DNA of 59,953 nucleotides from Candidatus Colenecus caballi (GTDB taxonomy: Bacteria > Bacteroidota > Bacteroidia > Bacteroidales > Bacteroidaceae): contig JAGHSY010000054.1 in assembly GCA_018065615.1 (NCBI GenBank), forward strand, positions 1 through 59,953, given 5' to 3'. A program made the translations under genes and the position numbers. Shown in pieces: positions 1 through 59,953 of this stretch. Every line of letters begins with the position of its first letter. Position 1 is the stretch's first letter. The notes under the pieces are model-generated. The model had not been told where the DNA came from. It saw nothing but the letters and a program-made list of their open reading frames with translations, and ran no database searches.

Positions 1-759
1 CACAATTCCGGTATCTTCAATTGTGTGGTGTTCGTCAACGTTCAAATCACCCTTCACCACGACCTTCAGGTCCATGCCGCCGTGACGGCCAATCTGCTCA
101 AGCATGTGGTCAAAGAAGCCCAGACCGGTGCTGATCTCACACTGTCCGCTGCCGTCCAGGTTCAGTTCGACCAGGATGTCGGTCTCTTTTGTGGCGCGGT
201 GTGCGCTGGCACGCCTTTCGCCGCCAAAGATGAATTCGGCCACCTTCCACCAGTCGCGTGATGCGAAGGCGCATGTGTCCTTCAAGTCCGATGCAAGAGC
301 GTCAGCACTGTCCTGCAGCAGTATGGCGCGGCAGCCCAGGTTGCGGGCCAACTCCACGTCCGTGGCGCGGTCACCTATGACAAAACTGCCTGCCAGGTCG
401 TATTCATCGGACTCAAGGTAGCGGGTGAACATGCCGGTGCGGGGCTTGCGGGTGGGGGCGTTATCGGCCGGGAAACTGCGGTCAATTAGTATGTCGCTGA
501 ATGTGATGCCTTCACCTTTAAGGGTGTCAAGAATGAAGTTGTGCGTGGGCCAGAAGTCCTTTTCGGGGTATGACGGGGTGCCAAGGCCGTCCTGGTTGCT
601 GGCCATGACCAGTTCGAAATCCGTACGCTGGGCAAGGAATGACAGGCTTTTTATGACTCCCGGAACGAACTGCAGTTTCTCAAAGCTGTCAAGCTGTTCG
701 TCTGACGGTTCCACCACAAGCGTACCGTCGCGGTCAATGAAAAGGACACGTTTCTTCAT
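1..759 (-). CDS. hisB: Bifunctional histidinol-phosphatase / imidazoleglycerol-phosphate dehydratase (partial)
   Basis: Two-domain HisB catalysing imidazoleglycerol-phosphate dehydration and histidinol-phosphate dephosphorylation. The visible 253 residues start [15 protein letters not shown], an HAD nucleophile motif. An imidazoleglycerol-phosphate dehydratase domain follows and includes [12 protein letters not shown] and the metal-binding EHHTIED. The C-terminal third runs off the left edge of the window. The ATG at 759 lies one base after the hisC stop, so the gene is translated as the fourth cistron of the his operon. The family assignment is certain; only the 3' end is unseen. Confidence 0.97.
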
Positions 760-760
760 A

Positions 761-1795
761 TCACATTCTTTTAAGACATTCTATAAGTTCATCGTCCTCG
801 GCGCGGGTGCCTATGGTCACGCGCAGAGTGTTTCCGCAAAGGGCAATGCGGCTGCGGTTGCGGACAATTATCCCGTTGTCAACCAGATAGTTGTATGTAG
901 CCGATGCATCCTTGACGCGGGCCAGGAAGAAATTGGCGTCGCTGGGATAGACCTTTGTGCAGCAGTCAAGTGCGGCAAAATCCTTCATGAGGCGTGCGCG
1001 CTCTTCAAGCAGGGTGCAGACCCATACCTGGACGCGGTCGTACTGCTTGACCTCTTCAAGAGCCTTCTGCTGCGTAAGCTGGTTGACGTTGTACGGATAT
1101 TTTACCTTGTTCATGGTCTGTATTATTTCCTCCGATGCAAAGGCCATGCCCAGACGTATTCCGGCCATGCCCCATGCCTTTGAGAAGGTCTGCAGCACCA
1201 CGAGGTTGGGACGCGCGTCAAGCTGCTCAAGGAATGACGGCACGCCGGCAAAGTCAATGTAGGCTTCGTCAACAATGGTGATTCCGTCAAAACTGTCAAG
1301 AACCTTTTCAATGACAGCGCGGTCCAGATTGTTGCCGGACGGGTTGTTCGGAGAACAGAAGAACACCAGCTTGGTGTTACTGTCAATGGCGGCCAGCAGC
1401 TTGTCCGCATCGGGCTGGAAATTCTCATCCATCAGCACGCGGCGGTATTCCACTCCGTTAATGTCAGCGCACACGCCGTACATGCCGTACGTGGGCTCTA
1501 TGGCCACTGCGTTGTCCTGGCCGGGGCGGCAGAACATGCGCAGCATCAGGTCTATGGCCTCATCGCTGCCGTTGCCGAAGAACATCTGGCCGGGACGCAC
1601 GCCCTTGATGCGTGCCACGCGCTCCTTCAAATCACGCTGCAGCGGGTCTGGGTAGCGGTTGTACGGCTGGTTGTAGGGATTCTCATTGGCGTCAAGGAAC
1701 ACCTTGGCGTCCTTTCCCTGATATTCGTCGCGGGCCGAAGTGTACGGCTTCAGCGCGGCTATGTTGGGACGTAACAGTTCGTTCAGAGGTCTCAT
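761..1795 (-). CDS. hisC: Histidinol-phosphate aminotransferase
   Basis: PLP-dependent class I/II aminotransferase converting imidazole-acetol phosphate to histidinol phosphate, 344 residues (normal length). Visible signatures are NPYNRYPDP near the N-terminus, [23 protein letters not shown], the IVDEAYIDF aspartate loop and the PLP-lysine region [14 protein letters not shown]. Its ATG overlaps the hisD stop by four bases (ATGA), indicating translational coupling. Confidence 0.97.
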
Positions 1796-3069
1796 GATTT
1801 CAAACGTATGGATACTGCATTCTTGTGGGCGTCAAGGGTCTCGGCTGCGGCCATGGTCTCAATGACGGGACCAAGTGCCTGCAGACCCTTCTCGGACAGT
1901 TCCTGGAAGGTTATCTTGCGCATGAAACTGTCAATGTTCACACCTGAATAGGCCTTGGCGTAGCCGCTTGTGGGCAGGGTGTGGTTGGTGCCTGAAGCGT
2001 AGTCGCCCGCACTTTCTGGAGAATAGGGACCCAGGAACACTGATCCTGCGTTCACCACGCGTCCTGCCAGTTCCATATAGTCCGATGTCTGTATGATAAG
2101 GTGTTCAGGGGCATACCTGTTGGTCATCTCTATAATCTGGTCGTTGTTTTCAAGAAGGACCAGACGGCTGTGCTCAAGGGCCGATGCGGCAATGTCCTGA
2201 CGGGGCAGCAGGGCCAGCTGGCGTCCGACTTCGGACTCGACCCTGTCCATGAGGGACTGTGATGTGGTCAGCAGCAGAACCTGGCTGTCACGTCCGTGTT
2301 CGGCCTGTGAGAGAAGGTCTGCGGCCACGTATGCGGGGTTGGCGTTTTCATCGGCAATGACCTCGACCTCGGACGGTCCGGCGGGCATGTCAATGGCCAC
2401 GTCCTTGAGTGACACAATCTGCTTGGCTGCAGTTACGTACGGGTTGCCGGGGCCGAAAATCTTCGATACCTTGGGCACGCTTTCAGTGCCGTAAGCCATG
2501 GCTGCAATGGCCTGTGAGCCGCCCAGCTTGAAGAAACGGTTCACGCCTGCAACCTGTGCGGCGTACAGTATAGCCGGGTTGACGCGGCCGTCAGGACCCG
2601 GAGGCGTGCACAGGACAATCTCCTGACAGCCTGCGGTGCGGGCTGGTATGGCCAGCATGAGTACGGTCGAGAACAGCGGTGCTGTGCCGCCGGGAATATA
2701 CAGGCCTACAGATGTGATTGGCACGGCTTTCTGCCAGCATACAACGCCTGGAGCGGTTTCCACCTTACTTAATGATGGCAGCTGTGAGGCATGGAACTTG
2801 CGTATGTTTGCGGCAGCCCGGTCAATGGCTGACTTGAGTTCTGCCGGAACAAGGTCCGATGCGGCCGCAAGCTCTTCAGGGCTGACTGCAAGGCTGTCCA
2901 GCTGAACTCTGTCAAACTGAAGTTCATAGTCGCGCAGTGCCTTGTCGCCACCTGCGCGTACGGTGTCCAGCACTGTCTGCACGCGCTCATACAGTCCTGC
3001 AACGCTCAGAGCCGGTCTGGCAAGCAGCCCGTCCCACTGTGAGCGGTCCGGATAAATGACTTTCCTCAT
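1792..3069 (-). CDS. hisD: Histidinol dehydrogenase
   Basis: NAD-dependent four-electron oxidation of histidinol to histidine, the last step of the pathway. 425 residues, typical length. Diagnostic blocks include [43 protein letters not shown] and the zinc/catalytic region [10 protein letters not shown], followed by APEHLI and [10 protein letters not shown]. It overlaps hisG by four bases upstream and hisC by four bases downstream. Confidence 0.98.
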
Positions 3070-3917
3070 AATATCATCTTTTCAATGGGCAGGACAAGGA
3101 TGCCTTCTGCTCCAAGTGACTTAAGTTTACCAATTATTTCCCAGAAACGCTTCTCGTCAAGGACGGTATGCACAGAACTCCAGCCGCTCTGTGCAAGCGG
3201 CATGACTGTGGGACTCTTTATGCCGGGCAGAACACCGGTAACATCGGACAGACGGTCATTGGGCACGTTCATCATGATGTATTTCTTGCCCTGTGCGGCC
3301 TTGACGGCATCAAAGCGGAACAGCAGTTCTTCAAGTACGGCCTTCTTTTCATCATCCATCTTGGGGTTGCCAATCAGTAGGGCTTCGGACTGCATTACGA
3401 CCTCGACTTCACGCAGGTTGTTGCTGACCAGGGTGGAACCGGAACTGACAATGTCAAAAATGGCATCAGCAAGTCCGATGCCGGGAGCAATCTCGACAGA
3501 ACCGGTTATGACGTGGGTTTCGGCCTTGATTCCGTTTTTCTTGAGGAATGAATTCAGAATACCGGGATATGATGTGGCAATCTTCTTGCCGTTGAACCAT
3601 TCAAGTCCGGGGTAGTCAATGGCTTTTGGAATGGCAAGCGACAGACGGCAGCGGCTGAATCCCAGACGCTTTATGACATCGGCCTTTTCAGCGCGTTCAA
3701 CGAATTCGTTCTCTCCTACAATGCCCACATCGGCCACACCGCCGGCTACGGACTGGGGTATGTCGTCGTCGCGGAGGAAAAGGACTTCGACCGGGAAGTT
3801 TCCGGACTGTACCAGAAGTGTTCTCTTTGATACTCCAAGGCTGATGCCTGATTCCTGAAGGAGCTCCATTGTCTCATCATAGAGACGCCCCTTTGACTGT
3901 ACTGCTATTCTCAACAT
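3066..3917 (-). CDS. hisG: ATP phosphoribosyltransferase, long form
   Basis: First and committed step of histidine synthesis (ATP + PRPP). The 283-residue length and the C-terminal segment after about residue 205 indicate the long HisG form with an ACT-like regulatory domain, so histidine feedback without HisZ is expected. N-terminal MLRIAVQSKGRLY, VADVGIVGENEF and the PRPP-type region GLADAIFDIVSSGSTL are visible. The start at 3917 follows the attenuator terminator at 3943-3971 by about 25 bases. Confidence 0.97.
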   Translation of the reverse strand: MLRIAVQSKGRLYDETMELLQESGISLGVSKRTLLVQSGNFPVEVLFLRDDDIPQSVAGGVADVGIVGENEFVERAEKADVIKRLGFSRCRLSLAIPKAIDYPGLEWFNGKKIATSYPGILNSFLKKNGIKAETHVITGSVEIAPGIGLADAIFDIVSSGSTLVSNNLREVEVVMQSEALLIGNPKMDDEKKAVLEELLFRFDAVKAAQGKKYIMMNVPNDRLSDVTGVLPGIKSPTVMPLAQSGWSSVHTVLDEKRFWEIIGKLKSLGAEGILVLPIEKMIL

Positions 3918-3942
3918 ATATCTTATTGTTACTTATTCCAAC

Positions 3943-3971
3943 AAAAAAGGCTCACCGTCATTCGGCAAGCC
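3943..3971 (-). terminator. his attenuator terminator with mutually exclusive antiterminator
   Basis: Read on the minus strand, 3971-3963 (GGCTTGCCG) pairs with 3957-3949 (CGGTGAGCC) around a five-base loop. This 9-bp stem has two G-T pairs and is followed by six T residues (3948-3943), giving an intrinsic terminator. The upstream segment 4003-3996 (CGGTAGGC) can instead pair with 3970-3963 (GCTTGCCG), destroying the terminator stem. That segment begins one base past the leader stop codon (4005-4007), so a ribosome at the stop would mask it, whereas one stalled on the His codons would leave it free. Confidence 0.88.
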
Positions 3972-4004
3972 CTTTATATTTGACACGACAATCAAGCCTA
4001 CCGA

Positions 4005-4052
4005 TCAGGATCTGCAGGTATGATGATGGTGGTATGATGCAATTCTTTTCAT
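4005..4052 (-). CDS. hisL: his operon leader peptide
   Basis: A 15-residue reading frame, MKRIASYHHHHTCRS, has four consecutive His codons at 4031-4020 and stops at 4005-4007, just upstream of the antiterminator segment. It sits between a clear promoter and the attenuator terminator of hisG. The arrangement matches classical histidine attenuation: low charged tRNA-His stalls the ribosome on the His run and permits read-through. The ATG lies within a few bases of the predicted transcription start, so it would be translated from a nearly leaderless end. Confidence 0.88.
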   Translation of the reverse strand: MKRIASYHHHHTCRS

Positions 4053-4060
4053 TTCGTGTG

Positions 4061-4092
4061 CAAAGTTATACCGAAACATCGGAACAAGCAAA
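4061..4092 (-). promoter_or_regulatory. Bacteroidetes-type promoter of the his operon
   Basis: On the minus strand there is a -33 element TTTG (4092-4089), 20 bases of spacing, and a -7 element TAACTTTG (4068-4061) matching TAnnTTTG. The predicted start lies around 4053-4057, directly before the leader-peptide ATG at 4052. Confidence 0.85.
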
Positions 4093-4116
4093 CTTTTAGC
4101 CGTATAAAAATGCCTG

Positions 4117-4148
4117 TTTGGACATATTATAAATAATGTATATCTTTG
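4117..4148 (+). promoter_or_regulatory. Bacteroidetes-type promoter of the lytic transglycosylase operon
   Basis: TTTG at 4117-4120, 20-base spacer, TATCTTTG at 4141-4148. It is divergent from the his promoter. The -7 box overlaps a TTG at 4146 that could be mistaken for a start codon, so the real start is the ATG at 4170. Confidence 0.85.
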
Positions 4149-4169
4149 CGGCGGTTCCAATCCGCAAAT

Positions 4170-4931
4170 ATGGAGAAAACTCAATACAACGGACCGGAAA
4201 TGACCGCCAAAAAGGTCGTAGTCCTGCTTCTGACAGCATCTGCCATTCTGGTTCTTTTTCTGACCAGGACAGTAAAGTCTGAAGCTGAACCGGAAATTGA
4301 AACGTCCTGGCAGCAGGTTGAAAGAAACCATACTTACATATCCCCATACGATTCCCTTTTCCGCCAGTATGCGGACAGTGTCTGCGACTGGAAAATGCTG
4401 GCTGCAATAGCTTATGTGGAGTCAAAGTTCGATACGGCTGCGGTTTCCGGCAGCGGCGCAAGGGGACTCATGCAGATAATGCCGGCCACATACAGTCGCA
4501 TGCTGGCCAGGATGGGCGTACGTGACACCAGCGCACGCAGCATAGAACTGGACATAAGGGTGGCGGTCCGATATCTGGATGAATTGAACTCCACGTTCAG
4601 TTTCATCAGTGACGGGGAAAGGATGAACTACATACTGGGCAGTTACAACGGCGGTCCCAGCCATATATTCGATGCAATGCGCATAGCAAGGAAAAATGGA
4701 CAGAACCGTTACAGCTGGTGCAGCCTGACTCCCGTAATCATGTCGCTTTCAGATCCTGCAGTGTATAATGACAGCGTGTGCAGGTCCGGCTGTTTTTACG
4801 GAACTGAAACATTGCAGTATGTAAGCCGTGTCAACAGGAAATATAACGAATACAGACGTCAGGAACTCTTGTTCCAGGCAATAGAAAAACTAGCAGAAAA
4901 CAACAGGAATGAGATACATCATAACAATTGA
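4170..4931 (+). CDS. Membrane-anchored lytic transglycosylase (SLT domain)
   Basis: Cleaves the peptidoglycan MurNAc-GlcNAc bond with anhydro product formation. After a cytoplasmic stub there is one hydrophobic segment (VVVLLLTASAILVLFL), then an SLT/MltF-C type catalytic domain: AYVESKFD containing the catalytic Glu, SGARGLMQIMPAT, and SYNGGPSHI. 253 residues from the ATG at 4170, chosen because the upstream TTG lies inside the -7 box. The C-terminal coding end overlaps the next gene by 23 bases, suggesting co-transcription. Confidence 0.9.
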   Translation: MEKTQYNGPEMTAKKVVVLLLTASAILVLFLTRTVKSEAEPEIETSWQQVERNHTYISPYDSLFRQYADSVCDWKMLAAIAYVESKFDTAAVSGSGARGLMQIMPATYSRMLARMGVRDTSARSIELDIRVAVRYLDELNSTFSFISDGERMNYILGSYNGGPSHIFDAMRIARKNGQNRYSWCSLTPVIMSLSDPAVYNDSVCRSGCFYGTETLQYVSRVNRKYNEYRRQELLFQAIEKLAENNRNEIHHNN

Positions 4932-6402
4932 CCAGCGCACTTCATCATCAAAGGCTCTGCTTTTTGATGAAAAGCTGAATCTGGTCAGTCACAGAATAAT
5001 ACCACACCGCATATTCCACCCTAAGGATGACTGGGCCGAGGCCGATGCGGAAGAGATATACCGCAACACCATAGAGGCCATAAGGCAGCTTGACCTGCCT
5101 GTCACTGCGGACAACACGTTCTCTTTGTCAATTGTAAACCAGCGTGAGACATTCGTAATCTGGGACAGGACGACCGGAAAACCGGTCTATCATGCCGTGA
5201 TGTGGCAGTGCCGCCGTGGCGCCGCATTCTGTCAGAGCCTTGTCGAACAGGGGCTGGAGACGGCGCTTCGTGAGCGAACAGGACTTGTTCCCGATCCGTA
5301 TTTTTCAGCCAGCGGAGTGAAATGGGTGCTGGACAACATTGAAAGTGTCCGTGAACGTGCTGAAAGGGGAGACCTTCTGTTCGGAACCATAGACACCTGG
5401 CTGCTTTGGAAGCTGACAGGCGGCAAGGTCCATGCAACTGACTATTCCAACGCATCACGCACACTGCTCTTCAACATAAGGGATCTGGAGTGGGATTCTG
5501 AAATGCTCAAACTCTTTACCGTGCCGGCATGCATGATGCCCGAAGCCCGTCCATCGGACTCCATATTCGGAGAGACCGATATTGAAGGCATCCTGCCTGA
5601 AAAGGTGAAGATTGCGGGCGTGCTTGGCAATTCACACGGTGCGCTGGTAGGTCAGCTCTGTCTTGATCCGGGAATGGGAAAGACAACGTATGGAACCGGT
5701 TCTTCCGTCATGTTCAACATAGGCGAAGAACCCATGATCGCCCCGAACGGGATGGTCTGTTCTGTGGGCTATTCGCTCTTTGACCGTACCTGTTACGTAC
5801 TTGAAGGACACGTCCATTCGTCCGGCGCAGTTCTGGACTGGCTGACTGACAATCTGCGTCTGGTCGGTTCCAGTGAGGATACGCAGCAGCTGGCAATGAG
5901 TGTTCCGAACAACGGCGGCGTGTATTTCGTGCCGGCTTTCTCCGGTCTGGGGTCGCCCTGGTGGGTGCCTGAGGCCAAGGCTATGATAACGGGCCTGACC
6001 ATGTCATCGACCCGCGCCCATGTGGTGCGTGCCGCGCTTGAATCAATTGCATATCAGGTGGCCGACGTTGTTGAACTGGTTACACGTGACCTGAAATCAT
6101 CGCTGCGTGAACTTGCCATTGACGGAGAGTCTGCAAAGAATGACTTCCTCATGCAGTTCCAGGCTGACATTCTTGGCTTCCCGGTAAAGCGCATGGGGCT
6201 TGAAGAGGCATCGGGACTTGGTTCCGCCATTCTGAACTGCTGCGCCTGCGGCATATTGACTTCCATTGACCAGGTCAGGGAAATACGCCGGATCAGTGAG
6301 ATCTGCATGCCTGAAATGAAGGCCGATGAACGCGTCCGTAACCGTCAGGGATGGCTGCAGAGCGTGCATACTGTGATGCTTGCGGCAAAGAAGAATTCTT
6401 AA
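4909..6402 (+). CDS. Glycerol-kinase-like FGGY carbohydrate kinase with altered catalytic site
   Basis: 497 residues aligning by eye over full length with glycerol kinase: [21 protein letters not shown], the WQCRR block, [22 protein letters not shown], and [13 protein letters not shown]. Three normally conserved positions differ: the ATP-loop IDQGT reads IDQRT (Arg10), the segment holding the catalytic aspartate (GDQ in E. coli GlpK, Asp245) reads GNSH (Asn241), and DGG reads DGE. It may be a paralogue with changed substrate or weak activity, so a plain glpK name is withheld. It overlaps the lytic transglycosylase start-side and converges with smpB (4-bp overlap). Confidence 0.8.
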
Positions 6403-6866
6403 CCTATCTTGAAGGCGCGGGCCATTTCGCGCTTGTCTTCATTTTCACGGATTGAGTCGCGCTTGTCAAACTCACGCTTGCCCTTTGCAAGCGCGATGAC
6501 AAGTTTGGCAAGGCCTTTGTCACCTATGAACAGACGGGTGGGGACTATGGTGAATCCGGGGTTCTTGCTGTCCTGTGCCAGTTTCCTGAGCTCTTTTCCG
6601 GTGAGCAGCAGCTTGCGGTCGCGCTTGGCTTCATGGTTGTTGTATGAACCGTAGAAATACTGCGCCACATGCATGTTCCTGACCCACAGCTCTCCGTTTA
6701 TGAAGGTGCAGTAAGTGTCGGTGAGACTTGCCTTGGAATCACGTATGGACTTGATTTCCGTACCCGTCAGAACGATGCCTGCCGTGTAGGTGTCAATGAG
6801 TTCGTACTCAAACGAAGCCTTCTTGTTCTTTATGTTTACCGTTTTTGTGGCAGTACGTTTGGCCAT
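6399..6866 (-). CDS. smpB: SsrA-binding protein
   Basis: Binds tmRNA and delivers it to stalled ribosomes in trans-translation. 155 residues, normal length. Conserved segments include [27 protein letters not shown], which continues as [10 protein letters not shown], then [13 protein letters not shown] and the basic tail [10 protein letters not shown]. Its start is two bases after the stop of the NigD-like gene, so the two are probably co-transcribed. Confidence 0.96.
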
Positions 6867-6868
6867 AA

Positions 6869-7660
6869 TCAGAAGTCAAACGGTATTTTGACAGACAGAG
6901 TGTTGCTGTCAACAATCTTAATGTACTTGCCGGGGCTCTGTGACGAGAGGGCACGCAGCGTGTCAGGCATTGTTACCTTGACCATGATGCTGTCCTTGTC
7001 AAGACGGTCCAGAATATTCAGAAGAGAATCCCGACGGGCCTGTTCCTGCGCGCCTGCTGCAGGCTTGCGCAGTGATGATATGTCACAGGTCAGAAGCGCT
7101 TCCGTATTCATTCCGAAACGGGCAGTGGGTATATCGGAATAGACGCACATGATGAGTGTGTCCCTTTTTACACCTGTCGGGTAAATGCTGAATGTGGCCT
7201 TGTCATCTATTGACGGAATTGAGAATCCCGGTGCGACATTCACGAAATGGCCTGCGGCCCAGATATCCGGATAGACGAAATTCACGAAACAGTATTCCGT
7301 GAACTGGTAGTAGCTGTTCAGAGTGTCAGACGGTATGGTGTCTGCAAACTGAAGCGGGTCAAGCACCATGAGTTCGTCAAGGGTGAATGTGCTGTTGTTC
7401 ATGTCTCCGACGGCATCGAATGATATGGAGACCATGACACGGTCACCGTCTTTGACATTGTAGCGTGCCATGTCAAGGGTGTCCCTGAAGTTCTTTATGA
7501 CGGGCTGGTCGGTATAGCCGTCAAAAGCAAGCCAGGCCTTTGAAAGGCGTGTCTGTACGGTGGCCACACGGAACAGCTGCTCGTGATAGGTGGGCTGCTC
7601 CATCTTATTGCAGGATATAAAAGCCAGCAGGGCAGCGCACAATATGGTCTTTGTCTTCAT
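6869..7660 (-). CDS. NigD-like lipoprotein
   Basis: 263 residues with a lipoprotein signal (lipobox LLAFISC, Cys17). The remainder is beta-rich, with a probable N-terminal OB-like part ([17 protein letters not shown]) and a C-terminal beta-sandwich ([22 protein letters not shown]), resembling the Bacteroidales NigD-like family. Function is unknown; an envelope location is inferred. It is the first gene of a unit with smpB. The family call rests on overall pattern, not a catalytic motif. Confidence 0.65.
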
Positions 7661-7678
7661 TCTGTTTTATTTTTTTTG

Positions 7679-7686
7679 CAAAGATA
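7679..7686 (-). promoter_or_regulatory. -7 element before the NigD-like gene
   Basis: The minus strand reads TATCTTTG (TAnnTTTG) about 20 bases before the ATG at 7660. A matching -33 TTTG at 19-20 bases is not evident, so the call rests on the -7 box. Confidence 0.6.
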
Positions 7687-7698
7687 CACAATTCTTGA

Positions 7699-7851
7699 AC
7701 TATATTTGCCATAAGCGGATCTTTGTCCGGAAATGGGCGGAACCCCCAGCTGGAGGACAATTTCAAGGTCCAGTCCCTGTTTGACCAGTATGAAGTGGAA
7801 CCTTACATGAGAAGGCGCGCCTACAGGAAGGCGCTGGCTGCAATTCCCTGA
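7699..7851 (+). pseudogene. Possible gene remnant (C-terminal tail of an unidentified protein)
   Basis: An open stretch of about 50 codons ends in TGA at 7849-7851. Its last part reads like a natural protein terminus (QLEDNFKVQSLFDQYEVE, then PYMRRRAYRKALAAIP). There is no convincing start codon in frame, although a TATATTTG box lies at 7701-7708. It fills the gap between two minus-strand genes and stops one base before the porin stop. It could be a decayed gene end or a short gene with a non-ATG start; I do not recognise the family. Confidence 0.3.
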
Positions 7852-9111
7852 TCAGAATCTGTAGCAGACGCAGGCGTTGAGCCTGTTGGCATAGCCCATG
7901 TCCGCCCCGCCATCGGAATATATCCATTTGCGGCCGTTAAGGTATTCTACGCCCAGAAAGCAGGTGGGTGAGAAATAGTAGAACAGATTTGCCGCAATGT
8001 AGTCTGAATTCTTGAACCTGTCAGCTGTGAGCAGACCCTTGTTGTCAAGGTGGCAAAGCCCGAATACGACAGAACTCCTGAGCGTCTTTGACCACTTGTA
8101 GCTGGCTGACGCATAGCCGCCGGCAGCAGGCAGCGGAGCAAGAGTCGGATAGCCCTGACTGTCAAAGCCGTTCTCCATTCCCAGGCTCAGGCCCAGGCCG
8201 GCAAGGTCCTGTATGTAGTATGATACGCCCTTGCCGTAAATTCCCTGCGCGGAAAGTGTCAGCTTGTCTGACGGGCTGAAGTTGCCGCTGAGCGAGAAAC
8301 CGTAGCCTGACGCATATTTGGTGATTCCGTCCGATGCTGTACTGAATCCGCTCTTTGATGTCCAGTAGCTTACCTGACGCAGCAGAAGTCCCGCCTGGAC
8401 GTGGCCTCTGTCACCGCGGTATTTCAGGTGGACGGCCAGATCCGGGAAACTGTTGTAGTCCGATGATACATTGTATTCCTGAAAGGAATCGCCTATGGTA
8501 TGAGGTGCTTCCAGAGCCGCGGCGGCTGTCCATCGGCCCATAGGAAACGTGTAGCCTATCAGATTGTGGACCATGGCTATCTGAGTATTCGGGCCTTGCA
8601 GGTCCACTGTCATGGGACCGGCTTCAAGGTCCATGAAGAAGGAGTAGGTCTTTCCTATTGTGAATCTGTCAACTGAGACGTACGCTTTGCTGAGCAAGAT
8701 GTAGTCGGTGCCATCAATTTCGGCGCCCTGCAGCTGCAGGTATGCCGTGACCGTGTGTCTGCCTTTTGTGGCACGCGCCTTCACGTAAACATTGGATCCT
8801 GTGGCTGTGTAGCCGAAATGGTCGGTTTTGTCAACGGGAATGGCAATGGTGCCGGGGCTGAACGAGTATCCGTCCATGGCACCGTCAAAGTCATAGAATG
8901 TATTGAGATGGACCATGCCGCCTATGCCCAACGAAAAGCGCTTTTCATTGTCTGTGATCATGAAACGCGGGTCTGAGTCGTCTCTGTGGGCTTTCTGGAA
9001 ATAGCCCAGTTGCGGTTCGTATCTGTCCGGGTCAACCGCGGTTGTGTCAACGCGCTGGGCGAAAGCCAGTGCCGGCAGCAGCAATGCCGTTATGGTCAGC
9101 AGCCTCTTCAT
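7852..9111 (-). CDS. DcaP-like outer-membrane porin
   Basis: 419 residues with a signal peptide (MKRLLTITALLLPALAFAQ) followed by a beta-barrel pattern. DcaP-like features are GIGGMVHLNTFYDFDG, YTATGSNVYVKARATKG, TIGKTYSFFMDLEAGP, PNTQIAMVHNLIGY, and an aromatic C-terminus ending in YRF. The expected role is outer-membrane diffusion of small, possibly anionic, solutes. It lies three bases downstream of the choloylglycine-hydrolase-like gene and is surely co-transcribed with it, which suggests import or export of that enzyme's substrate or product. Confidence 0.75.
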   Translation of the reverse strand: MKRLLTITALLLPALAFAQRVDTTAVDPDRYEPQLGYFQKAHRDDSDPRFMITDNEKRFSLGIGGMVHLNTFYDFDGAMDGYSFSPGTIAIPVDKTDHFGYTATGSNVYVKARATKGRHTVTAYLQLQGAEIDGTDYILLSKAYVSVDRFTIGKTYSFFMDLEAGPMTVDLQGPNTQIAMVHNLIGYTFPMGRWTAAAALEAPHTIGDSFQEYNVSSDYNSFPDLAVHLKYRGDRGHVQAGLLLRQVSYWTSKSGFSTASDGITKYASGYGFSLSGNFSPSDKLTLSAQGIYGKGVSYYIQDLAGLGLSLGMENGFDSQGYPTLAPLPAAGGYASASYKWSKTLRSSVVFGLCHLDNKGLLTADRFKNSDYIAANLFYYFSPTCFLGVEYLNGRKWIYSDGGADMGYANRLNACVCYRF

Positions 9112-9114
9112 AGT

Positions 9115-10245
9115 TTACAGGTTGAAGTGAAGTTTTGTACTGTAGTCCTTGTCAACGCAGACGGTGGCAGTCTTCTTTGTAAGATTGTAAACGGCAGACC
9201 ACTGGGTGTTGCTGGTTATTTCACCGTTTTCTGAGTTCAGGTCAGTGTGGACCACATTGAGCAGATCCATGCACTGGTCCTCGGTCATGACGCGGCCGGT
9301 GCGTTCCAGAGTGCTGTGAAGGCTGTCGTAGCGCGCCTGTCCTACACCAAGACTCTCCCAACCTTGGGACAGGTAGAAGTTGGTCACATGGTCCCGGTCA
9401 AGCACGTTGAGCGTCCAGTCGCTGGCTGTCGGGTCATTGACGGGTGCTTCTTCACCGGGGCGGTAGTACTCAAGCACTACAGATCTGCCGCTGGCATCGG
9501 CTATCAGGAAATGATAGTTGCTGGGCGAATCTTCACCGTCAGCAAAGAAGTTGTGGCTGTCAAACATGGCTACCGCTTCTTCAACGGTGGCGCACTTGTC
9601 AAGGGCAAGCCTGATGGCAAGTGCCGGGGTGATATCGGACTTGGCCGGATTGTGCTGGACTGCGCCGCCGCCGCGCAATGAGAGGACGCCTATGAACAGG
9701 CCTGCGTCATTGATTCCGTCAAGGCAGCAGTAGATTGACGCTACGGTCGGGACGGAAATGTCCGTGGTGCCGTCTGACAGTGACCCTGCCACGTATTTGT
9801 CTGCATCGAGATACGGCATTGCCGATATGCACATGGATTCGTGCGGTGCCGGTGCAAGGTTGTGGACTACGATATTGGCCGATGAGAAGAAACGGTAGTC
9901 AAAGTTGCGGCCTACCAGAATGTCGCCATCGGGTGACTTGACGCAGAATGCGCTGCAGCCGAAATCCGGCGCTTTTCCCGGCGCTGCTGCCGGCAAGTCC
10001 AGCAGTGAGCTGAAAATCTTTGCCATGAGATCTGCGTTCGATTTTGCCCCGCCCCGGGCCATGAGCTCATCAAGCTTGTAGTCAGCGGTGTAGTCCATCG
10101 TGTAGAGATGGCCGTCCTTGATGTCACGCAGGGTGGCAGCCGATGCCTTCTGGTCATCGTTCTTAAGGTATGCTGCAGGGTTGGAGTTCCTGCAGGCAGT
10201 CAATGTAAGGACCATTGTAAGTGCAACAAGTGTATTCTTTTTCAT
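9115..10245 (-). CDS. Choloylglycine hydrolase / linear amide C-N hydrolase family lipoprotein
   Basis: 376-residue secreted Ntn hydrolase. The lipobox is LTLTAC (Cys18). A pro-region of about 80 residues precedes the candidate autocatalytic nucleophile Cys97 in DFGCSAFCVKSPDG, followed by the family block VGRNFDY. Later GINDAGLFIGVLSLRGGG and DPTASDWTLNVLDRDHVTNF fit the fold. Substrates in the family include bile-acid amides, penicillin V and acyl-homoserine lactones; which applies here cannot be read from sequence. It is the first gene of a two-gene unit with the DcaP-like porin. Confidence 0.8.
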   Translation of the reverse strand: MKKNTLVALTMVLTLTACRNSNPAAYLKNDDQKASAATLRDIKDGHLYTMDYTADYKLDELMARGGAKSNADLMAKIFSSLLDLPAAAPGKAPDFGCSAFCVKSPDGDILVGRNFDYRFFSSANIVVHNLAPAPHESMCISAMPYLDADKYVAGSLSDGTTDISVPTVASIYCCLDGINDAGLFIGVLSLRGGGAVQHNPAKSDITPALAIRLALDKCATVEEAVAMFDSHNFFADGEDSPSNYHFLIADASGRSVVLEYYRPGEEAPVNDPTASDWTLNVLDRDHVTNFYLSQGWESLGVGQARYDSLHSTLERTGRVMTEDQCMDLLNVVHTDLNSENGEITSNTQWSAVYNLTKKTATVCVDKDYSTKLHFNL

Positions 10246-10302
10246 GTCGTAATTATTGTAACATTCAACAAATCATTATATGATTATAGTTTTCCGGCAA
10301 AA

Positions 10303-11718
10303 TCAGGTGGACATTATGGAATTCCCTGTCTGAAAAAGCTGGGACATGGCGAACAAAGGACAGATAGCGACCCTTCTGACCGCTTCGAAATTATTTCCCC
10401 TGTTATCTGAGAACCTGTCACGGTATTCAAGGAATCCGAAATTTTCCAGTGAGCATCTGACAGCATGATCAAGTTTTCGGTCTCTCATGAATGTCCAGAG
10501 GCTCTTCATTCCGCCCTGGGTGTCAGCTTTCACTTCAATAGGAAGAACTGTGCTGTTAAGAGATGTCAGAAAGTCAACCTCGGCAGTCGCATTCTTGGCC
10601 TGCCTGAGCCAATAGTGGAGGTCATGCCTGATATTCGGTTCAAGGTTGCGAAGGATTTCAAGCCCTGCAATCATTTCTGCAAGCGGCCCTTTATTGACCA
10701 GGTCCGATACAGTTGAGGTCAGAATGAAACCGGCATTCTGTGTCATGTTGTTCATTGACATGTTCTGCATTCTAAGAAGGAGACCGGTATCCAACAGCAG
10801 ATATTTGCGGCAATCCTTGTCTTCTTCTCCACCCAGCGGAAGGCCGTTGCCATCCGTATGGGTTACAGGAACTATGATACCTGCTTTCACAAGCGCGTCC
10901 AACGCTTTGGACACATCCTTTGATTTGTACCCCTGAATATCACTTGACTTGAAACGGTTGCTTCCAACCTGCCTTACAACACTCTTCAATGTCTGGCGCA
11001 GAAGTTCCGGGTCAATCTTCATTTTGTACTTGGCAAAGTCTGTATCATATCCAAGGATGATGTCATCCTGTATCTCCTGACACTTAATGTAGTCATTGCC
11101 TGCAACCCAACTTGCTACGGATTCAGGCATGCCTCCAACAAGAAGATATGTCCTGAAAAGAGACACAAGTTTCTCATACAGGCCATCGGGCAGAGGATTG
11201 TTTACTGATGACTGTTTCCTTGCGGACAACAGCAGCGACTCACCGTTGGCAATAAGGAATTCGTCAAATGTCATCGGGAACATGAACATTGAATGAATCC
11301 TGGCCACACCATAAGTTGGGATATCATCAAGAGCGAATTCCAGCAGGGAACCGGCCGCAATGACATGAAGTTCCGGCATATCTTCCTTGAAATATCTGAG
11401 AGACATGATTGCCGGAATGCAATCCTGAATCTCATCAAGAAAGAGAAGGGTTCTTCCCGGCACAATCTGTTGACCGAAAATGGCGGCAATCTGCGGGACA
11501 ATCTTCCTTACGTCTATGTCTCCGTCGAACAGTTTCCTATATGAAGGCATCTTCTCGAAGTTGATTTCAACATAGTTGTCAAACTGCTCGGCCAGATGTC
11601 TGACTGCTGTAGATTTGCCAACTTGTCTTGCACCTCTAAGCAGCAGCGGCTTATGAATTTCACTGTTGCACCAGTCCTTCAGATAGCTGTCGATAATTCT
11701 CTGATAGTACATGCTCAT
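10303..11718 (-). CDS. AAA ATPase with C-terminal DUF4143
   Basis: 471 residues. The N-terminal ATPase part has Walker A GARQVGKST and Walker B LLFLDEIQD. The C-terminal third has the DUF4143 nuclease-like pattern, ending with EVDFLTSLNSTVLPIEVKA. ATG codons at 11718 and 11712 are both possible. The gene is more A+T-rich than its neighbours and lies in a 6.5-kb stretch lacking the abundant GTCCGATG word, both compatible with acquisition by transfer. The biological role of this large family is not established. Confidence 0.85.
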   Translation of the reverse strand: MSMYYQRIIDSYLKDWCNSEIHKPLLLRGARQVGKSTAVRHLAEQFDNYVEINFEKMPSYRKLFDGDIDVRKIVPQIAAIFGQQIVPGRTLLFLDEIQDCIPAIMSLRYFKEDMPELHVIAAGSLLEFALDDIPTYGVARIHSMFMFPMTFDEFLIANGESLLLSARKQSSVNNPLPDGLYEKLVSLFRTYLLVGGMPESVASWVAGNDYIKCQEIQDDIILGYDTDFAKYKMKIDPELLRQTLKSVVRQVGSNRFKSSDIQGYKSKDVSKALDALVKAGIIVPVTHTDGNGLPLGGEEDKDCRKYLLLDTGLLLRMQNMSMNNMTQNAGFILTSTVSDLVNKGPLAEMIAGLEILRNLEPNIRHDLHYWLRQAKNATAEVDFLTSLNSTVLPIEVKADTQGGMKSLWTFMRDRKLDHAVRCSLENFGFLEYRDRFSDNRGNNFEAVRRVAICPLFAMSQLFQTGNSIMST

Positions 11719-11737
11719 TGCTGAAATAATACACTTG

Positions 11738-11768
11738 CAAAGTTACATCACTTTGCGTGGTAAACAAA
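11738..11768 (-). promoter_or_regulatory. Promoter of the DUF4143 ATPase
   Basis: Minus strand: TTTG (11768-11765), 19-base spacer, TAACTTTG (11745-11738). This is a full match to the Bacteroidetes consensus, about 20 bases before the first ATG. Confidence 0.82.
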
Positions 11769-11785
11769 TATTTGACGAAAATATG

Positions 11786-11837
11786 CAAAAAGGTAAGGTA
11801 ATATTTGTAACAAAAACATCAAAAAGGTAAGGTAATA
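11786..11837. repeat. 18-bp tandem direct repeat upstream of the ATPase promoter
   Basis: CAAAAAGGTAAGGTAATA occurs exactly at 11786-11803 and again at 11820-11837, a 34-bp period. It lies immediately upstream of the -33 element of the ATPase promoter. Two identical half-sites at this position suggest a regulator-binding site, though no regulator gene is adjacent. Confidence 0.6.
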
Positions 11838-11968
11838 AATTATATTGGTGACCTTGAAGTGAACCGATCTGGAAAATAAACCCTTGTAGTTGGTATAATA
11901 CTCTTCACATCCAGGCTCTTCCTCCTGATAGTAAACAATGATGTCTGAAAATTTCACGGCTCACCCGA

Positions 11969-12230
11969 AAAAGCATGGGGCAACAAAAGTGCTCAGTGGA
12001 AAATCAGTGGGGTGGCATAGCTTGCAGCGGGGCAGGCAAGGAAAAACATGGGATAAGACAAACTGAATGCAATTCTATTGCTTTCCGCCAAACCGTGACA
12101 CACGCCCTACGGTTATAATGCTCTTGATGGCGAGCTATGAGTCTGGCTGCTCTGTATAAGGCATACCAGACTCAGGTAGTGCCTTTCTGTGTCTTCCGGA
12201 CCATTTCATTGAGCCGCTGTTTGGCGAAAT
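11969..12230. repeat. Mosaic intergenic repeat family, copy A
   Basis: About 240 bp clearly homologous (first part looser) to 22529-22795, including shared blocks such as TTTCCGCCAAAC, GTGACACACGC, TGTATAAGGCATACCAGACTCA and CATTTCATTGAG. An inverted repeat TGAGTCTGG (12138-12146) / CCAGACTCA (12166-12174) is embedded. On the minus strand both copies end an open frame with AKQRLNEM-xRKxQKGT-stop, so the repeat may be the decayed 3' end of a mobile gene. The rest of the gap 11838-11968 is A+T-rich with nothing recognised. Confidence 0.7.
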
Positions 12231-12291
12231 ACTAAAAATCTGATTACTCTTCCCCAATTTAAACAGCAGAAACACTCCCATCATGCATGAA

Positions 12292-12328
12292 GAAATCCCC
12301 CTCAATCATATAAATCAAGGAGGATTTC
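12292..12328 (-). terminator. Hairpin downstream of the GGGtGRT operon
   Basis: GAAATCCCCCT (12292-12302) and AGGAGGATTTC (12318-12328) form an 11-bp stem with one mismatch, about 40 bases after the stop of the GGGtGRT gene. It lacks a clear T-run, so it is a weak or factor-assisted terminator, or an mRNA-stabilising hairpin. Confidence 0.45.
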
Positions 12329-12366
12329 AAGTTATGGATTCAGCTCTATAACAAGCTGACCGTCAA

Positions 12367-13395
12367 TTACTTCTTAGCAGCCAGAGCCTGGGCAACGTCA
12401 ACGGCGCAAGCTACTGAGCAGCCTACCATCGGGTTGTTGCCGATGCCGAGGAAGCCCATCATCTCGACGTGTGCGGGAACTGATGATGAACCTGCAAACT
12501 GGGCATCACTGTGCATGCGGCCCATGGTGTCGGTCATGCCGTATGAGGCGGGACCTGCGGCCATGTTGTCAGGATGCAGGGTACGGCCTGTACCGCCACC
12601 TGATGCAACTGAGAAATAAGGCTTGCCGGCCAGTACGCGCTCCTTCTTGTAGGTACCTGCAACGGGGTGCTGGAAGCGGGTGGGGTTGGTTGAGTTACCG
12701 GTAATGGAAACGTCAACGCCTTCCTTCCACATGATGGCAACGCCTTCACGGACATCGTCAGCACCGTAGCAGTTGACCTTGGCACGGGGACCGTCGCTGT
12801 AAGCAATCTTCTTGACAACCTTCAGCTTGCCGGTGTAGTAGTCAAACTGAGTCTGTACGTATGTGAAACCGTTAATGCGGCTGATGATCATGGCAGCGTC
12901 CTTGCCAAGACCGTTCAGGATGACGCGCAGAGGCTTTTTGCGGACCTTATCGGCCTTTGCGGCAATCTTGATGGCACCTTCAGCGGCAGCGAATGACTCG
13001 TGACCTGCAAGGAATGCAAAGCACTGGGTCTTTTCGTTGAGCAGACGGGCAGCCAGGTTACCGTGGCCAAGACCAACCTTGCGGTCGTCAGCTACAGAAC
13101 CGGGAATGCAGAAGCTCTGCAGACCGATACCGATGTTTTCAGCAGCCTTGACAGCGCTCTTGTCACCGGTCTTTTCACCTTCCTTCAGTGCGATGGCGCA
13201 ACCGCAGACGTATGCCCACTTTGCGTTCTCGAAGCAGATAGGCTGGGTTTCCTCACAAGCCTTGTAAGGATCGATGCCGTAGCTTTCGCAAATCTGGTTG
13301 GCCTCTTCAATTGAGGAGATTCCATGCTCGTTGAGAGCAGCGAGGACCTGCTTCATGCGGCGGTCCTGTGATTCGAACTTAACTTCTCTAATCAT
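12367..13395 (-). CDS. GGGtGRT protein
   Basis: 342 residues containing the family-defining signature SVASGGGTGRTLHPDN, plus QSFCIPGSVADDRKVGLGHGN and a Cys-rich C-terminal part (NPMVGCSVACAVD). Such proteins occur mainly in anaerobes beside an IscU/NifU-like partner, as here; the molecular function is not established. It starts 12 bases after the upstream scaffold-like gene in the same unit. Confidence 0.88.
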   Translation of the reverse strand: MIREVKFESQDRRMKQVLAALNEHGISSIEEANQICESYGIDPYKACEETQPICFENAKWAYVCGCAIALKEGEKTGDKSAVKAAENIGIGLQSFCIPGSVADDRKVGLGHGNLAARLLNEKTQCFAFLAGHESFAAAEGAIKIAAKADKVRKKPLRVILNGLGKDAAMIISRINGFTYVQTQFDYYTGKLKVVKKIAYSDGPRAKVNCYGADDVREGVAIMWKEGVDVSITGNSTNPTRFQHPVAGTYKKERVLAGKPYFSVASGGGTGRTLHPDNMAAGPASYGMTDTMGRMHSDAQFAGSSSVPAHVEMMGFLGIGNNPMVGCSVACAVDVAQALAAKK

Positions 13396-13407
13396 ATCAG
13401 TATCTCC

Positions 13408-14109
13408 TTATTCTTTACGTGGGTCAATGAACTTGACGGCACCGGCCTCCTTTGAGAAGCGTCCGTAGGTCGATGTGACCTTCTTGAGAGCTTCATTGGC
13501 GTCTGTGCCCTTCTTGATCTCATCCATGAACTTGCCAAGGTTGACAAACTCATAGCCGCAAACCTGGTCGTCCTTGTCAAGAGCGATGCGGTTTACATAA
13601 CCTTCGGCCATTTCAAGGTAGCGAACGCCCTTGGCCTTGGTGCCGTACATGGTACCAACCTGGCTGCGGAGTCCCTTGCCAAGATCTTCCAGACCTGCGC
13701 CGATGACCAGACCGCCTTCTGAGAAAGCGCTCTGTGTGCGGCCGTAAACGACCTGCAGGAAGAGTTCGCGCATTGCGGTGTTGATGGCATCGCATACAAG
13801 GTCGGTGTTGAGAGCTTCGAGCAGAGTCTTGCCCTGCAGAATCTCTGATGCCATAGCTGCTGAATATGTCATGCCTGAGCAGCCGATGGTCTCGACCAGA
13901 GCCTCTTCAATGATCCCGTTCTTGATGTTAAGAGACAGCTTGCAGGCACCCTGCTGAGGTGCGCACCAGCCAATACCGTGAGTCATGCCGGAAATGTCCT
14001 TGATTTCCTTGGCCTTGATCCACTTGCCCTCTTCAGGAATTGGAGCGGGTCCGTGCTTTGGTCCTTTCTGAACCACGCACATGTTTTCAACTTCTTTTGA
14101 GTAAATCAT
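13408..14109 (-). CDS. Iron-sulfur scaffold (IscU/NifU-like) protein partnered with GGGtGRT
   Basis: 233 residues from the ATG at 14109. The region ACKLSLNIKNGIIEEALVET followed by IGCSGMTYSAAMASEILQGKT resembles the NifU/IscU N-terminal scaffold fold. Cysteines at WCAPQQGAC and IGCSGM could bind metal. An upstream ATG at 14166 is rejected because it lies upstream of the -7 box (14154-14161). It leads the two-gene unit with the GGGtGRT protein, suggesting a cluster-dependent partnership. Confidence 0.75.
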   Translation of the reverse strand: MIYSKEVENMCVVQKGPKHGPAPIPEEGKWIKAKEIKDISGMTHGIGWCAPQQGACKLSLNIKNGIIEEALVETIGCSGMTYSAAMASEILQGKTLLEALNTDLVCDAINTAMRELFLQVVYGRTQSAFSEGGLVIGAGLEDLGKGLRSQVGTMYGTKAKGVRYLEMAEGYVNRIALDKDDQVCGYEFVNLGKFMDEIKKGTDANEALKKVTSTYGRFSKEAGAVKFIDPRKE

Positions 14110-14153
14110 AGGTGAAAATATAGTTTGATAACTGATTTGTCGGTTTGCAAGCG

Positions 14154-14161
14154 CAAAAGTA
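14154..14161 (-). promoter_or_regulatory. -7 element for the scaffold/GGGtGRT operon
   Basis: The minus strand reads TACTTTTG, matching TAnnTTTG, about 45 bases before the ATG at 14109. The -33 region is only weakly matched. Confidence 0.6.
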
Positions 14162-14254
14162 CTCATTTTTTTGCTCCGTTCGCCATGTCCGGCGGGATAA
14201 TTTTAGGGTAGTGCAAACCTGTTGTCCAAAGCGGTGGCCTCAGACATGACAATA

Positions 14255-14279
14255 GCCCGGAGCCATGGGAACTCCGGGC
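14255..14279 (-). terminator. Hairpin after the TlpA-like gene
   Basis: GCCCGGAG (14255-14262) and CTCCGGGC (14272-14279) form a perfect 8-bp GC-rich stem about 40 bases beyond the stop of the TlpA-like gene. The following tract is only TATTG, so termination may be inefficient. Confidence 0.6.
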
Positions 14280-14317
14280 CATTGCCTCTATTCAACCTAA
14301 CATAACAGTGGTGCCTT

Positions 14318-15355
14318 TCAGTCGGCAAACAGGGGGGACAGGGTAGCTTCCAGATTGTCGCGGCGCAGGTTTTTGGCAACAATCAGGCCCGTGCTGCAGT
14401 CAATCAGGAAGTTTGTGGGAATTGACCTTATTGCGTACTGTCTTGCAACGGAATCGTCATTGTCCTTAAGCTGTATCCAGTTCATGCCGTTGTCATTGAC
14501 GGCTGCCTGCCATGGATCATATTCGTCACTGACGGCCACACCTATAATCTGGAAGCCTTTGGACGAATACTTTTCATAAGCTGCCTTCAAATACGGCAGT
14601 TCGCTCATGCAGGGGCCGCACCATGATGCCCAGAAGTCAATAAGGACGTATCTGTTGACGGCGGGGTCTGTTATGTCTGCCGTGTTGATGACAATGCCGT
14701 CCTTGTCTTCCTGGCTGAACGGCTCGTACGGATTTCCTTCAGCGAATTTGCCTATTGATGATACGGTCCTGTCCAGTGAAATCCATTCGTCCGATTTCTG
14801 AACGTTCTCAGGGAACATGTCAAGCAGCGTCCTTGCGGATTCAATGTCGTCCATGTCAAACAGATTCTCAAGGCAGAACAGTCCGAAGTAATTGTCCGTG
14901 TTGTCACGCAGTCCGTCCGCTATTATGTCATTGATGTGCTGTGCGGTCTCGGAAGTGGCATTTTCATTATATTCAGAGAGCGCTTCCTGGAACTGTGCGT
15001 AGCCGCTGTTGGCTCTGGTGCCCTGCATGACGTAAAGGTCATCGGACTTATGGATCATATTCAGCTTGCCTGCTTCCAGAATGAAGGCGCAGATGGGGCC
15101 AGGCTCACCGTTTTCAGCGGACTTGATCGGAAATGACGATACTATGGCAAGCCTGGGAACCTGTGCGCTGTCACCCGTGAAGGTGAAACTGCCGTCAGTT
15201 GAGAAGACCGATGCAAGAACGTTCATGCTGTTGTCCTGCAGGTAGATGGAGTCACCGGTAAAGTCATCGAATTTACCGCTTATGCTGTACCGGCCGCTCT
15301 GTGTGCAGCTGGCAAGAAGGCCCATGAGGGCTATTGCTGTCAGATACTTTTTCAT
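14318..15355 (-). CDS. TlpA/ResA-like thioredoxin-fold lipoprotein (DUF4369-type N-terminus)
   Basis: 345 residues with lipobox GLLASC (Cys17). The N-terminal beta-rich part (YSISGKFDDFTGDSIYLQD) matches the DUF4369 pattern. The C-terminal thioredoxin domain has the redox motif FWASWCGPCMSEL and the cis-proline loop RSIPTNFLID. It probably acts as a periplasmic disulfide reductase on unknown partners. It lies two bases after the BlaR1-like gene, in one transcript with blaI, linking thiol chemistry to that sensor. Confidence 0.88.
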   Translation of the reverse strand: MKKYLTAIALMGLLASCTQSGRYSISGKFDDFTGDSIYLQDNSMNVLASVFSTDGSFTFTGDSAQVPRLAIVSSFPIKSAENGEPGPICAFILEAGKLNMIHKSDDLYVMQGTRANSGYAQFQEALSEYNENATSETAQHINDIIADGLRDNTDNYFGLFCLENLFDMDDIESARTLLDMFPENVQKSDEWISLDRTVSSIGKFAEGNPYEPFSQEDKDGIVINTADITDPAVNRYVLIDFWASWCGPCMSELPYLKAAYEKYSSKGFQIIGVAVSDEYDPWQAAVNDNGMNWIQLKDNDDSVARQYAIRSIPTNFLIDCSTGLIVAKNLRRDNLEATLSPLFAD

Positions 15356-15357
15356 AA

Positions 15358-18078
15358 TTACTGCCTTTCCTGTTCAATGTAAACCTTAAGTGAAACATGT
15401 GTACCGTTCAGAGTGCCCTGAAGCAGTGCGCCGCCCTGGATGGCATCCGGCACGTCTTCAATGGTCCTTACCTTGCTGTAGTCAAGCGTTCCGGCAAACT
15501 GCTCTTTGGTCAGGGGCGGGAAGAGCATTACAATGGTGGATTCCATGTGGTCGCCGCCGCGGTCAAAGTCCTGGTCAAGCGGGTAGCCTTCCGATCCCTG
15601 TATCTTTACGGTGCTGCCGTCTGCAAGTGTCAGTGTGAAGTCGCTGTTCACGTGACCGGGGAATCCGAATGTGGCGCGGATAAGGGCTTCGAAATAGACC
15701 TTGGTGACACTCGGGTAGAACTCTATGCGGCTGGTCGAGACCTGGTTGGGACCTGCTGCACCTTCAATCTGAACCGGAGTGTAGTTGAGTCCGGTGCTGA
15801 CAATTTCAACGTTGTCAAAACGGTTGTCATCATCGGATATCTTAAGGCCCTGGATTATGGCACGGCCGCCTTCAACAAGGTCCATGGTCTTTACGTCAGC
15901 GGGTACGGCCTCAAAATGGTATGTGCTGTACATGGTGCCCATTTCAGGAACCCAGCACAGAGAGCCGTTGGCGTAAGAGTCCGACTCTTTCCACGGATGC
16001 TCGTCAAATTCGGGCAGACATTCGTCCCTGAGCATTTTATAGTGCTTGCCGTCTGCCACAATTTCAAGGGCAAGATCAGCATCGGGACGTGTCCAGACGT
16101 TACGGCCGTAACCGGTGTGGTGATAGGCAATGATGAACTCGTCCTGACAGAAAGCAATCCTGTCTATTCCGGCACTCCATTCGTTCTTGAATGCCTTTGG
16201 CTTTTCAACGGTTCTTATGGCCTTGTCCAGGAACGCGGTCTGCACGTCAGCCTGGAGCATGTCAGCCACCTCAAGAAGGGTGTGGCCGGGGAAACGGGTC
16301 AGCGATTCGGGCCTGGTGGGCAGGACGGTCATTGTGTACATGCCGTTTTTCCCTGCTGCAAAGCTCTGCGTGCCGTTGCGGTCAGCGGGATCGGCTTTCT
16401 TGCCGTTCTTGATTTCGGCAAGTATATTGGCCAGTGACGGGGTGCTGCTCTGCTCAATCCGGCAGACCACGAAGGTGCGCACGCCGCGTGCCAGAGCCAC
16501 CTTCATGACCTTGTGGGCGTCATTCCATGTGAGCTGCCTGTCCGGGAAGAACGCAACGTTCTGAATGTCAAGGATGTTGATCCATTCGGCAATTGACTTG
16601 AGGCTGCCCCTGGTGACCAGCCCGTTGTGGTTCATGGCAAACACGCCGTCCCCCAGCGAATAGATTCTGGCGTACTTGTAGGTGGAGTAATAGGTCTCCC
16701 TTGCCTGTTCCGGGGTCTTGACGACCAGCGGTCTGATGCCAAGCGCGGCCAGGCTGTTTATGAAAGGACGTATTGTGTCCAGTCCCTGATTCTCCATGTC
16801 CTTGAGTCCCATTTCCTGAAGTCCGATGGTGACGCGGTACAGCGGCAGCCCTTCAGGATAGGCCATGAGCCATGCGGGAATCTCACCCAGTGGCAGGGTC
16901 ACGGGTTCTTTGCCCCACATTTCTATGCGGGCTGTATTTGCATCGGACTGCATCCAGATGGTGGCGTTGCCCCACAGGTTTGTTGAGAACTTGCCCTGAC
17001 CGTACTTTGCGTCAAGGACCCGGATTGAGTCACCGAACATGGCGTTGTTGGCCACAATGTCACTGAAGTCAGCTTCCGTGTACATGTCTTTGGCTTTTGG
17101 CGTGTCAGGGGTACAGTCGTACACGGTGACAGCCAGAGACATGATTACGACGGCCGTCACTGCCGGGGCATAGGCTGCTTTGAAGGCCCGTGCAAACCTG
17201 GAGTCTTTTCTGTTCATCATAAATATTCTGTTTGAAAGATTCTTCTTCTTGAAGTGGTTGGCCACGCTGAATCCGTTCATTGAGGCAATGCGGCCAAGAA
17301 GCATGTACTGGTACTCCTTTGCATCGAACCCGTCTGTGAGAACGCTGCTGTCAGCCTGGAATTCATGAATCTCCTGAAGGTCAGTGCGCAGCCAGGCCGC
17401 AACGGGGTTGAACCACTGCATTGACGACAGCAGGTCCACGGCCAGCATGTCCCAGGAGTGTCCCAGACGTATGTGGGCGCTTTCGTGGTCAATTATCACC
17501 TTGGCATTGGGACCGCAGTAGTCCTGCTTTGACATGACCATGGTGCCCATCCAGCTGAACGGGGTCAGGTTAAGGTCAAGCACTGCAATGCGCACTCCGT
17601 CCTCTTCACGGACCACCTGGCCGCGTTTCATCAGCCGTCTTATCTGAACAATGGAAAGCGTTGTGCGCGTAAGGTGGAAGACAAATCCCGCCAGCCAGAT
17701 TCCGCTGAGCAGCAGTACCCAGTTGAACGGTTTCTTAGCCTTAACTGGTGCCGCGGCGGGCATTTCAACGGCCTGGGCGGCATCGGACCTGACTGTTTCC
17801 GCTACCGTCCGGTCCGATGTTATGGCGGCGGTAGCGGTCTGTACGGTCAGGGCTGGGGTTTCTGTCACGGTCACTGTCTGTACCATGTTCTCAGGCATGG
17901 GGCGGTGGACGGTGACTTTGCAGAACGGCAGCACGAATGACAGGCAGAACATGCCCAGCAGCAGTGCGCGGTTCAGCCTGTGGAATGTCTCGCGGTGCAT
18001 GAGCAGCCGCTGCAGAGCGTAGAAGCAGGTCATTATAAGCGCTACCTGCAGTTGGTAAACAAGGAAATTCATAAGCAT
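15358..18078 (-). CDS. BlaR1-type M56 metallopeptidase sensor with very long periplasmic region
   Basis: 906 residues. The N-terminal module has several membrane segments (about 4-22, 36-54, 119-138, and one near 305-325) and a zinc protease site HESAH at 198-202, with the third ligand in EIHEFQAD. After the last membrane segment, some 580 residues lie probably in the periplasm with no penicillin-binding-protein active site recognised. Classical BlaR1 senses beta-lactams and inactivates BlaI; here the ligand is unknown. It starts six bases after blaI. An alternative start is six bases in (MNFLVYQ). Confidence 0.85.
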   Translation of the reverse strand: MLMNFLVYQLQVALIMTCFYALQRLLMHRETFHRLNRALLLGMFCLSFVLPFCKVTVHRPMPENMVQTVTVTETPALTVQTATAAITSDRTVAETVRSDAAQAVEMPAAAPVKAKKPFNWVLLLSGIWLAGFVFHLTRTTLSIVQIRRLMKRGQVVREEDGVRIAVLDLNLTPFSWMGTMVMSKQDYCGPNAKVIIDHESAHIRLGHSWDMLAVDLLSSMQWFNPVAAWLRTDLQEIHEFQADSSVLTDGFDAKEYQYMLLGRIASMNGFSVANHFKKKNLSNRIFMMNRKDSRFARAFKAAYAPAVTAVVIMSLAVTVYDCTPDTPKAKDMYTEADFSDIVANNAMFGDSIRVLDAKYGQGKFSTNLWGNATIWMQSDANTARIEMWGKEPVTLPLGEIPAWLMAYPEGLPLYRVTIGLQEMGLKDMENQGLDTIRPFINSLAALGIRPLVVKTPEQARETYYSTYKYARIYSLGDGVFAMNHNGLVTRGSLKSIAEWINILDIQNVAFFPDRQLTWNDAHKVMKVALARGVRTFVVCRIEQSSTPSLANILAEIKNGKKADPADRNGTQSFAAGKNGMYTMTVLPTRPESLTRFPGHTLLEVADMLQADVQTAFLDKAIRTVEKPKAFKNEWSAGIDRIAFCQDEFIIAYHHTGYGRNVWTRPDADLALEIVADGKHYKMLRDECLPEFDEHPWKESDSYANGSLCWVPEMGTMYSTYHFEAVPADVKTMDLVEGGRAIIQGLKISDDDNRFDNVEIVSTGLNYTPVQIEGAAGPNQVSTSRIEFYPSVTKVYFEALIRATFGFPGHVNSDFTLTLADGSTVKIQGSEGYPLDQDFDRGGDHMESTIVMLFPPLTKEQFAGTLDYSKVRTIEDVPDAIQGGALLQGTLNGTHVSLKVYIEQERQ

Positions 18079-18084
18079 GGACGT

Positions 18085-18450
18085 TTACTGTTCTTTTCCG
18101 TTCTCAATCTGTTCGATCAGGCCCTTAAGTTCTTCAAGTGAGATCTTTTCGTCACGGACAAGGGCGCTGACGGCACTCAGGTACGAATTGGCAAAGCACT
18201 TGCCAATAAGGCTGTCCAGACTCTTTTCGCTGTATTCCTGACGGCTGAATGCGGGGTAGTACTGGAACGAACCGCTTATCTGGTTGTGCTTTACGTAGCC
18301 GTTGGATTCAAGTGTGCGCACCTGTGTTGACAGGGTGTTGAAATGCGGACGCGGCTGCGGATACAGTTCCTGCAGCTGCTTGATGTACATTGGACCGTTG
18401 TCCCAGAACTTGTCCATGATGATCTCTTCCTTCTTTGTAAGCCTTTTCAT
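18085..18450 (-). CDS. BlaI/MecI/CopY-family transcriptional repressor
   Basis: 121-residue winged-helix repressor: MKRLTKKEEIIMDKFWDNGP, followed by MYIKQLQELYPQPRPHFNTL and STQVRTLESNGYVKH, typical of the family DNA-binding domain. The C-terminal helices should dimerise. It is likely inactivated by the adjacent M56 protease and represses its own promoter through the inverted repeats at 18494-18528. Confidence 0.92.
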   Translation of the reverse strand: MKRLTKKEEIIMDKFWDNGPMYIKQLQELYPQPRPHFNTLSTQVRTLESNGYVKHNQISGSFQYYPAFSRQEYSEKSLDSLIGKCFANSYLSAVSALVRDEKISLEELKGLIEQIENGKEQ

Positions 18451-18484
18451 ATTCTGTTCAATTGATTTTTCTACTTCTGATGGG

Positions 18485-18528
18485 CAAATATATAACTATT
18501 TTTTATAGTTGCCATGATTTGCAACTAT
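18485..18528 (-). promoter_or_regulatory. blaI promoter with triple half-site operator
   Basis: Minus-strand -7 box TATATTTG (18492-18485). Directly upstream are three half-sites: AACTAT (18494-18499), ATAGTT (18505-18510) and AACTAT (18523-18528). The first two form a palindrome around five T residues. The last two, extended by GC on their facing sides (ATAGTTGC/GCAACTAT), form a second palindrome around eight bases. Placement over the spacer and -33 region is typical of a repressor operator. Confidence 0.65.
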
Positions 18529-18563
18529 TTTTTTTCGTTATTTTTTCCGATGTCCATGGTTTC

Positions 18564-18684
18564 GCCATTTTCCGGTACCACGAAGTGGCGTCAGGCGGCT
18601 TGTGGTGGTACCAACCCTGCCAAATTTCGGGGGTTGGTACCAAAGGAAGGCCTGTGGGGGCATTTCGTGGTACCAAAGAATGGC
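18564..18684. repeat. 121-bp quasi-palindromic GGTACC element, copy 1
   Basis: Starts GCCATTTTCCGGTACC and ends GGTACCAAAGAATGGC, i.e. imperfect terminal inverted repeats of about 21 bp. Four GGTACC boxes sit at element positions 11-16, 44-49, 73-78 and 106-111, exactly symmetric about position 61. The central arms GGTACCAACCC/GGGTTGGTACC are perfect over 11 bp. Copy 2 at 35704-35824 has the same length and aligns without gaps. The element lies in the blaI-GH2 gap; nothing else is seen in that gap beyond the promoter and operator. Confidence 0.85.
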
Positions 18685-18750
18685 GGGATGCAGCGATTTT
18701 GCAATGCCCGTGGCAATGCAGTGTCAGATGAATGCGCTACATTCGCGGAT

Positions 18751-21700
18751 ATGAAGAGAAAGATTGCATTCATACTGGCTGTCCTGGCGGCAGCGGCACT
18801 GTCCGCCGGAAATGTCAATGGGTTTGAGAAAGACTGGAAGTTCATTCTCAAGGATGTGACTCTTGATGAGACGGAGCACACGGAAGGGTGGCGCACGGTG
18901 GACCTGCCGCACGACTGGAGCATTGAAGGGGAATTCAGCAAGGACAACCCGACCGGACAGGGCGGCTGGCTGCCGGCAGGCATCGGCTGGTATGTGAAGG
19001 AGTTCGTTTGTCCATCGGACTGCCGCGTGTTCTTCCAGTCCGATGGCATCATGTCACACAGCACGGTCTATGTGAACGGGCATGAGGTGGGCTCACGCGC
19101 CAACGGCTACGCATCGTTCTGCTATGACATATCGGACTATATAAACAAGGAGGGAGAGAACCGCGTGGCGGTAAGGGTGGACAACAGCGTCCAGCCGGCA
19201 TCACGCTGGTACACTGGCTGCGGCATGAACCGCAGGGTGCGGCTTGTCTGCAAGAATGCCCTCCACATACCGTACCAGGGCGTTTTTGTCCATTACAGTG
19301 ACGGTCAGGTCCATGTTGAGGCCGATGTCTGTAACAGTTCGTCCCAGGTGCAGAAGTTCACAGTGGAGCTTGCGGACCGGAATGTGAAGAGCGGCAGAAT
19401 AACCCTGGCGCCGGGAGAACGCACTACGGTACGGCTCAGTTTCAGCGCTTTAGGGCTGGAATGGTGGACACCCCGGCACCCCATAAGACAGACAGTTACG
19501 GTCAGGATAAGACAGGGTAGGGCAGTGACGGATGAAGTCAGCACTAGGTACGGAATACGTACCATACGTTTTGACAACGAAACGGGATTCTCTCTGAACG
19601 GCCAGAACATGAAGCTGTACGGCGTATGCCTGCATTCCGATGCCGGCGCGTACGGCACGGTCACTGATGACCATCTGTGGACGGAGCGTCTGCTTGCGTT
19701 GCGCAAGTTGGGTGTGAACGCAATCCGATGGGCCCACAACATACCTGACCCGCAGCTGCTGGATATATGCGACCGTCTGGGCTTCCTGGTCATGGTGGAA
19801 TCTTTCGATACATGGGAAGCCGCCAAACCGCATGCCGAAAAGGGCTACAACCTGGATTTCAGGGACAACTGGCGCATTGACACCGAGGATATGGTCAGGA
19901 GCGCGCGCAACCATCCGTCAGTCATCATTTACAGCGTGGGCAATGAGATACGTGACAATCTTAACAACGATGACGGCTTTGAAAAATACCGCATGCAGCA
20001 GGACCTGATTCATGAACTGGACCCCACGCGTCCCGTGACAATGGCCCTGTTCCGTCCCAACTCATCGGGAGTATACAGGAACGGCTTTGCCGAAATGATG
20101 GACGTGGTGGGGCAGAACTACCGTGTGGACGAGCTCAAGGCCTATCATGAGGCGCATCCCGAAAAGGCCATAATAGGGACCGAGAACACACATGACATCC
20201 AGTCGTGGCTGATGTTGCGTGATGACCCTTCGCTTTGCGGACAGTTCCTTTGGACAGGCATTGAATATATGGGTGAGGCCCAGTGGCCGCAGGTGTCGTG
20301 GAACACCGCCCTGCTGGACATAACCGGCGCAGTCAAGCCGCTGGGCCTGCAGCGCCAGAGCTGGTGGACCACTGACCCCATGGTCGCATTCGCACGCCAT
20401 GAAGGCAGCGAACTTGTCCTGGACTGGACCCCATCGGACTCTGCATCGGTCCAGCAGATTGAGGTCTATTCCAACTGCAATGAGGTGGAACTGCTGCTGA
20501 ACGGCCGTTCCCTGGGGCGCAAGGCCATGAAGTCCGATGCGCGTCCTGCCATGTACAGCGTGCCGTTCGAACCCGGCGAACTGGTTGCCAAAGGCTACAA
20601 CAACAGCGTGGAATGCGCCGTTTTCAGACAGGTGACCGCCGGCAAGCCGTACGCGCTGAAACTGGATGCCAGCAAGGGCTTTTACCGTAAAGCCACGGCC
20701 ATGGTTGTTGACCGTGACGGAAACGTCTGCCCGCAAGGGTCATACCCGGTCACATTCAGGTTCATATCGGGCCAGGCATGCATTACGGGCACGGACAATG
20801 CCGACCCAATGGACCACGCCGCCCACAAGTCATCCATGCATCCGTCATGGCGCGGAAAGTGCGTGGCCTATCTTGACAGTGTAGTTTACCGTAATGTGCT
20901 TACCGTTTCCGCTCCGGGTCTGAAGCCTGACACTCTGGTGCTTGAGCCGCGCATGTATGACGGCTTTGAGGAAACGCGTGAAAGCAGGAACCTCAGGACA
21001 CAGTGCATAAACCGTGACGGTCTGGCCATGCAGTTCTCATACCAGGTGTTCGGCGAAAAGCCGCTTGACGGGCGCAGCCTGTACATTTCCATGCATGGCG
21101 GCGGAAACACGGCGCACAGCGTAAACGACAGCCAGTGGGAGAACCAGAAAGGGCTGTACCGTCCTGCCGAGGGCGTGTATGTATGTCCGCGCGCTCCCTG
21201 GGACGACTGGGACATGTGGTTCAAGGCACCCATGGACGGTCTGCTTGAGGAACTCATAGAAACTATGGTGGCCACAATGGAGGTCAGTCCGGACAAGGTC
21301 TATCTGATGGGCTATTCGGCCGGCGGTGACGGCGTGTGGCGTCTGGCAGCGCGTATGGCCGACCACTTTGCCGCTGCAGCCATGATGGCGGGACACCCCG
21401 GTGACGTGCATCTGGAGAACGTGCGCAACATGCCGTTCACCATCTGGGTGGGTGCCGATGATGCCGCGTACAACCGCAATGTGGAGGTGGCGAAGCGTGG
21501 GCTTGAGCTGGACTCGCTCCAGAAATGGGACCCTGACGGATATGTCCATGAGACGCATGTGGTGGCCGGCAAACCGCATTGGATGGATTTGGAGGATGCC
21601 GCCTCAGTACCATGGATGGCGCAGTTTGTCCGCAATCCTGATCCGGACAGGATAGTCTGGCGGCAGGAGGAGGTCTGCCGTCCGTCATTCTACTGGCTCA

Positions 21701-21948
21701 GTGTGCCTCAAGACGAGATGCAGCGCGGCATGACGGTCATTGTCAGCCGGAAAGGGAATACCTATAATATTGAACGCTGTGACTATTCATGGCTCAGGAT
21801 ATCATTCAAGATGGATTCCGATGACCGGAAGAACTGGCCAGCCTTCAAGTTCAATGGCAGGAAAATATCCGATAGGAAAACGGACTTCGGGTTAATTCAT
21901 GACGATTCCCCTTTCAATGCTTTTGTGACAATCAGCCTTGCAGACTGA
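18751..21948 (+). CDS. GH2 glycoside hydrolase fused to a C-terminal alpha/beta-hydrolase esterase
   Basis: 1065 residues from the ATG at 18751. An upstream in-frame extension to 18514 is rejected because it reads through the palindromic repeat and lacks a signal peptide. A signal peptide (residues 1-20) precedes a GH2 sugar-binding/Ig/TIM-barrel architecture. Acid/base Glu399 is in YSVGNEI and nucleophile Glu478 in IGTENTH, followed by the FLWTGIEYMGE block and a DUF4982-like domain. From about residue 760 comes an esterase domain with oxyanion segment SMHGGGN and nucleophile Ser856 in MGYSAGGDGVW. A dual beta-glycosidase/acyl-esterase on hemicellulose is inferred. Confidence 0.87.
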   Translation: MKRKIAFILAVLAAAALSAGNVNGFEKDWKFILKDVTLDETEHTEGWRTVDLPHDWSIEGEFSKDNPTGQGGWLPAGIGWYVKEFVCPSDCRVFFQSDGIMSHSTVYVNGHEVGSRANGYASFCYDISDYINKEGENRVAVRVDNSVQPASRWYTGCGMNRRVRLVCKNALHIPYQGVFVHYSDGQVHVEADVCNSSSQVQKFTVELADRNVKSGRITLAPGERTTVRLSFSALGLEWWTPRHPIRQTVTVRIRQGRAVTDEVSTRYGIRTIRFDNETGFSLNGQNMKLYGVCLHSDAGAYGTVTDDHLWTERLLALRKLGVNAIRWAHNIPDPQLLDICDRLGFLVMVESFDTWEAAKPHAEKGYNLDFRDNWRIDTEDMVRSARNHPSVIIYSVGNEIRDNLNNDDGFEKYRMQQDLIHELDPTRPVTMALFRPNSSGVYRNGFAEMMDVVGQNYRVDELKAYHEAHPEKAIIGTENTHDIQSWLMLRDDPSLCGQFLWTGIEYMGEAQWPQVSWNTALLDITGAVKPLGLQRQSWWTTDPMVAFARHEGSELVLDWTPSDSASVQQIEVYSNCNEVELLLNGRSLGRKAMKSDARPAMYSVPFEPGELVAKGYNNSVECAVFRQVTAGKPYALKLDASKGFYRKATAMVVDRDGNVCPQGSYPVTFRFISGQACITGTDNADPMDHAAHKSSMHPSWRGKCVAYLDSVVYRNVLTVSAPGLKPDTLVLEPRMYDGFEETRESRNLRTQCINRDGLAMQFSYQVFGEKPLDGRSLYISMHGGGNTAHSVNDSQWENQKGLYRPAEGVYVCPRAPWDDWDMWFKAPMDGLLEELIETMVATMEVSPDKVYLMGYSAGGDGVWRLAARMADHFAAAAMMAGHPGDVHLENVRNMPFTIWVGADDAAYNRNVEVAKRGLELDSLQKWDPDGYVHETHVVAGKPHWMDLEDAASVPWMAQFVRNPDPDRIVWRQEEVCRPSFYWLSVPQDEMQRGMTVIVSRKGNTYNIERCDYSWLRISFKMDSDDRKNWPAFKFNGRKISDRKTDFGLIHDDSPFNAFVTISLAD

Positions 21949-21985
21949 GAATCTGTTTTATCTGAAACCTGTCACTGATTTGTTG

Positions 21986-21993
21986 TATCTTTG
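21986..21993 (+). promoter_or_regulatory. -7 element before the HEAT-like gene
   Basis: TATCTTTG matches TAnnTTTG and overlaps a spurious TTG start at 21991. Transcription would begin within a few bases of the ATGATG at 22000-22005. Confidence 0.6.
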
Positions 21994-21999
21994 CACGCA

Positions 22000-22512
22000 A
22001 TGATGGAAAATCCGGATAATCTGAAAGGTTCGTTCAGTGAAGAGCAGGCTCTTGAACTGTATCACGAAATGCACCGCCAGGGCAATTTCAAGGACTTCGT
22101 TACAAAATACATGTACAACGAAGACTACAGGATTGTGCGTAACGTGTTCTGGGCTGTGACAAAGTCAACGGAGGCCGAAGTGCTTGAACTGCAGCCAATC
22201 ATGGAACAGCTGGTTGAACTGGCAATGGGGACGGACAATCCTTCAGTGCGCAGACTTGTGCTGCATGCTGTCGAACGCCTGAAAATGAAGGAAGAAGACA
22301 TGAGAGTGGATTTCCTTGATTTCTGTCTGGACCACATGGCTGACGTTGAAGAGTATCCGGGCATACAGACGTTGTGCATGAAACTGGCACATAGGATGTG
22401 TTCATTCTATCCGGAGTTGGAACGTGAATTCACCGTCACTCTTGAAAACATGCAGATTGAGTACTACAAGCCTGCTGTGAAAGCGTTACGGTCAAAACTG
22501 TTGAAAAAGTAA
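22000..22512 (+). CDS. Conserved alpha-helical (HEAT/ARM-like) protein
   Basis: 170 residues (169 if the second ATG at 22003 is used). It is almost wholly helical and acidic, with repeated amphipathic helices (VRNVFWAVTKSTEAEVLELQ, NPSVRRLVLHAVERLKMKE) as in HEAT-like solenoids. There is no signal peptide or catalytic motif. The start was chosen because the upstream TTG lies inside the -7 box; the 5' leader would then be almost absent. Function unknown. Confidence 0.75.
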   Translation: MMENPDNLKGSFSEEQALELYHEMHRQGNFKDFVTKYMYNEDYRIVRNVFWAVTKSTEAEVLELQPIMEQLVELAMGTDNPSVRRLVLHAVERLKMKEEDMRVDFLDFCLDHMADVEEYPGIQTLCMKLAHRMCSFYPELEREFTVTLENMQIEYYKPAVKALRSKLLKK

Positions 22513-22528
22513 AAAAATGGACCATTTG

Positions 22529-22795
22529 CCAAAGAATGATGCTGCAATGCTGGCTCAATGGAAATTCCGTGGGGACATTCATAGATTGAAGCGGGGCAGA
22601 CAGGTGAAAATCATGGAACAGGACAAGTGGATTGCAATTCAGCTGTTTTCCGCCAAACTGTGACACACGCACTGCGGTCAGAAGGCTTCTGGCTGCGTGC
22701 TATGAGTCTGACAGCCCTGTATAAGGCATACCAGACTCAGACAGTGCCTTTCTGCGCCTTCCGGGCCATTTCATTGAGTCGCTGTTTGGCGGAAT
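22529..22795. repeat. Mosaic intergenic repeat family, copy B part 1
   Basis: Homologous to 11969-12230 over its length, with the same embedded inverted repeat (22703-22711 / 22731-22739). The minus strand carries an open frame ending AKQRLNEM-ARKAQKGTV-stop at 22737, matching the frame end in copy A. An 89-residue open frame (22737-23006, minus) spans parts 1 and 2 and is probably a degenerate gene rather than a functional one. Confidence 0.7.
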
Positions 22796-22982
22796 CGGAA
22801 ACCCGGCGGAAGACATCCGCATGACCGGTCCGATGTTCCGGCGCATTGTTTCCGGACGGCTTACCATTTCCATTTTCGCCAAACCGGTACACATAGATAG
22901 CCGTCATGTACCTTCCAAAGGGTGTTGTAGGCGTGGTGACTTTGCCAGATCCGCTTTCGTCGGCGCAGTTTCCGCCATTTTC

Positions 22983-23072
22983 GGCGCCGAGATTCCAACC
23001 GCTCAAACATGATGTGCCTCCTGGAGCCTGTGGATGCGGTGCCGTTCACCGGACCAGACTGTTCAATGCACT
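22983..23072. repeat. Mosaic intergenic repeat family, copy B part 2
   Basis: About 90 bp similar (roughly four in five bases by eye) to 59703-59792, including GCGCCGAGATTCCA, TGATGTGCC, CTGGAGC and TTCAATGCACTT / TTCGATGCACTT. The same region is not present in copy A, so the family is mosaic. The stretch between the two parts (22796-22982) shows no independent gene. Confidence 0.65.
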
Positions 23073-23099
23073 TATTCGCGGCAAGTTTTATGGTAATAC

Positions 23100-23117
23100 A
23101 TTCCAAAATATTGGAAT
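23100..23117. promoter_or_regulatory. Palindrome upstream of the GH43 gene (candidate operator)
   Basis: ATTCCAA-AATA-TTGGAAT is a perfect 7+7 palindrome 50 bases before the GH43 ATG, followed by a smaller GAATAATTC palindrome. A degenerate -7 (TAACTTTA, 23143-23150) lies between it and the gene, so it is placed where a regulator would act. Confidence 0.4.
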
Positions 23118-23167
23118 CTGGAATAATTCTTCAGATTTTCCTTAACTTTACTGCAAACTGACTGAAT

Positions 23168-24673
23168 ATGAGAAAAACCTTACTGTCTTTGCTGGCCGCC
23201 GTTCTGGTGACAGCTTCATGCGGAATTGAACAGCCGCAGATACATAGTGTAGAGATGAATCAGGGCAGACGGTACTGCAATCCGCTGCCCATGGTGACAG
23301 GCCCGGGCGGAAACGCCGCAGGTGACGTATCGGTCTTCCGTGAGGGCAATACCTATTATATGTTCTGTACGGGCGGCGGCGCGTGGACATCGGACAATAT
23401 GCTGGACTGGGAATTTACGCCCGTGCAGCACGTGCCGGTGGCCCCTGACGTGGTCAAGTTCCGCGGCAAGTTCTACATGTCCGGCAACGACTGCCCGCTG
23501 TATGTGGCTGACAACCCGCTGGGACCGTATACCGTGCTGGGGCAGTGGGAAAACACGCCCGGCGTTGAAGGTGGCTGGAACGATCCGTTTGACATGCACA
23601 TCTTCATTGACGGGGACCAGCCGTACCTGTTCTATTCCGGCCGCGGCATAAGCGGAATTTTCGGCGTGCCGCTGGATCCGGACCACCTGAACCGCTTTGC
23701 TGACAAACCCACGCATCTGTTCAGCTTCAACAGCAGCCATCTGTGGGAACGCTACGGCGAGATGAACGAATACACCGGCGTGGCATGGATTGAAGGGCCG
23801 TGGTGCTTCAAGTACGGTGACACCTATTACATGGAGTATTCGGCATCGGGCACACAGTGGAAGACATACGCTGAGGGGTATTACACGGCCAAGAGTCCTC
23901 TGGGACCTTACACGTATGCAGAGAACAGCCCGCTGCTGCGCAAGACTGAAGGCCTGGTGACCGGCACCGCACACGGCAGCGTGGTCGAAGGGCCTGACGG
24001 CGGACTGTGGCAGTTCTACACCATTGTGCTTTCCAACCCGCCAGGGGGCCGCCGCATAGGTATGGACCGTATCAAGGTCGATGAGAACGGAATGTGGTCA
24101 GTTGACATTACAGACACCCCACAGCCGGCTCCCGGCGCAGGCGGCACGCTGGAATCCATTCCGGTGACAATCAACAAGATGAACGCAATGAACGCGCTCT
24201 CCACATTCTCAAGCCAGCAGCCCGGACGTTACGCGTCATACGCCATCGACAACAACAGCGGCACGGTGTGGGAACCGGAACCGCAGGACACCATGCCTGT
24301 TCTCATGATTGAGCTGTCCCCCGCCACCAGGTTCGATGAGGTGCAGCTGTTCGATGTCGATGCCGTGCGCCTTATGTTCGGCGGCAGCACACCACGCCGC
24401 GGCTTTGGCGGCGGTGGCGCATCGGTCTATAAATATAAGGTCGAAGTGTCAACGGACGGTGAGAACTGGACCATGGCGCTTGACCGGACCGCCAACACAG
24501 AGCAGAAGAACACCATTTTTGAGGATTTCAAGCCCGTTGAATGCCGTTTCGTGAAGCTGACCGTGACCGGTTGGCCCGGAGGGCAGCTCAGCGTGATAGA
24601 GTTCACCGCATTCGGCCGTCCAAGCAGCACCCGGCCAGCGCGGGTGGCTATTCCGCCGGTCATTGAATATTAA
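23168..24673 (+). CDS. GH43-family glycosidase lipoprotein with C-terminal F5/8-type (CBM32-like) domain
   Basis: 501 residues with lipobox LVTASC (Cys18). Residues about 35-310 form a five-bladed beta-propeller: RYCNPLPM and AGDVSVFREGNTYYMF, then WNDPFDMHIFIDGD, and WIEGPWCFKYGDTYYMEYS with the candidate catalytic acid Glu in EGPW. HGSVVEGPDG follows. The C-terminal part (about 340-490, with VSTDGENWTMALDR and CRFVKLTVTGW) is an F5/8 type C carbohydrate-binding domain. Activity is probably arabinofuranosidase, xylosidase or galactosidase on plant glycans at the cell surface. Confidence 0.87.
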   Translation: MRKTLLSLLAAVLVTASCGIEQPQIHSVEMNQGRRYCNPLPMVTGPGGNAAGDVSVFREGNTYYMFCTGGGAWTSDNMLDWEFTPVQHVPVAPDVVKFRGKFYMSGNDCPLYVADNPLGPYTVLGQWENTPGVEGGWNDPFDMHIFIDGDQPYLFYSGRGISGIFGVPLDPDHLNRFADKPTHLFSFNSSHLWERYGEMNEYTGVAWIEGPWCFKYGDTYYMEYSASGTQWKTYAEGYYTAKSPLGPYTYAENSPLLRKTEGLVTGTAHGSVVEGPDGGLWQFYTIVLSNPPGGRRIGMDRIKVDENGMWSVDITDTPQPAPGAGGTLESIPVTINKMNAMNALSTFSSQQPGRYASYAIDNNSGTVWEPEPQDTMPVLMIELSPATRFDEVQLFDVDAVRLMFGGSTPRRGFGGGGASVYKYKVEVSTDGENWTMALDRTANTEQKNTIFEDFKPVECRFVKLTVTGWPGGQLSVIEFTAFGRPSSTRPARVAIPPVIEY

Positions 24674-24685
24674 TAACAATCTGAT

Positions 24686-25606
24686 ATGGAAACAAAAGAA
24701 TTTGAATTCAATGGATTCAGGATGAACGGCTTCATCGGCCTTCTCCTTGTGCTTGTATTTATCGGACTGATAGTCTGGAGTTCGGCCAATGGCGTGAATG
24801 AATCATGGCTGATACCGCTCTGCATAGTCCTGTTGGTCCTGACGCTGCCGGGCTTTGTCCAGCTGGAACCGAATGAGGCCCGCGCCATGGTGTTTTTCGG
24901 CAAGTACCGCGGCACATTCCGTGAGAACGGCTTCTGGTGGGTCAACCCGTTTATGACAAAGAAGAAGGTGTCCCTGCGCGCACGTAACCTGAATGCCGAT
25001 GCCATAAAGGTCAATGACAAGAGCGGCAATCCAATCATGATTGGTCTGGTCATGGTCTGGAGGATCAGGGATGTCTATAAGGCAATGTTTGAAATAGATT
25101 CCCAGACCATGGGACAGAATGCGGCCGGAAAGTCCAGCCTGACATCGACCATGAAGGCTTTTGAGAACTTTGTAGCCGTCCAGTCCGATGCCGCACTGCG
25201 CCAGGTGGCCGGCCGCTACAACTATGATGAGAATTCTGCTCCGGACGGACTTGTAACGCTGCGTTCCGGTGCCGATGAGATAAATGATGCCCTGAAGCAG
25301 ACCCTGAACGAGCGTCTTGCCATTGCCGGCATTGAGGCAGTGGAGGCCCGCATAAACTATCTTGCATACGCGCCTGAAATTGCGGCCGTCATGCTGCGTC
25401 GCCAGCAGGCCGATGCCATTATCGCAGCCCGTGAAAAGATTGTCGAGGGTGCTGTGTCAATGGTTAAGATGGCTCTTGACAACCTGAAGAAGGACGGTGT
25501 GGTGGAACTGGACGAAGAGCGCAAGGCCGCCATGGTCAGCAACCTGCTGGTGGTCCTGTGCGGTGACGAACCGGCATCGCCTGTCGTCAACGCCGGCACG
25601 CTTTGA
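24686..25606 (+). CDS. SPFH/Band 7 domain membrane protein
   Basis: 306 residues. Two adjacent hydrophobic segments at the N-terminus (about 15-32 and 41-58) anchor it. The SPFH domain follows: GFVQLEPNEARAMVFFGKYRGT, GFWWVNPF and NADAIKVNDKSGNPIMIGLVM, then a helical region rich in Ala/Glu (RRQQADAIIAAREKIVEGA) typical of flotillin/slipin oligomers. It starts 12 bases after the GH43 stop, so it may be co-transcribed, although no functional link is evident. Confidence 0.88.
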   Translation: METKEFEFNGFRMNGFIGLLLVLVFIGLIVWSSANGVNESWLIPLCIVLLVLTLPGFVQLEPNEARAMVFFGKYRGTFRENGFWWVNPFMTKKKVSLRARNLNADAIKVNDKSGNPIMIGLVMVWRIRDVYKAMFEIDSQTMGQNAAGKSSLTSTMKAFENFVAVQSDAALRQVAGRYNYDENSAPDGLVTLRSGADEINDALKQTLNERLAIAGIEAVEARINYLAYAPEIAAVMLRRQQADAIIAAREKIVEGAVSMVKMALDNLKKDGVVELDEERKAAMVSNLLVVLCGDEPASPVVNAGTL

Positions 25607-25618
25607 CTGTTGTCAGGG

Positions 25619-26197
25619 CTATAACCCTAAAATCTCTCTGACCAGCGGTACGACAGCCGCCTTCAGGGACTTGTCATTCAAACGGTGCTCGCCGTCAAAA
25701 CGGCGGGCATTTTTGTAATGTTTTTTGAACAGGTCATAGGTGTTGACGGTGGTGTCATGCACGCCGAACAGGCCCCAGGTGTTCTCCCTGTCAAAGTCTG
25801 TGATTCCCTTGAACTGCTGGCGCTCCATCATGTTGAAGTTCTTCACTATCTGACCGGTAATGACAAAGTCCTTCTGTCCGTCCTTGCGGCCGTTCTGGAA
25901 CGGGTAGCGGGTGTTGGCCTTCATGACCTTTGACATGGTTGACATGTTGAACGCCGGGTTGACGCATATCTTGCGGAATCCGAACATCTGCTGGGCGTAC
26001 ATTGCGCCCATGGACGTGCCTACAATTATATCGGGCTGCTCGTCCTGGACGAACTGCTTCAGGTAAGGCAGCGCCTGGGCCGGATCGACGGGGATGTCCG
26101 GCGCCACGACCTCAAGTTCCGGCAGCATGCGGCGCAGGCTTTCGACCGTGCCGCTGGCTCCTGACGATCCGAATCCGTGGAAATATACCAGTTTCAT
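25619..26197 (-). CDS. YqiA-like alpha/beta-hydrolase
   Basis: 192 residues. MKLVYFHGFGSSGAS, the nucleophile elbow IVGTSMGAMYAQ and a late His (GEHRLND) match the small YqiA/UPF0227 esterase family. Cytoplasmic; physiological substrate unknown. It is the last gene of the seven-gene minus-strand operon, with its ATG overlapping the upstream epimerase stop by four bases. Confidence 0.85.
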   Translation of the reverse strand: MKLVYFHGFGSSGASGTVESLRRMLPELEVVAPDIPVDPAQALPYLKQFVQDEQPDIIVGTSMGAMYAQQMFGFRKICVNPAFNMSTMSKVMKANTRYPFQNGRKDGQKDFVITGQIVKNFNMMERQQFKGITDFDRENTWGLFGVHDTTVNTYDLFKKHYKNARRFDGEHRLNDKSLKAAVVPLVREILGL

Positions 26198-27081
26198 AAT
26201 ACCGCAATCCTGTATTTGAATGTGCTGTCGGCGCCGGACTCAAGGCTGTTCATGTAGTCGCGTCCGGAAATGTCGCCGTCATATCCTGCATAGTCGCAGC
26301 GCCCCATCCACGGTTCTATGCATACGAAAGGAGCGTTCTTTGCGGGCGGAGACCACAGACCCCAGACCGGTGCGTCAACTGTTTTTACTGCAATGTACGG
26401 CGTGCAGGTCTTGTCATACAGCACCACCTGGTCAATCTGATGTTCCTCAAGGACCAGCGCGTCACCGGCAAAGAGTCCCGGCGTAAGTGGCAGCATGGCG
26501 TCACTGTCAAGATTCAGCATTCCGGCCCGGTCACTGCGGTAACCGTCGGGTGTAAGCAGTCCGATGATGACGTCCTGTACGGGCTGTGAGCCTGATACCA
26601 GGCGGAAATAGCCGTGTATGAAGTCCTCCTTATGGAAGTCACGCAGGTTGAATCCGGGGTGGGCTCCAATCTGGTAGAACATTCTGTCCTTGCCGGTATT
26701 GATGACCTTCCACTGAACGGTAAGGACGGTGCCACGCAGGGAATATGTGGCTTCCAGACGGAACGGGTAGGGGTATGCCTTCAGCGTGGCGGCATCGGAC
26801 TCAAGGACAAGGGTCACACTGCACCTGCTTTGTCCGGTAACGGTAAAGTCCATGTCACGTGCAAAGCCGTGCTGCGACATGGGGTATTCCCTTCCGTCAG
26901 CCAGGAACCGGCCGTTCCATACTTTTCCTACAATAGGGAACAGCATTGGAGCATGGCGTGCCCAGTAGTCGGGGCAGGCGGTCCAGATCAGTTCCTCACC
27001 ACTGTCAAGGCGTTTGAGCGACACCAGTTCGGCGCCGTGCAGAGAGATTTCCGCACTAAGGTATCTGTTCGAGATTTTCAT
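26194..27081 (-). CDS. Aldose 1-epimerase family protein
   Basis: 295 residues: ISLHGAELVSLKRLDSGEELIW, WARHAPMLFPIVGKVWNGRF, MSQHGFARDMDFTV, and YQIGAHPGFNLRDF with the catalytic-type His. This is the mutarotase fold (LacX-like subgroup) interconverting sugar anomers or hexose-6-phosphate anomers. It overlaps by four bases with both neighbours in the operon. Confidence 0.9.
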   Translation of the reverse strand: MKISNRYLSAEISLHGAELVSLKRLDSGEELIWTACPDYWARHAPMLFPIVGKVWNGRFLADGREYPMSQHGFARDMDFTVTGQSRCSVTLVLESDAATLKAYPYPFRLEATYSLRGTVLTVQWKVINTGKDRMFYQIGAHPGFNLRDFHKEDFIHGYFRLVSGSQPVQDVIIGLLTPDGYRSDRAGMLNLDSDAMLPLTPGLFAGDALVLEEHQIDQVVLYDKTCTPYIAVKTVDAPVWGLWSPPAKNAPFVCIEPWMGRCDYAGYDGDISGRDYMNSLESGADSTFKYRIAVL

Positions 27082-27602
27082 AAATATCTTACTGTTTCTT
27101 CAAGCGGTTTGCGCTGTGAGTGGCGGGCCGATGCCACACCGTCCTGCGCGGCGTATCCTATGGGCATCAGTGCTACGGGGTGTATGTTTGCAGGCAGGTC
27201 AAACAGCTGGCGGACCTGGTCGAATTCAAAGACGCCCACCCAGCATGAGCCTATGCCCAGTTCCCAGGCCTGGAGCATCATGTGGGTAAGGACTATTGAC
27301 GCATCGACCTCGCCAGACGGACGTCCGGCATCCTCATGATGGCGGTTCTTCCAGCAGATGTTCTCATCATAGCATACAAGCAGGGCCTGCGGGGCACCGA
27401 AAAGGTACTTGGTTGCCTGTTCCATCCTGGCAAGGGCTTCAGGGCTCTGCAGGACATATATTACCTGCGGCTGGTTGTTGACGGCTGTAGGGGCCACGCG
27501 GCCGGCCTGCAGTATTTTTTCAAGCTTTTCAGGCTCCACCTTGCGGTCTGTGAAAGAACGGACCGAATAGCGGCTCTCAGCAAGTGAAAGGAAATCTGTC
27601 AT
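27078..27602 (-). CDS. Nitroreductase family flavoprotein
   Basis: 174 residues. The N-terminal ESRYSVRSFTDRKVEPEKLEKIL and the VAPTAVNNQPQVIYVL FMN-contact block, plus ELGIGSCWVGVFE, are typical of short FMN nitroreductases. An NAD(P)H-dependent reductase role with unspecified substrate is inferred. It lies inside the tightly packed minus-strand operon. Confidence 0.92.
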   Translation of the reverse strand: MTDFLSLAESRYSVRSFTDRKVEPEKLEKILQAGRVAPTAVNNQPQVIYVLQSPEALARMEQATKYLFGAPQALLVCYDENICWKNRHHEDAGRPSGEVDASIVLTHMMLQAWELGIGSCWVGVFEFDQVRQLFDLPANIHPVALMPIGYAAQDGVASARHSQRKPLEETVRYL

Positions 27603-27604
27603 AG

Positions 27605-28300
27605 TTACAGTATTTTTCTGATTTCTGATAATCTGTGAATGGTGTATTCCGGGACGATTGCCGGATCAGGGGGTGTGCCGCGGTGCGTGAACCAGCAGGT
27701 GTGCAAGCCGTAGGCTATGCCGCCGCTTATGTCCGCGTTGCGGGAATCACCTATTATTATGGTTTCTGCCGGAGTTACTCCGTCAACATGCTGGAAACAG
27801 TAGTCGTAATAGCGCGGATCGGGCTTGTTGACGCCAATGTCAAGCGACCCGAAAATGCCGTCAACGTACTCTATGAGTCCGGCTTTTGTCAGACGTGTCA
27901 TCTGCTGCAGGTTCGATGCGTTGCTGACCACATATACCTTGTAGCGTTCATGCAGGTACTTCATGATTTCATGGGCCCCCTCCATGGGTACGGCCGTGTC
28001 ACGCAGTCCGGCAATGAAATCCTGTTCGAACGCCACCCCATCGGCCTTGATTCCAAGATCGTCAAAAATGCCCTGCCAGCGTGTGCGGTGAAGCTCGTCA
28101 ACGGTCAGCTGCCTGTCTTCAATCAGCTGCCACAGCTTTACGTTGCGGCTCATGAAGAACTGGAAAATGGATTCACTGAAAATAAGGCCGTGCTTGGCAA
28201 AGCATGCCTGAATGTTCTGGCGGGCGCATTCGTTAAAGTCCAGCAGGGTGTCATCGACATCCATGAACACCGCTCTTATTCCGTTCAGTCTTCCATCCAT
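27605..28300 (-). CDS. HAD-superfamily hydrolase (YjjG-like)
   Basis: 231 residues. HAD motifs: I FMDVDDTLLDF, II VVSNASN, III and IV around NKPDPRYYDYC and IIIGDSRNADISGG. The helical cap and length resemble YjjG-type pyrimidine nucleotidases. Its start overlaps the upstream lipase-like gene by 16 bases. Confidence 0.9.
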   Translation of the reverse strand: MDGRLNGIRAVFMDVDDTLLDFNECARQNIQACFAKHGLIFSESIFQFFMSRNVKLWQLIEDRQLTVDELHRTRWQGIFDDLGIKADGVAFEQDFIAGLRDTAVPMEGAHEIMKYLHERYKVYVVSNASNLQQMTRLTKAGLIEYVDGIFGSLDIGVNKPDPRYYDYCFQHVDGVTPAETIIIGDSRNADISGGIAYGLHTCWFTHRGTPPDPAIVPEYTIHRLSEIRKIL

Positions 28301-29469
28301 ACCTCGCCGATAATCTTTTCGTAAAACAGTTCTCCTGTGTCGTTATGACTGCCGTTGGCATCAAGGTAAGTGACGACAGGATTGCCCTTGTGCCTGTTCC
28401 TGAAACTCTCCATGCAGTCATAGGAAACCACACCATCGGCCTTTGAATGGAAGAACAGCAGCGGAATTGTGGGCTCCCAGCCTTCTGTCAGGTCAAAGGC
28501 CTTGTGCAGATCCCGGAATTCGCGGAACAGCGTGCCGGTCGTGTCAAGAAGTTCCGGACTCAGGCAGTCCGATATTCTGGCGCCGCACCGGTTCCTTATG
28601 GCACTGTTCAGAATGGCTGTGTCATACAGCCTTGATTCCACCATTTCCAGAATGTCCGATGAATTGAACCTGTCCGTGAACAGATTGCCGATGTTTGAAA
28701 CCAGATTGGAATTCTTCAGGGTCTCTATATCAAGTGCCATGACCACAGGCATTTCTGCAACGTGTTTCGGATTATTCACATATGATTCTATCATGACCAT
28801 CTGGTCGTACGGCCCGCCACCGCAGAAACTTTTCTTAAGGTGGACAGCCTTTTTGAGTTCCGGGTCCTGCTCAACCAGTTTTGCAACGCCAAGTGACACG
28901 GAACCGCCAAGCGAATATCCGAAATTGTATGTCCTGTAGTCCGATGCCAGGCTTATGCCGTTGTCCTTGAGCACCTGCAGGGCGGCCTTGAAGCAGTCAA
29001 TGCTTTGCCGTGCAAGCAGGGGACTGTTGAAATAAGGTGCAGGCATGTTTCTTGTCAGTCCCAATCCCATGTAGTCCGAACCCACATAGACGGCCTGACG
29101 CGTATGGCACATGATCATGCCCGGCATGTATGACTGTGACGGACACTGGTCCCATCGGGTTGCGGTGAAATGGTTTTCAAGCCAGATTTCTTCATTGTAC
29201 CGGCTGCCCAGCGGCCAGCAGACACAGCCGGAAAGGCTGACCTGCGTGGTGTCAAACATGGAATGGTACATGAATGTTGCCCGCACAATGCGGGTGTTCA
29301 TTCCGATGGATATGCCGGTTATGGCTTCTGCAACGTCTGTGCACAGTATGGTGTCCGTGCTGACCGGAAGGTACCATTCACGGGGTTCTTCTGGAAGGAC
29401 AGGGTCGTTGTCCTTTACGCATGAAGCAAGCAGCAGAGATGCAGACAGAAATAAGATAATCCTTTTCAT
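28285..29469 (-). CDS. Secreted alpha/beta-hydrolase lipoprotein (lipase/esterase-like)
   Basis: 394 residues with lipobox LLLASC (Cys17). The nucleophile elbow is FGYSLGGSVSL. Late segments PLLFFHSKADGVV (Asp) and DANGSHND (His) complete a plausible triad. The substrate is unknown; related Bacteroidales proteins are annotated as secretory lipases or esterases. It overlaps tilS by four bases upstream. Confidence 0.82.
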   Translation of the reverse strand: MKRIILFLSASLLLASCVKDNDPVLPEEPREWYLPVSTDTILCTDVAEAITGISIGMNTRIVRATFMYHSMFDTTQVSLSGCVCWPLGSRYNEEIWLENHFTATRWDQCPSQSYMPGMIMCHTRQAVYVGSDYMGLGLTRNMPAPYFNSPLLARQSIDCFKAALQVLKDNGISLASDYRTYNFGYSLGGSVSLGVAKLVEQDPELKKAVHLKKSFCGGGPYDQMVMIESYVNNPKHVAEMPVVMALDIETLKNSNLVSNIGNLFTDRFNSSDILEMVESRLYDTAILNSAIRNRCGARISDCLSPELLDTTGTLFREFRDLHKAFDLTEGWEPTIPLLFFHSKADGVVSYDCMESFRNRHKGNPVVTYLDANGSHNDTGELFYEKIIGEVWMED

Positions 29470-30785
29470 AACAGTGTGACAATTAACCGTTTGCCGGTCT
29501 TTTCTGTAATACGGAACCGGTTGTCCGTACGCCTTCCTACAACCCAGACAATTCCATTCCCGCAGGTCAGCACCAGCTGGCGTTCCCTGTCAATAAGGTC
29601 CAGCTTGCTGTCGGTCAGGAAATCACTGACCAGCTTGCGCCCCTTCATGCCGAACGGAATGAACTGGTCGCCGTTTTCATGCCGGCGTACGGTGAGCGGT
29701 CCGTCAATCTTTTCCAGGTCAAGCGTGGCGACAGCCGGGGACTTGTCTATCGGACAGTCGGTCACTACAGACAGCTTCAGCCTGTGGCCGTCCGGAAGTC
29801 CTATGACCTTTCCGTCTTCAATGTCAAAAGTGACTGCAGGCAGTTCCATGAGCGGAGCCACTACAAGAGTGCCCCTGTCTATGGCCGCCATATGTGTGGG
29901 GCTCAGAAACTTCACTCCAGGCTGTGAGCCGGCAGAATCATCAATGGCCTCTATCTGGCTTTCATTGAAGCCTATGGGTGACAGAATCTCAAAGAGAAGT
30001 CCTTCAGGACAGTTCTCCAGCCTGATGACTGTCTTGTCACCGGACAGGCTGACGTGCCTGCGTTTCAGTTCTTCAAGTCCGGTGCTGTAAATCTCCATGG
30101 CCTGCTGCAGGTGACGTGCCGTGTCTTCGATGGAATCATCGGCTGCGGGGTTAATCTCACGCATCAGGGGCAGCAGCCTGAGCCGTATCCTGTTGCGGGT
30201 GAAATCCGTCTCAAGGTTAGTGCTGTCAGTAATGTAATCCTGGCCTATGGAGTCAAGATACTGTTCAATTTCATTTCTGGAAACGCACAGCAGGGGCCTT
30301 ATCACATTGCCGTTCCTGGGGCTGATGCCTGTCAGCCCGCGCAGTCCGGTGCCGCGCATCAGGTTCAGGAGTACAGTCTCGACTGAATCGTCCCTGTGGT
30401 GGGCTATGCAGACGGCTTCTGCCCCGCATTCCGTCCTTATACGCTCAAAGTCGCGGTACCGGAGTTCGCGTGCGGCCATCTCAATTGAAATGCCGCGGTC
30501 CGATGCATACTTGCGCGTGTCGTAGTGGCATGTTTCAAGCCGTATGCCAAGGCTGCTGCAGAGTGCGGTCACGAAGCACTGGTCGCGGTCGCTTTCCTCA
30601 CCGCGCAGGTGGAAGTTGCAGTGCACGCATATCGGACTGTAACCCAAGTCCAGCAGGACACGCAGCAGGGCGGTGCTGTCAGCGCCGCCGCTCAGGCCCA
30701 CCAGTACTTTCGCTCCGTCTGTGAGCAGGCCGTTTCTGCCAATGAATTCCCTGACTTTTCCTGTCAGATCATTTTTCCTTGCCAT
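29466..30785 (-). CDS. tilS: tRNA(Ile)-lysidine synthase
   Basis: Modifies C34 of the tRNA-Ile CAU anticodon to lysidine using ATP. The PP-loop motif VLVGLSGGADSTALL, then HCNFHLRGEESDRDQ and CIAHHRDDSVETVLLNLMRG, are diagnostic; C-terminal TilS domains follow. 439 residues, normal. Its start overlaps the BASS transporter by 17 bases. Confidence 0.96.
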   Translation of the reverse strand: MARKNDLTGKVREFIGRNGLLTDGAKVLVGLSGGADSTALLRVLLDLGYSPICVHCNFHLRGEESDRDQCFVTALCSSLGIRLETCHYDTRKYASDRGISIEMAARELRYRDFERIRTECGAEAVCIAHHRDDSVETVLLNLMRGTGLRGLTGISPRNGNVIRPLLCVSRNEIEQYLDSIGQDYITDSTNLETDFTRNRIRLRLLPLMREINPAADDSIEDTARHLQQAMEIYSTGLEELKRRHVSLSGDKTVIRLENCPEGLLFEILSPIGFNESQIEAIDDSAGSQPGVKFLSPTHMAAIDRGTLVVAPLMELPAVTFDIEDGKVIGLPDGHRLKLSVVTDCPIDKSPAVATLDLEKIDGPLTVRRHENGDQFIPFGMKGRKLVSDFLTDSKLDLIDRERQLVLTCGNGIVWVVGRRTDNRFRITEKTGKRLIVTLL

Positions 30786-31749
30786 GTCTGTACAGCTGCC
30801 TTGTGTTGTGAATGTAATGCCATATCGTGTACAGTCCGCCCGCGACTGAAATCACGGGGTCCCAGAATGTGTAGCCCATCCAGATTCCGAATACGGTGTT
30901 CTTCTGACCCAATGCCTGACTGCCTTCAATGCGGCTGCCGAACGCTGCACCTATGCGCCGCCCTGTTCTGAACTGGAATATGCAGCAGGCAAGAGAGACA
31001 GCAGCCATGCCAAGCAGCGTCCACAGGCTTCCGCGGCTGTGCACAATGGCACGCGTGCTCATCATGATGGCAAGCGTCAGCGCCATGCTCCACAGATAGA
31101 ACGACAGGTTGATTCTGTCTGACACCCATTTGTGGAAACGCGGCATGAGAAAACGCACGCCCCATGCGCACAGGCAGGGCAGGATGAGCAGCGGGAAGAC
31201 CTTTGCCAGAATCCTGCCAAAGGCCGATATGAACGATATGCCTGCAGTCGGGTAGAGCAGGGGCACGGTGAGCGGCACTACAATGGCTACGGTCAGGTTG
31301 ATGATGATTGTGTACATGACCACCTGAGCCATGTCTCCGCCAAGTTTGCCGGTAACGACGGCGCATGCTGTTGCAGTGGGACATATCATGCAAAGCATTG
31401 CAGATTCGAACAGGATCCTGTTGCGTATCACCCAGGCTGCTGCGGCGCTTCCGCTGTGCATGGCCCAGATGACAGTTCCGCTTAGCAGAAGAAACGAACA
31501 GAGCTGCACAAGCCAGTTCCACAGATGCCATCTCTGCAGTTTGAGCTGGCGCGGCTCAATGCGGCAGAAACTGATGAACAGCATGAGAAAGAGCAGGATT
31601 GGCTGGATCTTGCGGCAGACGGCTTCAATGGCCGGACCTGCCGGATGAAGGACCGGAATCTGCATGTAGATAAGGTAGGAGCCGGCTCCGCAAATCATGC
31701 CTATGACCAGCATCCAGTCCTTTAAGAATTTGAGCAGTCCCCCTTTCAT
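30769..31749 (-). CDS. BASS-family (bile acid:sodium symporter-like) transporter
   Basis: 326 residues, about nine to ten hydrophobic segments. The conserved CPTATACAVVTGKLGGD block resembles the BASS core region. First gene of the minus-strand operon; the promoter lies at 31773-31780. The substrate is not predictable; the family carries bile acids, pantoate, pyruvate and other organic anions. Confidence 0.75.
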   Translation of the reverse strand: MKGGLLKFLKDWMLVIGMICGAGSYLIYMQIPVLHPAGPAIEAVCRKIQPILLFLMLFISFCRIEPRQLKLQRWHLWNWLVQLCSFLLLSGTVIWAMHSGSAAAAWVIRNRILFESAMLCMICPTATACAVVTGKLGGDMAQVVMYTIIINLTVAIVVPLTVPLLYPTAGISFISAFGRILAKVFPLLILPCLCAWGVRFLMPRFHKWVSDRINLSFYLWSMALTLAIMMSTRAIVHSRGSLWTLLGMAAVSLACCIFQFRTGRRIGAAFGSRIEGSQALGQKNTVFGIWMGYTFWDPVISVAGGLYTIWHYIHNTRQLYRHGKEK

Positions 31750-31772
31750 ACAAGATTCCCTATTCTTTTCTG

Positions 31773-31780
31773 CAAAGATA
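31773..31780 (-). promoter_or_regulatory. -7 element of the BASS-tilS-lipase operon
   Basis: The minus strand reads TATCTTTG, 24 bases before the ATG at 31749. It is back-to-back with the plus-strand box at 31804-31811. Confidence 0.65.
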
Positions 31781-31803
31781 CTTTTTCTGCCTGACTTTCG
31801 TTT

Positions 31804-31811
31804 TATCTTTG
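31804..31811 (+). promoter_or_regulatory. -7 element of the beta-helix lipoprotein operon
   Basis: TATCTTTG, 24 bases before the ATG at 31835, divergent from 31773-31780. Confidence 0.65.
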
Positions 31812-31834
31812 TGACGCTAAAATGACCTTATTAT

Positions 31835-33241
31835 ATGAAACCCCTCAAACTGCTGCCCGTTCTTGCTGTGACGCTTGCATTGTGCTCCTGCATGAATGAC
31901 GTCACATTCTCATCCGATGCCCGCTGCAGCCTGTCCTTTTCACAGGATACGGTCAGCATGGACACGGTGTTCACGGGGGTGGCATCGGCCTCAAAGGGTT
32001 TCATTGTCTATAACCGCAATGATGCGGGACTCAGGTTCAGCGTGATGCTTTCAGGCGGTCAGTCAGGCGTGTTCAGAATCAATCTGGACGGTCAGGGCGG
32101 CACGCGCATGGACGGGCTGGAGATTGAGGCCGGTGACAGCATGTTCTGTTTCGTTTCAGTGAACATTCCGGAAAGCAGTGCCGGCACACCGTTCCTGGAG
32201 TCCGATTCAATTGCGTTCCTGCTTGAAAGCGGGACCGTCCAGTACGTAAGACTCATGGCCTGCGGCCAGAATGCCGTAAGGCTGCGTTCATATAAGGTCA
32301 TGTCCGATGAGACGTTCACGCCTGCCCTGCCGTACATTGTCTTTGACAGTCTGACGGTTGCTGAAAACGCATGTCTGACAATGCAGCCCGGCACCCGGCT
32401 GTTCTTCCATGACGGCGCCTGCCTTGATGTGGCGGGACGTGTGGTGGCTGCAGGTTCCAAGGACAGCATGGTGGTCATGCGCGGAGACCGTCTTGATGAG
32501 GTGCTTGACGGACTTCCCTATGATCTGACCGATGCCCGGTGGCTGGGAATACGTCTGCGCGGCGGCAGTTTTGAAAACCGTTTTGAATACTGTGACATAC
32601 ACGGCGGCTGCTACGGCATACTGGCTGACAGTTCGGCATCGGACCGCGTCAAGTTCACCATGCATTCGTCCATGCTGCATACGGTGGCCGGCAACTGCAT
32701 AGAGGCCACAGGTTCCAGGATTGAGGTGGCCAATTCACAGATAACCAACCCCGGACTGGCGTGTGCCGATCTGGCCGGCGGGGCATCGGACTTCACGTTC
32801 TGCACGCTGGCAGACCTGTCGCTGTGGAGACAGGGCACATGCGCTGTGCTGCTGTCAGACCGCCGTGATGACGTGGCGGTGCCTTTTGAAAGTGCCAGCT
32901 TCAATTCGTGCATCATTACCGGCCGGCATGCCAATGAATTTTCTGCAGGTCTGCCTGATACGGCCCGCTATGAGATAGCCCATTCCCTGGTCATGGTCTC
33001 CGACACGACCGGCAGCCATTTCCGTAACGTGATTTTTGAGGACCGCCGCTCGGAACTGTCCGGTGCCGCCAACTTTACAGGAAACTCCAGGACAGGCTAC
33101 GGTTCAGTATTCACACTTGATTCCCTTTCACATGCCCGCGGCATTGCCGACACCGTGGCCGTGGACTGGCCGCTAGACCTGGCGGGCGTCCCAAGGCCCG
33201 CTGTGGGGGCCGATGCAGGCTGTTACCAGTATTACCAATGA
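31835..33241 (+). CDS. Right-handed beta-helix surface lipoprotein
   Basis: 468 residues with lipobox LALCSC (Cys19). The N-terminal part is beta-sandwich-like. From about residue 170 there are repeated short strands and turns (GTRLFFHDGACLDVAGRVVA, IHGGCYGILADSS, NCIEATGSRIEVANSQITN), as in parallel beta-helix proteins. The end GVPRPAVGADAGCYQY is a common terminus of such proteins. No polysaccharide lyase catalytic residues can be assigned. It overlaps the next gene by four bases. Confidence 0.75.
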   Translation: MKPLKLLPVLAVTLALCSCMNDVTFSSDARCSLSFSQDTVSMDTVFTGVASASKGFIVYNRNDAGLRFSVMLSGGQSGVFRINLDGQGGTRMDGLEIEAGDSMFCFVSVNIPESSAGTPFLESDSIAFLLESGTVQYVRLMACGQNAVRLRSYKVMSDETFTPALPYIVFDSLTVAENACLTMQPGTRLFFHDGACLDVAGRVVAAGSKDSMVVMRGDRLDEVLDGLPYDLTDARWLGIRLRGGSFENRFEYCDIHGGCYGILADSSASDRVKFTMHSSMLHTVAGNCIEATGSRIEVANSQITNPGLACADLAGGASDFTFCTLADLSLWRQGTCAVLLSDRRDDVAVPFESASFNSCIITGRHANEFSAGLPDTARYEIAHSLVMVSDTTGSHFRNVIFEDRRSELSGAANFTGNSRTGYGSVFTLDSLSHARGIADTVAVDWPLDLAGVPRPAVGADAGCYQYYQ

Positions 33242-34245
33242 AACATTTCTTCCTTTCCATCCTTGTTTGCACAATCTTCCCTATGACAATTCAGGCGCAG
33301 GGAAGCATGACTGTCATGTTCTACAACACCGAAAATCTTTTCGACACAGTGGATAATCCTGAAAAGGCCGATGACGAGTTCACGCCTGAAGGCAGTTACC
33401 GCTGGTCTGCCGGACGGTACTGGGCAAAGCTGAACTCATTGTCCAAAGTCATTGCCGCCGTCGATGAGGATACGGCTCCTGCACTTGTCGGACTGGCAGA
33501 GGTCGAGAACGACACAGTACTGTCAGACCTTACGTCAAGGGCCGCTCTGCGTGAGGCGGGTTACCGTTTTGTCATGACCGATTCCCCTGACCGCCGCGGC
33601 ATTGACGTGGCTCTCCTTTACCGCAGGACTTTCTTCCAGTACATAAGTCACGAATGCATAAGAGTTGATCTTTCCCCTCAGGGCGGTTCGCCGACAAGGG
33701 ACATTCTACATGTGACGGGGCGCCTTGAGAACCATGACACCCTTGATGTCTATGTCTGTCACTGGCCAAGCCGCATTGGCGGTGAAAAGGAGACCGAGCC
33801 GCTGCGCATGATAGCCGCCGGCCGTGTGCGCCAGTCAGTGGACAGCGTTTTCAGCGTGCGCCGCAAGCCGTACGTGATAATTATGGGTGATCTGAATGAA
33901 GGCCCGGATTCTCCAGCTGTGCGCCAGGGACTTGGGGCTGCACCGTATGCATCGGACCCGGATATGGAGGACAGGCACCTTATGACCATGATGGACTGTC
34001 TGGAGGACGGCAGCTACAAGTATCAGGGAAGTTGGGACTGTTATGACCAGTTTGTGGTGTCTGCCAGTCTGATGAACGGGCTGGGGTGCACCGGGGCGCA
34101 TGATGTGCGTATCTGCGCATTCGATTTCCTGCTTGAGGACGATGACACCTACGGCGGACTCAAACCCAAGCGTACATATAACGGCCGAAGACATCAGGGC
34201 GGCTGTTCCGACCATCTGCCGGTGTGCATGACAATATCTTTTTAA
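33238..34245 (+). CDS. Secreted endonuclease/exonuclease/phosphatase-family protein
   Basis: 335 residues with a signal peptide (to about IQAQG). EEP-fold motifs: MFYNTENLFDTVDNP, GLAEVEND (metal Glu), CHWPSRIGG, MGDLNEGPDSP, and the C-terminal CSDHLPVCMTISF with the catalytic Asp-His. The target could be nucleic acid, phospholipid or a sugar phosphate. Translationally coupled to the beta-helix lipoprotein. Confidence 0.88.
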   Translation: MKHFFLSILVCTIFPMTIQAQGSMTVMFYNTENLFDTVDNPEKADDEFTPEGSYRWSAGRYWAKLNSLSKVIAAVDEDTAPALVGLAEVENDTVLSDLTSRAALREAGYRFVMTDSPDRRGIDVALLYRRTFFQYISHECIRVDLSPQGGSPTRDILHVTGRLENHDTLDVYVCHWPSRIGGEKETEPLRMIAAGRVRQSVDSVFSVRRKPYVIIMGDLNEGPDSPAVRQGLGAAPYASDPDMEDRHLMTMMDCLEDGSYKYQGSWDCYDQFVVSASLMNGLGCTGAHDVRICAFDFLLEDDDTYGGLKPKRTYNGRRHQGGCSDHLPVCMTISF

Positions 34246-34254
34246 CCTTGAAAG

Positions 34255-34286
34255 GTTGCCGTTATCATTTATTAGCCGTACATTTG
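34255..34286 (+). promoter_or_regulatory. Promoter of the CE15 esterase
   Basis: GTTG at 34255-34258, 20-base spacer, TACATTTG at 34279-34286. The start codon is about 40 bases downstream. A small AACCTT-ga-AAGGTT hairpin (34244-34257) overlaps its upstream edge and may end the previous operon. Confidence 0.7.
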
Positions 34287-34327
34287 AAAAATTTTGTATC
34301 GGATTTTATTAACCTAAAACTTACAAT

Positions 34328-35632
34328 ATGAAAAGTATCAAGATGGGACTGGCAGCCGCCATTGCTCTTGCAGCCGCTCCAGTTTTTGCACAGAAGTCAA
34401 TTCCACTGGTTTATGATCAGGAGTTTACAGGTTCCAAGTATCCTGCACCCGCAATGCCCGCATTGGGTGAGTCACCTGTACTGGAATCGCTTCCCAACCC
34501 GTTCGAGTTTGAAAACAGCAAGAAGAAGGTCAAGAAGTTCAAGGACTGGGAGAAGCGCCGTGCAGAAATTGTACGTGAACTTTACCATTATGAAATAGGT
34601 GAGAAACCCATGATTGGCAAGGAGGACATCACCGCCACTCTTGAAGACAACACCCTTACCGTAGTTGTCACACGCAACGGCGAGTCCCTGACCATCAGCG
34701 CAAAGATCAGCTACCCGGACGGAGACGGTCCGTTCCCGTTGATGATAGGCGCATCGAACAACAGTCTGCCGCGCAATTTCTTCTCGGACCGCAAGATTGC
34801 CACTCTGAACTTCTCGGAGCGCCAGGTCAACAGCTACTCACAGATGGGCGGCATGTTCGGCGGCGGTCAGAAGGCCGGCCGTGGCGACTACGCTTTTGAC
34901 AAACTCTATCCCGAACTTACAGAAAACGGTGCATACGCCGAATGGACATGGGGCGTAAGCCGTCTGATTGACGGTCTTGAGATTGTTGGTGAAGCTTCAA
35001 AGATCGATATGAAGCACATTGGTATTACCGGCTGCTCATACGCAGGCAAGATGGCCCTGTGGTCAGGTGCTCTTGATGAGCGCATTGCCCTGACAATTGC
35101 CCAGGAGCCCGGTGGCGGCGGTGCTGCCGCATGGCGCGTTTCTGAAATTGTCGATCCGTTCCGCGGCACCCAGGGTGTTGAGAAACTTGGCCGCACTGAC
35201 AACCACTGGTTCAAGGAGTCAATGTGGGACTGGAAGGATGAGAACGTCACCGCTCTTCCGCACGACCACCACGAACTGTGCGCTCTTGTCTGCCCGCGCG
35301 CCCTTCTGGTGCTTGGCAACACAGACTATGAATGGCTGTCCGATGAAGCCGGCTACGTTTCATGCGTCGCTGCCCGTGAGGTCTGGAAGAAGTTCGGCAT
35401 TGAAGACCGTATGGGCTATTCAATCCAGGGCGGTCACGGCCACTGCCAGCTGCCACAGAGCCAGTATCCTGAAGTCGAGGCTTTCATTGACAAGTTCCTT
35501 CTTGGCAAGGACGTTGACACCGATGTCCGTCACATTGACCAGAAGATCAAGGACAACCTTGTAAAGTTCAACATTGACGTTGAAGCCATGATTCCGTGGG
35601 CACAGCCCGTGAGCGGTCTGGCAAAGGACTGA
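34328..35632 (+). CDS. CE15 4-O-methyl-glucuronoyl methylesterase
   Basis: 434 residues with a signal peptide ending VFAQ. CE15 markers: nucleophile Ser237 in ITGCSYAGKMALW, the downstream EPGGGGAAAWR segment, PHDHHELCALVCPRALLVL, and GGHGHCQLPQ, which contains candidate catalytic His residues. It hydrolyses ester links between lignin and xylan glucuronic acid and fits the window's xylan theme. Monocistronic, with its own promoter and a strong terminator. Confidence 0.88.
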   Translation: MKSIKMGLAAAIALAAAPVFAQKSIPLVYDQEFTGSKYPAPAMPALGESPVLESLPNPFEFENSKKKVKKFKDWEKRRAEIVRELYHYEIGEKPMIGKEDITATLEDNTLTVVVTRNGESLTISAKISYPDGDGPFPLMIGASNNSLPRNFFSDRKIATLNFSERQVNSYSQMGGMFGGGQKAGRGDYAFDKLYPELTENGAYAEWTWGVSRLIDGLEIVGEASKIDMKHIGITGCSYAGKMALWSGALDERIALTIAQEPGGGGAAAWRVSEIVDPFRGTQGVEKLGRTDNHWFKESMWDWKDENVTALPHDHHELCALVCPRALLVLGNTDYEWLSDEAGYVSCVAAREVWKKFGIEDRMGYSIQGGHGHCQLPQSQYPEVEAFIDKFLLGKDVDTDVRHIDQKIKDNLVKFNIDVEAMIPWAQPVSGLAKD

Positions 35633-35655
35633 CAATCATTTGAAGATGATAATTG

Positions 35656-35686
35656 AAAAGGGCCTTCATTCCGGGGCCCTTTTTTC
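35656..35686 (+). terminator. Intrinsic terminator after the CE15 esterase
   Basis: AAAAGGGCC and GGCCCTTTT pair around a ten-base loop, followed by T residues, 24 bases after the stop codon. Confidence 0.85.
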
Positions 35687-35703
35687 ATAGGAACTTGCAC
35701 TTT

Positions 35704-35824
35704 GCCATTTTTCGGTACCACAAATCGCAGTTGTGGGGCTTGCGGTGGCACCAACCATGCCAAATAATGGACCTTGGTACCGCCAGATTGTCTGTGGCCT
35801 GATTTGGCGGTACCAAAAAATGGC
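35704..35824. repeat. 121-bp quasi-palindromic GGTACC element, copy 2
   Basis: Terminal inverted repeats GCCATTTTTCGGTACC / GGTACCAAAAAATGGC (15 of 16). It has the same length as copy 1 (18564-18684) and aligns without gaps. Boxes sit at positions 11, 44, 73 and 106; the second box here is GGCACC. The remaining gap up to the tRNA terminator (35825-35902) holds nothing recognised. Confidence 0.85.
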
Positions 35825-35902
35825 AAAGCGCTTATGGACATATTTTCCCCAACCGGATCTCCATCGGGCAGTAAAACGGGGAGTATTGCGAATATATCAA
35901 AC

Positions 35903-35929
35903 AAAAAACTCGCTGAAAATCAGCGAGTT
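35903..35929 (-). terminator. Terminator of the tRNA-Ser/tRNA-Glu unit
   Basis: Minus strand: AACTCGCTG, five-base loop, CAGCGAGTT, then a T-run (35908-35903). A perfect 9-bp stem, 15 bases after tRNA-Glu. Confidence 0.85.
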
Positions 35930-35944
35930 AACTTGTGCCTTTTG

Positions 35945-36016
35945 TAGCGCCTACGGGAATCGAACCCGTATGCCAAGATTGAGAATCTTGTATCCTAACC
36001 GTTAGATGAAAGCGCC
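35945..36016 (-). tRNA. tRNA-Glu (anticodon CTC)
   Basis: 72 nt cloverleaf: acceptor GGCGCTT/AGGCGCT, anticodon stem CAAGA/TCTTG with loop TTCTCAA (anticodon CTC), T-arm ACGGG-TTCGATT-CCCGT. CCA is not encoded. Second gene of a two-tRNA transcript. Confidence 0.93.
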
Positions 36017-36046
36017 ATCGGTTATTATGTCTTGCCGGGAACTGCG

Positions 36047-36133
36047 CGGAAGCTGGGGGATTCGAACCCCCGGTACGGTTACCCGTACGGCAGTTTAGCA
36101 AACTGCTGGTTTCAGCCACTCACCCAAACTTCC
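36047..36133 (-). tRNA. tRNA-Ser (anticodon GCT)
   Basis: 87 nt with a long variable arm (GTACGG/CCGTAC). Anticodon stem GCAGT/ACTGC around TTGCTAA (anticodon GCT). T-loop TTCGAAT. Acceptor GGAAGTT/AGCTTCC, discriminator G; CCA not encoded. Confidence 0.93.
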
Positions 36134-36164
36134 ATGGGCCCGTAAGCCGTTCCTTAAGCGGGCA

Positions 36165-36172
36165 CAAAGGTA
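36165..36172 (-). promoter_or_regulatory. -7 element of the tRNA-Ser/tRNA-Glu unit
   Basis: Minus strand TACCTTTG, about 32 bases before the tRNA-Ser 5' end, with TTGC about 19 bases further upstream as a weak -33. Confidence 0.65.
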
Positions 36173-36257
36173 ATATGCGCTTTTGAGTTCTGCAAGTTTT
36201 CAAATGATAATTTTACAAAAAACAACAAAGCTCTGAAAATCGCGTAATCTTTGTGAT

Positions 36258-36401
36258 ATGACACATGATTCAGATGGAAACCTGCCGCGCGGATTCCGCA
36301 TCATCGGACTTCCTGAAGTATCCGATGACCGCGGATATCAGTCTCTTGCGGAAGGTGCGCACCGCATAAGCAATTGGGACCCCATTGCTCACTCGTGGTG
36401 A
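36258..36401 (+). pseudogene. Short WxcM/FdtA-like N-terminal fragment
   Basis: 47-codon frame, ATG at 36258 and stop at 36399-36401. The segment FRIIGLPEVSDDRGYQSLAEG resembles the first strand block of sugar-nucleotide WxcM-like/FdtA isomerase cupins (usual length over 130 residues). It ends abruptly and overlaps the 3' end of rlmH, so it is probably a truncated gene. A near-consensus TAATCTTTG precedes it closely. Whether the short product is made is unknown. Confidence 0.45.
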
Positions 36402-36862
36402 TAGGGCATGTTGTTCAGGATTGTAAAGGCCCGGTACAGCTGCTCAACGAAAATCAGCCGGACCATCTGGTGTGAGAAGGTCATGCGGGACAGGGACAGA
36501 CGGCCAGGGGCACGCTCATAGACATCGGACGAAAAGCCGTATGGGCCGCCAATTATGAAGACCAGACGCTTTGATGACTGGGACATGCGCTTTTCAAGCC
36601 AGGAGGCCATTTCTGGCGATGTCATTTCGCGGCCTTTGTCATCAAGCAGGAAAATGTCATCGCCCGGCTGCAGCAGCTTGAGTATGGATTCGCCTTCACG
36701 CACTTTCTGAGTCTGGAAATCCATGTTCTTTGTGTTTTTCAGGTCGGGTATGACCTGCATTTCAAACTGGCAGAAATGGGTCAGCCGGCTGACGTATTCG
36801 TCAATGCCGGTGCACAGCCATTTTTCAACGGTCTTTCCTACAACTATGAGCAGAATTTTCAT
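36389..36862 (-). CDS. rlmH: 23S rRNA (pseudouridine-1915-N3) methyltransferase
   Basis: 157 residues from MKILLIVVGKTVEKWL at 36862; the six-codon upstream extension is rejected as family lengths are about 155. SPOUT-type knot: FIIGGPYGFSSDVYERA and LSLSRMTFSHQMVRLIFVEQLYRA, ending PYHHE. Methylates pseudouridine 1915 in helix 69 of 23S rRNA. A weak minus-strand TACCTTCG lies at 36877-36870. Confidence 0.96.
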   Translation of the reverse strand: MKILLIVVGKTVEKWLCTGIDEYVSRLTHFCQFEMQVIPDLKNTKNMDFQTQKVREGESILKLLQPGDDIFLLDDKGREMTSPEMASWLEKRMSQSSKRLVFIIGGPYGFSSDVYERAPGRLSLSRMTFSHQMVRLIFVEQLYRAFTILNNMPYHHE

Positions 36863-36894
36863 TACCCTGCGAAGGTACAATCAATCCTTGTGAT

Positions 36895-36926
36895 TTTGGC
36901 CGTTTCAATGATATTTGTTAAGTTTG
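36895..36926 (+). promoter_or_regulatory. Promoter of the BASS transporter/acyltransferase operon
   Basis: TTTG (36895-36898), 20-base spacer, TAAGTTTG (36919-36926); full consensus. The ATG at 36950 follows within about 20 bases of the expected start. Confidence 0.85.
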
Positions 36927-36949
36927 CGGGATATTAGCCAACTTTTCTG

Positions 36950-37927
36950 ATGTATCAGAGCCTACAGGACCTGGACGGTCTTCTTGTCCAATTCAGCCAG
37001 ACTGGAAACAGTATTCTTGTGCTGTTCATGATGTTTGTCATGTACGGCGTGGCTCTTGGTCTCAAACCGCAGTCTTTCCGCGGTGTCATGAACCGTCCCC
37101 AGTCTCTTTTTCTGGGGCTGGCATGCCAGTGGGTAGTGCTTCCGATGGTAACATTCCTGTTGTGCATGCTGTTCCATAATGTCATTTCGCCCATGGTGGC
37201 AATGGGACTCATTCTGGTGGCGTCCTGTCCGGGCGGATCTGTATCGAACTTCATGACTTCATTCTCAAAGGGCAATACGGAACTGTCAGTGCTCATGAGT
37301 GCAATAACCACATTGGGCGCACCCATTTTCACACCGATAAACTATTCTGTCTGGGGCGGGCTGTATGTCAAGTACATGGAACCGGCTGCAGGCAGTGTCC
37401 TGCGAACCCTTCAGGTCCCGCCAATGCAGATTGCAGTTACTGTGGTGCTCATCATGGGTGTTCCAATCCTGCTGGGACTGCTTACGGTCAGGTTTGCACC
37501 TAAAGCATCGGTCTGGCTGAAGGAAGTGTTCAGGTATCTGTCCATCTTAGCTATCATAAACATTGTGGCCATGATGATTTCCCAGAACCTGATGATGTTC
37601 AAAGAGTATATAGGTGTTATTTTTATTATAGTCTTCATCCATAATCTGACAGGTCTTGGTATAGGGTATTGCGCTTCAACAATAGCACATATACCAGTCA
37701 AGGACCGCCGTGCCGTCACTCTTGAGACGGGCATTCAGAACTCTGGACTGGGACTGCTCCTGCTGTTCAACACCAATATCTTCCCGCCCGAAATTGCCAA
37801 GGGCGGCATGGTGTTCGTAGTTGCATGGTGGGGCGTGTGGCATATCGTGTCCGGTCTCATTGCCGGAAGCCTTTTCCGCTTTACCGGCTTTGATGCGCGC
37901 GGTCTGCTTAAAAGAAAGGTACAATGA
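36950..37927 (+). CDS. BASS-family (bile acid:sodium symporter-like) transporter
   Basis: 325 residues, nine to ten hydrophobic segments. The conserved LVASCPGGSVSNFMTSFSKGN and the later LETGIQNSGLGLLLL are hallmark BASS substrate/sodium-site blocks, closer to classical family members than the 30769-31749 protein. Substrate unknown. Stop overlaps the acyltransferase ATG by four bases. Confidence 0.9.
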   Translation: MYQSLQDLDGLLVQFSQTGNSILVLFMMFVMYGVALGLKPQSFRGVMNRPQSLFLGLACQWVVLPMVTFLLCMLFHNVISPMVAMGLILVASCPGGSVSNFMTSFSKGNTELSVLMSAITTLGAPIFTPINYSVWGGLYVKYMEPAAGSVLRTLQVPPMQIAVTVVLIMGVPILLGLLTVRFAPKASVWLKEVFRYLSILAIINIVAMMISQNLMMFKEYIGVIFIIVFIHNLTGLGIGYCASTIAHIPVKDRRAVTLETGIQNSGLGLLLLFNTNIFPPEIAKGGMVFVVAWWGVWHIVSGLIAGSLFRFTGFDARGLLKRKVQ

Positions 37928-39222
37928 AAAGAAAAATTCAGGAAGGCAGCTTCATATATTTCTTCACCAAATTCTTTGTTGACCTGTCTTTGAAGACGGC
38001 ATACAGGAAATATCAGGTTGAAGGCAGGGAAAACATTCCGACAGACGGCAGCGTCATCTGGGCATCAAATCACACCAACGCGCTTATGGACCCTCTGGTT
38101 CTGCTGGCGGCTACAGACAGACAGAAGGTGTTTATGGCGCGTGCTGACATCTTTAAGAACAAGACGGCGGCCAAATGGCTCAGGTTCCTTAAGATTATGC
38201 CCATATACCGCATACGTGACGGATTTGATGCAGTGAAAAGGAATACAGAGTCAATAGCTCAGGCAACGGATATCCTGCTTGACGGCGTTCCTCTGGTCAT
38301 TTATCCTGAGGCTACGCACCGCCCGAAACATTCGCTTCTCAAACTGAGCAAGGGCATTTTCCACATAACATTTTCCGTATGTGAAAATTCTTCCGATGAC
38401 AAGCCTGTGTATATCCAGCCGATAGGCATTGAATACGGCGATTATTTCCGTTTCCGTTCAACTGTTCTGGTGCGGTTCGGGGAACCGGTCAACGTGTCTG
38501 CGTTTGTAAAGGAACATGCATCGGAATCTGTTCCTGTCCAGATGGTGGAGCTGAAGAACATGCTGACTGACAGGCTGGCCGGACTGATTGCCTATATTCC
38601 TGATGACGAGTTTTATGACGCGACCTGGGAATATGCCAAACTGAAGGCTGACGATCCCGAATACTACAGCAGGTCCGATGCCGGGCTGAAAGGACTCATG
38701 CGGCTGCAGGATGCGGACAAACGGGCCATTGCAGAGATTCAGGATATGAGAGAAAATGATCCTGATTCCGCGTCAGAACTGCTGCGAAAGGTTGAGGAAC
38801 TGCGACTGTGGAGAATCCAGAACGGCATTTCTGTCCATTCCATAGCGCGTGGTGTCAGCATTCCTGCTGTTCTGGGCAAGTTCCTTCTGGCAATTGCCGG
38901 ACTCCCGTACTACGCTTTCTGTGCAATTGCAGGTTCAATAATCTGGGTACCGACACTGTTCATTCTGCGCGGCATAAAGGATGATGCATTCTATAATACT
39001 GCCCGGTTTGGCGTCAGGTTTGCAATGTCGGTCATTGCATGCATTCTGTGGGCTGTCCTGTATTTCTGTCTCATGCCCTGGCAGTTTGCCTTGGCTGCGT
39101 TCCTGCTCTCATTGCCTTCCACAAGATATCTGTATGACTACGGCACGTTCTTCCGCCGCATGGCATCGGACTTCAGATGGCTGTTGCGCAGACGCAAGGC
39201 GCCGGATCACAGCTTCCTGTAA
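37924..39222 (+). CDS. PlsC-type glycerolipid acyltransferase
   Basis: 432 residues. The acyltransferase core at about 20-200 has WASNHTNALMDPLVLLA (the H-x5-D active-site form common in this Bacteroidetes subfamily), MPIYRIRDGFD, YPEATHRPK and IQPIGIEYG. A C-terminal extension has two to three membrane segments. Role in phospholipid or lipid-A-like acylation at the inner membrane is inferred. Its 3' end overlaps the convergent glycosyltransferase by 16 bases. Confidence 0.87.
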   Translation: MKRKIQEGSFIYFFTKFFVDLSLKTAYRKYQVEGRENIPTDGSVIWASNHTNALMDPLVLLAATDRQKVFMARADIFKNKTAAKWLRFLKIMPIYRIRDGFDAVKRNTESIAQATDILLDGVPLVIYPEATHRPKHSLLKLSKGIFHITFSVCENSSDDKPVYIQPIGIEYGDYFRFRSTVLVRFGEPVNVSAFVKEHASESVPVQMVELKNMLTDRLAGLIAYIPDDEFYDATWEYAKLKADDPEYYSRSDAGLKGLMRLQDADKRAIAEIQDMRENDPDSASELLRKVEELRLWRIQNGISVHSIARGVSIPAVLGKFLLAIAGLPYYAFCAIAGSIIWVPTLFILRGIKDDAFYNTARFGVRFAMSVIACILWAVLYFCLMPWQFALAAFLLSLPSTRYLYDYGTFFRRMASDFRWLLRRRKAPDHSFL

Positions 39223-40307
39223 AAATCAATGTACTGCTGCGCCACTTTCATGTAATCATGGTGGCGGTGCACGTATTCGACAGACTGCTCCTTGAGGGCA
39301 TTGATGTTTTCCGGGTGGAGAACCAGTTGTTCAATTTCCCGGACGACACTTTCAAAGTCCGGCTGAACGTTCACTATTGGACGCAGTTCATTCTCTCCAA
39401 GAATGTCATAGTTTTCAGGCTCTCCACCGCCAATGTCAATGATTCCCTTTGACATGGCCAGAAGCGAATTCATGGACGGGGTGTAGCTGTAAAGCTGGTC
39501 AAGAATGGCATCGCTGCCTTCCATCATGCGGCTGTACTGTTCAAATGGAACCCCTTCGGCTATTTGAAGTTCTACAAGTCCGGGGTGACGTTTCTGCACC
39601 TCATGTGCCGCGGCGAGCATGATGTCGGTACCCTTGTATGCCGAACGTCCGCGGCTTATTCCTGCAAATATCTTGAGCGGACCACCGTCATACGTGACAG
39701 GTGAATTTCCCGGCATTTCTATTGGAAAGGGTATGAAATGCATCTTGTCCCTTAGTTCCGGTACCTCATTGTATGTGGCCCAGTATTCGTACAGGCCGGC
39801 CACAATGCCGTCACAGTCCGATGCAATCTCTCTGTTGAGCTTTTCTTTCGGGGTGCCTTCCCATTCGTCGCGGAAACGCTGCGCTTCAATGTCGGTCCTT
39901 ATTCTCTCACCAATGTTGAAGTCGCTGTAACGGAGAGGTCTGATGTCTGTATTGATATTGACCCAGTAGTAGTCCATGCCGAATGCGCCAAGTACAATCT
40001 TGCCGTTATGCCTGCGCAGATAGCGGTAGAATGGCATGATCCGTTCAGCCTTGAGTTCGAAGAAGATGGGATTGATTATCTGGACTATGTCATAACCGCG
40101 CATTGACGGCAACGCCTTCATGAGACGCCACAGGAATGAGATACGTCCTGTCCTGCTGCACAGATCCCGTTTAAGGTCGATGTCACGCGGGTAGTCCTTC
40201 CAGCTGTCTCCGTCACTGGCAACTGTCACCTGGTGACCAAGTCTGCGAAGTCCCTTTGCCAGAGTGTTGTGGACGTTGCTGTATTCTCCAAGCAGCAGTA
40301 TTTTCAT
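39207..40307 (-). CDS. GT4-like glycosyltransferase
   Basis: 366 residues from MKILLLGEYSNVHNTLA at 40307; the upstream extension runs into the preceding glycosyltransferase gene. GT-B features: N-terminal LAKGLRRLGHQVTVASDGDS and C-terminal IFAGISRGRSAYKGTDIMLAA with IAEGVPFEQY, then MEGSDAILDQLY. Third of three coupled glycosyltransferases for a surface polysaccharide or glycoprotein glycan; the acceptor is unknown. Confidence 0.88.
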   Translation of the reverse strand: MKILLLGEYSNVHNTLAKGLRRLGHQVTVASDGDSWKDYPRDIDLKRDLCSRTGRISFLWRLMKALPSMRGYDIVQIINPIFFELKAERIMPFYRYLRRHNGKIVLGAFGMDYYWVNINTDIRPLRYSDFNIGERIRTDIEAQRFRDEWEGTPKEKLNREIASDCDGIVAGLYEYWATYNEVPELRDKMHFIPFPIEMPGNSPVTYDGGPLKIFAGISRGRSAYKGTDIMLAAAHEVQKRHPGLVELQIAEGVPFEQYSRMMEGSDAILDQLYSYTPSMNSLLAMSKGIIDIGGGEPENYDILGENELRPIVNVQPDFESVVREIEQLVLHPENINALKEQSVEYVHRHHDYMKVAQQYIDFYRKL

Positions 40308-41206
40308 TTTATGGAACGTAATGCTATTTGCCATGCGCCGCGTGCGCCCATGGATGTGAACCATTCCAGAAAACGGCCCAAACGGTAACCGTCCGGCTTT
40401 CCGGGAAATGTTTCACTGATGAAACGGTGACATTCCTGTGCCGCTTTCCTGTCTCCTTCATCAAGAAGTTTGCCGCTCAGAATGAAAGTGCGCAGCAAAA
40501 GGGCCTTGAGGCATCTGTCGCGCACGGGCGACGGGCATTGTGCTGCTTCATAGGATACAATCTTCAGCGTGTCCAGCTGCTTTCTGTAGCGTGATTTGAA
40601 GCTGGGTCCGGTAATGCTGTCGTCATGGACGTTGATAAGGTGGAATGACTTGCCTTCAATCCACTGCATGCGCGGTGATGCCATGAGAGCGCGGGCTCCA
40701 AGTTCCCAGTCGTCCCAAATGGTGCAACTGCTGTTCCATCCGCCAATTTCCTTGAGCCATGAGGTCCTGAAAATCATGCTTGGCGTGTTCAGCATGCTGT
40801 TGGTGATGTGGACTGCCGGGTCGTTGACAGGCTTGTACCTGCGGACTGACGCATGGCCGTTCACTTTCTGCGTGACGGGTATTGCAATCAAATCGGAACT
40901 GGTGTCCCAATGGCATGGGAGTTCCGTGAATTCGTCATCGGAATCAAAGAAGTACACCCATTCGGAACTGACATGTGAAAGCCCCAGGTTGCGTGCAGCA
41001 GCAGCGTTCCGTTCCGGCTCCTGAAGGACGGTGAGCTGCGGACATGATGCGGCGTATGACTCCAGCATTTCAAGAGTTCCGTCAGTGCTGCCGTTGTCAA
41101 CGGCTAATATGCGGACCGGCCATATGCTACTGCGCCGGATGCATTCAAGCGTGTGGCGCATAAGTGCCTTCCGGTTCAGAACGGGAATGACTACCGATAC
41201 ATCCAT
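40304..41206 (-). CDS. GT2-family glycosyltransferase
   Basis: 300 residues from MDVSVVIPVLNRKALMRHTL at 41206. GT-A nucleotide-sugar binding: ILAVDNGSTDGTLEML, ERNAAAARNLGLSH, and the metal motif VYFFDSDDEF. Start chosen at the strand preceding the fold; an upstream in-frame ATG lies inside the previous gene. Four-base overlap with the GT4-like gene. Confidence 0.92.
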   Translation of the reverse strand: MDVSVVIPVLNRKALMRHTLECIRRSSIWPVRILAVDNGSTDGTLEMLESYAASCPQLTVLQEPERNAAAARNLGLSHVSSEWVYFFDSDDEFTELPCHWDTSSDLIAIPVTQKVNGHASVRRYKPVNDPAVHITNSMLNTPSMIFRTSWLKEIGGWNSSCTIWDDWELGARALMASPRMQWIEGKSFHLINVHDDSITGPSFKSRYRKQLDTLKIVSYEAAQCPSPVRDRCLKALLLRTFILSGKLLDEGDRKAAQECHRFISETFPGKPDGYRLGRFLEWFTSMGARGAWQIALRSIK

Positions 41207-41982
41207 ACGCCTTTCAGCATGTTTGTGAGAATAGGGAAGGGGTTGGCTTTCCTGTTGACCATATACCATCCGGCTTCTTTGAAACTGCGCCAGACGGCGT
41301 TTGCCGTTCCGTATATGTATTTGAATGTGGCACCTTTTGTCATCTGCAGTTTGCTGTCGCCAACAAAGTCGCGGGTGGTGTTAAGTTCGCGGGTGCGGAC
41401 AATGACCTTTGGAATAAACAGTATTTTCAGTCCCAGACGGCGTGCGTTGGCAAGGAAGACTTCCTCTTCACCTGCGCAGAGTTTCGGACTGCCAAGACCG
41501 AAACGTTCGTCAAATTTCAGGTTGTTCCAGATTATGCTGTCACGGCGCATTGTCATTTCAACCGAACAAACGTACTGGGCCGGGTACTCATGTAGAGGGT
41601 TGCCTTCATAGTCTTCTGCCATGAATGTGATTATGTCTGCGTCCGGGTTTTCCCTCCAGGTTTCCAGAATGGTGTCTATGTATTCGTCTGTATATACGTT
41701 GTCGTCATCGGCAATCAGAAGAATGTCACCGCCGGATCTGGCTATCGAATTGTTCCTGTTTCTGGAAAGACCGATGCCTGGCAGAAAGTCTAGAGTGACA
41801 TCGGACCTCCTGTAGAGTTCTTTGGGAACAAGTTCCTTCCAGCTTGGTGTGGAGAACTGCATGGAGACGGTGTACCGGACATCATCACGTTGCGGCAGAA
41901 GCATTCTGGGTATATCTAGAATGCCGCCGGCATATGTGGAGATGAGAATGTCCAGCTTCAGTTTCTGGCTTGAATTATCCAT
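41191..41982 (-). CDS. GT2-family glycosyltransferase
   Basis: 263 residues. GLSRNRNNSIARSGGDILLI with the metal site ADDDN, and later FDERFGLGSPKLCAGEEEVFL, a GT-A fold glycosyltransferase. First gene of the three-gene glycosyltransferase unit, divergent from the flippase. The upstream box TATCTTTA (minus, 42009-42002) deviates by one base from the -7 consensus. Confidence 0.9.
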   Translation of the reverse strand: MDNSSQKLKLDILISTYAGGILDIPRMLLPQRDDVRYTVSMQFSTPSWKELVPKELYRRSDVTLDFLPGIGLSRNRNNSIARSGGDILLIADDDNVYTDEYIDTILETWRENPDADIITFMAEDYEGNPLHEYPAQYVCSVEMTMRRDSIIWNNLKFDERFGLGSPKLCAGEEEVFLANARRLGLKILFIPKVIVRTRELNTTRDFVGDSKLQMTKGATFKYIYGTANAVWRSFKEAGWYMVNRKANPFPILTNMLKGVWMYR

Positions 41983-42043
41983 GCTGTCCTGTTATGGTGT
42001 GTAAAGATAGTTTTTTATCTGTTGTATTCATAACGGATTCTTA

Positions 42044-42051
42044 TAATTTTG
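42044..42051 (+). promoter_or_regulatory. -7 element of the flippase gene
   Basis: TAATTTTG matches TAnnTTTG and contains a TTG (42049) that is therefore unlikely to be the start codon. Confidence 0.6.
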
Positions 42052-42075
42052 TACCGTTATTTCCGTTATTTCATT

Positions 42076-43566
42076 GTGGACAGGGATAAAAGCATAGAGC
42101 AGCACCAGCTGTACGACAGGATACTCAAATACACCAGTGTCTTTGGCGGTATCCAGGGACTGTCCATTCTGATAACCTTCATAATGACCAAAGTCAAGTC
42201 TGTCCTGATTGGTGCGGCAGGCTATGGAATCACTGAAAACCTGAACAGGTCCATAGACATTGTGAAGAATTCCACAAATCTTGGAATTCCATTTGTCTCA
42301 GTGCCTGAAATATCACGAACCTCATCAGAGGAAACGGTGCTGGTCACCCGCAGCTGGGCTCTGCTGACCGCATTCATAGGGCTGATTCTCTGTGCGGCCC
42401 TTTCTGGGGTCCTCAGTCGCAGTTCATTTGGAGACAATTCATACGTCAGGCACCTGGCCGCCCTTTCCCTTGCCGTCTCTGCATCGGCCGTTACCGGAGG
42501 TGAAATGGCTGTCCTGCGTGGCATGGGGCAACTGCGTTCCATAGCCATGAGCCAGTTCCTGTCAAGTCTTATGACTTTAGCCATGACAGTTCCGCTCTTA
42601 TGGTGGTTGAGACTTGACGGCATAGCTCCCGCATTGGTGCTCACGGCATTTGTGACGTGCGCGGTGACCTGTTTCTTCTCATTCCGCGTTTTCCGGTATT
42701 CGGCCCGCCCATTTTCCGTTCAGATTCTTCGGAAAGGACTTGGAATGATAGGCTTTGGAGTATTTTTCACTATAGCCGCATTCCTGGGTTCGTGGGCCTG
42801 GCTGGCTGTTGCCGGATATCTGACCAGACAGGGAGGAACAGAGCTGACAGGTACGTATAGCGTCGGTTATATGCTGGTCACCTATCTCACTTCCATGCTG
42901 CTGTCGGTTACTGATTCCGAATATTTCCCGCGGCTGTCATCTGAAACAGACAATATGGAGCGCGTCCATGTTCTTGTGAACAGCCAGGTGCGGGCAATGT
43001 CCATGCTTTCAGCGCCTTTGGTTATAGCATTCATAATAGCCATGCCGTTGGTGGTGTTCGTCGTGTTGGAGTACGAAAAATTTTATGCAGCCATTTCGCT
43101 GTCGCAACTGGCTGTAATAGGTCTGTTCTTCAAATCCGTCAGTCAGCCAATAGCGTATGTCACTCTTGCAAAATCGGACACGAAAATATATCTTCTGCAA
43201 GAGACTCTCTGCTATTTGCTGCTGGTAATATGTGTGATAACCGGGTATTCGCTTTTCGGAACGCCAGGTGTCGGACTTGCTCTGGCAGTGTGGGAACTTG
43301 CATATCTGTTTGTTGTCCTGATTGTAGCCCGATACAGGTATTCATTTGTGATGCCGGCTGATGTTGTAAGACAAATTCTGATACAGGCACTTCTTGTGGG
43401 CGGTGTTGTCACCTTAACCCGTTTTGCCGGTTTGTGGACCGGGACGGTCTGTCCGACAGTCCTTTTTGCCCTTTCATTGTGGTACTCTGTCAGTTTCTTC
43501 AGACACAACACTACGATGGTGCCCGGTCTGTTTTCAAAAATCACTGCCAGATTCAGGCGTGGCTGA
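42076..43566 (+). CDS. MOP-superfamily polysaccharide flippase (Wzx-like)
   Basis: About 496 residues with some twelve to fourteen hydrophobic segments, beginning at YTSVFGGIQGLSILITFIM. The pattern ENLNRSIDIVKNSTNLGIP and the long membrane profile fit O-antigen translocases. The GTG at 42076 is the best start: the TTG at 42049 sits in the -7 box, and the next in-frame ATG (in IMTKVKS) would remove the first helix. It lies beside three glycosyltransferases and probably flips the glycan they build. Confidence 0.82.
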   Translation: MDRDKSIEQHQLYDRILKYTSVFGGIQGLSILITFIMTKVKSVLIGAAGYGITENLNRSIDIVKNSTNLGIPFVSVPEISRTSSEETVLVTRSWALLTAFIGLILCAALSGVLSRSSFGDNSYVRHLAALSLAVSASAVTGGEMAVLRGMGQLRSIAMSQFLSSLMTLAMTVPLLWWLRLDGIAPALVLTAFVTCAVTCFFSFRVFRYSARPFSVQILRKGLGMIGFGVFFTIAAFLGSWAWLAVAGYLTRQGGTELTGTYSVGYMLVTYLTSMLLSVTDSEYFPRLSSETDNMERVHVLVNSQVRAMSMLSAPLVIAFIIAMPLVVFVVLEYEKFYAAISLSQLAVIGLFFKSVSQPIAYVTLAKSDTKIYLLQETLCYLLLVICVITGYSLFGTPGVGLALAVWELAYLFVVLIVARYRYSFVMPADVVRQILIQALLVGGVVTLTRFAGLWTGTVCPTVLFALSLWYSVSFFRHNTTMVPGLFSKITARFRRG

Positions 43567-43604
43567 TTTTCTGCCCATTTTTAAAAGTTCTACGAAAAAA
43601 TGAC

Positions 43605-43612
43605 TACTTTTG
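43605..43612 (+). promoter_or_regulatory. -7 element of phosphoglucomutase with a 5'-end hairpin
   Basis: TACTTTTG, followed within about 8 bases by a CGCGC-ATTGT-GCGCG hairpin (about 43620-43634) that would sit at the very 5' end of the transcript and may protect it. Confidence 0.55.
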
Positions 43613-43654
43613 TATTTCACGCGCATTGTGCGCGCGGACCAAAAACATTTTTCT

Positions 43655-45394
43655 ATGGATGAACTTTTGACAATGGTAACCGCCAAGGCGCAGGAATGGC
43701 TGGGCGGCAGTTTTGATGAGAATACGCAATCTCAGGTTAGGGAACTTCTTGAAAAGGAAGACAAATCAGATCTGATAGATGCTTTCTACAAGGATCTGGA
43801 GTTCGGTACCGGCGGACTGCGCGGAATTATGGGCGCAGGAACAAACCGCATGAACATTTATACCGTTGGCATGGCAACACAGGGACTTGCCAATTATCTT
43901 AACCGCAATTTCAAGGATCTCAAGCAGATTTCAGTGGTTGTAGGCCACGACTGCCGCAACAACGGCCGTCTGTTTGCAGAAACTGTGGCGGACATTTTCA
44001 GTGCAAACGGAATAAAGGTGTATCTTTTTGAAGACCTGCGTCCCACACCGGAAGTCTCATTTGCAATCCGGTATCTTGGCTGCCAGAGCGGCGTTAACGT
44101 GACCGCAAGCCACAATCCGCGTGAATACAACGGTTACAAGGCATATTGGGAGGACGGCGCACAGGTGCTTGCTCCACATGACACCGGAATCATTGATGAG
44201 GTGGCAAAGGTCAAGGTGTCCGACATCAGGTTCAAGGGCAATCCCGAACTGATCCAGATTATCGGTGAGGAAGTTGACAAACCGTATCTGGATGCAATAG
44301 AGGGCATCTGCATAGATCCCGCTCTGGTAAAGCGCAACCATGATCTGTGCATTGTCTATACTCCGCTGCACGGCTGCGGACGCGTCATGATTCCGCGCTC
44401 ACTCAAGCAGTGGGGATTCACCAACGTGAACTGCGTTCCCGAGCAGATGGTTCCGGACGGCAACTTCCCGACAGTGGTTTCACCCAACCCCGAATATCCT
44501 GAGGCCCTGACCATGGCTCTTGCCCTGGCCCGCAAACTGAATGCCGATGTCGTCATGGCATCGGACCCTGACGCTGACCGTCTGGGTGTGGCCTGCCGCA
44601 ACGACAAGGGCCAGCTGGTGCTGCTTAACGGCAACCAGACCGCAATGATCTTCCTGTACTACATAATCACTGCCTACAGGAAACTTGGCAAGATGACCGG
44701 CCGCGAATATATTGTCAAGACCATTGTCACGACAGAAGTTATAAGCCGCATTGCGGAAAAGAACGGTCTTGAGATGTTTGACTGCTACACCGGTTTCAAG
44801 TGGATTGCCAAGGTCATTGCCGATGAGAACGCCAAGGGCAAGAAGTACATTGGTGGCGGTGAGGAGAGCTTCGGCTTCCTGGCCGAGGATTTTGTCCGTG
44901 ACAAGGACGCCGTATCGGCCTGCTCGCTCATGGCCGAGATTGCCGCCTGGGCTAAGGAGAACGGCAAGACCCTGTTCGACATGCTTCTTGACGCATATCA
45001 GGAGTACGGATTCTCACAGGAAGGCGCTGTAAGCGTTGTCAAGCCCGGAAAGAGCGGGGCCGATGAAATAAAGGCCATGATGGAGCAGTTCCGTGCCAAC
45101 CCGCCCAAGAGCCTGGCCGGTGAGAAGGTCGTACTCATCAAGGACTTCAAACTGCTCAAGCAGACTGCAGCAGACGGAACTGTAACGGATCTGGTCATGC
45201 CGGAACCGTCAAATGTCCTCCAGTACTTCACAGCAGCAGGTGACAAGGTCTCGGTACGTCCGTCGGGTACAGAACCCAAGATCAAGTTCTACATGGAGGC
45301 AAAGCTTCCAATGGCGGACAAAGGCCAGTATGAGAAAGTGCAGGCTGCTGCTCTGGAAAAGATCGAACTGATAAAGAAGGATCTGGGTATCTGA
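43655..45394 (+). CDS. Phosphoglucomutase/phosphomannomutase
   Basis: 579 residues from MDELLTMVTAKAQEWL at 43655; the TTG at 43610 is in the -7 box. Conserved sites: FGTGGLRGIMGAGTNRMN, catalytic phosphoserine loop VTASHNPREYNGYK, metal loop ASDPDADRLG, sugar loop GGEESFG and phosphate-binding RPSGTEPKIKFY. Interconverts hexose-1- and hexose-6-phosphates and supplies nucleotide sugars for the neighbouring glycan genes. Downstream gene starts one base after its stop. Confidence 0.95.
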   Translation: MDELLTMVTAKAQEWLGGSFDENTQSQVRELLEKEDKSDLIDAFYKDLEFGTGGLRGIMGAGTNRMNIYTVGMATQGLANYLNRNFKDLKQISVVVGHDCRNNGRLFAETVADIFSANGIKVYLFEDLRPTPEVSFAIRYLGCQSGVNVTASHNPREYNGYKAYWEDGAQVLAPHDTGIIDEVAKVKVSDIRFKGNPELIQIIGEEVDKPYLDAIEGICIDPALVKRNHDLCIVYTPLHGCGRVMIPRSLKQWGFTNVNCVPEQMVPDGNFPTVVSPNPEYPEALTMALALARKLNADVVMASDPDADRLGVACRNDKGQLVLLNGNQTAMIFLYYIITAYRKLGKMTGREYIVKTIVTTEVISRIAEKNGLEMFDCYTGFKWIAKVIADENAKGKKYIGGGEESFGFLAEDFVRDKDAVSACSLMAEIAAWAKENGKTLFDMLLDAYQEYGFSQEGAVSVVKPGKSGADEIKAMMEQFRANPPKSLAGEKVVLIKDFKLLKQTAADGTVTDLVMPEPSNVLQYFTAAGDKVSVRPSGTEPKIKFYMEAKLPMADKGQYEKVQAAALEKIELIKKDLGI

Positions 45395-45395
45395 T

Positions 45396-47096
45396 ATGAG
45401 GAGAATCCTTCCTGTCCTGCTGGCGCTTGTGCTGCTGTCCTCATGCAGCCAGCGTCGTGGAGTGGTGACCGTCAAGGTCATTGCCACATCGGACGTTCAT
45501 GGCCGTTTCTTTGACAAAGACTGTCTGGACGGCAATGAAAGGCCCGGGTCTCTGGCTAAATTCTCCACATATATCAGGCAAGTCAGGAAGGACTTCAGAA
45601 ATGTCGTATATGTTGACTGCGGTGACATTCTCCAGGGCTCGGTTGAGACTTTTCAGGATATGACCTCTGAATTCTACAAACCGAGTCTGGCTGCCAGCAT
45701 TTACAACTGGCTTGGGTGTGATGCTGCGGCATTCGGCAACCATGACATTTCCGTAGGTGTAAGCAGTTATGAACGTTTTTTCAGGTCTGTGGCTTTTCCT
45801 GTCATTGGCTCCAATGTATATTTTGACGATTACGGTGATTATCTGCCGGCCTGTACGGTGGTTGAAAGGCATGGAGTCAGGATAGGCCTGATAGGTCTGA
45901 CAACTCAGGTTGTGAACTGGTCCGTACCGTCAGACATAATTTCTGACCTGCGTGTCCATGATATGATAGAGTCGGCTTCATATCTGACTTCAGTTCTCAA
46001 GGATGAGACCGATGTCATCATTGCTGTCGTCCATTCAGGCTATGATGGCGGACGTATTGATGTGGAGAACCGCGTCAGGGAACTTGCCATGAGCGTGCCG
46101 GATATTGATGCGGTAATCTACGGACATGATCATCTGGCCCGATGTGAGAAACTGGTGAACGGATCCGATTCTGTCCTTGTCATCAATCCGGGGGCTGGAG
46201 CGGTGAATGCGGCCGATGTCACTTTGACTGTCGATTTCCGGGACCGGAATAATCCTGCGGTCAGCGTATCGGGCTCAATTGCCGGTCTGACGTCATTGCC
46301 TGCCGATCCTGAATTCATCAGTACCTTCTCAGACCGTTACGCCGATGTCATGGCGTATTCCGATTCGATTATCGGGAAGGCTACAGTCCCGTTGGAGAGC
46401 GGCTGCGCCCTTTGGAGACCGGCATCGGCCATTGAATACATCCATTCCATCCAGATGAGGTTCAGCGGCGCCCAGGTGTCACTGACGGCTCCGGTTGCGC
46501 TGAAGGGAATCATAAGGACTGATACAATGTCAGTCAGGGATGTCTTCAGCCTGTATCCGTTTGACAACAATATGGTGTCTGTCATGATGAAGGGAAGTGA
46601 AATTCGCAGAGTGCTTGAACATTCCGTGTCCAAGTTCTACAATACTGTCGGCAACGGAGCTGGACCACTGCTCAAGATGAAACCGGACGGACGGCCGCAG
46701 TGTGACATGAGCCGTTTCATAACAGCCTGCGGAATTGACTATACCGTCAATGTGACAAAGCCTGAAGGCAAACGTGTGGATGTGGTTTCCATGAGTGACG
46801 GCACTCCGTTCAGCGATGACGCAATGTACAGGACTACAATCAATTCCTTCCTGTTTTCAGGAACTGAGTCTCCTTTACGTGAGGCTCTTGGAGTTGGTCT
46901 GAAGGATTTTGCTGCACGCCAGAACCTGTCATCTCCGACAGATCTGAAATACTATATTATCACCGCTTTTGCCCTGAAGAATGAGGAGGGGCGGGAAGTG
47001 AGAATACCCCGGTACGCAAACTGGAAATTGGTTCCTGAAAATGTGACGGACGGTTTCCTTGCAGTTGATACAGTGAATTTCAAGTTTAAATTGTGA
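45396..47096 (+). CDS. 5'-nucleotidase-family metallophosphatase lipoprotein (UshA-like)
   Basis: 566 residues with lipobox LVLLSSC (Cys17). N-terminal calcineurin-like dimetal site: ATSDVHGRF, VDCGDILQGS, FGNHDIS, VVHSGYDG, and IYGHDHLARC. The C-terminal nucleotidase domain (SGAQVSLTAPVALKG, FPFDN-like YPFDNNMV) follows. Periplasmic or outer-membrane nucleotide scavenging is the expected role. It overlaps the SPOR-gene frame. Confidence 0.92.
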   Translation: MRRILPVLLALVLLSSCSQRRGVVTVKVIATSDVHGRFFDKDCLDGNERPGSLAKFSTYIRQVRKDFRNVVYVDCGDILQGSVETFQDMTSEFYKPSLAASIYNWLGCDAAAFGNHDISVGVSSYERFFRSVAFPVIGSNVYFDDYGDYLPACTVVERHGVRIGLIGLTTQVVNWSVPSDIISDLRVHDMIESASYLTSVLKDETDVIIAVVHSGYDGGRIDVENRVRELAMSVPDIDAVIYGHDHLARCEKLVNGSDSVLVINPGAGAVNAADVTLTVDFRDRNNPAVSVSGSIAGLTSLPADPEFISTFSDRYADVMAYSDSIIGKATVPLESGCALWRPASAIEYIHSIQMRFSGAQVSLTAPVALKGIIRTDTMSVRDVFSLYPFDNNMVSVMMKGSEIRRVLEHSVSKFYNTVGNGAGPLLKMKPDGRPQCDMSRFITACGIDYTVNVTKPEGKRVDVVSMSDGTPFSDDAMYRTTINSFLFSGTESPLREALGVGLKDFAARQNLSSPTDLKYYIITAFALKNEEGREVRIPRYANWKLVPENVTDGFLAVDTVNFKFKL

Positions 47097-47104
47097 TAAT
47101 GATT

Positions 47105-47569
47105 ATGAAAAGGAATTTGTTCATTCTGCTGTCAGCGGTGACAATGCTTTCGCTCTCAGCATGCAAATCAAGTCAGAATGCTTATAAGGAAGCCTATGAA
47201 AAGGCTATCCAGGGCGATGAGCCCAAGACTGTCGTCGAAGAACCTGTTCAGAACCAGACCAAGTCAGAAGTTGCCAATGTGACGGTACGTGAGGAAAAGG
47301 TTACAGTGGTGTCAGGTGATGGAATAAAGGCCTATGGCATTGTCTGCGGCAGTTTTTCACTTAAGGCCAATGCCGATGCTCTGCGTCAGAAACTTATCGG
47401 TGACGGATATCCGGCAGTGGTGGTCGTCAATGAGGCAGGAAAGACATACCGCGTTGTGGTGGCCAGTTATGACACCAAGGAACAGGCTGCTGACGCACGT
47501 GAACAGTTTAAGGCCAAGTATCCGGACAACCAGGATTTCCAGAGCGCCTGGCTTCTATACAGGAAATAA
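47105..47569 (+). CDS. SPOR-domain lipoprotein
   Basis: 154 residues from the ATG at 47105 (an upstream in-frame ATG at 47093 is possible). Lipobox MLSLSAC (Cys20). The C-terminal SPOR domain, GIVCGSFSLKANADALRQKL and VVVNEAGKTYRVVVASYDTK, binds denuded glycan strands of septal peptidoglycan. One base separates it from ruvX. Confidence 0.88.
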   Translation: MKRNLFILLSAVTMLSLSACKSSQNAYKEAYEKAIQGDEPKTVVEEPVQNQTKSEVANVTVREEKVTVVSGDGIKAYGIVCGSFSLKANADALRQKLIGDGYPAVVVVNEAGKTYRVVVASYDTKEQAADAREQFKAKYPDNQDFQSAWLLYRK

Positions 47570-47570
47570 T

Positions 47571-47993
47571 TTGGGACGGATTCTTGCAATTGATTTTGGC
47601 ACAAAACGTACCGGAATAGCGGTGACTGATGTGCTTCGCATCGTGCCCGGCGGACTGACTACTGTCGCCACGCATGAACTCATGACCTTTCTGGCCGGTT
47701 ATTTCTCCAGAGAACCTGTCGATATTGTGGTCATCGGACTTCCTACGAACATGAACGGTCAGGAATCTGCCAGCATGAAACAGATACGCCCGTTTGTTGA
47801 AAAGTTCAGGAAAGCATATCCGGACAAGCAGGTGGTCATGTTTGACGAACGTTTCACTTCAGTGCTTGCACAGCGCGCCATTCTTGATTCCGGAATTGGG
47901 AAAATGGCACGCCGCAACAAGGCTCTGGTCGATGAGGTCAGCGCCACGATCATCCTGCAGTCTTACATGGATTCAATACAGTACAAAATATGA
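47571..47993 (+). CDS. ruvX: Putative Holliday junction resolvase (YqgF/RuvX)
   Basis: 140 residues starting with TTG at 47571 (LGRILAIDFGTKRTGIAVTD). No ATG lies in the correct place, and the frame upstream belongs to another gene. RNase H-fold motifs: AIDFGTKRTGIA, IVVIGLPTNMNG and VDEVSATIILQSYM. Also implicated in 16S rRNA 5' processing in other bacteria. Its TGA overlaps the def ATG. Confidence 0.92.
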   Translation: MGRILAIDFGTKRTGIAVTDVLRIVPGGLTTVATHELMTFLAGYFSREPVDIVVIGLPTNMNGQESASMKQIRPFVEKFRKAYPDKQVVMFDERFTSVLAQRAILDSGIGKMARRNKALVDEVSATIILQSYMDSIQYKI

Positions 47994-48544
47994 TTTTACC
48001 GATTTACACTTATGGACAGCCTGTCCTGAAAAAGGAGACAGAAGAGATAGACCGGAATTATGAAAACCTTCCGCGTCTCATAGAAGATATGTTCGAAACT
48101 CTCAGAAAGTCAGAAGGCGTTGGCCTTGCGGCCCCTCAGGTCGGCCTTCCAATCCGTCTGATGGTTGTTGACCTTGACATCATGTCCGATGACGAACCTG
48201 AATTCAAGGGATATTTCAGAACGTATATCAATCCGTACATTGAGGAGACCGATGGAGAAATGGTACCTTATGAGGAGGGCTGTCTCAGTTTTCCGGGCAT
48301 TCATGAGAAGGTCAGCCGTCCGGCTCGTGTCCGTGTGAGCTGGCAGGATGAGAATTTTCAGGAACATGACGAATGGTTTGAAGGCTTCCCGGCACGTGTC
48401 ATGCAGCATGAGATAGACCATCTGGACGGCAAGTGCTTCATTGACCGCATGTCTCCGCTGCGCCGTCAGATGAACAGGAAGAACCTGAGCAACATAGCTG
48501 CAGGCAAGTTTCACTGCGACTACAAGGTCAAAATAAAGAAGTGA
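47990..48544 (+). CDS. def: Peptide deformylase
   Basis: 184 residues with the three metal motifs: GVGLAAPQVG, EEGCLSFPG and QHEIDHLDG. Removes N-formyl from nascent proteins. Four-base overlap with ruvX, one base before the TPR gene. Confidence 0.97.
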   Translation: MILPIYTYGQPVLKKETEEIDRNYENLPRLIEDMFETLRKSEGVGLAAPQVGLPIRLMVVDLDIMSDDEPEFKGYFRTYINPYIEETDGEMVPYEEGCLSFPGIHEKVSRPARVRVSWQDENFQEHDEWFEGFPARVMQHEIDHLDGKCFIDRMSPLRRQMNRKNLSNIAAGKFHCDYKVKIKK

Positions 48545-48545
48545 T

Positions 48546-50558
48546 ATGACTGTAAGGCGGATAGTGCGTTCTGTCATGGCAGCCCTGCTGCTGTGCGCGC
48601 CTCTGTCTGCCCAGGTCAACACAGACCGCATGATGTCAGTGGGCCGTACGGCTTTGTATTTTGATAATTATGTGCTGTCAATCCAGTACTTCAATCAGGT
48701 TATCAGCGCCAAACCGTACATGTATGAGCCTTTCTTCTATCGTGCTGTCGCCAAACTGTCGCTTGAAGATTACCGTGGAGCGGAAACGGACTGCACCAGT
48801 TCTCTGGAACGGAATCCATTCGTGGTCAACAGTTATCAGGTCCGGGGTCTGGCCAAGGTGTATCAGGAACGGTATGATGATGCGGCCGCAGATTTCATGA
48901 GCGGACTTCATCTGGACCCTGAAAACGTGTCGCTCAGGCATAATCTCATTCTGTGCCAGGCACGTGGCGGACACATGGATGAGGCATTCCGGTCGGTTGA
49001 TACGCTCATGTCAATCGCCCCCAAGTACACTCCGGCCATGGCAATGCGTTCCGATATGCTGTGGGACCGTGGTGACACAGCCGGAGCCGTTGAATGGATA
49101 GACCGTGCCATAGTTCTTGACAGGTATGATGCTGACCTGCTGCACCATCGCGGCATTCTGTTTGCACGCATGGAGGAATTCGCCAGGGCTGAACCGGACC
49201 TTGACAAGGCCATATATCTGGATCCTGCAAATGCAGGCCTTTATATTAACCGTGCCATGGTCCGATACTGTCAGGACAATCTGAACGGTGCGCTTGATGA
49301 CTATGACATGGCCATTGTCATTGACCCGTCCAATGTGACAGCCCATTACAACCGCGGTAACCTGCGTGGCCAGATTGGTGATGACAACCGGGCCATCCAG
49401 GACTTTGACATGGTCATTGAGGCCGAGCCCGACAATATGATGGCCATATTCAACAGGGGAATACTGCGTTATAATACTGGAGACCTGCGCGGTGCGGAGA
49501 ATGACATATCGGCGGTGCTTGCGCAGTACCCGCAGTTTGTCATGGGATACCAGTTCCGTTCTCAGGTTCGTGAAGGTCTGGGTGACCGACGCGGGGCTGA
49601 ACAGGACGCTCTTGTTGTCCTCAAGGAACAGAACCGCCGTTTCAACAACCCTGATGCCGACAAGGCTGATGAGTCCGATGACGGCAAGACACGCGGCAGT
49701 TCGGACCGTAACATGCGCAATTATCGGAAAATCATTGTAGATGACAATCTTGAGAACTCGACCGGCTTTTCAAGCGAATACCGTGGCAAGGTCCAGAACA
49801 GGAATGTTGAAGTCCAGTATCTGGAACTGTACAGACTGACATATTTCAGGACTTCTGATCCGCAGTCCGGTCCGGCTCCCTATATCAGCCGCCTTGAAAG
49901 CATAAACACATCAGGTGTGCTCATGTCCGACATTGTTGTGGATAAGGCTGACACACCGCTTGACGTAAACCGTATCAATATGCTTTTCTCTGATATTGAA
50001 CGCTGTACGTCGCTCCTGGCCGATGATCCTTTCAATGCGGACGTGCTGGTGGCGCGCGCTCTTGACTTCTGTCTTCTTCAGGATATACCGTCATCGGAAT
50101 CGGACCTCATGCAGGCAGTGGAAAGATCGCCTGAGTCGTGGACCGCATGGTTCTGCCTGGCCCAGCTTCATGCCAGGGAACTGGAAATGAAGAAAGCTGA
50201 ACGTGATCTTGACCTGCAGAACGGTCAGAAGCAGAACCGTGACAATATGGCCGATCCCGGTTATCAGAAGGTGCTCAGGGAACTGGATGAAGTAATCGGA
50301 CTGGTTCCGGACTGCCAGTACGCATATTATAACCGTGGAACAGTTCATGCCCTGGTCAATGACATGCACGCCGCACTTGTGGACTTTGACCGTGCAATAG
50401 AACTTGACGCCACTCTGGCTGAAGCCTGGTATAACCGCGGCCTGGTCCTTGTAATGCTGAACCGTATGGATGACGCGTTCCGTGACCTGAGCAAGGCCGG
50501 TGAACTTGGCATTTATTCCGCATATAATATAATAAAAAGATTTTCTAAGGCCGATTGA
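48546..50558 (+). CDS. Secreted tetratricopeptide-repeat protein
   Basis: 670 residues with a signal peptide ending LSAQ. At least ten TPR-like helical pairs are visible (FFYRAVAKLSLEDYRGAETD, LYINRAMVRYCQDNLNGALD, AHYNRGNLRGQIGDDNRAIQ, YYNRGTVHALVNDMHAALVD). A non-TPR insert lies at about residues 365-470 (KTRGSSDRNMRNYRKIIVDD). A periplasmic scaffold or assembly role is inferred; no partner is known. It follows def by one base. Confidence 0.85.
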   Translation: MTVRRIVRSVMAALLLCAPLSAQVNTDRMMSVGRTALYFDNYVLSIQYFNQVISAKPYMYEPFFYRAVAKLSLEDYRGAETDCTSSLERNPFVVNSYQVRGLAKVYQERYDDAAADFMSGLHLDPENVSLRHNLILCQARGGHMDEAFRSVDTLMSIAPKYTPAMAMRSDMLWDRGDTAGAVEWIDRAIVLDRYDADLLHHRGILFARMEEFARAEPDLDKAIYLDPANAGLYINRAMVRYCQDNLNGALDDYDMAIVIDPSNVTAHYNRGNLRGQIGDDNRAIQDFDMVIEAEPDNMMAIFNRGILRYNTGDLRGAENDISAVLAQYPQFVMGYQFRSQVREGLGDRRGAEQDALVVLKEQNRRFNNPDADKADESDDGKTRGSSDRNMRNYRKIIVDDNLENSTGFSSEYRGKVQNRNVEVQYLELYRLTYFRTSDPQSGPAPYISRLESINTSGVLMSDIVVDKADTPLDVNRINMLFSDIERCTSLLADDPFNADVLVARALDFCLLQDIPSSESDLMQAVERSPESWTAWFCLAQLHARELEMKKAERDLDLQNGQKQNRDNMADPGYQKVLRELDEVIGLVPDCQYAYYNRGTVHALVNDMHAALVDFDRAIELDATLAEAWYNRGLVLVMLNRMDDAFRDLSKAGELGIYSAYNIIKRFSKAD

Positions 50559-50571
50559 CAAAAGAAATGAC

Positions 50572-50579
50572 TAATTTTG
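50572..50579 (+). promoter_or_regulatory. -7 element of the thrS operon
   Basis: TAATTTTG about 38 bases before the thrS ATG. No T-box or tRNA-like leader is seen in the short 5' region. Confidence 0.6.
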
Positions 50580-50616
50580 CGGACCCGAAAAATCAGGATA
50601 ATACAAACATTACAAT

Positions 50617-52569
50617 ATGATAAAGATTACTTTCCCGGACGGATCTGTACGTGAGTACGCACAGGGCGTTACCGGTTATGAAATTGCCGAAAGCATAAGC
50701 CAGCGTCTTGCACAGGACGTTCTGGCCTGCAGTGTGAACGATGAGATTACAGAGCTGAACCGTCCCATCACAGCCGATGCTACAATAAAGCTGCACAAGT
50801 GGGACGATGACGAAGCTAAGCACGCATTCTGGCACACCAGCGCACATCTGCTTGCCGAGGCCCTTCAGGAACTCTATCCCGGAATCCAGTTCGGTTTCGG
50901 TCCGGCCATTGAGAGCGGCTTCTTCTATGATGTCATGCTGCCTGACGGCGGTCAGATCCGTGAAGGTGACTTTGCTGCCATAGAGAACAAGATGCTTGAG
51001 CTGGCACGCCTGAACGAGCCTCTGGTACGTAAGGAGGTTGGCAAGGCTGACTGTCTGGCACAGTTCAAGGCCGCAGGCCAGAACTACAAGTGCGAACATA
51101 TTGAGCAGGACCTTCAGGACGGTTCAATCACAACATACACCCAGGGCAAGTTCACAGACCTCTGCAAAGGTCCCCATCTGGTAAGCACAGGCGCGATCAA
51201 GGCCGTGAAGCTTATGAGCGTTGCCGGCGCATTCTGGCGCGGCGATGCCACACGTGACCAGATGCAGCGCATCTACGGTATATCATACCCCAAGAAGAAG
51301 ATGCTGGATGATTATCTGGTAATGATAGAGGAAGCCAAGAAACGTGACCACCGCAAGATAGGCAAGGAGATGGAACTGTTCATGTTCTCAGAGCGCGTGG
51401 GCAAGGGACTGCCCATCTGGCTGCCCAAGGGAACTGACATGCGTCTGCGTCTGCAGGACCTGCTGCGCCGCATCCAGAAGAAGTACGGTTATCAGGAAGT
51501 CATTACACCTAACATCGGAGGCAAGAACCTTTATGTGACATCGGGCCATTGGGACCATTACGGCAAGGACAGCTTCCAGCCCATCCACACTCCGGAGGAA
51601 GATGAGGAATATCTGCTCAAGCCAATGAACTGCCCTCACCACTGCGAGGTGTTCGCCAACCGTCCCCGCAGCTACAGGGAACTTCCTTTCCGCTGCGCTG
51701 AATTCGGTACGGTATATCGCTACGAGCAGAGCGGCGAACTTCACGGACTTACCCGCGTGCGCTGCTTCACTCAGGACGATGCCCATATATTCTGCCGTCC
51801 GGACCAGGTAAAGGGAGAATTCATAAAGGTTATGGAAATCATCCAGACAGTGTTCTCCATTTTCAACTTCTCGGATGAGAACGTAGAAGTTCAGATTTCA
51901 CTGCGTGACAAGAATGACACAGCCAAGTACATTGGTTCCGATGAGGACTGGGCAACAGCCGAGCAGGCCATTGTTGACGCATGTGCCGAAAAGGGCATGA
52001 AGGCCAAGGTCGAATACGGTGAGGCCGCATTCTACGGACCCAAGCTTGACTTCATGGTCAAGGATGCAATAGGACGCCGCTGGCAGCTTGGTACCATTCA
52101 GGTTGACTACCAGCTTCCGCAGCGCTTCCAGTTGGAATACATTGCCGAGGACAACACCAAGAAGCGTCCGGTCATGATTCACCGTGCTCCTTTCGGATCT
52201 ATGGAACGTTTCGTGGCAGTTCTCATCGAACATACAGCCGGCAAGTTCCCGCTCTGGCTCACACCTGACCAGGTTGCAATTCTGCCTATTTCGGAAAAGG
52301 CCTGTGACTATGCCTACAGCGTGAAACAGCAGCTTGAAAAGTATAATGTCCGCGCATTTGTCGATGACCGTAATGAAAAGATTGGCCGCAAGATACGTGA
52401 CAATGAGGTCAAGCACATTCCATACATGCTTGTAGTTGGTGAAAAGGAGGCGGAAATGAATGAGGTGAATGTCCGCAAGCAGGGTGCTGAAAACCTTGGA
52501 AATATGAAAATTGACGATTTTGGCAAAAAAATTGCCGATGAAGTCGATTCTATGATAAATAAATGGTAA
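50617..52569 (+). CDS. thrS: Threonyl-tRNA synthetase
   Basis: 650 residues. TGS domain at 1-62, editing domain with [11 protein letters not shown] and YKCEHIEQD, class II catalytic core with [10 protein letters not shown] and [16 protein letters not shown], then [11 protein letters not shown] and a C-terminal anticodon-binding domain. Charges tRNA-Thr. It leads the thrS-infC-rpmI-rplT translation cluster. Confidence 0.98.
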
Positions 52570-52574
52570 TTTTG
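52567..52574 (+). promoter_or_regulatory. -7 element of infC, overlapping the thrS stop codon
   Basis: TAATTTTG begins with the TAA stop codon of thrS (52567-52569) and precedes the infC ATG by 65 bases, suggesting an internal promoter for infC-rpmI-rplT. Confidence 0.55.
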
Positions 52575-52639
52575 CGCCCGCTTGGAATGTAATCTTGAAT
52601 AAGGTATAGAAAAAGAGAAAACAATATAACACATTCTGA

Positions 52640-53212
52640 ATGAAGAAAAACGATTTGAGTGGACAGTATCAGGTTAACGAGCAGATTCGTGCCAGAGAAG
52701 TCCGTATTGTCGGAGATGGAATAGAGCCCAAGGTGGTATCACTGCGTGAGGCACTCCAGACAGCTGATGACATGGAACTGGATCTGGTAATGATTTCACC
52801 GAATGCAGTTCCTCCGGTATGCAGAATAGTTGATTTCTCAAAGTTCCTTTACCAGCTCAAGAAAAAGCAGAAGGAAGCCAAGGCAAAGCAGGTCAAGATT
52901 GACGTCAAGGAAATCCGTTTCGGTCCCCAGACAGATGATCACGACTACAACTTCAAGCTGAAGCACGCCATCGAATTCCTGAAAGGTGGTGACAAGGTTA
53001 AGGCGTATGTCTTTTTCCGTGGCCGTTCAATCCTTTTCAAGGAGCAGGGTGAAAACCTTCTGGCACGTTTTGCCAAGGACCTTGAAGAATACGGCAAGCA
53101 GGAGCAGGCTCCCATACTTGAAGGCAAGCGTATGACAGTCTTCTTCTCACCCAAGAAAGGTGCCGTAACCAGAAAGTCCGATGCTCCCAAGCAGGAGGAA
53201 ACAGAAGAATAA
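52640..53212 (+). CDS. infC: Translation initiation factor IF-3
   Basis: 190 residues beginning with ATG, unlike the AUU start of E. coli infC. N-terminal [16 protein letters not shown], linker [20 protein letters not shown], and C-terminal [29 protein letters not shown] are diagnostic. Proofreads initiator tRNA on the 30S subunit. The acidic tail (QEETEE) is an unremarkable extension. Confidence 0.98.
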
Positions 53213-53275
53213 ACAGCCATTGCGCTCCGGCATGGTGCGTCCTGGCAAACAATAACAAACAAAACTTTAATAACA

Positions 53276-53473
53276 ATGTTGAAATCAAAGACTAATTCCG
53301 GTTCCAAAAAAAGATTCGCTCTTACCGGATCGGGCAAAATCAAGAGAAAACACGCTTATCACAGCCACATTCTGACAAAGAAGAGCAAGAAGCGTAAGAG
53401 AAACCTGGATCACTTCACTCTGCTTGACCAGGCAAACCAGAAGCAGGTTAAGGAACTGCTCTGCATGAGATAA
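53276..53473 (+). CDS. rpmI: 50S ribosomal protein bL35
   Basis: 65 basic residues: [40 protein letters not shown], and [15 protein letters not shown]. Normal length and classical position between infC and rplT. Confidence 0.97.
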
Positions 53474-53511
53474 CCCGAAAAGTGATCAGTCAACAAAACA
53501 TTTAACCGATT

Positions 53512-53549
53512 TGTCAGCCGTAAAGTCCTGTTAAAGATGGGCGCTGACA
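53512..53549 (+). promoter_or_regulatory. Hairpin in the rpmI-rplT intergenic leader
   Basis: TGTCAGC (53512-53518) pairs with GCTGACA (53543-53549) around a 24-base loop, 21 bases before the rplT ATG. The position suggests a structure affecting bL20 translation; bL20 is an autoregulator of this operon in other bacteria. No mimicry of 23S rRNA was established. Confidence 0.4.
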
Positions 53550-53569
53550 TTCAAAAAAAACAGAAAACT

Positions 53570-53914
53570 ATGCCGAGATCAGTAAATCACGTTGCTTCAA
53601 GAGCAAAGAGAAAGAAAATTTTAGGTCTTACCAGAGGTTACTTTGGTGCAAGAAAGAATGTCTGGACCGTTGCCAAGAACACTTGGGAAAAAGGTCTGAC
53701 CTATGCATACCGTGACCGTAAGAACAAGAAGAGAGAGTTCCGCGCTCTGTGGATTCAGCGTATCAACGCCGCTGCACGTCTTGAGGGTATGAACTACTCA
53801 CAGCTTATGGGTGCCATTCACAAGGCCGGTATTGAAATCAACCGCAAGGTCCTTGCTGACCTGGCCATGAACAACCCTGAAGCATTCAAGGCTATCGTAG
53901 CTAAGGTAAAGTAA
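53570..53914 (+). CDS. rplT: 50S ribosomal protein bL20
   Basis: 114 residues from [18 protein letters not shown] at 53570. The ATG at 53537 would add 11 residues absent from the family. Conserved [19 protein letters not shown] and [20 protein letters not shown]. Terminates at a strong hairpin 16 bases downstream. Confidence 0.98.
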
Positions 53915-53929
53915 ATTGTTCTTTACAAT

Positions 53930-53967
53930 AAAAAAGTGGGTGACTAGAACAGGTCACCCACTTTTTT
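53930..53967 (+). terminator. Intrinsic terminator after rplT
   Basis: A-tract, GTGGGTGAC, eight-base loop, GTCACCCAC, then six T residues. A perfect 9-bp stem extended by A-T pairs. Confidence 0.95.
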
Positions 53968-53969
53968 CG

Positions 53970-53977
53970 TATATTTG
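53970..53977 (+). promoter_or_regulatory. -7 element of the candidate Bacteroidales-1 RNA
   Basis: TATATTTG directly after the rplT terminator; transcription would start near 53984. Confidence 0.65.
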
Positions 53978-53983
53978 TATGAC

Positions 53984-54128
53984 CGCACCGGGTTAGATCG
54001 GGAGACTCATCAAACAAATCAGAATGCCGGGATTGCTTCGGTTTCCAATGGCGGGCCACGCCTCTTGCAAAAGGGGTAACCTTCGGTCGGTGGATTACAA
54101 AGGGGATCGGGCGCTCAAAACATTTTTT
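53984..54128 (+). ncRNA. Bacteroidales-1 RNA (candidate)
   Basis: The Bacteroidales-1 RNA motif is known as a structured RNA of this order, often found just downstream of the L20 gene, with a Bacteroidetes promoter at its 5' end and a terminator at its 3' end. Here a G+C-rich stretch of about 145 nt fits that position: a -7 box at 53970-53977, several internal complementary segments (for example CCAC 54057-54060 with GTGG near 54090) and a T-run at 54123-54128. The identification rests mainly on synteny and promoter; no covariance search was possible. Confidence 0.6.
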
Positions 54129-54168
54129 CTCGGAGTTCTCATCACATCACCGGTGCGGTTTTTTTTCC

Positions 54169-54199
54169 TTTGCTTTGTAATATCCTTTTATTATATTTG
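54169..54199 (+). promoter_or_regulatory. Promoter of the GH10 xylanase
   Basis: TTTG (54169-54172), 19-base spacer, TATATTTG (54192-54199). The ATG at 54237 lies about 30 bases beyond the expected start. Confidence 0.85.
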
Positions 54200-54236
54200 T
54201 AATCAGTTAAGAATCACTAACCTGTTTTCAAATCAA

Positions 54237-56687
54237 ATGAGAAAATCGCTACTCCTTCTTGCAGGCTTTCTGGCCTGTCTGCCATCATTTGCAATCAATG
54301 AATTCTATTATTGGGCCGGCAGGTTTGACAATCTGAATCTGAATGAAAGTTTTCCAGTATTGTCTGAAACCGGTGACACATTGAAAGATGCATCAGCCGT
54401 TGTTGTAGAGGATCCGTCGGATCCGTCAAACAAGGTCCTGCATGTGGTTACAGGCAGCACTCCGGGCTTTGTCCTCATGGACACCCCAGAAGGACTGACA
54501 CCTTCAAACCTGGTAAACAAGTACACCTGTGTTTCCATGAATGTCATGCGCGCAGGAACAAATGAAGCGACTGCCAGCAGCAAGTTCAAACTGTTCTTTA
54601 CTACGTTCCTTTCATATCAGTCGACAGCTGCATTCGCTCTTGAGGCCGATACATGGACTGGCAAGTGTTTTTCACCGCTGACCGCAAGAAGTTCAATGCC
54701 GAGAAAGAAGAACTTCATGTTTGGTCTGGACGTTGCAAATGCTGACTACTATATTGATGATATCTGCTTCATGTCGTCACCTGACGCTTTTGAAAAGGAA
54801 AAGGCTGCAATTGAGAAGGCCAGACAAGATTCAATCAGGGCTATTGAAAATGCCAAGCGTGATTCAATTCTCAGAGCTGAACTGGTCATACGTGATTCCA
54901 TTATGCAGGAACAGTCCGATGCATACGACAGGATGATTTCTGAAATAAACAGTAACATGGACCGCGAACTTCACTATGACTTTGAGGACTTTGAGGTGGG
55001 TACCACATTCCCGGTGTATTCCAAGTCAGGAAGCACACAGATAGCTGGAGCGACTGCAACGGTTGAACTTGACGGAAACAACAAGGTACTCCATGTGTGT
55101 ACACCTGAAGAGGGCGGATATGTCCAGCTTGACATAATTCACAGTTATTCTCCTTCAAATTTCCTGAACAAGTATGTAGAGATGTGCATTCAGATCAGAC
55201 GCAGTGCAGGAAATACCGCAACGGCTTCAACAAATTTTGAAGTTGTGTTGGGCAGCTATAATGCAGTCAATGCCAGTTTCCAGTCACAGGCAGGAAACTG
55301 GACCACCCAGACGTTCAAGTTCTCCAATTCCGGAACATCTACGCAGCTGGGCAGAAAGAAAGTCATGAAGATAGGTCTTGTTGCTGCAGGTGCTGACTAT
55401 TACATTGACAACATATACTATCCGCAAAAGGAGTATGATGCCACTTTCAGTGACCCTACCAAGACCGCACGTTACTGGGCGGACCAGATTGGCAAGAACT
55501 TTGGAACCTGTCTGAACCAGTGGACAGCAAGCAGTCAGGGACAGATAGCCGGCAAGAACTTCAACATGGTTGTCTGTGAAAATGAAATGAAGTTCGATGC
55601 AACCGAACCTCAGAGAAACCAGTTCAGCTATAATGGCGGTCAGGCTGTTGTCAATGTGGCAAAACAGTATAACATGAAGGTGCGCGGCCATACCCTGACA
55701 TGGCATGGTCAGAACCCGAACTGGGTATCGAACTTCAACGGATCCAGAAAAGACTGGGAGCAGATTCTCAAGAACCATATATATAATGTGGTGGGGCACT
55801 GGAAAGGACAGATTGCCGAATGGGATGTCGTGAACGAATGTCTTGAAGATAACAACGGCTGTCAGGAAGGCGGCGGCTATCAGACACGCTCATCTTCTGT
55901 CTGGTACAGAGGTTTTGGTGATGACTCATACATTGATTCTGCATTTGTATGGGCACATCAGGCCGATCCCGATGCAAAGCTTTACATCAATGACTACAAC
56001 ATAGGTGCATGGGACGGCGGTCCTTCATGGGAGAACGGCAAGACTCATGCCATGTACAATCTGGCCAAGAGGCTTAAGGACGCCGGTATTCCGATAGACG
56101 GTGTGGGCATGCAGACACACATCAATCTGAACAGCGTGGATCCGGCTCAGATTGAAAAGACGGTAAAGAAATTCCGTGCAATTGGTCTGAACTGCATAAT
56201 TACGGAAATGGACCTGCCCGGCGGCCAGGTTTCAGGCAGCGGTGACAATGCAAAGCTTGTCAGGGGAATATCAGAAAAGGAACTTCAGATTCAGGCAGAA
56301 AAGTATGCGGCAATTACCGATATAATGATCCGTTATGACAACTGCCCGTCCATGGTGGTGTGGGGTGTTACTGATGACAGGTCATGGCTGGACTGCAGCG
56401 AAGGTACAAAGCCGCTGCTGTTCTTTGCAGACAACACTCCTCATCCGGCATACATTGAGGTCCGCAGGACATATCAGAGATGGGCCGAGGTCATTACAGA
56501 AGTTGATGACATCTTTGCCGATGATTCCGATGATGACATGATATGGTACGATTCTGCTGAAAAGACGGTTGACGTATATAATCTGTTGGGCCAGAAAGTG
56601 GCTGCCGGCATTACTTCTGACCAGATTATGGAACTGCCTGACGGTTTCTACATCATTGGCGGAAAGAAGGTGCTGATCAGAGAATGA
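54237..56687 (+). CDS. GH10 endo-1,4-beta-xylanase with tandem N-terminal carbohydrate-binding-like domains
   Basis: 816 residues from the ATG at 54237; the frame upstream to 54024 crosses the RNA and promoter and is rejected. Signal peptide MRKSLLLLAGFLACLPSFA. Two similar beta-sandwich domains (each ending ADYYIDDICF / ADYYIDNIYY) flank a charged helical linker with repeated RDSI/KRDSIL heptads. The GH10 barrel has CENEMKFDATEPQ, HTLTWHGQNPNW, acid/base Glu534 in WDVVNE and nucleophile Glu657 in CIITEMD. The C-terminal VDVYNLLGQKVAAGI and LPDGFYIIGGKKVLI resemble a T9SS type A sorting domain, implying surface delivery. Confidence 0.93.
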   Translation: MRKSLLLLAGFLACLPSFAINEFYYWAGRFDNLNLNESFPVLSETGDTLKDASAVVVEDPSDPSNKVLHVVTGSTPGFVLMDTPEGLTPSNLVNKYTCVSMNVMRAGTNEATASSKFKLFFTTFLSYQSTAAFALEADTWTGKCFSPLTARSSMPRKKNFMFGLDVANADYYIDDICFMSSPDAFEKEKAAIEKARQDSIRAIENAKRDSILRAELVIRDSIMQEQSDAYDRMISEINSNMDRELHYDFEDFEVGTTFPVYSKSGSTQIAGATATVELDGNNKVLHVCTPEEGGYVQLDIIHSYSPSNFLNKYVEMCIQIRRSAGNTATASTNFEVVLGSYNAVNASFQSQAGNWTTQTFKFSNSGTSTQLGRKKVMKIGLVAAGADYYIDNIYYPQKEYDATFSDPTKTARYWADQIGKNFGTCLNQWTASSQGQIAGKNFNMVVCENEMKFDATEPQRNQFSYNGGQAVVNVAKQYNMKVRGHTLTWHGQNPNWVSNFNGSRKDWEQILKNHIYNVVGHWKGQIAEWDVVNECLEDNNGCQEGGGYQTRSSSVWYRGFGDDSYIDSAFVWAHQADPDAKLYINDYNIGAWDGGPSWENGKTHAMYNLAKRLKDAGIPIDGVGMQTHINLNSVDPAQIEKTVKKFRAIGLNCIITEMDLPGGQVSGSGDNAKLVRGISEKELQIQAEKYAAITDIMIRYDNCPSMVVWGVTDDRSWLDCSEGTKPLLFFADNTPHPAYIEVRRTYQRWAEVITEVDDIFADDSDDDMIWYDSAEKTVDVYNLLGQKVAAGITSDQIMELPDGFYIIGGKKVLIRE

Positions 56688-56707
56688 ATATCTGAACAAT
56701 GAACGGG

Positions 56708-56732
56708 AACGGTCGGACATGATCCGGCCGTT
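56708..56732. terminator. Bidirectional hairpin between the xylanase and mltG
   Basis: AACGGTCGG (56708-56716) pairs with CCGGCCGTT (56724-56732), 9 bp with one G-T pair, between two convergent genes. T-rich on both sides but without a long T-run. Confidence 0.65.
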
Positions 56733-56734
56733 TC

Positions 56735-57769
56735 TCATTTGCGTATGCCGGCCTTGCTGAGCGCATTCTGATAACGGCGTGCGTTGGCGTTATGCTGTGA
56801 CAGGGTGGTGGCAAAATTGTGGTAGCCGGAGAAATCCTCTTTTGCGCACATATACAGGTAGTTGTGTCTTGCGTAGTTCAATACGGCATCAATGGAACGT
56901 ATGTTGACAAAACGGATAGGTCCGGGAGGAAGTCCCTGGTGTATGTATGTGTTGTATGGCGAATCGACCTCAAGATGTTTCTTGAGCACACGTTTCGGCC
57001 TTTCCCCGCCAAGAGCGTAGATTACGGTCGGGTCTGCCTGGAGCGGGATTCTCTTTTTGAGACGGTTCATGTAGAGACCGGCAACTTTTGGAAGTTCATC
57101 GGACTTTGACGTCTCCTCTTCAATGATTGATGCAAGGGTGGTGACTTCAAGTTCGCTGAGTCCGATGGATCTGGCTTTGGCCTTGCGTTCATCTGACCAG
57201 AAACGGTCGCGTTCCTTCAGAAGACGTGCCAGCAGCGCATCGGGACTGACATTCCAGTACACTTCATACGTGTTTGGTATTATGGCGCAGAAGACTGTGG
57301 CCGGCGTGTAACCTGTGGAATCAAGCCAGATGGGGTCATTCAGACGGCTGGCCACTGACGCTGAGTCAAGCATGAGCTGAAGGGCAATGTCATGTGCAAG
57401 ACCCGCAACGGTGCGGGTGCTGCGGATGGTCAGCCTGACAGGGGTCTGTGAACCTGATACCAGCATGTCCGTAATCTGACGGGCATCAGCGCCCTTGCGT
57501 ATGGTGTAGCAGCCGCTGCGTATGCGCCGTCCGTATTCCCGGTGGTTCATCCAGCGCTCCAGCCCTTTGGTGCGCGCGTCTGGATTCCTGTCAAGAATGG
57601 TCTGTAAAACAGTCTGTTGTGAATAATCCGGAAGAATGAAAATGTTGAAGTCATCCAAGTCCGATACAGGGCAGGACAGTGAGCGGTAAATGCTGAAAGC
57701 GTAAGCCGCAGCACCTACAAGGATGGCTGATATGACGGAAAAGGTTATTTTTGTTGCTTTTGAAGACAT
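56735..57769 (-). CDS. mltG: Endolytic murein transglycosylase
   Basis: 344 residues with an N-terminal membrane anchor (ITFSVISAILVGAAAYAFSIY). YceG/MltG signatures: AIIPNTYEVYWN, TLASIIEEETSK with the catalytic Glu, QADPTVIYALG, SPYNTYIHQGLPPGPI and MCAKEDFSGYHNFA. Cleaves nascent glycan strands, setting chain termination. Monocistronic, divergent from the GH51 gene. Confidence 0.95.
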   Translation of the reverse strand: MSSKATKITFSVISAILVGAAAYAFSIYRSLSCPVSDLDDFNIFILPDYSQQTVLQTILDRNPDARTKGLERWMNHREYGRRIRSGCYTIRKGADARQITDMLVSGSQTPVRLTIRSTRTVAGLAHDIALQLMLDSASVASRLNDPIWLDSTGYTPATVFCAIIPNTYEVYWNVSPDALLARLLKERDRFWSDERKAKARSIGLSELEVTTLASIIEEETSKSDELPKVAGLYMNRLKKRIPLQADPTVIYALGGERPKRVLKKHLEVDSPYNTYIHQGLPPGPIRFVNIRSIDAVLNYARHNYLYMCAKEDFSGYHNFATTLSQHNANARRYQNALSKAGIRK

Positions 57770-57846
57770 AAGAAGTCTGATTTTTCAGCAAAGTAAGCGG
57801 TTTTTTTCTAACTTCGCATTCCAGTAACCAACAAACCTGATTATTA

Positions 57847-59415
57847 ATGAAAAAGGTACTTTTCCTGCTTTCTCTGACAGCAGCCCTGTCAGCAAGCGCA
57901 AAGAATGAAGTTAAGGTAACCGTGCACGCTGACCAGCCGGGTGCCACCATCAACAAGAATATCTACGGACAGTTCTCAGAACACCTGGGCACCTGTATTT
58001 ACGGTGGTCTGTGGGTAGGTCCTGAATCATCAATCCCCAACACTGACGGCTACCGTACAGACGTGCTGAACGCTTTAAAGGAACTTCAGGTCCCTGTAAT
58101 GCGCTGGCCGGGCGGCTGCTATGCCGATGAATATCACTGGAAAGACGGCATCGGACCCAAGGAAGACCGTCCTGTCATGGTCAACAACAACTGGGGCGGC
58201 GTTGTGGAGGACAACAGCTTTGGAACACATGAGTTCCTGAACCTGTGCGAACTTATTGGCTGTGAGCCTTACATTTCCCTGAATGTGGGCAGCGGCTCTG
58301 TCCGTGAGGCTGCAGAATGGATTGAATATATGAATGCAGCAGACGGTCCGATGGCCAAGATCCGCAAGCAGAACGGCCGTGAGGAACCCTGGCATGTCAA
58401 GTACATTGGCGTAGGCAATGAGGCCTGGGGTTGCGGAGGCAACATGCTGCCGGAGTATTATTCTGACATTTTCCGCCGCTATCAGACCTACTGCCGTGAT
58501 TTCAACGGCACCAGCCTTTTCAAGATAGCCAGCGGTGCATCGGACTACGACTATGAATGGACCGAGGTTCTTATGAAGAAGGTAGGTTCAATGATGAATG
58601 CCGTATCTCTCCATTATTATACCGTGTCAGGCTGGGTGGGCGCCAAGAAACCCGCTACAGGCTTCTCGGACGATGATTACTACTGGTGTCTGGGCAAGTG
58701 CCTTGGCATTGAACCGGTAATCCAGAAGCATCTGGCCATAATGTCAAAGTATGATCCTGAACATAAGATTCCATTGCTGGTTGACGAATGGGGTACTTGG
58801 TGGGAACCGGAGCCTGGCACACAGCTTTACCAGCAGAACACCATGCGTGACGCTCTGGTGGCTTCTCTGTCACTTGACGTGTTCCACAAGTACTGTGACC
58901 GCATTCAGATGACCAACATTGCCCAGGTAGCCAACGTGCTGCAGTCAATGATTCTGACAAAGGATGACAAGATGGTCCTGACCCCGACATACTGGCTGTA
59001 TGACATGTACAAGCCGCACATGGACGCAACATTCATCCCTGTAGATCTGGAAGGCTATCAGGTCAGGCTCACTCCGAACGAGCGCTATGCCGCCAATCCC
59101 GATGAGACCGCCACACGTCCTCTGCCTCTGTTCAGTTCAACCGCATCGAAGGACAAGAACGGCAAACTGCACATCTCAATGTCAAATGTAAAGCTTGATG
59201 AGGCTCAGACCGTTACCGTACAGCTGGACGGTTTCAAGGCAAAGAAGGTCACTGCAAATATCCTTACAAGTGACAAGGCTACAGACTACAACACGTTTGA
59301 AAATCCTGACAAGATCAGGCTTGCTGAATTCAAGGGCGCAAAGATTGACAAGAAGTCAGGTGCCATTACACTTGAAATTCCTGCAGCAAGTATTGTAACT
59401 CTTGAAGTGGAATAA
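57847..59415 (+). CDS. GH51 alpha-L-arabinofuranosidase
   Basis: 522 residues with a signal peptide ending LSASA. FSEHLGTCIYGGLWVG and MRWPGGCYADEYHWKDGIGP are the family hallmark; acid/base Glu192 is in GVGNEAWGCGG and nucleophile Glu314 in LVDEWGTWWE. The C-terminal beta-sandwich ends at LEVE. Removes arabinose side chains from arabinoxylan, complementing the GH10 and CE15 enzymes nearby. A degenerate -7 TAACTTCG lies about 35 bases before the ATG. Confidence 0.96.
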   Translation: MKKVLFLLSLTAALSASAKNEVKVTVHADQPGATINKNIYGQFSEHLGTCIYGGLWVGPESSIPNTDGYRTDVLNALKELQVPVMRWPGGCYADEYHWKDGIGPKEDRPVMVNNNWGGVVEDNSFGTHEFLNLCELIGCEPYISLNVGSGSVREAAEWIEYMNAADGPMAKIRKQNGREEPWHVKYIGVGNEAWGCGGNMLPEYYSDIFRRYQTYCRDFNGTSLFKIASGASDYDYEWTEVLMKKVGSMMNAVSLHYYTVSGWVGAKKPATGFSDDDYYWCLGKCLGIEPVIQKHLAIMSKYDPEHKIPLLVDEWGTWWEPEPGTQLYQQNTMRDALVASLSLDVFHKYCDRIQMTNIAQVANVLQSMILTKDDKMVLTPTYWLYDMYKPHMDATFIPVDLEGYQVRLTPNERYAANPDETATRPLPLFSSTASKDKNGKLHISMSNVKLDEAQTVTVQLDGFKAKKVTANILTSDKATDYNTFENPDKIRLAEFKGAKIDKKSGAITLEIPAASIVTLEVE

Positions 59416-59437
59416 CTTTCAATTCGCGCAAATTATG

Positions 59438-59445
59438 TATATTTG
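59438..59445 (+). promoter_or_regulatory. -7 element of tRNA-Gly
   Basis: TATATTTG ends 12 bases before the tRNA-Gly 5' end. Confidence 0.6.
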
Positions 59446-59457
59446 CGCGGATTTTCT

Positions 59458-59533
59458 GCGATAGTAGCTCAGTTGGTAGAGCGTTGGCTTCCCAAGCCGA
59501 AGGTCGCGGGATCGTGCCCCGTCTATCGCTCCA
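59458..59533 (+). tRNA. tRNA-Gly (anticodon CCC) with unusual T-loop
   Basis: Acceptor GCGATAG/CTATCGC, discriminator T, encoded CCA (59531-59533). Anticodon stem TTGGC/GCCGA around TTCCCAA, anticodon CCC. The T-arm is GCGGG-ATCGTGC-CCCGT: position 54 is A and 58 is T instead of the nearly universal T54 and A58. The remaining cloverleaf is intact. Confidence 0.9.
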
Positions 59534-59573
59534 ATGCTTAAATTGTCTGATTATCAGCAGTTTAAGCATTTTT
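59533..59573 (+). terminator. Intrinsic terminator of tRNA-Gly
   Basis: AATGCTTAAA (59533-59542) pairs with TTTAAGCATT (59561-59570), then TTTATTTTG. A 10-bp stem directly after the CCA end. Confidence 0.85.
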
Positions 59574-59702
59574 ATTTTGCACTCAATTGCTGGAAAAATC
59601 GCTCTCGCGTGACCCCTTGAGACGGTCCCAATTGAGGCTCACCTGAAGAAGTATGGGGGTATTTTCGGCTCAGCGGGACTTTAGTGGTGGATACTGTTTC
59701 TG

Positions 59703-59792
59703 CGCCGAGATTCCAGCCGTTCAAGCGTGATGTGCCGCCTGGAGCTCTGTGGGCGTGGTGCAGTTCTCCGTACCGGACAGTTCGATGCACTT
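59703..59792. repeat. Mosaic intergenic repeat family, copy C
   Basis: About 90 bp matching 22983-23072 (GCGCCGAGATTCCAGCCGTT, GTGATGTGCCGCCTGGAGC, TTCGATGCACTTTTT). On the minus strand both copies can be read as PGGTS-L-GWNLGAE, but no intact gene follows. The flanks 59574-59702 and 59793-59953 show only short, unconvincing frames. Confidence 0.6.
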
Positions 59793-59953
59793 TTTACCTG
59801 TTTTGGGCATTGAGATTTCAGTGTCTCACAACCAAAGTGTCTCAGGAACTCTGTCCTGACTTTATCACTTTTTCGGCCATTTGCTGAGAATCGGCCTCTG
59901 GCATAGTTGTAAGCCATATAGTCTGGGTGATTTGGGTGACGCAAGGCGTTTTT

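Follow-up and report, generated by a model that had tools for sequence, protein, structure and literature searches.

The window, the whole stretch of 59,953 nucleotides analysed here, carries 49 copies of the octamer GTCCGATG, 26 of them written as GTCCGATG and 23 as CATCGGAC (Table 1). These are exactly the numbers counted by eye in the initial annotation, and each coordinate it named is present. Its chance level of about two copies in a random 60 kb agrees with the value of ~1.8 computed for equal bases. GTCCGATG is the top 8-mer of the window. When its shifted copies are excluded, the runner-up is CATCGGCC with 21 copies, itself a one-base variant of GTCCGATG.

Table 1. Copies of GTCCGATG in the window; every row is an exact match
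Position	Strand	Remark
286..293	+	
405..412	-	
2080..2087	+	
2854..2861	+	
3242..3249	-	
3473..3480	+	GACCGATA at this site in relative L131
5552..5559	-	
8329..8336	+	
8458..8465	+	
15040..15047	-	
16821..16828	+	
16941..16948	-	
17781..17788	-	
17812..17819	+	
19013..19020	-	
19038..19045	+	
20432..20439	-	
20532..20539	+	
22828..22835	+	between listed ORFs; non-coding status unsure
23388..23395	-	
25183..25190	+	
26559..26566	+	
26793..26800	-	
28654..28661	+	
28939..28946	+	
30498..30505	+	
32302..32309	+	
32637..32644	-	
32784..32791	-	
33950..33957	-	
35338..35345	+	
36302..36309	-	
36523..36530	-	
38673..38680	+	
39164..39171	-	
39816..39823	+	
41799..41806	-	
44559..44566	-	inside phosphohexomutase gene; conserved in 6/7 aligned relatives
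45487..45494	-	
47732..47739	-	
48184..48191	+	conserved in 2/6 aligned relatives (L024, L028); GGCCGATG in L027
49673..49680	+	
53176..53183	+	
54914..54921	+	
57097..57104	-	
57160..57167	+	
58149..58156	-	
58346..58353	+	Pro-Met frame according to the initial annotation
58538..58545	-	

The copy at 22828 had been described as lying in a non-coding repeat. It sits in ~655 bases between listed ORFs of at least 100 aa, yet a stop-to-stop frame of at least 50 codons spans it, so it is not taken as proof of non-coding occurrence. The word-free stretch 8466-15039, around an ATPase described as A+T-rich, had been read as possibly foreign. Placing 49 sites at random produces an equally long gap in 15.7% of cases, and overall the stretch is hardly A+T-rich (GC 0.503 vs 0.519). 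Since the gap is within chance, a foreign origin inferred from the absence of the word is unsupported.

Excess and form of the word

The draft genome (2,252,565 bp in 125 contigs, completeness 90.84%) contains 629 + 587 = 1216 copies in the two orientations, which are similarly common, as had been noticed in the window. The density is 0.54 per kb, and the reversed word, used as a control, has 30 + 32 = 62 copies. In a 404-kb set, consisting of the window and 20 further stretches, an order-3 Markov model expects 21 copies and 221 are seen. Over 424 kb, models of order 2, 3, 4 and 5 predict 13, 22, 73 and 166 copies against 231 seen; the predictions rise because the higher orders already hold parts of the word. 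The initial annotation had named the shuffling of synonymous codons as a way to refute the signal. In 60 shuffles of synonymous codons within genes, which hold each gene's protein and codon usage fixed and leave codon-pair usage free, the excess persists, with 208 coding copies in the 404 kb against a mean of 14.25 (sd 4.2, maximum 23). Genes were called with our own ORF and hexamer script, with no published gene finder. The fold excess is about 13-18 times, and at the DNA level there is good support for the proposed candidate signal across the genome.

The motif, derived from the 404 kb, is approximately (A)GNYCGATR, with the CGAT core fixed and 8-9 positions contributing. Changes are tolerated at positions 2, 3 and 8. 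Taken together, one-off variants at core positions 4 to 7 show no excess, their counts being at or below expectation. This graded tolerance of positions is like that of a protein-binding site. The flanks favour A (0.53) or G (0.21) before the word and C (0.39) or A (0.29) after it, and the flank composition reveals no A/T tracts beside the core. The word is used in several frames, as 80 TCC-GAT, 74 TCG-GAC, 42 ATC-GGA, 9 CCG-ATG and 3 in two rare frames; the preferences for flank and frame both bear out what had been seen by eye. In each of the three common reading classes the word is most often preceded by A, so the pattern belongs to the DNA and does not come down to a single codon pair. The word has altered protein content: it encodes 158 of the 610 Ser-Asp dipeptides, and this dipeptide stands at 1.22 of expectation vs 0.90-1.08 in eight other sets.

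Placement of the copies

GTCCGATG is denser in coding DNA (0.59 per kb) than between genes (0.20 per kb), and it does not have the preference for intergenic DNA or gene ends that is typical of the uptake words DUS and USS. An intergenic excess exists and rests on few sites, with 7 words vs 1.4 expected in gaps of 20-500 bases pooled from four groups (48.6 kb), where the reversed words number 3 vs 1.2 expected. Masking every open frame of at least 50 codons leaves 3.4 kb of intergenic DNA. There is no gene-end bias in G000 (KS p 0.32 and 0.85), and the copies in cladeA are unevenly placed in genes (p 0.03 and < 0.001), not towards their ends. The spacing of copies is random, with a CV of 1.09.

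The excess is found in every codon-usage class, being 11.5 times in the lowest GC3 fifth and 12-18 times in the other fifths, and a second codon-usage measure shows no such lowering. As the excess is barely lower at the lowest GC3, depletion in acquired DNA is not demonstrated. The TraM-type element PF12508 was found in 0/25 same-genus genomes, 0/14 control genomes and 1/41 overall. The search for the phrog_2 terminase returned weak matches alone, most of them to frames of about 300-350 aa.

Dialects in the genus and turnover of sites

The word is genus-wide in the 37 genomes compared, our own included, and occurs as dialects with a common CGAT core. A large sister clade uses GGCCGATG or GGCCGATA, two species use CGATGCC, and the dialect here is GTCCGATG; a marked word is absent in three species of the genus. 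Whole-genome counts were made for two words: GTCCGATG has 760 copies in G014 and 17 in G003, and GGCCGATG has 1166 in G036, 744 here and 73 in G003. The dialect ratios across the genus are relative to the base-composition expectation in samples of 8-424 kb, many of just 8-40 kb. Masked bases were treated as A in the codon-shuffled rankings, the 4-mer biases and these ratios; for G001 this broke the gene calling and inflated the ratios of CGATGCCG and CCGATGCC to 29-36 times. With masked bases omitted, the samples give 20-22 times the expectation for CCGATGCC/CGATGCCG in G028 and 13-16 times in G001.

Mapped onto a ComEC tree, the dialects form clades, and with their common core they are congruent with the phylogeny as in DUS and USS, although this is a single-gene tree and the fit was judged by eye with no statistical test. 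A word of the same family tops the codon-shuffled ranking in G000, G014, G017, G018, G026, G016, G011 and a pool of seven named loci. CGATGCC tops that of G028, which with L101 is its clearest case, and the ranking of G007, from 22 kb of coding DNA, is not topped by a word of this family.

Two candidate signals beyond the genus were rejected. An order-wide CCGATGCC signal was considered, as many of 247 genomes have more copies of it than of its reversed control, but the codon-shuffled rankings of G431, G439, G511 and G611 contain no word that dominates to the degree seen in this genus. A replication-polarised word in the genus g40 was also considered. The word is not among the enriched ones in the g40 stretches, which were picked around listed matches, with counts of 10 in 140 kb of G273, 4 in 60 kb of G139 and 7 in 60 kb of G169 vs 3.4, 1.6 and 3.2. 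The first listed matches came almost entirely from a single strand of long contigs, and this one-strand look is taken as an effect of list order. G054, which belongs to another family, has 156 copies of GGCCGATG vs 12 reversed copies.

Individual word sites turn over. Conservation in relatives had been suggested as a check, and sites are kept no more often than controls (30/305 vs 483/3216 for permuted words), in counts where the region around ComEC aligned to many genomes and its sites were counted repeatedly. A further 28/305 sites read GGCCGATG in the relative.

Possible readers of the word

The initial annotation suggested a search for ComEC, and this gene is present in 60/61 genomes, including 37/37 of the genus (in G025 as two pieces). 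DprA is present in 40/41 genomes searched, including 25/25 of the genus. Both genes occur order-wide, also in word-free genomes, and are thus not discriminating. The type IV pilus motor family PF00437 was searched in drafts that are 62-100% complete, and a match over the family cut-off occurs in 0/37 same-genus genomes and 1/61 overall; matches at E <= 0.001 occur in 42/61 genomes and lie below the cut-off in all but one, and many same-genus genomes have such weak matches. The absence of a motor over the cut-off in the genus suggests that the word stands outside the known DUS/USS systems. In Riemerella anatipestifer, of the same phylum, transformation requires ComEC, DprA, ComF and RecA, and also four proteins with no homology to known transformation machinery (PMC8459023).

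We tentatively favour, at a little below even chances, the explanation that a recognition word is spread throughout the genome, with GTCCGATG as its local dialect, and that this word is an uptake- or recombination-type 'self' signal spread by molecular drive. A protein of this Bacteroidales genus would read the word in double-stranded DNA or on either strand, and DNA bearing it would be favoured in uptake or in recombination during natural transformation. Such a preference is proposed to let word-bearing alleles spread by molecular drive. Copies would then build up inside genes on both strands, with single sites coming and going, and changes in the reader protein would let each lineage drift towards a dialect of its own. 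We infer all three elements, namely reading by a protein, uptake or recombination as the process, and drive over weak selection. Word-rich genomes also lose CGA and TTA contexts, a loss not expected from uptake in its simple form.

To our knowledge, uptake words are established in two families alone, the Neisseriaceae and the Pasteurellaceae, and both possess type IV pili. We know of no self-DNA word of this kind for Bacteroidales, and among the matches listed from the open-licence PMC literature, for several lists the best 10-25 of a larger number, none reports an uptake word or another over-represented word in this order. DUS and USS have an excess far above 13-18 times and prefer intergenic DNA. 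USS are words on the 9-bp scale that lie inside genes on both strands and affect protein content, all of which the word here shares; unlike them, it has no gene-end bias, no A/T tracts beside the core and no pilus motor over the cut-off. Pasteurellaceae uptake words are reported to be biased to gene ends.

The likeness to DUS extends to the short non-palindromic form and large excess on both strands. Like the word here, DUS number in the hundreds to thousands, most species have a dominant dialect, and a fixed core is combined with variable positions (PMC3630211). The eight DUS dialects of Neisseriaceae have a conserved core, match the phylogeny and are missing from some genomes (PMC3630211), just as the dialects here follow the phylogeny and some relatives have none. 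One-mismatch DUS considerably outnumber perfect ones in neisserial genomes (PMC3630211), and the word here differs in having no surplus of core one-off copies. It also differs in its phylum, its weaker excess and its higher density in coding DNA than between genes. With no pilus motor over the cut-off, a ComP-type pilin route is not expected. The initial annotation had offered uptake sequences, Chi sites and HIP1 as analogues. The lineage dialects make the first of these analogies much stronger; the evidence on the other two is set out below.

It is possible, though somewhat less likely than not, that this is a dialect-forming self-DNA word in an uncultured gut genus of Bacteroidota, with an independent origin and a putative receptor, driven by transformation or recombination without type IV pili. 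If true, self-DNA words arise independently, these gut bacteria would exchange genes along species lines, and a new DNA reader is to be sought. The 37 genomes with measured word use are a comparative set for finding that reader by covariation, even if it is a recombination or nucleoid protein.

A Chi-like word is unlikely. A helicase-nuclease of the RecBCD/AddAB type would read its single-stranded form and switch to recombination, and the dialects would track changes in the enzyme. The octamer length, the density and the fold excess resemble those of Chi, for which a coding location is also normal. Known Chi words are skewed towards one replication strand, and here such polarity is absent: GC skew assigns 110 copies to the G-rich strand and 121 to the C-rich one, loci show no over-dispersion of orientation (p = 0.58), and adjacent copies share orientation in 86/200 cases.

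It is quite improbable that the word is kept in the way Elhai proposed for HIP1 of cyanobacteria, through methylation of the DNA together with mismatch repair that is context-specific. PMC4390886 describes HIP1 as an octamer of very high abundance that contains CGAT as its core and is replaced by alternate words in relatives. The word here shares the scale, abundance and core (as in GCGATCGC), and its alternate words likewise swap between relatives. Genomes that bear the word are short of CGA elsewhere in their sequence, in G000 also between genes, a signature resembling decay. However, GTCCGATG differs from its own reverse complement, so it is not a palindrome like HIP1. The PF00145 C5-methylase occurs in 9/25 and Vsr in 7/25 of the same-genus genomes searched, which are incomplete drafts, and neither was found in the word-rich G000, G014, G017, G011, G006, G010 and G002. 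These searches give no support to a route through C5-methylation and Vsr repair.

About as improbable are sites that an abundant protein of the nucleoid or of chromosome organisation would bind, each kept by weak selection. The graded tolerance of single positions, the random spacing and the high turnover are consistent with such sites, and the natural logarithm of the coding fold excess would put the scaled selection strength at ~3. Selection on dispensable sites, however, is expected to place them between genes and to work through synonymous changes, yet the amino acid content is shifted.

Context-dependent mutation or codon-context bias, giving a word with no function, has an equally slim chance: with masked bases treated as A, word-rich genomes have strong 4-mer biases, which in G000 put CGAG at 0.34, GCGA at 0.38 and TCAA at 1.56 of the codon shuffle; in word-poor relatives these biases weaken or disappear, with CGAG at 0.64 and neither GCGA nor TCAA listed as an extreme. 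The order-3 and order-4 contexts and the codon shuffle, however, yield the fractions of the copies given above, 8-9 positions matter, and the amino acid content is altered.

Abundance and shape of the word

The word GTCCGATG (reverse complement CATCGGAC) is the top 8-mer of the window, where the 26 and 23 copies counted by eye in the initial annotation are exact. The whole draft genome of Candidatus Colenecus caballi (G000) has 1216 copies, against 62 of the control, the word read backwards. An order-3 Markov model expects 21 copies in 404 kb of this genome, where 221 are observed, and an order-4 model expects 73 in 424 kb, where 231 are observed. The same annotation held that no single dipeptide or codon pair accounts for the word, and the excess survives permutation of synonymous codons within each gene, with 208 coding copies against 14.25 ± 4.2 (60 shuffles, maximum 23). 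The phases read TCC-GAT (80 observed, 4.6 by codon shuffle), TCG-GAC (74, 3.5), ATC-GGA (42, 3.2) and CCG-ATG (9, 2.6), and two rare phases together give 3 against 0.45. The excess is genuine, extends across the genus and takes the form of dialects, and among the matches listed the open literature has no description of a word of this kind in Bacteroidales.

Single-base variants of GTCCGATG, observed versus expected in the 404 kb, show that position 2 takes any base (GGCCGATG 132 vs 27, GACCGATG 77 vs 23, GCCCGATG 48 vs 15), and that T is allowed at position 3 (58 vs 14) and A at position 8 (52 vs 13). Tolerance at position 1 is weaker (T 69 vs 28, A 32 vs 15), and the twelve variants of the CGAT core have no excess as a set (163 summed vs 215 expected). 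The flanks have A before the word, C or A at the two following positions and a favoured T at -4, the full motif being T..(A)GNYCGATR(C)(C). A is the commonest preceding base in all three common reading classes (31/75, 28/47 and 51/83).

Spacing is Poisson-like (CV 1.09), 86 of 200 adjacent pairs point the same way, and copies within genes are 93 sense and 123 antisense. The 53.7 kb outside called genes holds 11 copies where about 1 is expected; part of this DNA is probably missed genes, so the intergenic evidence is thinner than the coding evidence. Within those 404 kb, gaps of 20-400 bases contain 1 copy (0.11 expected), and GNYCGATR does no better there (4 vs 2.1) than its reversed control (4 vs 1.9). 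When four groups are pooled, each with its own words, gaps of 20-500 bases have 7 copies versus 1.4 expected (Poisson p = 0.0006), and reversed copies in these gaps number 3 versus 1.2.

Dialects among relatives

The 36 other same-genus genomes have between 17 (G003) and 760 (G014) copies of GTCCGATG, with reversed controls of 37-82; C. caballi, G014 and G017 (487) are the top three of 399 family genomes. GGCCGATG, counted in the whole genomes of C. caballi and 60 relatives, peaks in G036 (1166), G006 (1162), G002 (1147) and G011 (1139), reaches 744 in C. caballi and 624 in G014, and is only 73-150 in G003, G035, G028, G032 and G001. Among 24 genomes of other families it is mostly at or below about three times the control, with G054 as a clear exception (156 vs 12 reversed), possibly a separate use of GGCCGATG. 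In G046, a 4.4-Mb genome of another family, GGCCGATG is absent, against 146 copies of the reversed word, which suggests that a site inside GGCCGATG, such as GGCC, is avoided.

Mapping the samples onto a ComEC tree of 36 genomes places GGCCGATG throughout one large clade, of which one subclade adds GGCCGATA, and GTCCGATG in C. caballi and partly in G014. CCGATGCC and CGATGCCG stand at 13-22 times base-composition expectation in G028 and G001, and no dialect word exceeds about 5 times in G003, G035 and G032. Based on this distribution over genomes and tree, a common CGAT core with varying neighbours appears to follow descent. Ranking by per-genome codon shuffling puts the same word family first in most sampled genomes, G007 excepted; the ranking for G001 was not readable. 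The named loci nearest the window belong to assemblies of rumen and other herbivore gut origin, some sources being read from names (RUG14391, RGIG9684, UBA1192, Red_deer_4_mag_217, Horse_feces26, RGIG8382 and RUG450), and two of these seven have GGCCGATA as top word. In 21.7 kb of the Bacteroidales assembly Lapin-011__bin66 (L101), CGATGCCG occurs 18 times and TCGATGCC 15 times; this may be an independently arisen or older variant of the word.

Turnover, protein change and short-context bias

The exact word is kept in relatives at 30 of 305 aligned sites, compared with 483 of 3216 sites of permuted words used as controls, counts in which the ComEC region is over-represented; GGCCGATG stands at 28 of the 305. 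GNYCGATR is kept at 74 of 305 sites versus 273 of 1345 same-shape controls, so even as a family the sites show no clear extra conservation. The word has nevertheless altered protein content: Ser-Asp dipeptides reach 1.22 of expectation in C. caballi, compared with 0.90-1.08 across eight other sets, and the exact word encodes 158 of the 610. Ile-Gly is not raised (1.00). Molecular drive by exchange of DNA predicts this combination of amino acid change and loss of single sites; weak selection across the genome is a possible alternative.

Word-bearing genomes are also depleted of CGA/TCG and TTA/TAA/TAG relative to codon shuffling. CGA in C. caballi, sampled as the window and loci L003-L022, is at 0.51 and 0.56 in its two free phases and at 0.62 of order-1 expectation between genes, and TTA is at 0.43 in one phase. 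In the word-poor set CGA is reduced less (0.61 and 1.03), and a pool of other Bacteroidales shows hardly any reduction (0.84 and 1.15). CCGAT is spared (1.78), whereas GCGAT (0.26), ACGAT (0.37) and CGATC (0.20) drop strongly; other Bacteroidales have low CGATC as well (0.38). TGA (1.78), TCA (1.59), TTG (1.58) and CAA (1.41) are gained, each largely in a single phase, with no such gain between genes (0.95-1.08). The CGA loss may be a second outcome of the same process, such as repair or conversion bias, or may come from more efficient weak selection in word-bearing lineages. CTAG is depleted in every same-genus set and in the other-Bacteroidales pool (L029-L102), to 0.11-0.23 of codon shuffle.

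Transformation genes and known word systems

In its behaviour the word comes closest to an uptake or recombination signal, but it falls outside the DUS/USS class as defined, since a search for the pilus motor gave no hit above cut-off in the genus (PF00437, the pilus/secretion motor family, with weaker matches below cut-off in many of the genomes). ComEC (PF03772) is present in 37 of 37 same-genus genomes and DprA (PF02481) in all 25 searched, but both are widespread in the order and therefore have no discriminating value. Intact ComEC frames are 518-563 aa in the genus and about 650-770 aa in over half the other families covered. Riemerella anatipestifer, of the same phylum, is described as requiring ComEC, DprA, ComF and RecA, along with four proteins of unknown function that have no homologues in known transformation machinery (PMC8459023), and Porphyromonas gingivalis, also of the Bacteroidales, is described as naturally competent. 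By comparison with these two, a transformation route without a pilus is plausible.

Maintenance by C5-methylation, as for HIP1, is unlikely, since the C5-methylase (PF00145, in 9 of 25 same-genus genomes) and Vsr (7 of 25) were both not found in the word-rich C. caballi, G014, G017, G011, G006, G010 and G002. A Chi-like word would need replication-strand polarity, and none is seen, as the G-rich and C-rich strands split 110 to 121 in 424 kb; the same copies lie 132 on the plus and 99 on the minus strand (contig orientation being arbitrary), with no over-dispersion between loci (p = 0.58).

An 83-bp tandem array, present in three sampled contigs, is unrelated to the word and ranks with the sample's most extreme k-mer families.

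Coordinates of ComEC, the tandem arrays and RNA genes (L187, L020, L014 and L019 are loci of C. caballi)
Feature	Location	Strand	Details
ComEC	L187:8988-10550	-	520 aa; Competence and DUF4131 domains, no further Pfam domain
83-bp tandem array	L020:1244-1549; L020 13-142; L014 ~4261-4556; L019 ~587-965		inverted ACGTTAGGGA pair per unit
6S-like RNA	window 53981-54166		Rfam Bacteroidales-1
tRNA	window 35945-36016		
tRNA	window 36047-36133		
tRNA	window 59458-59530
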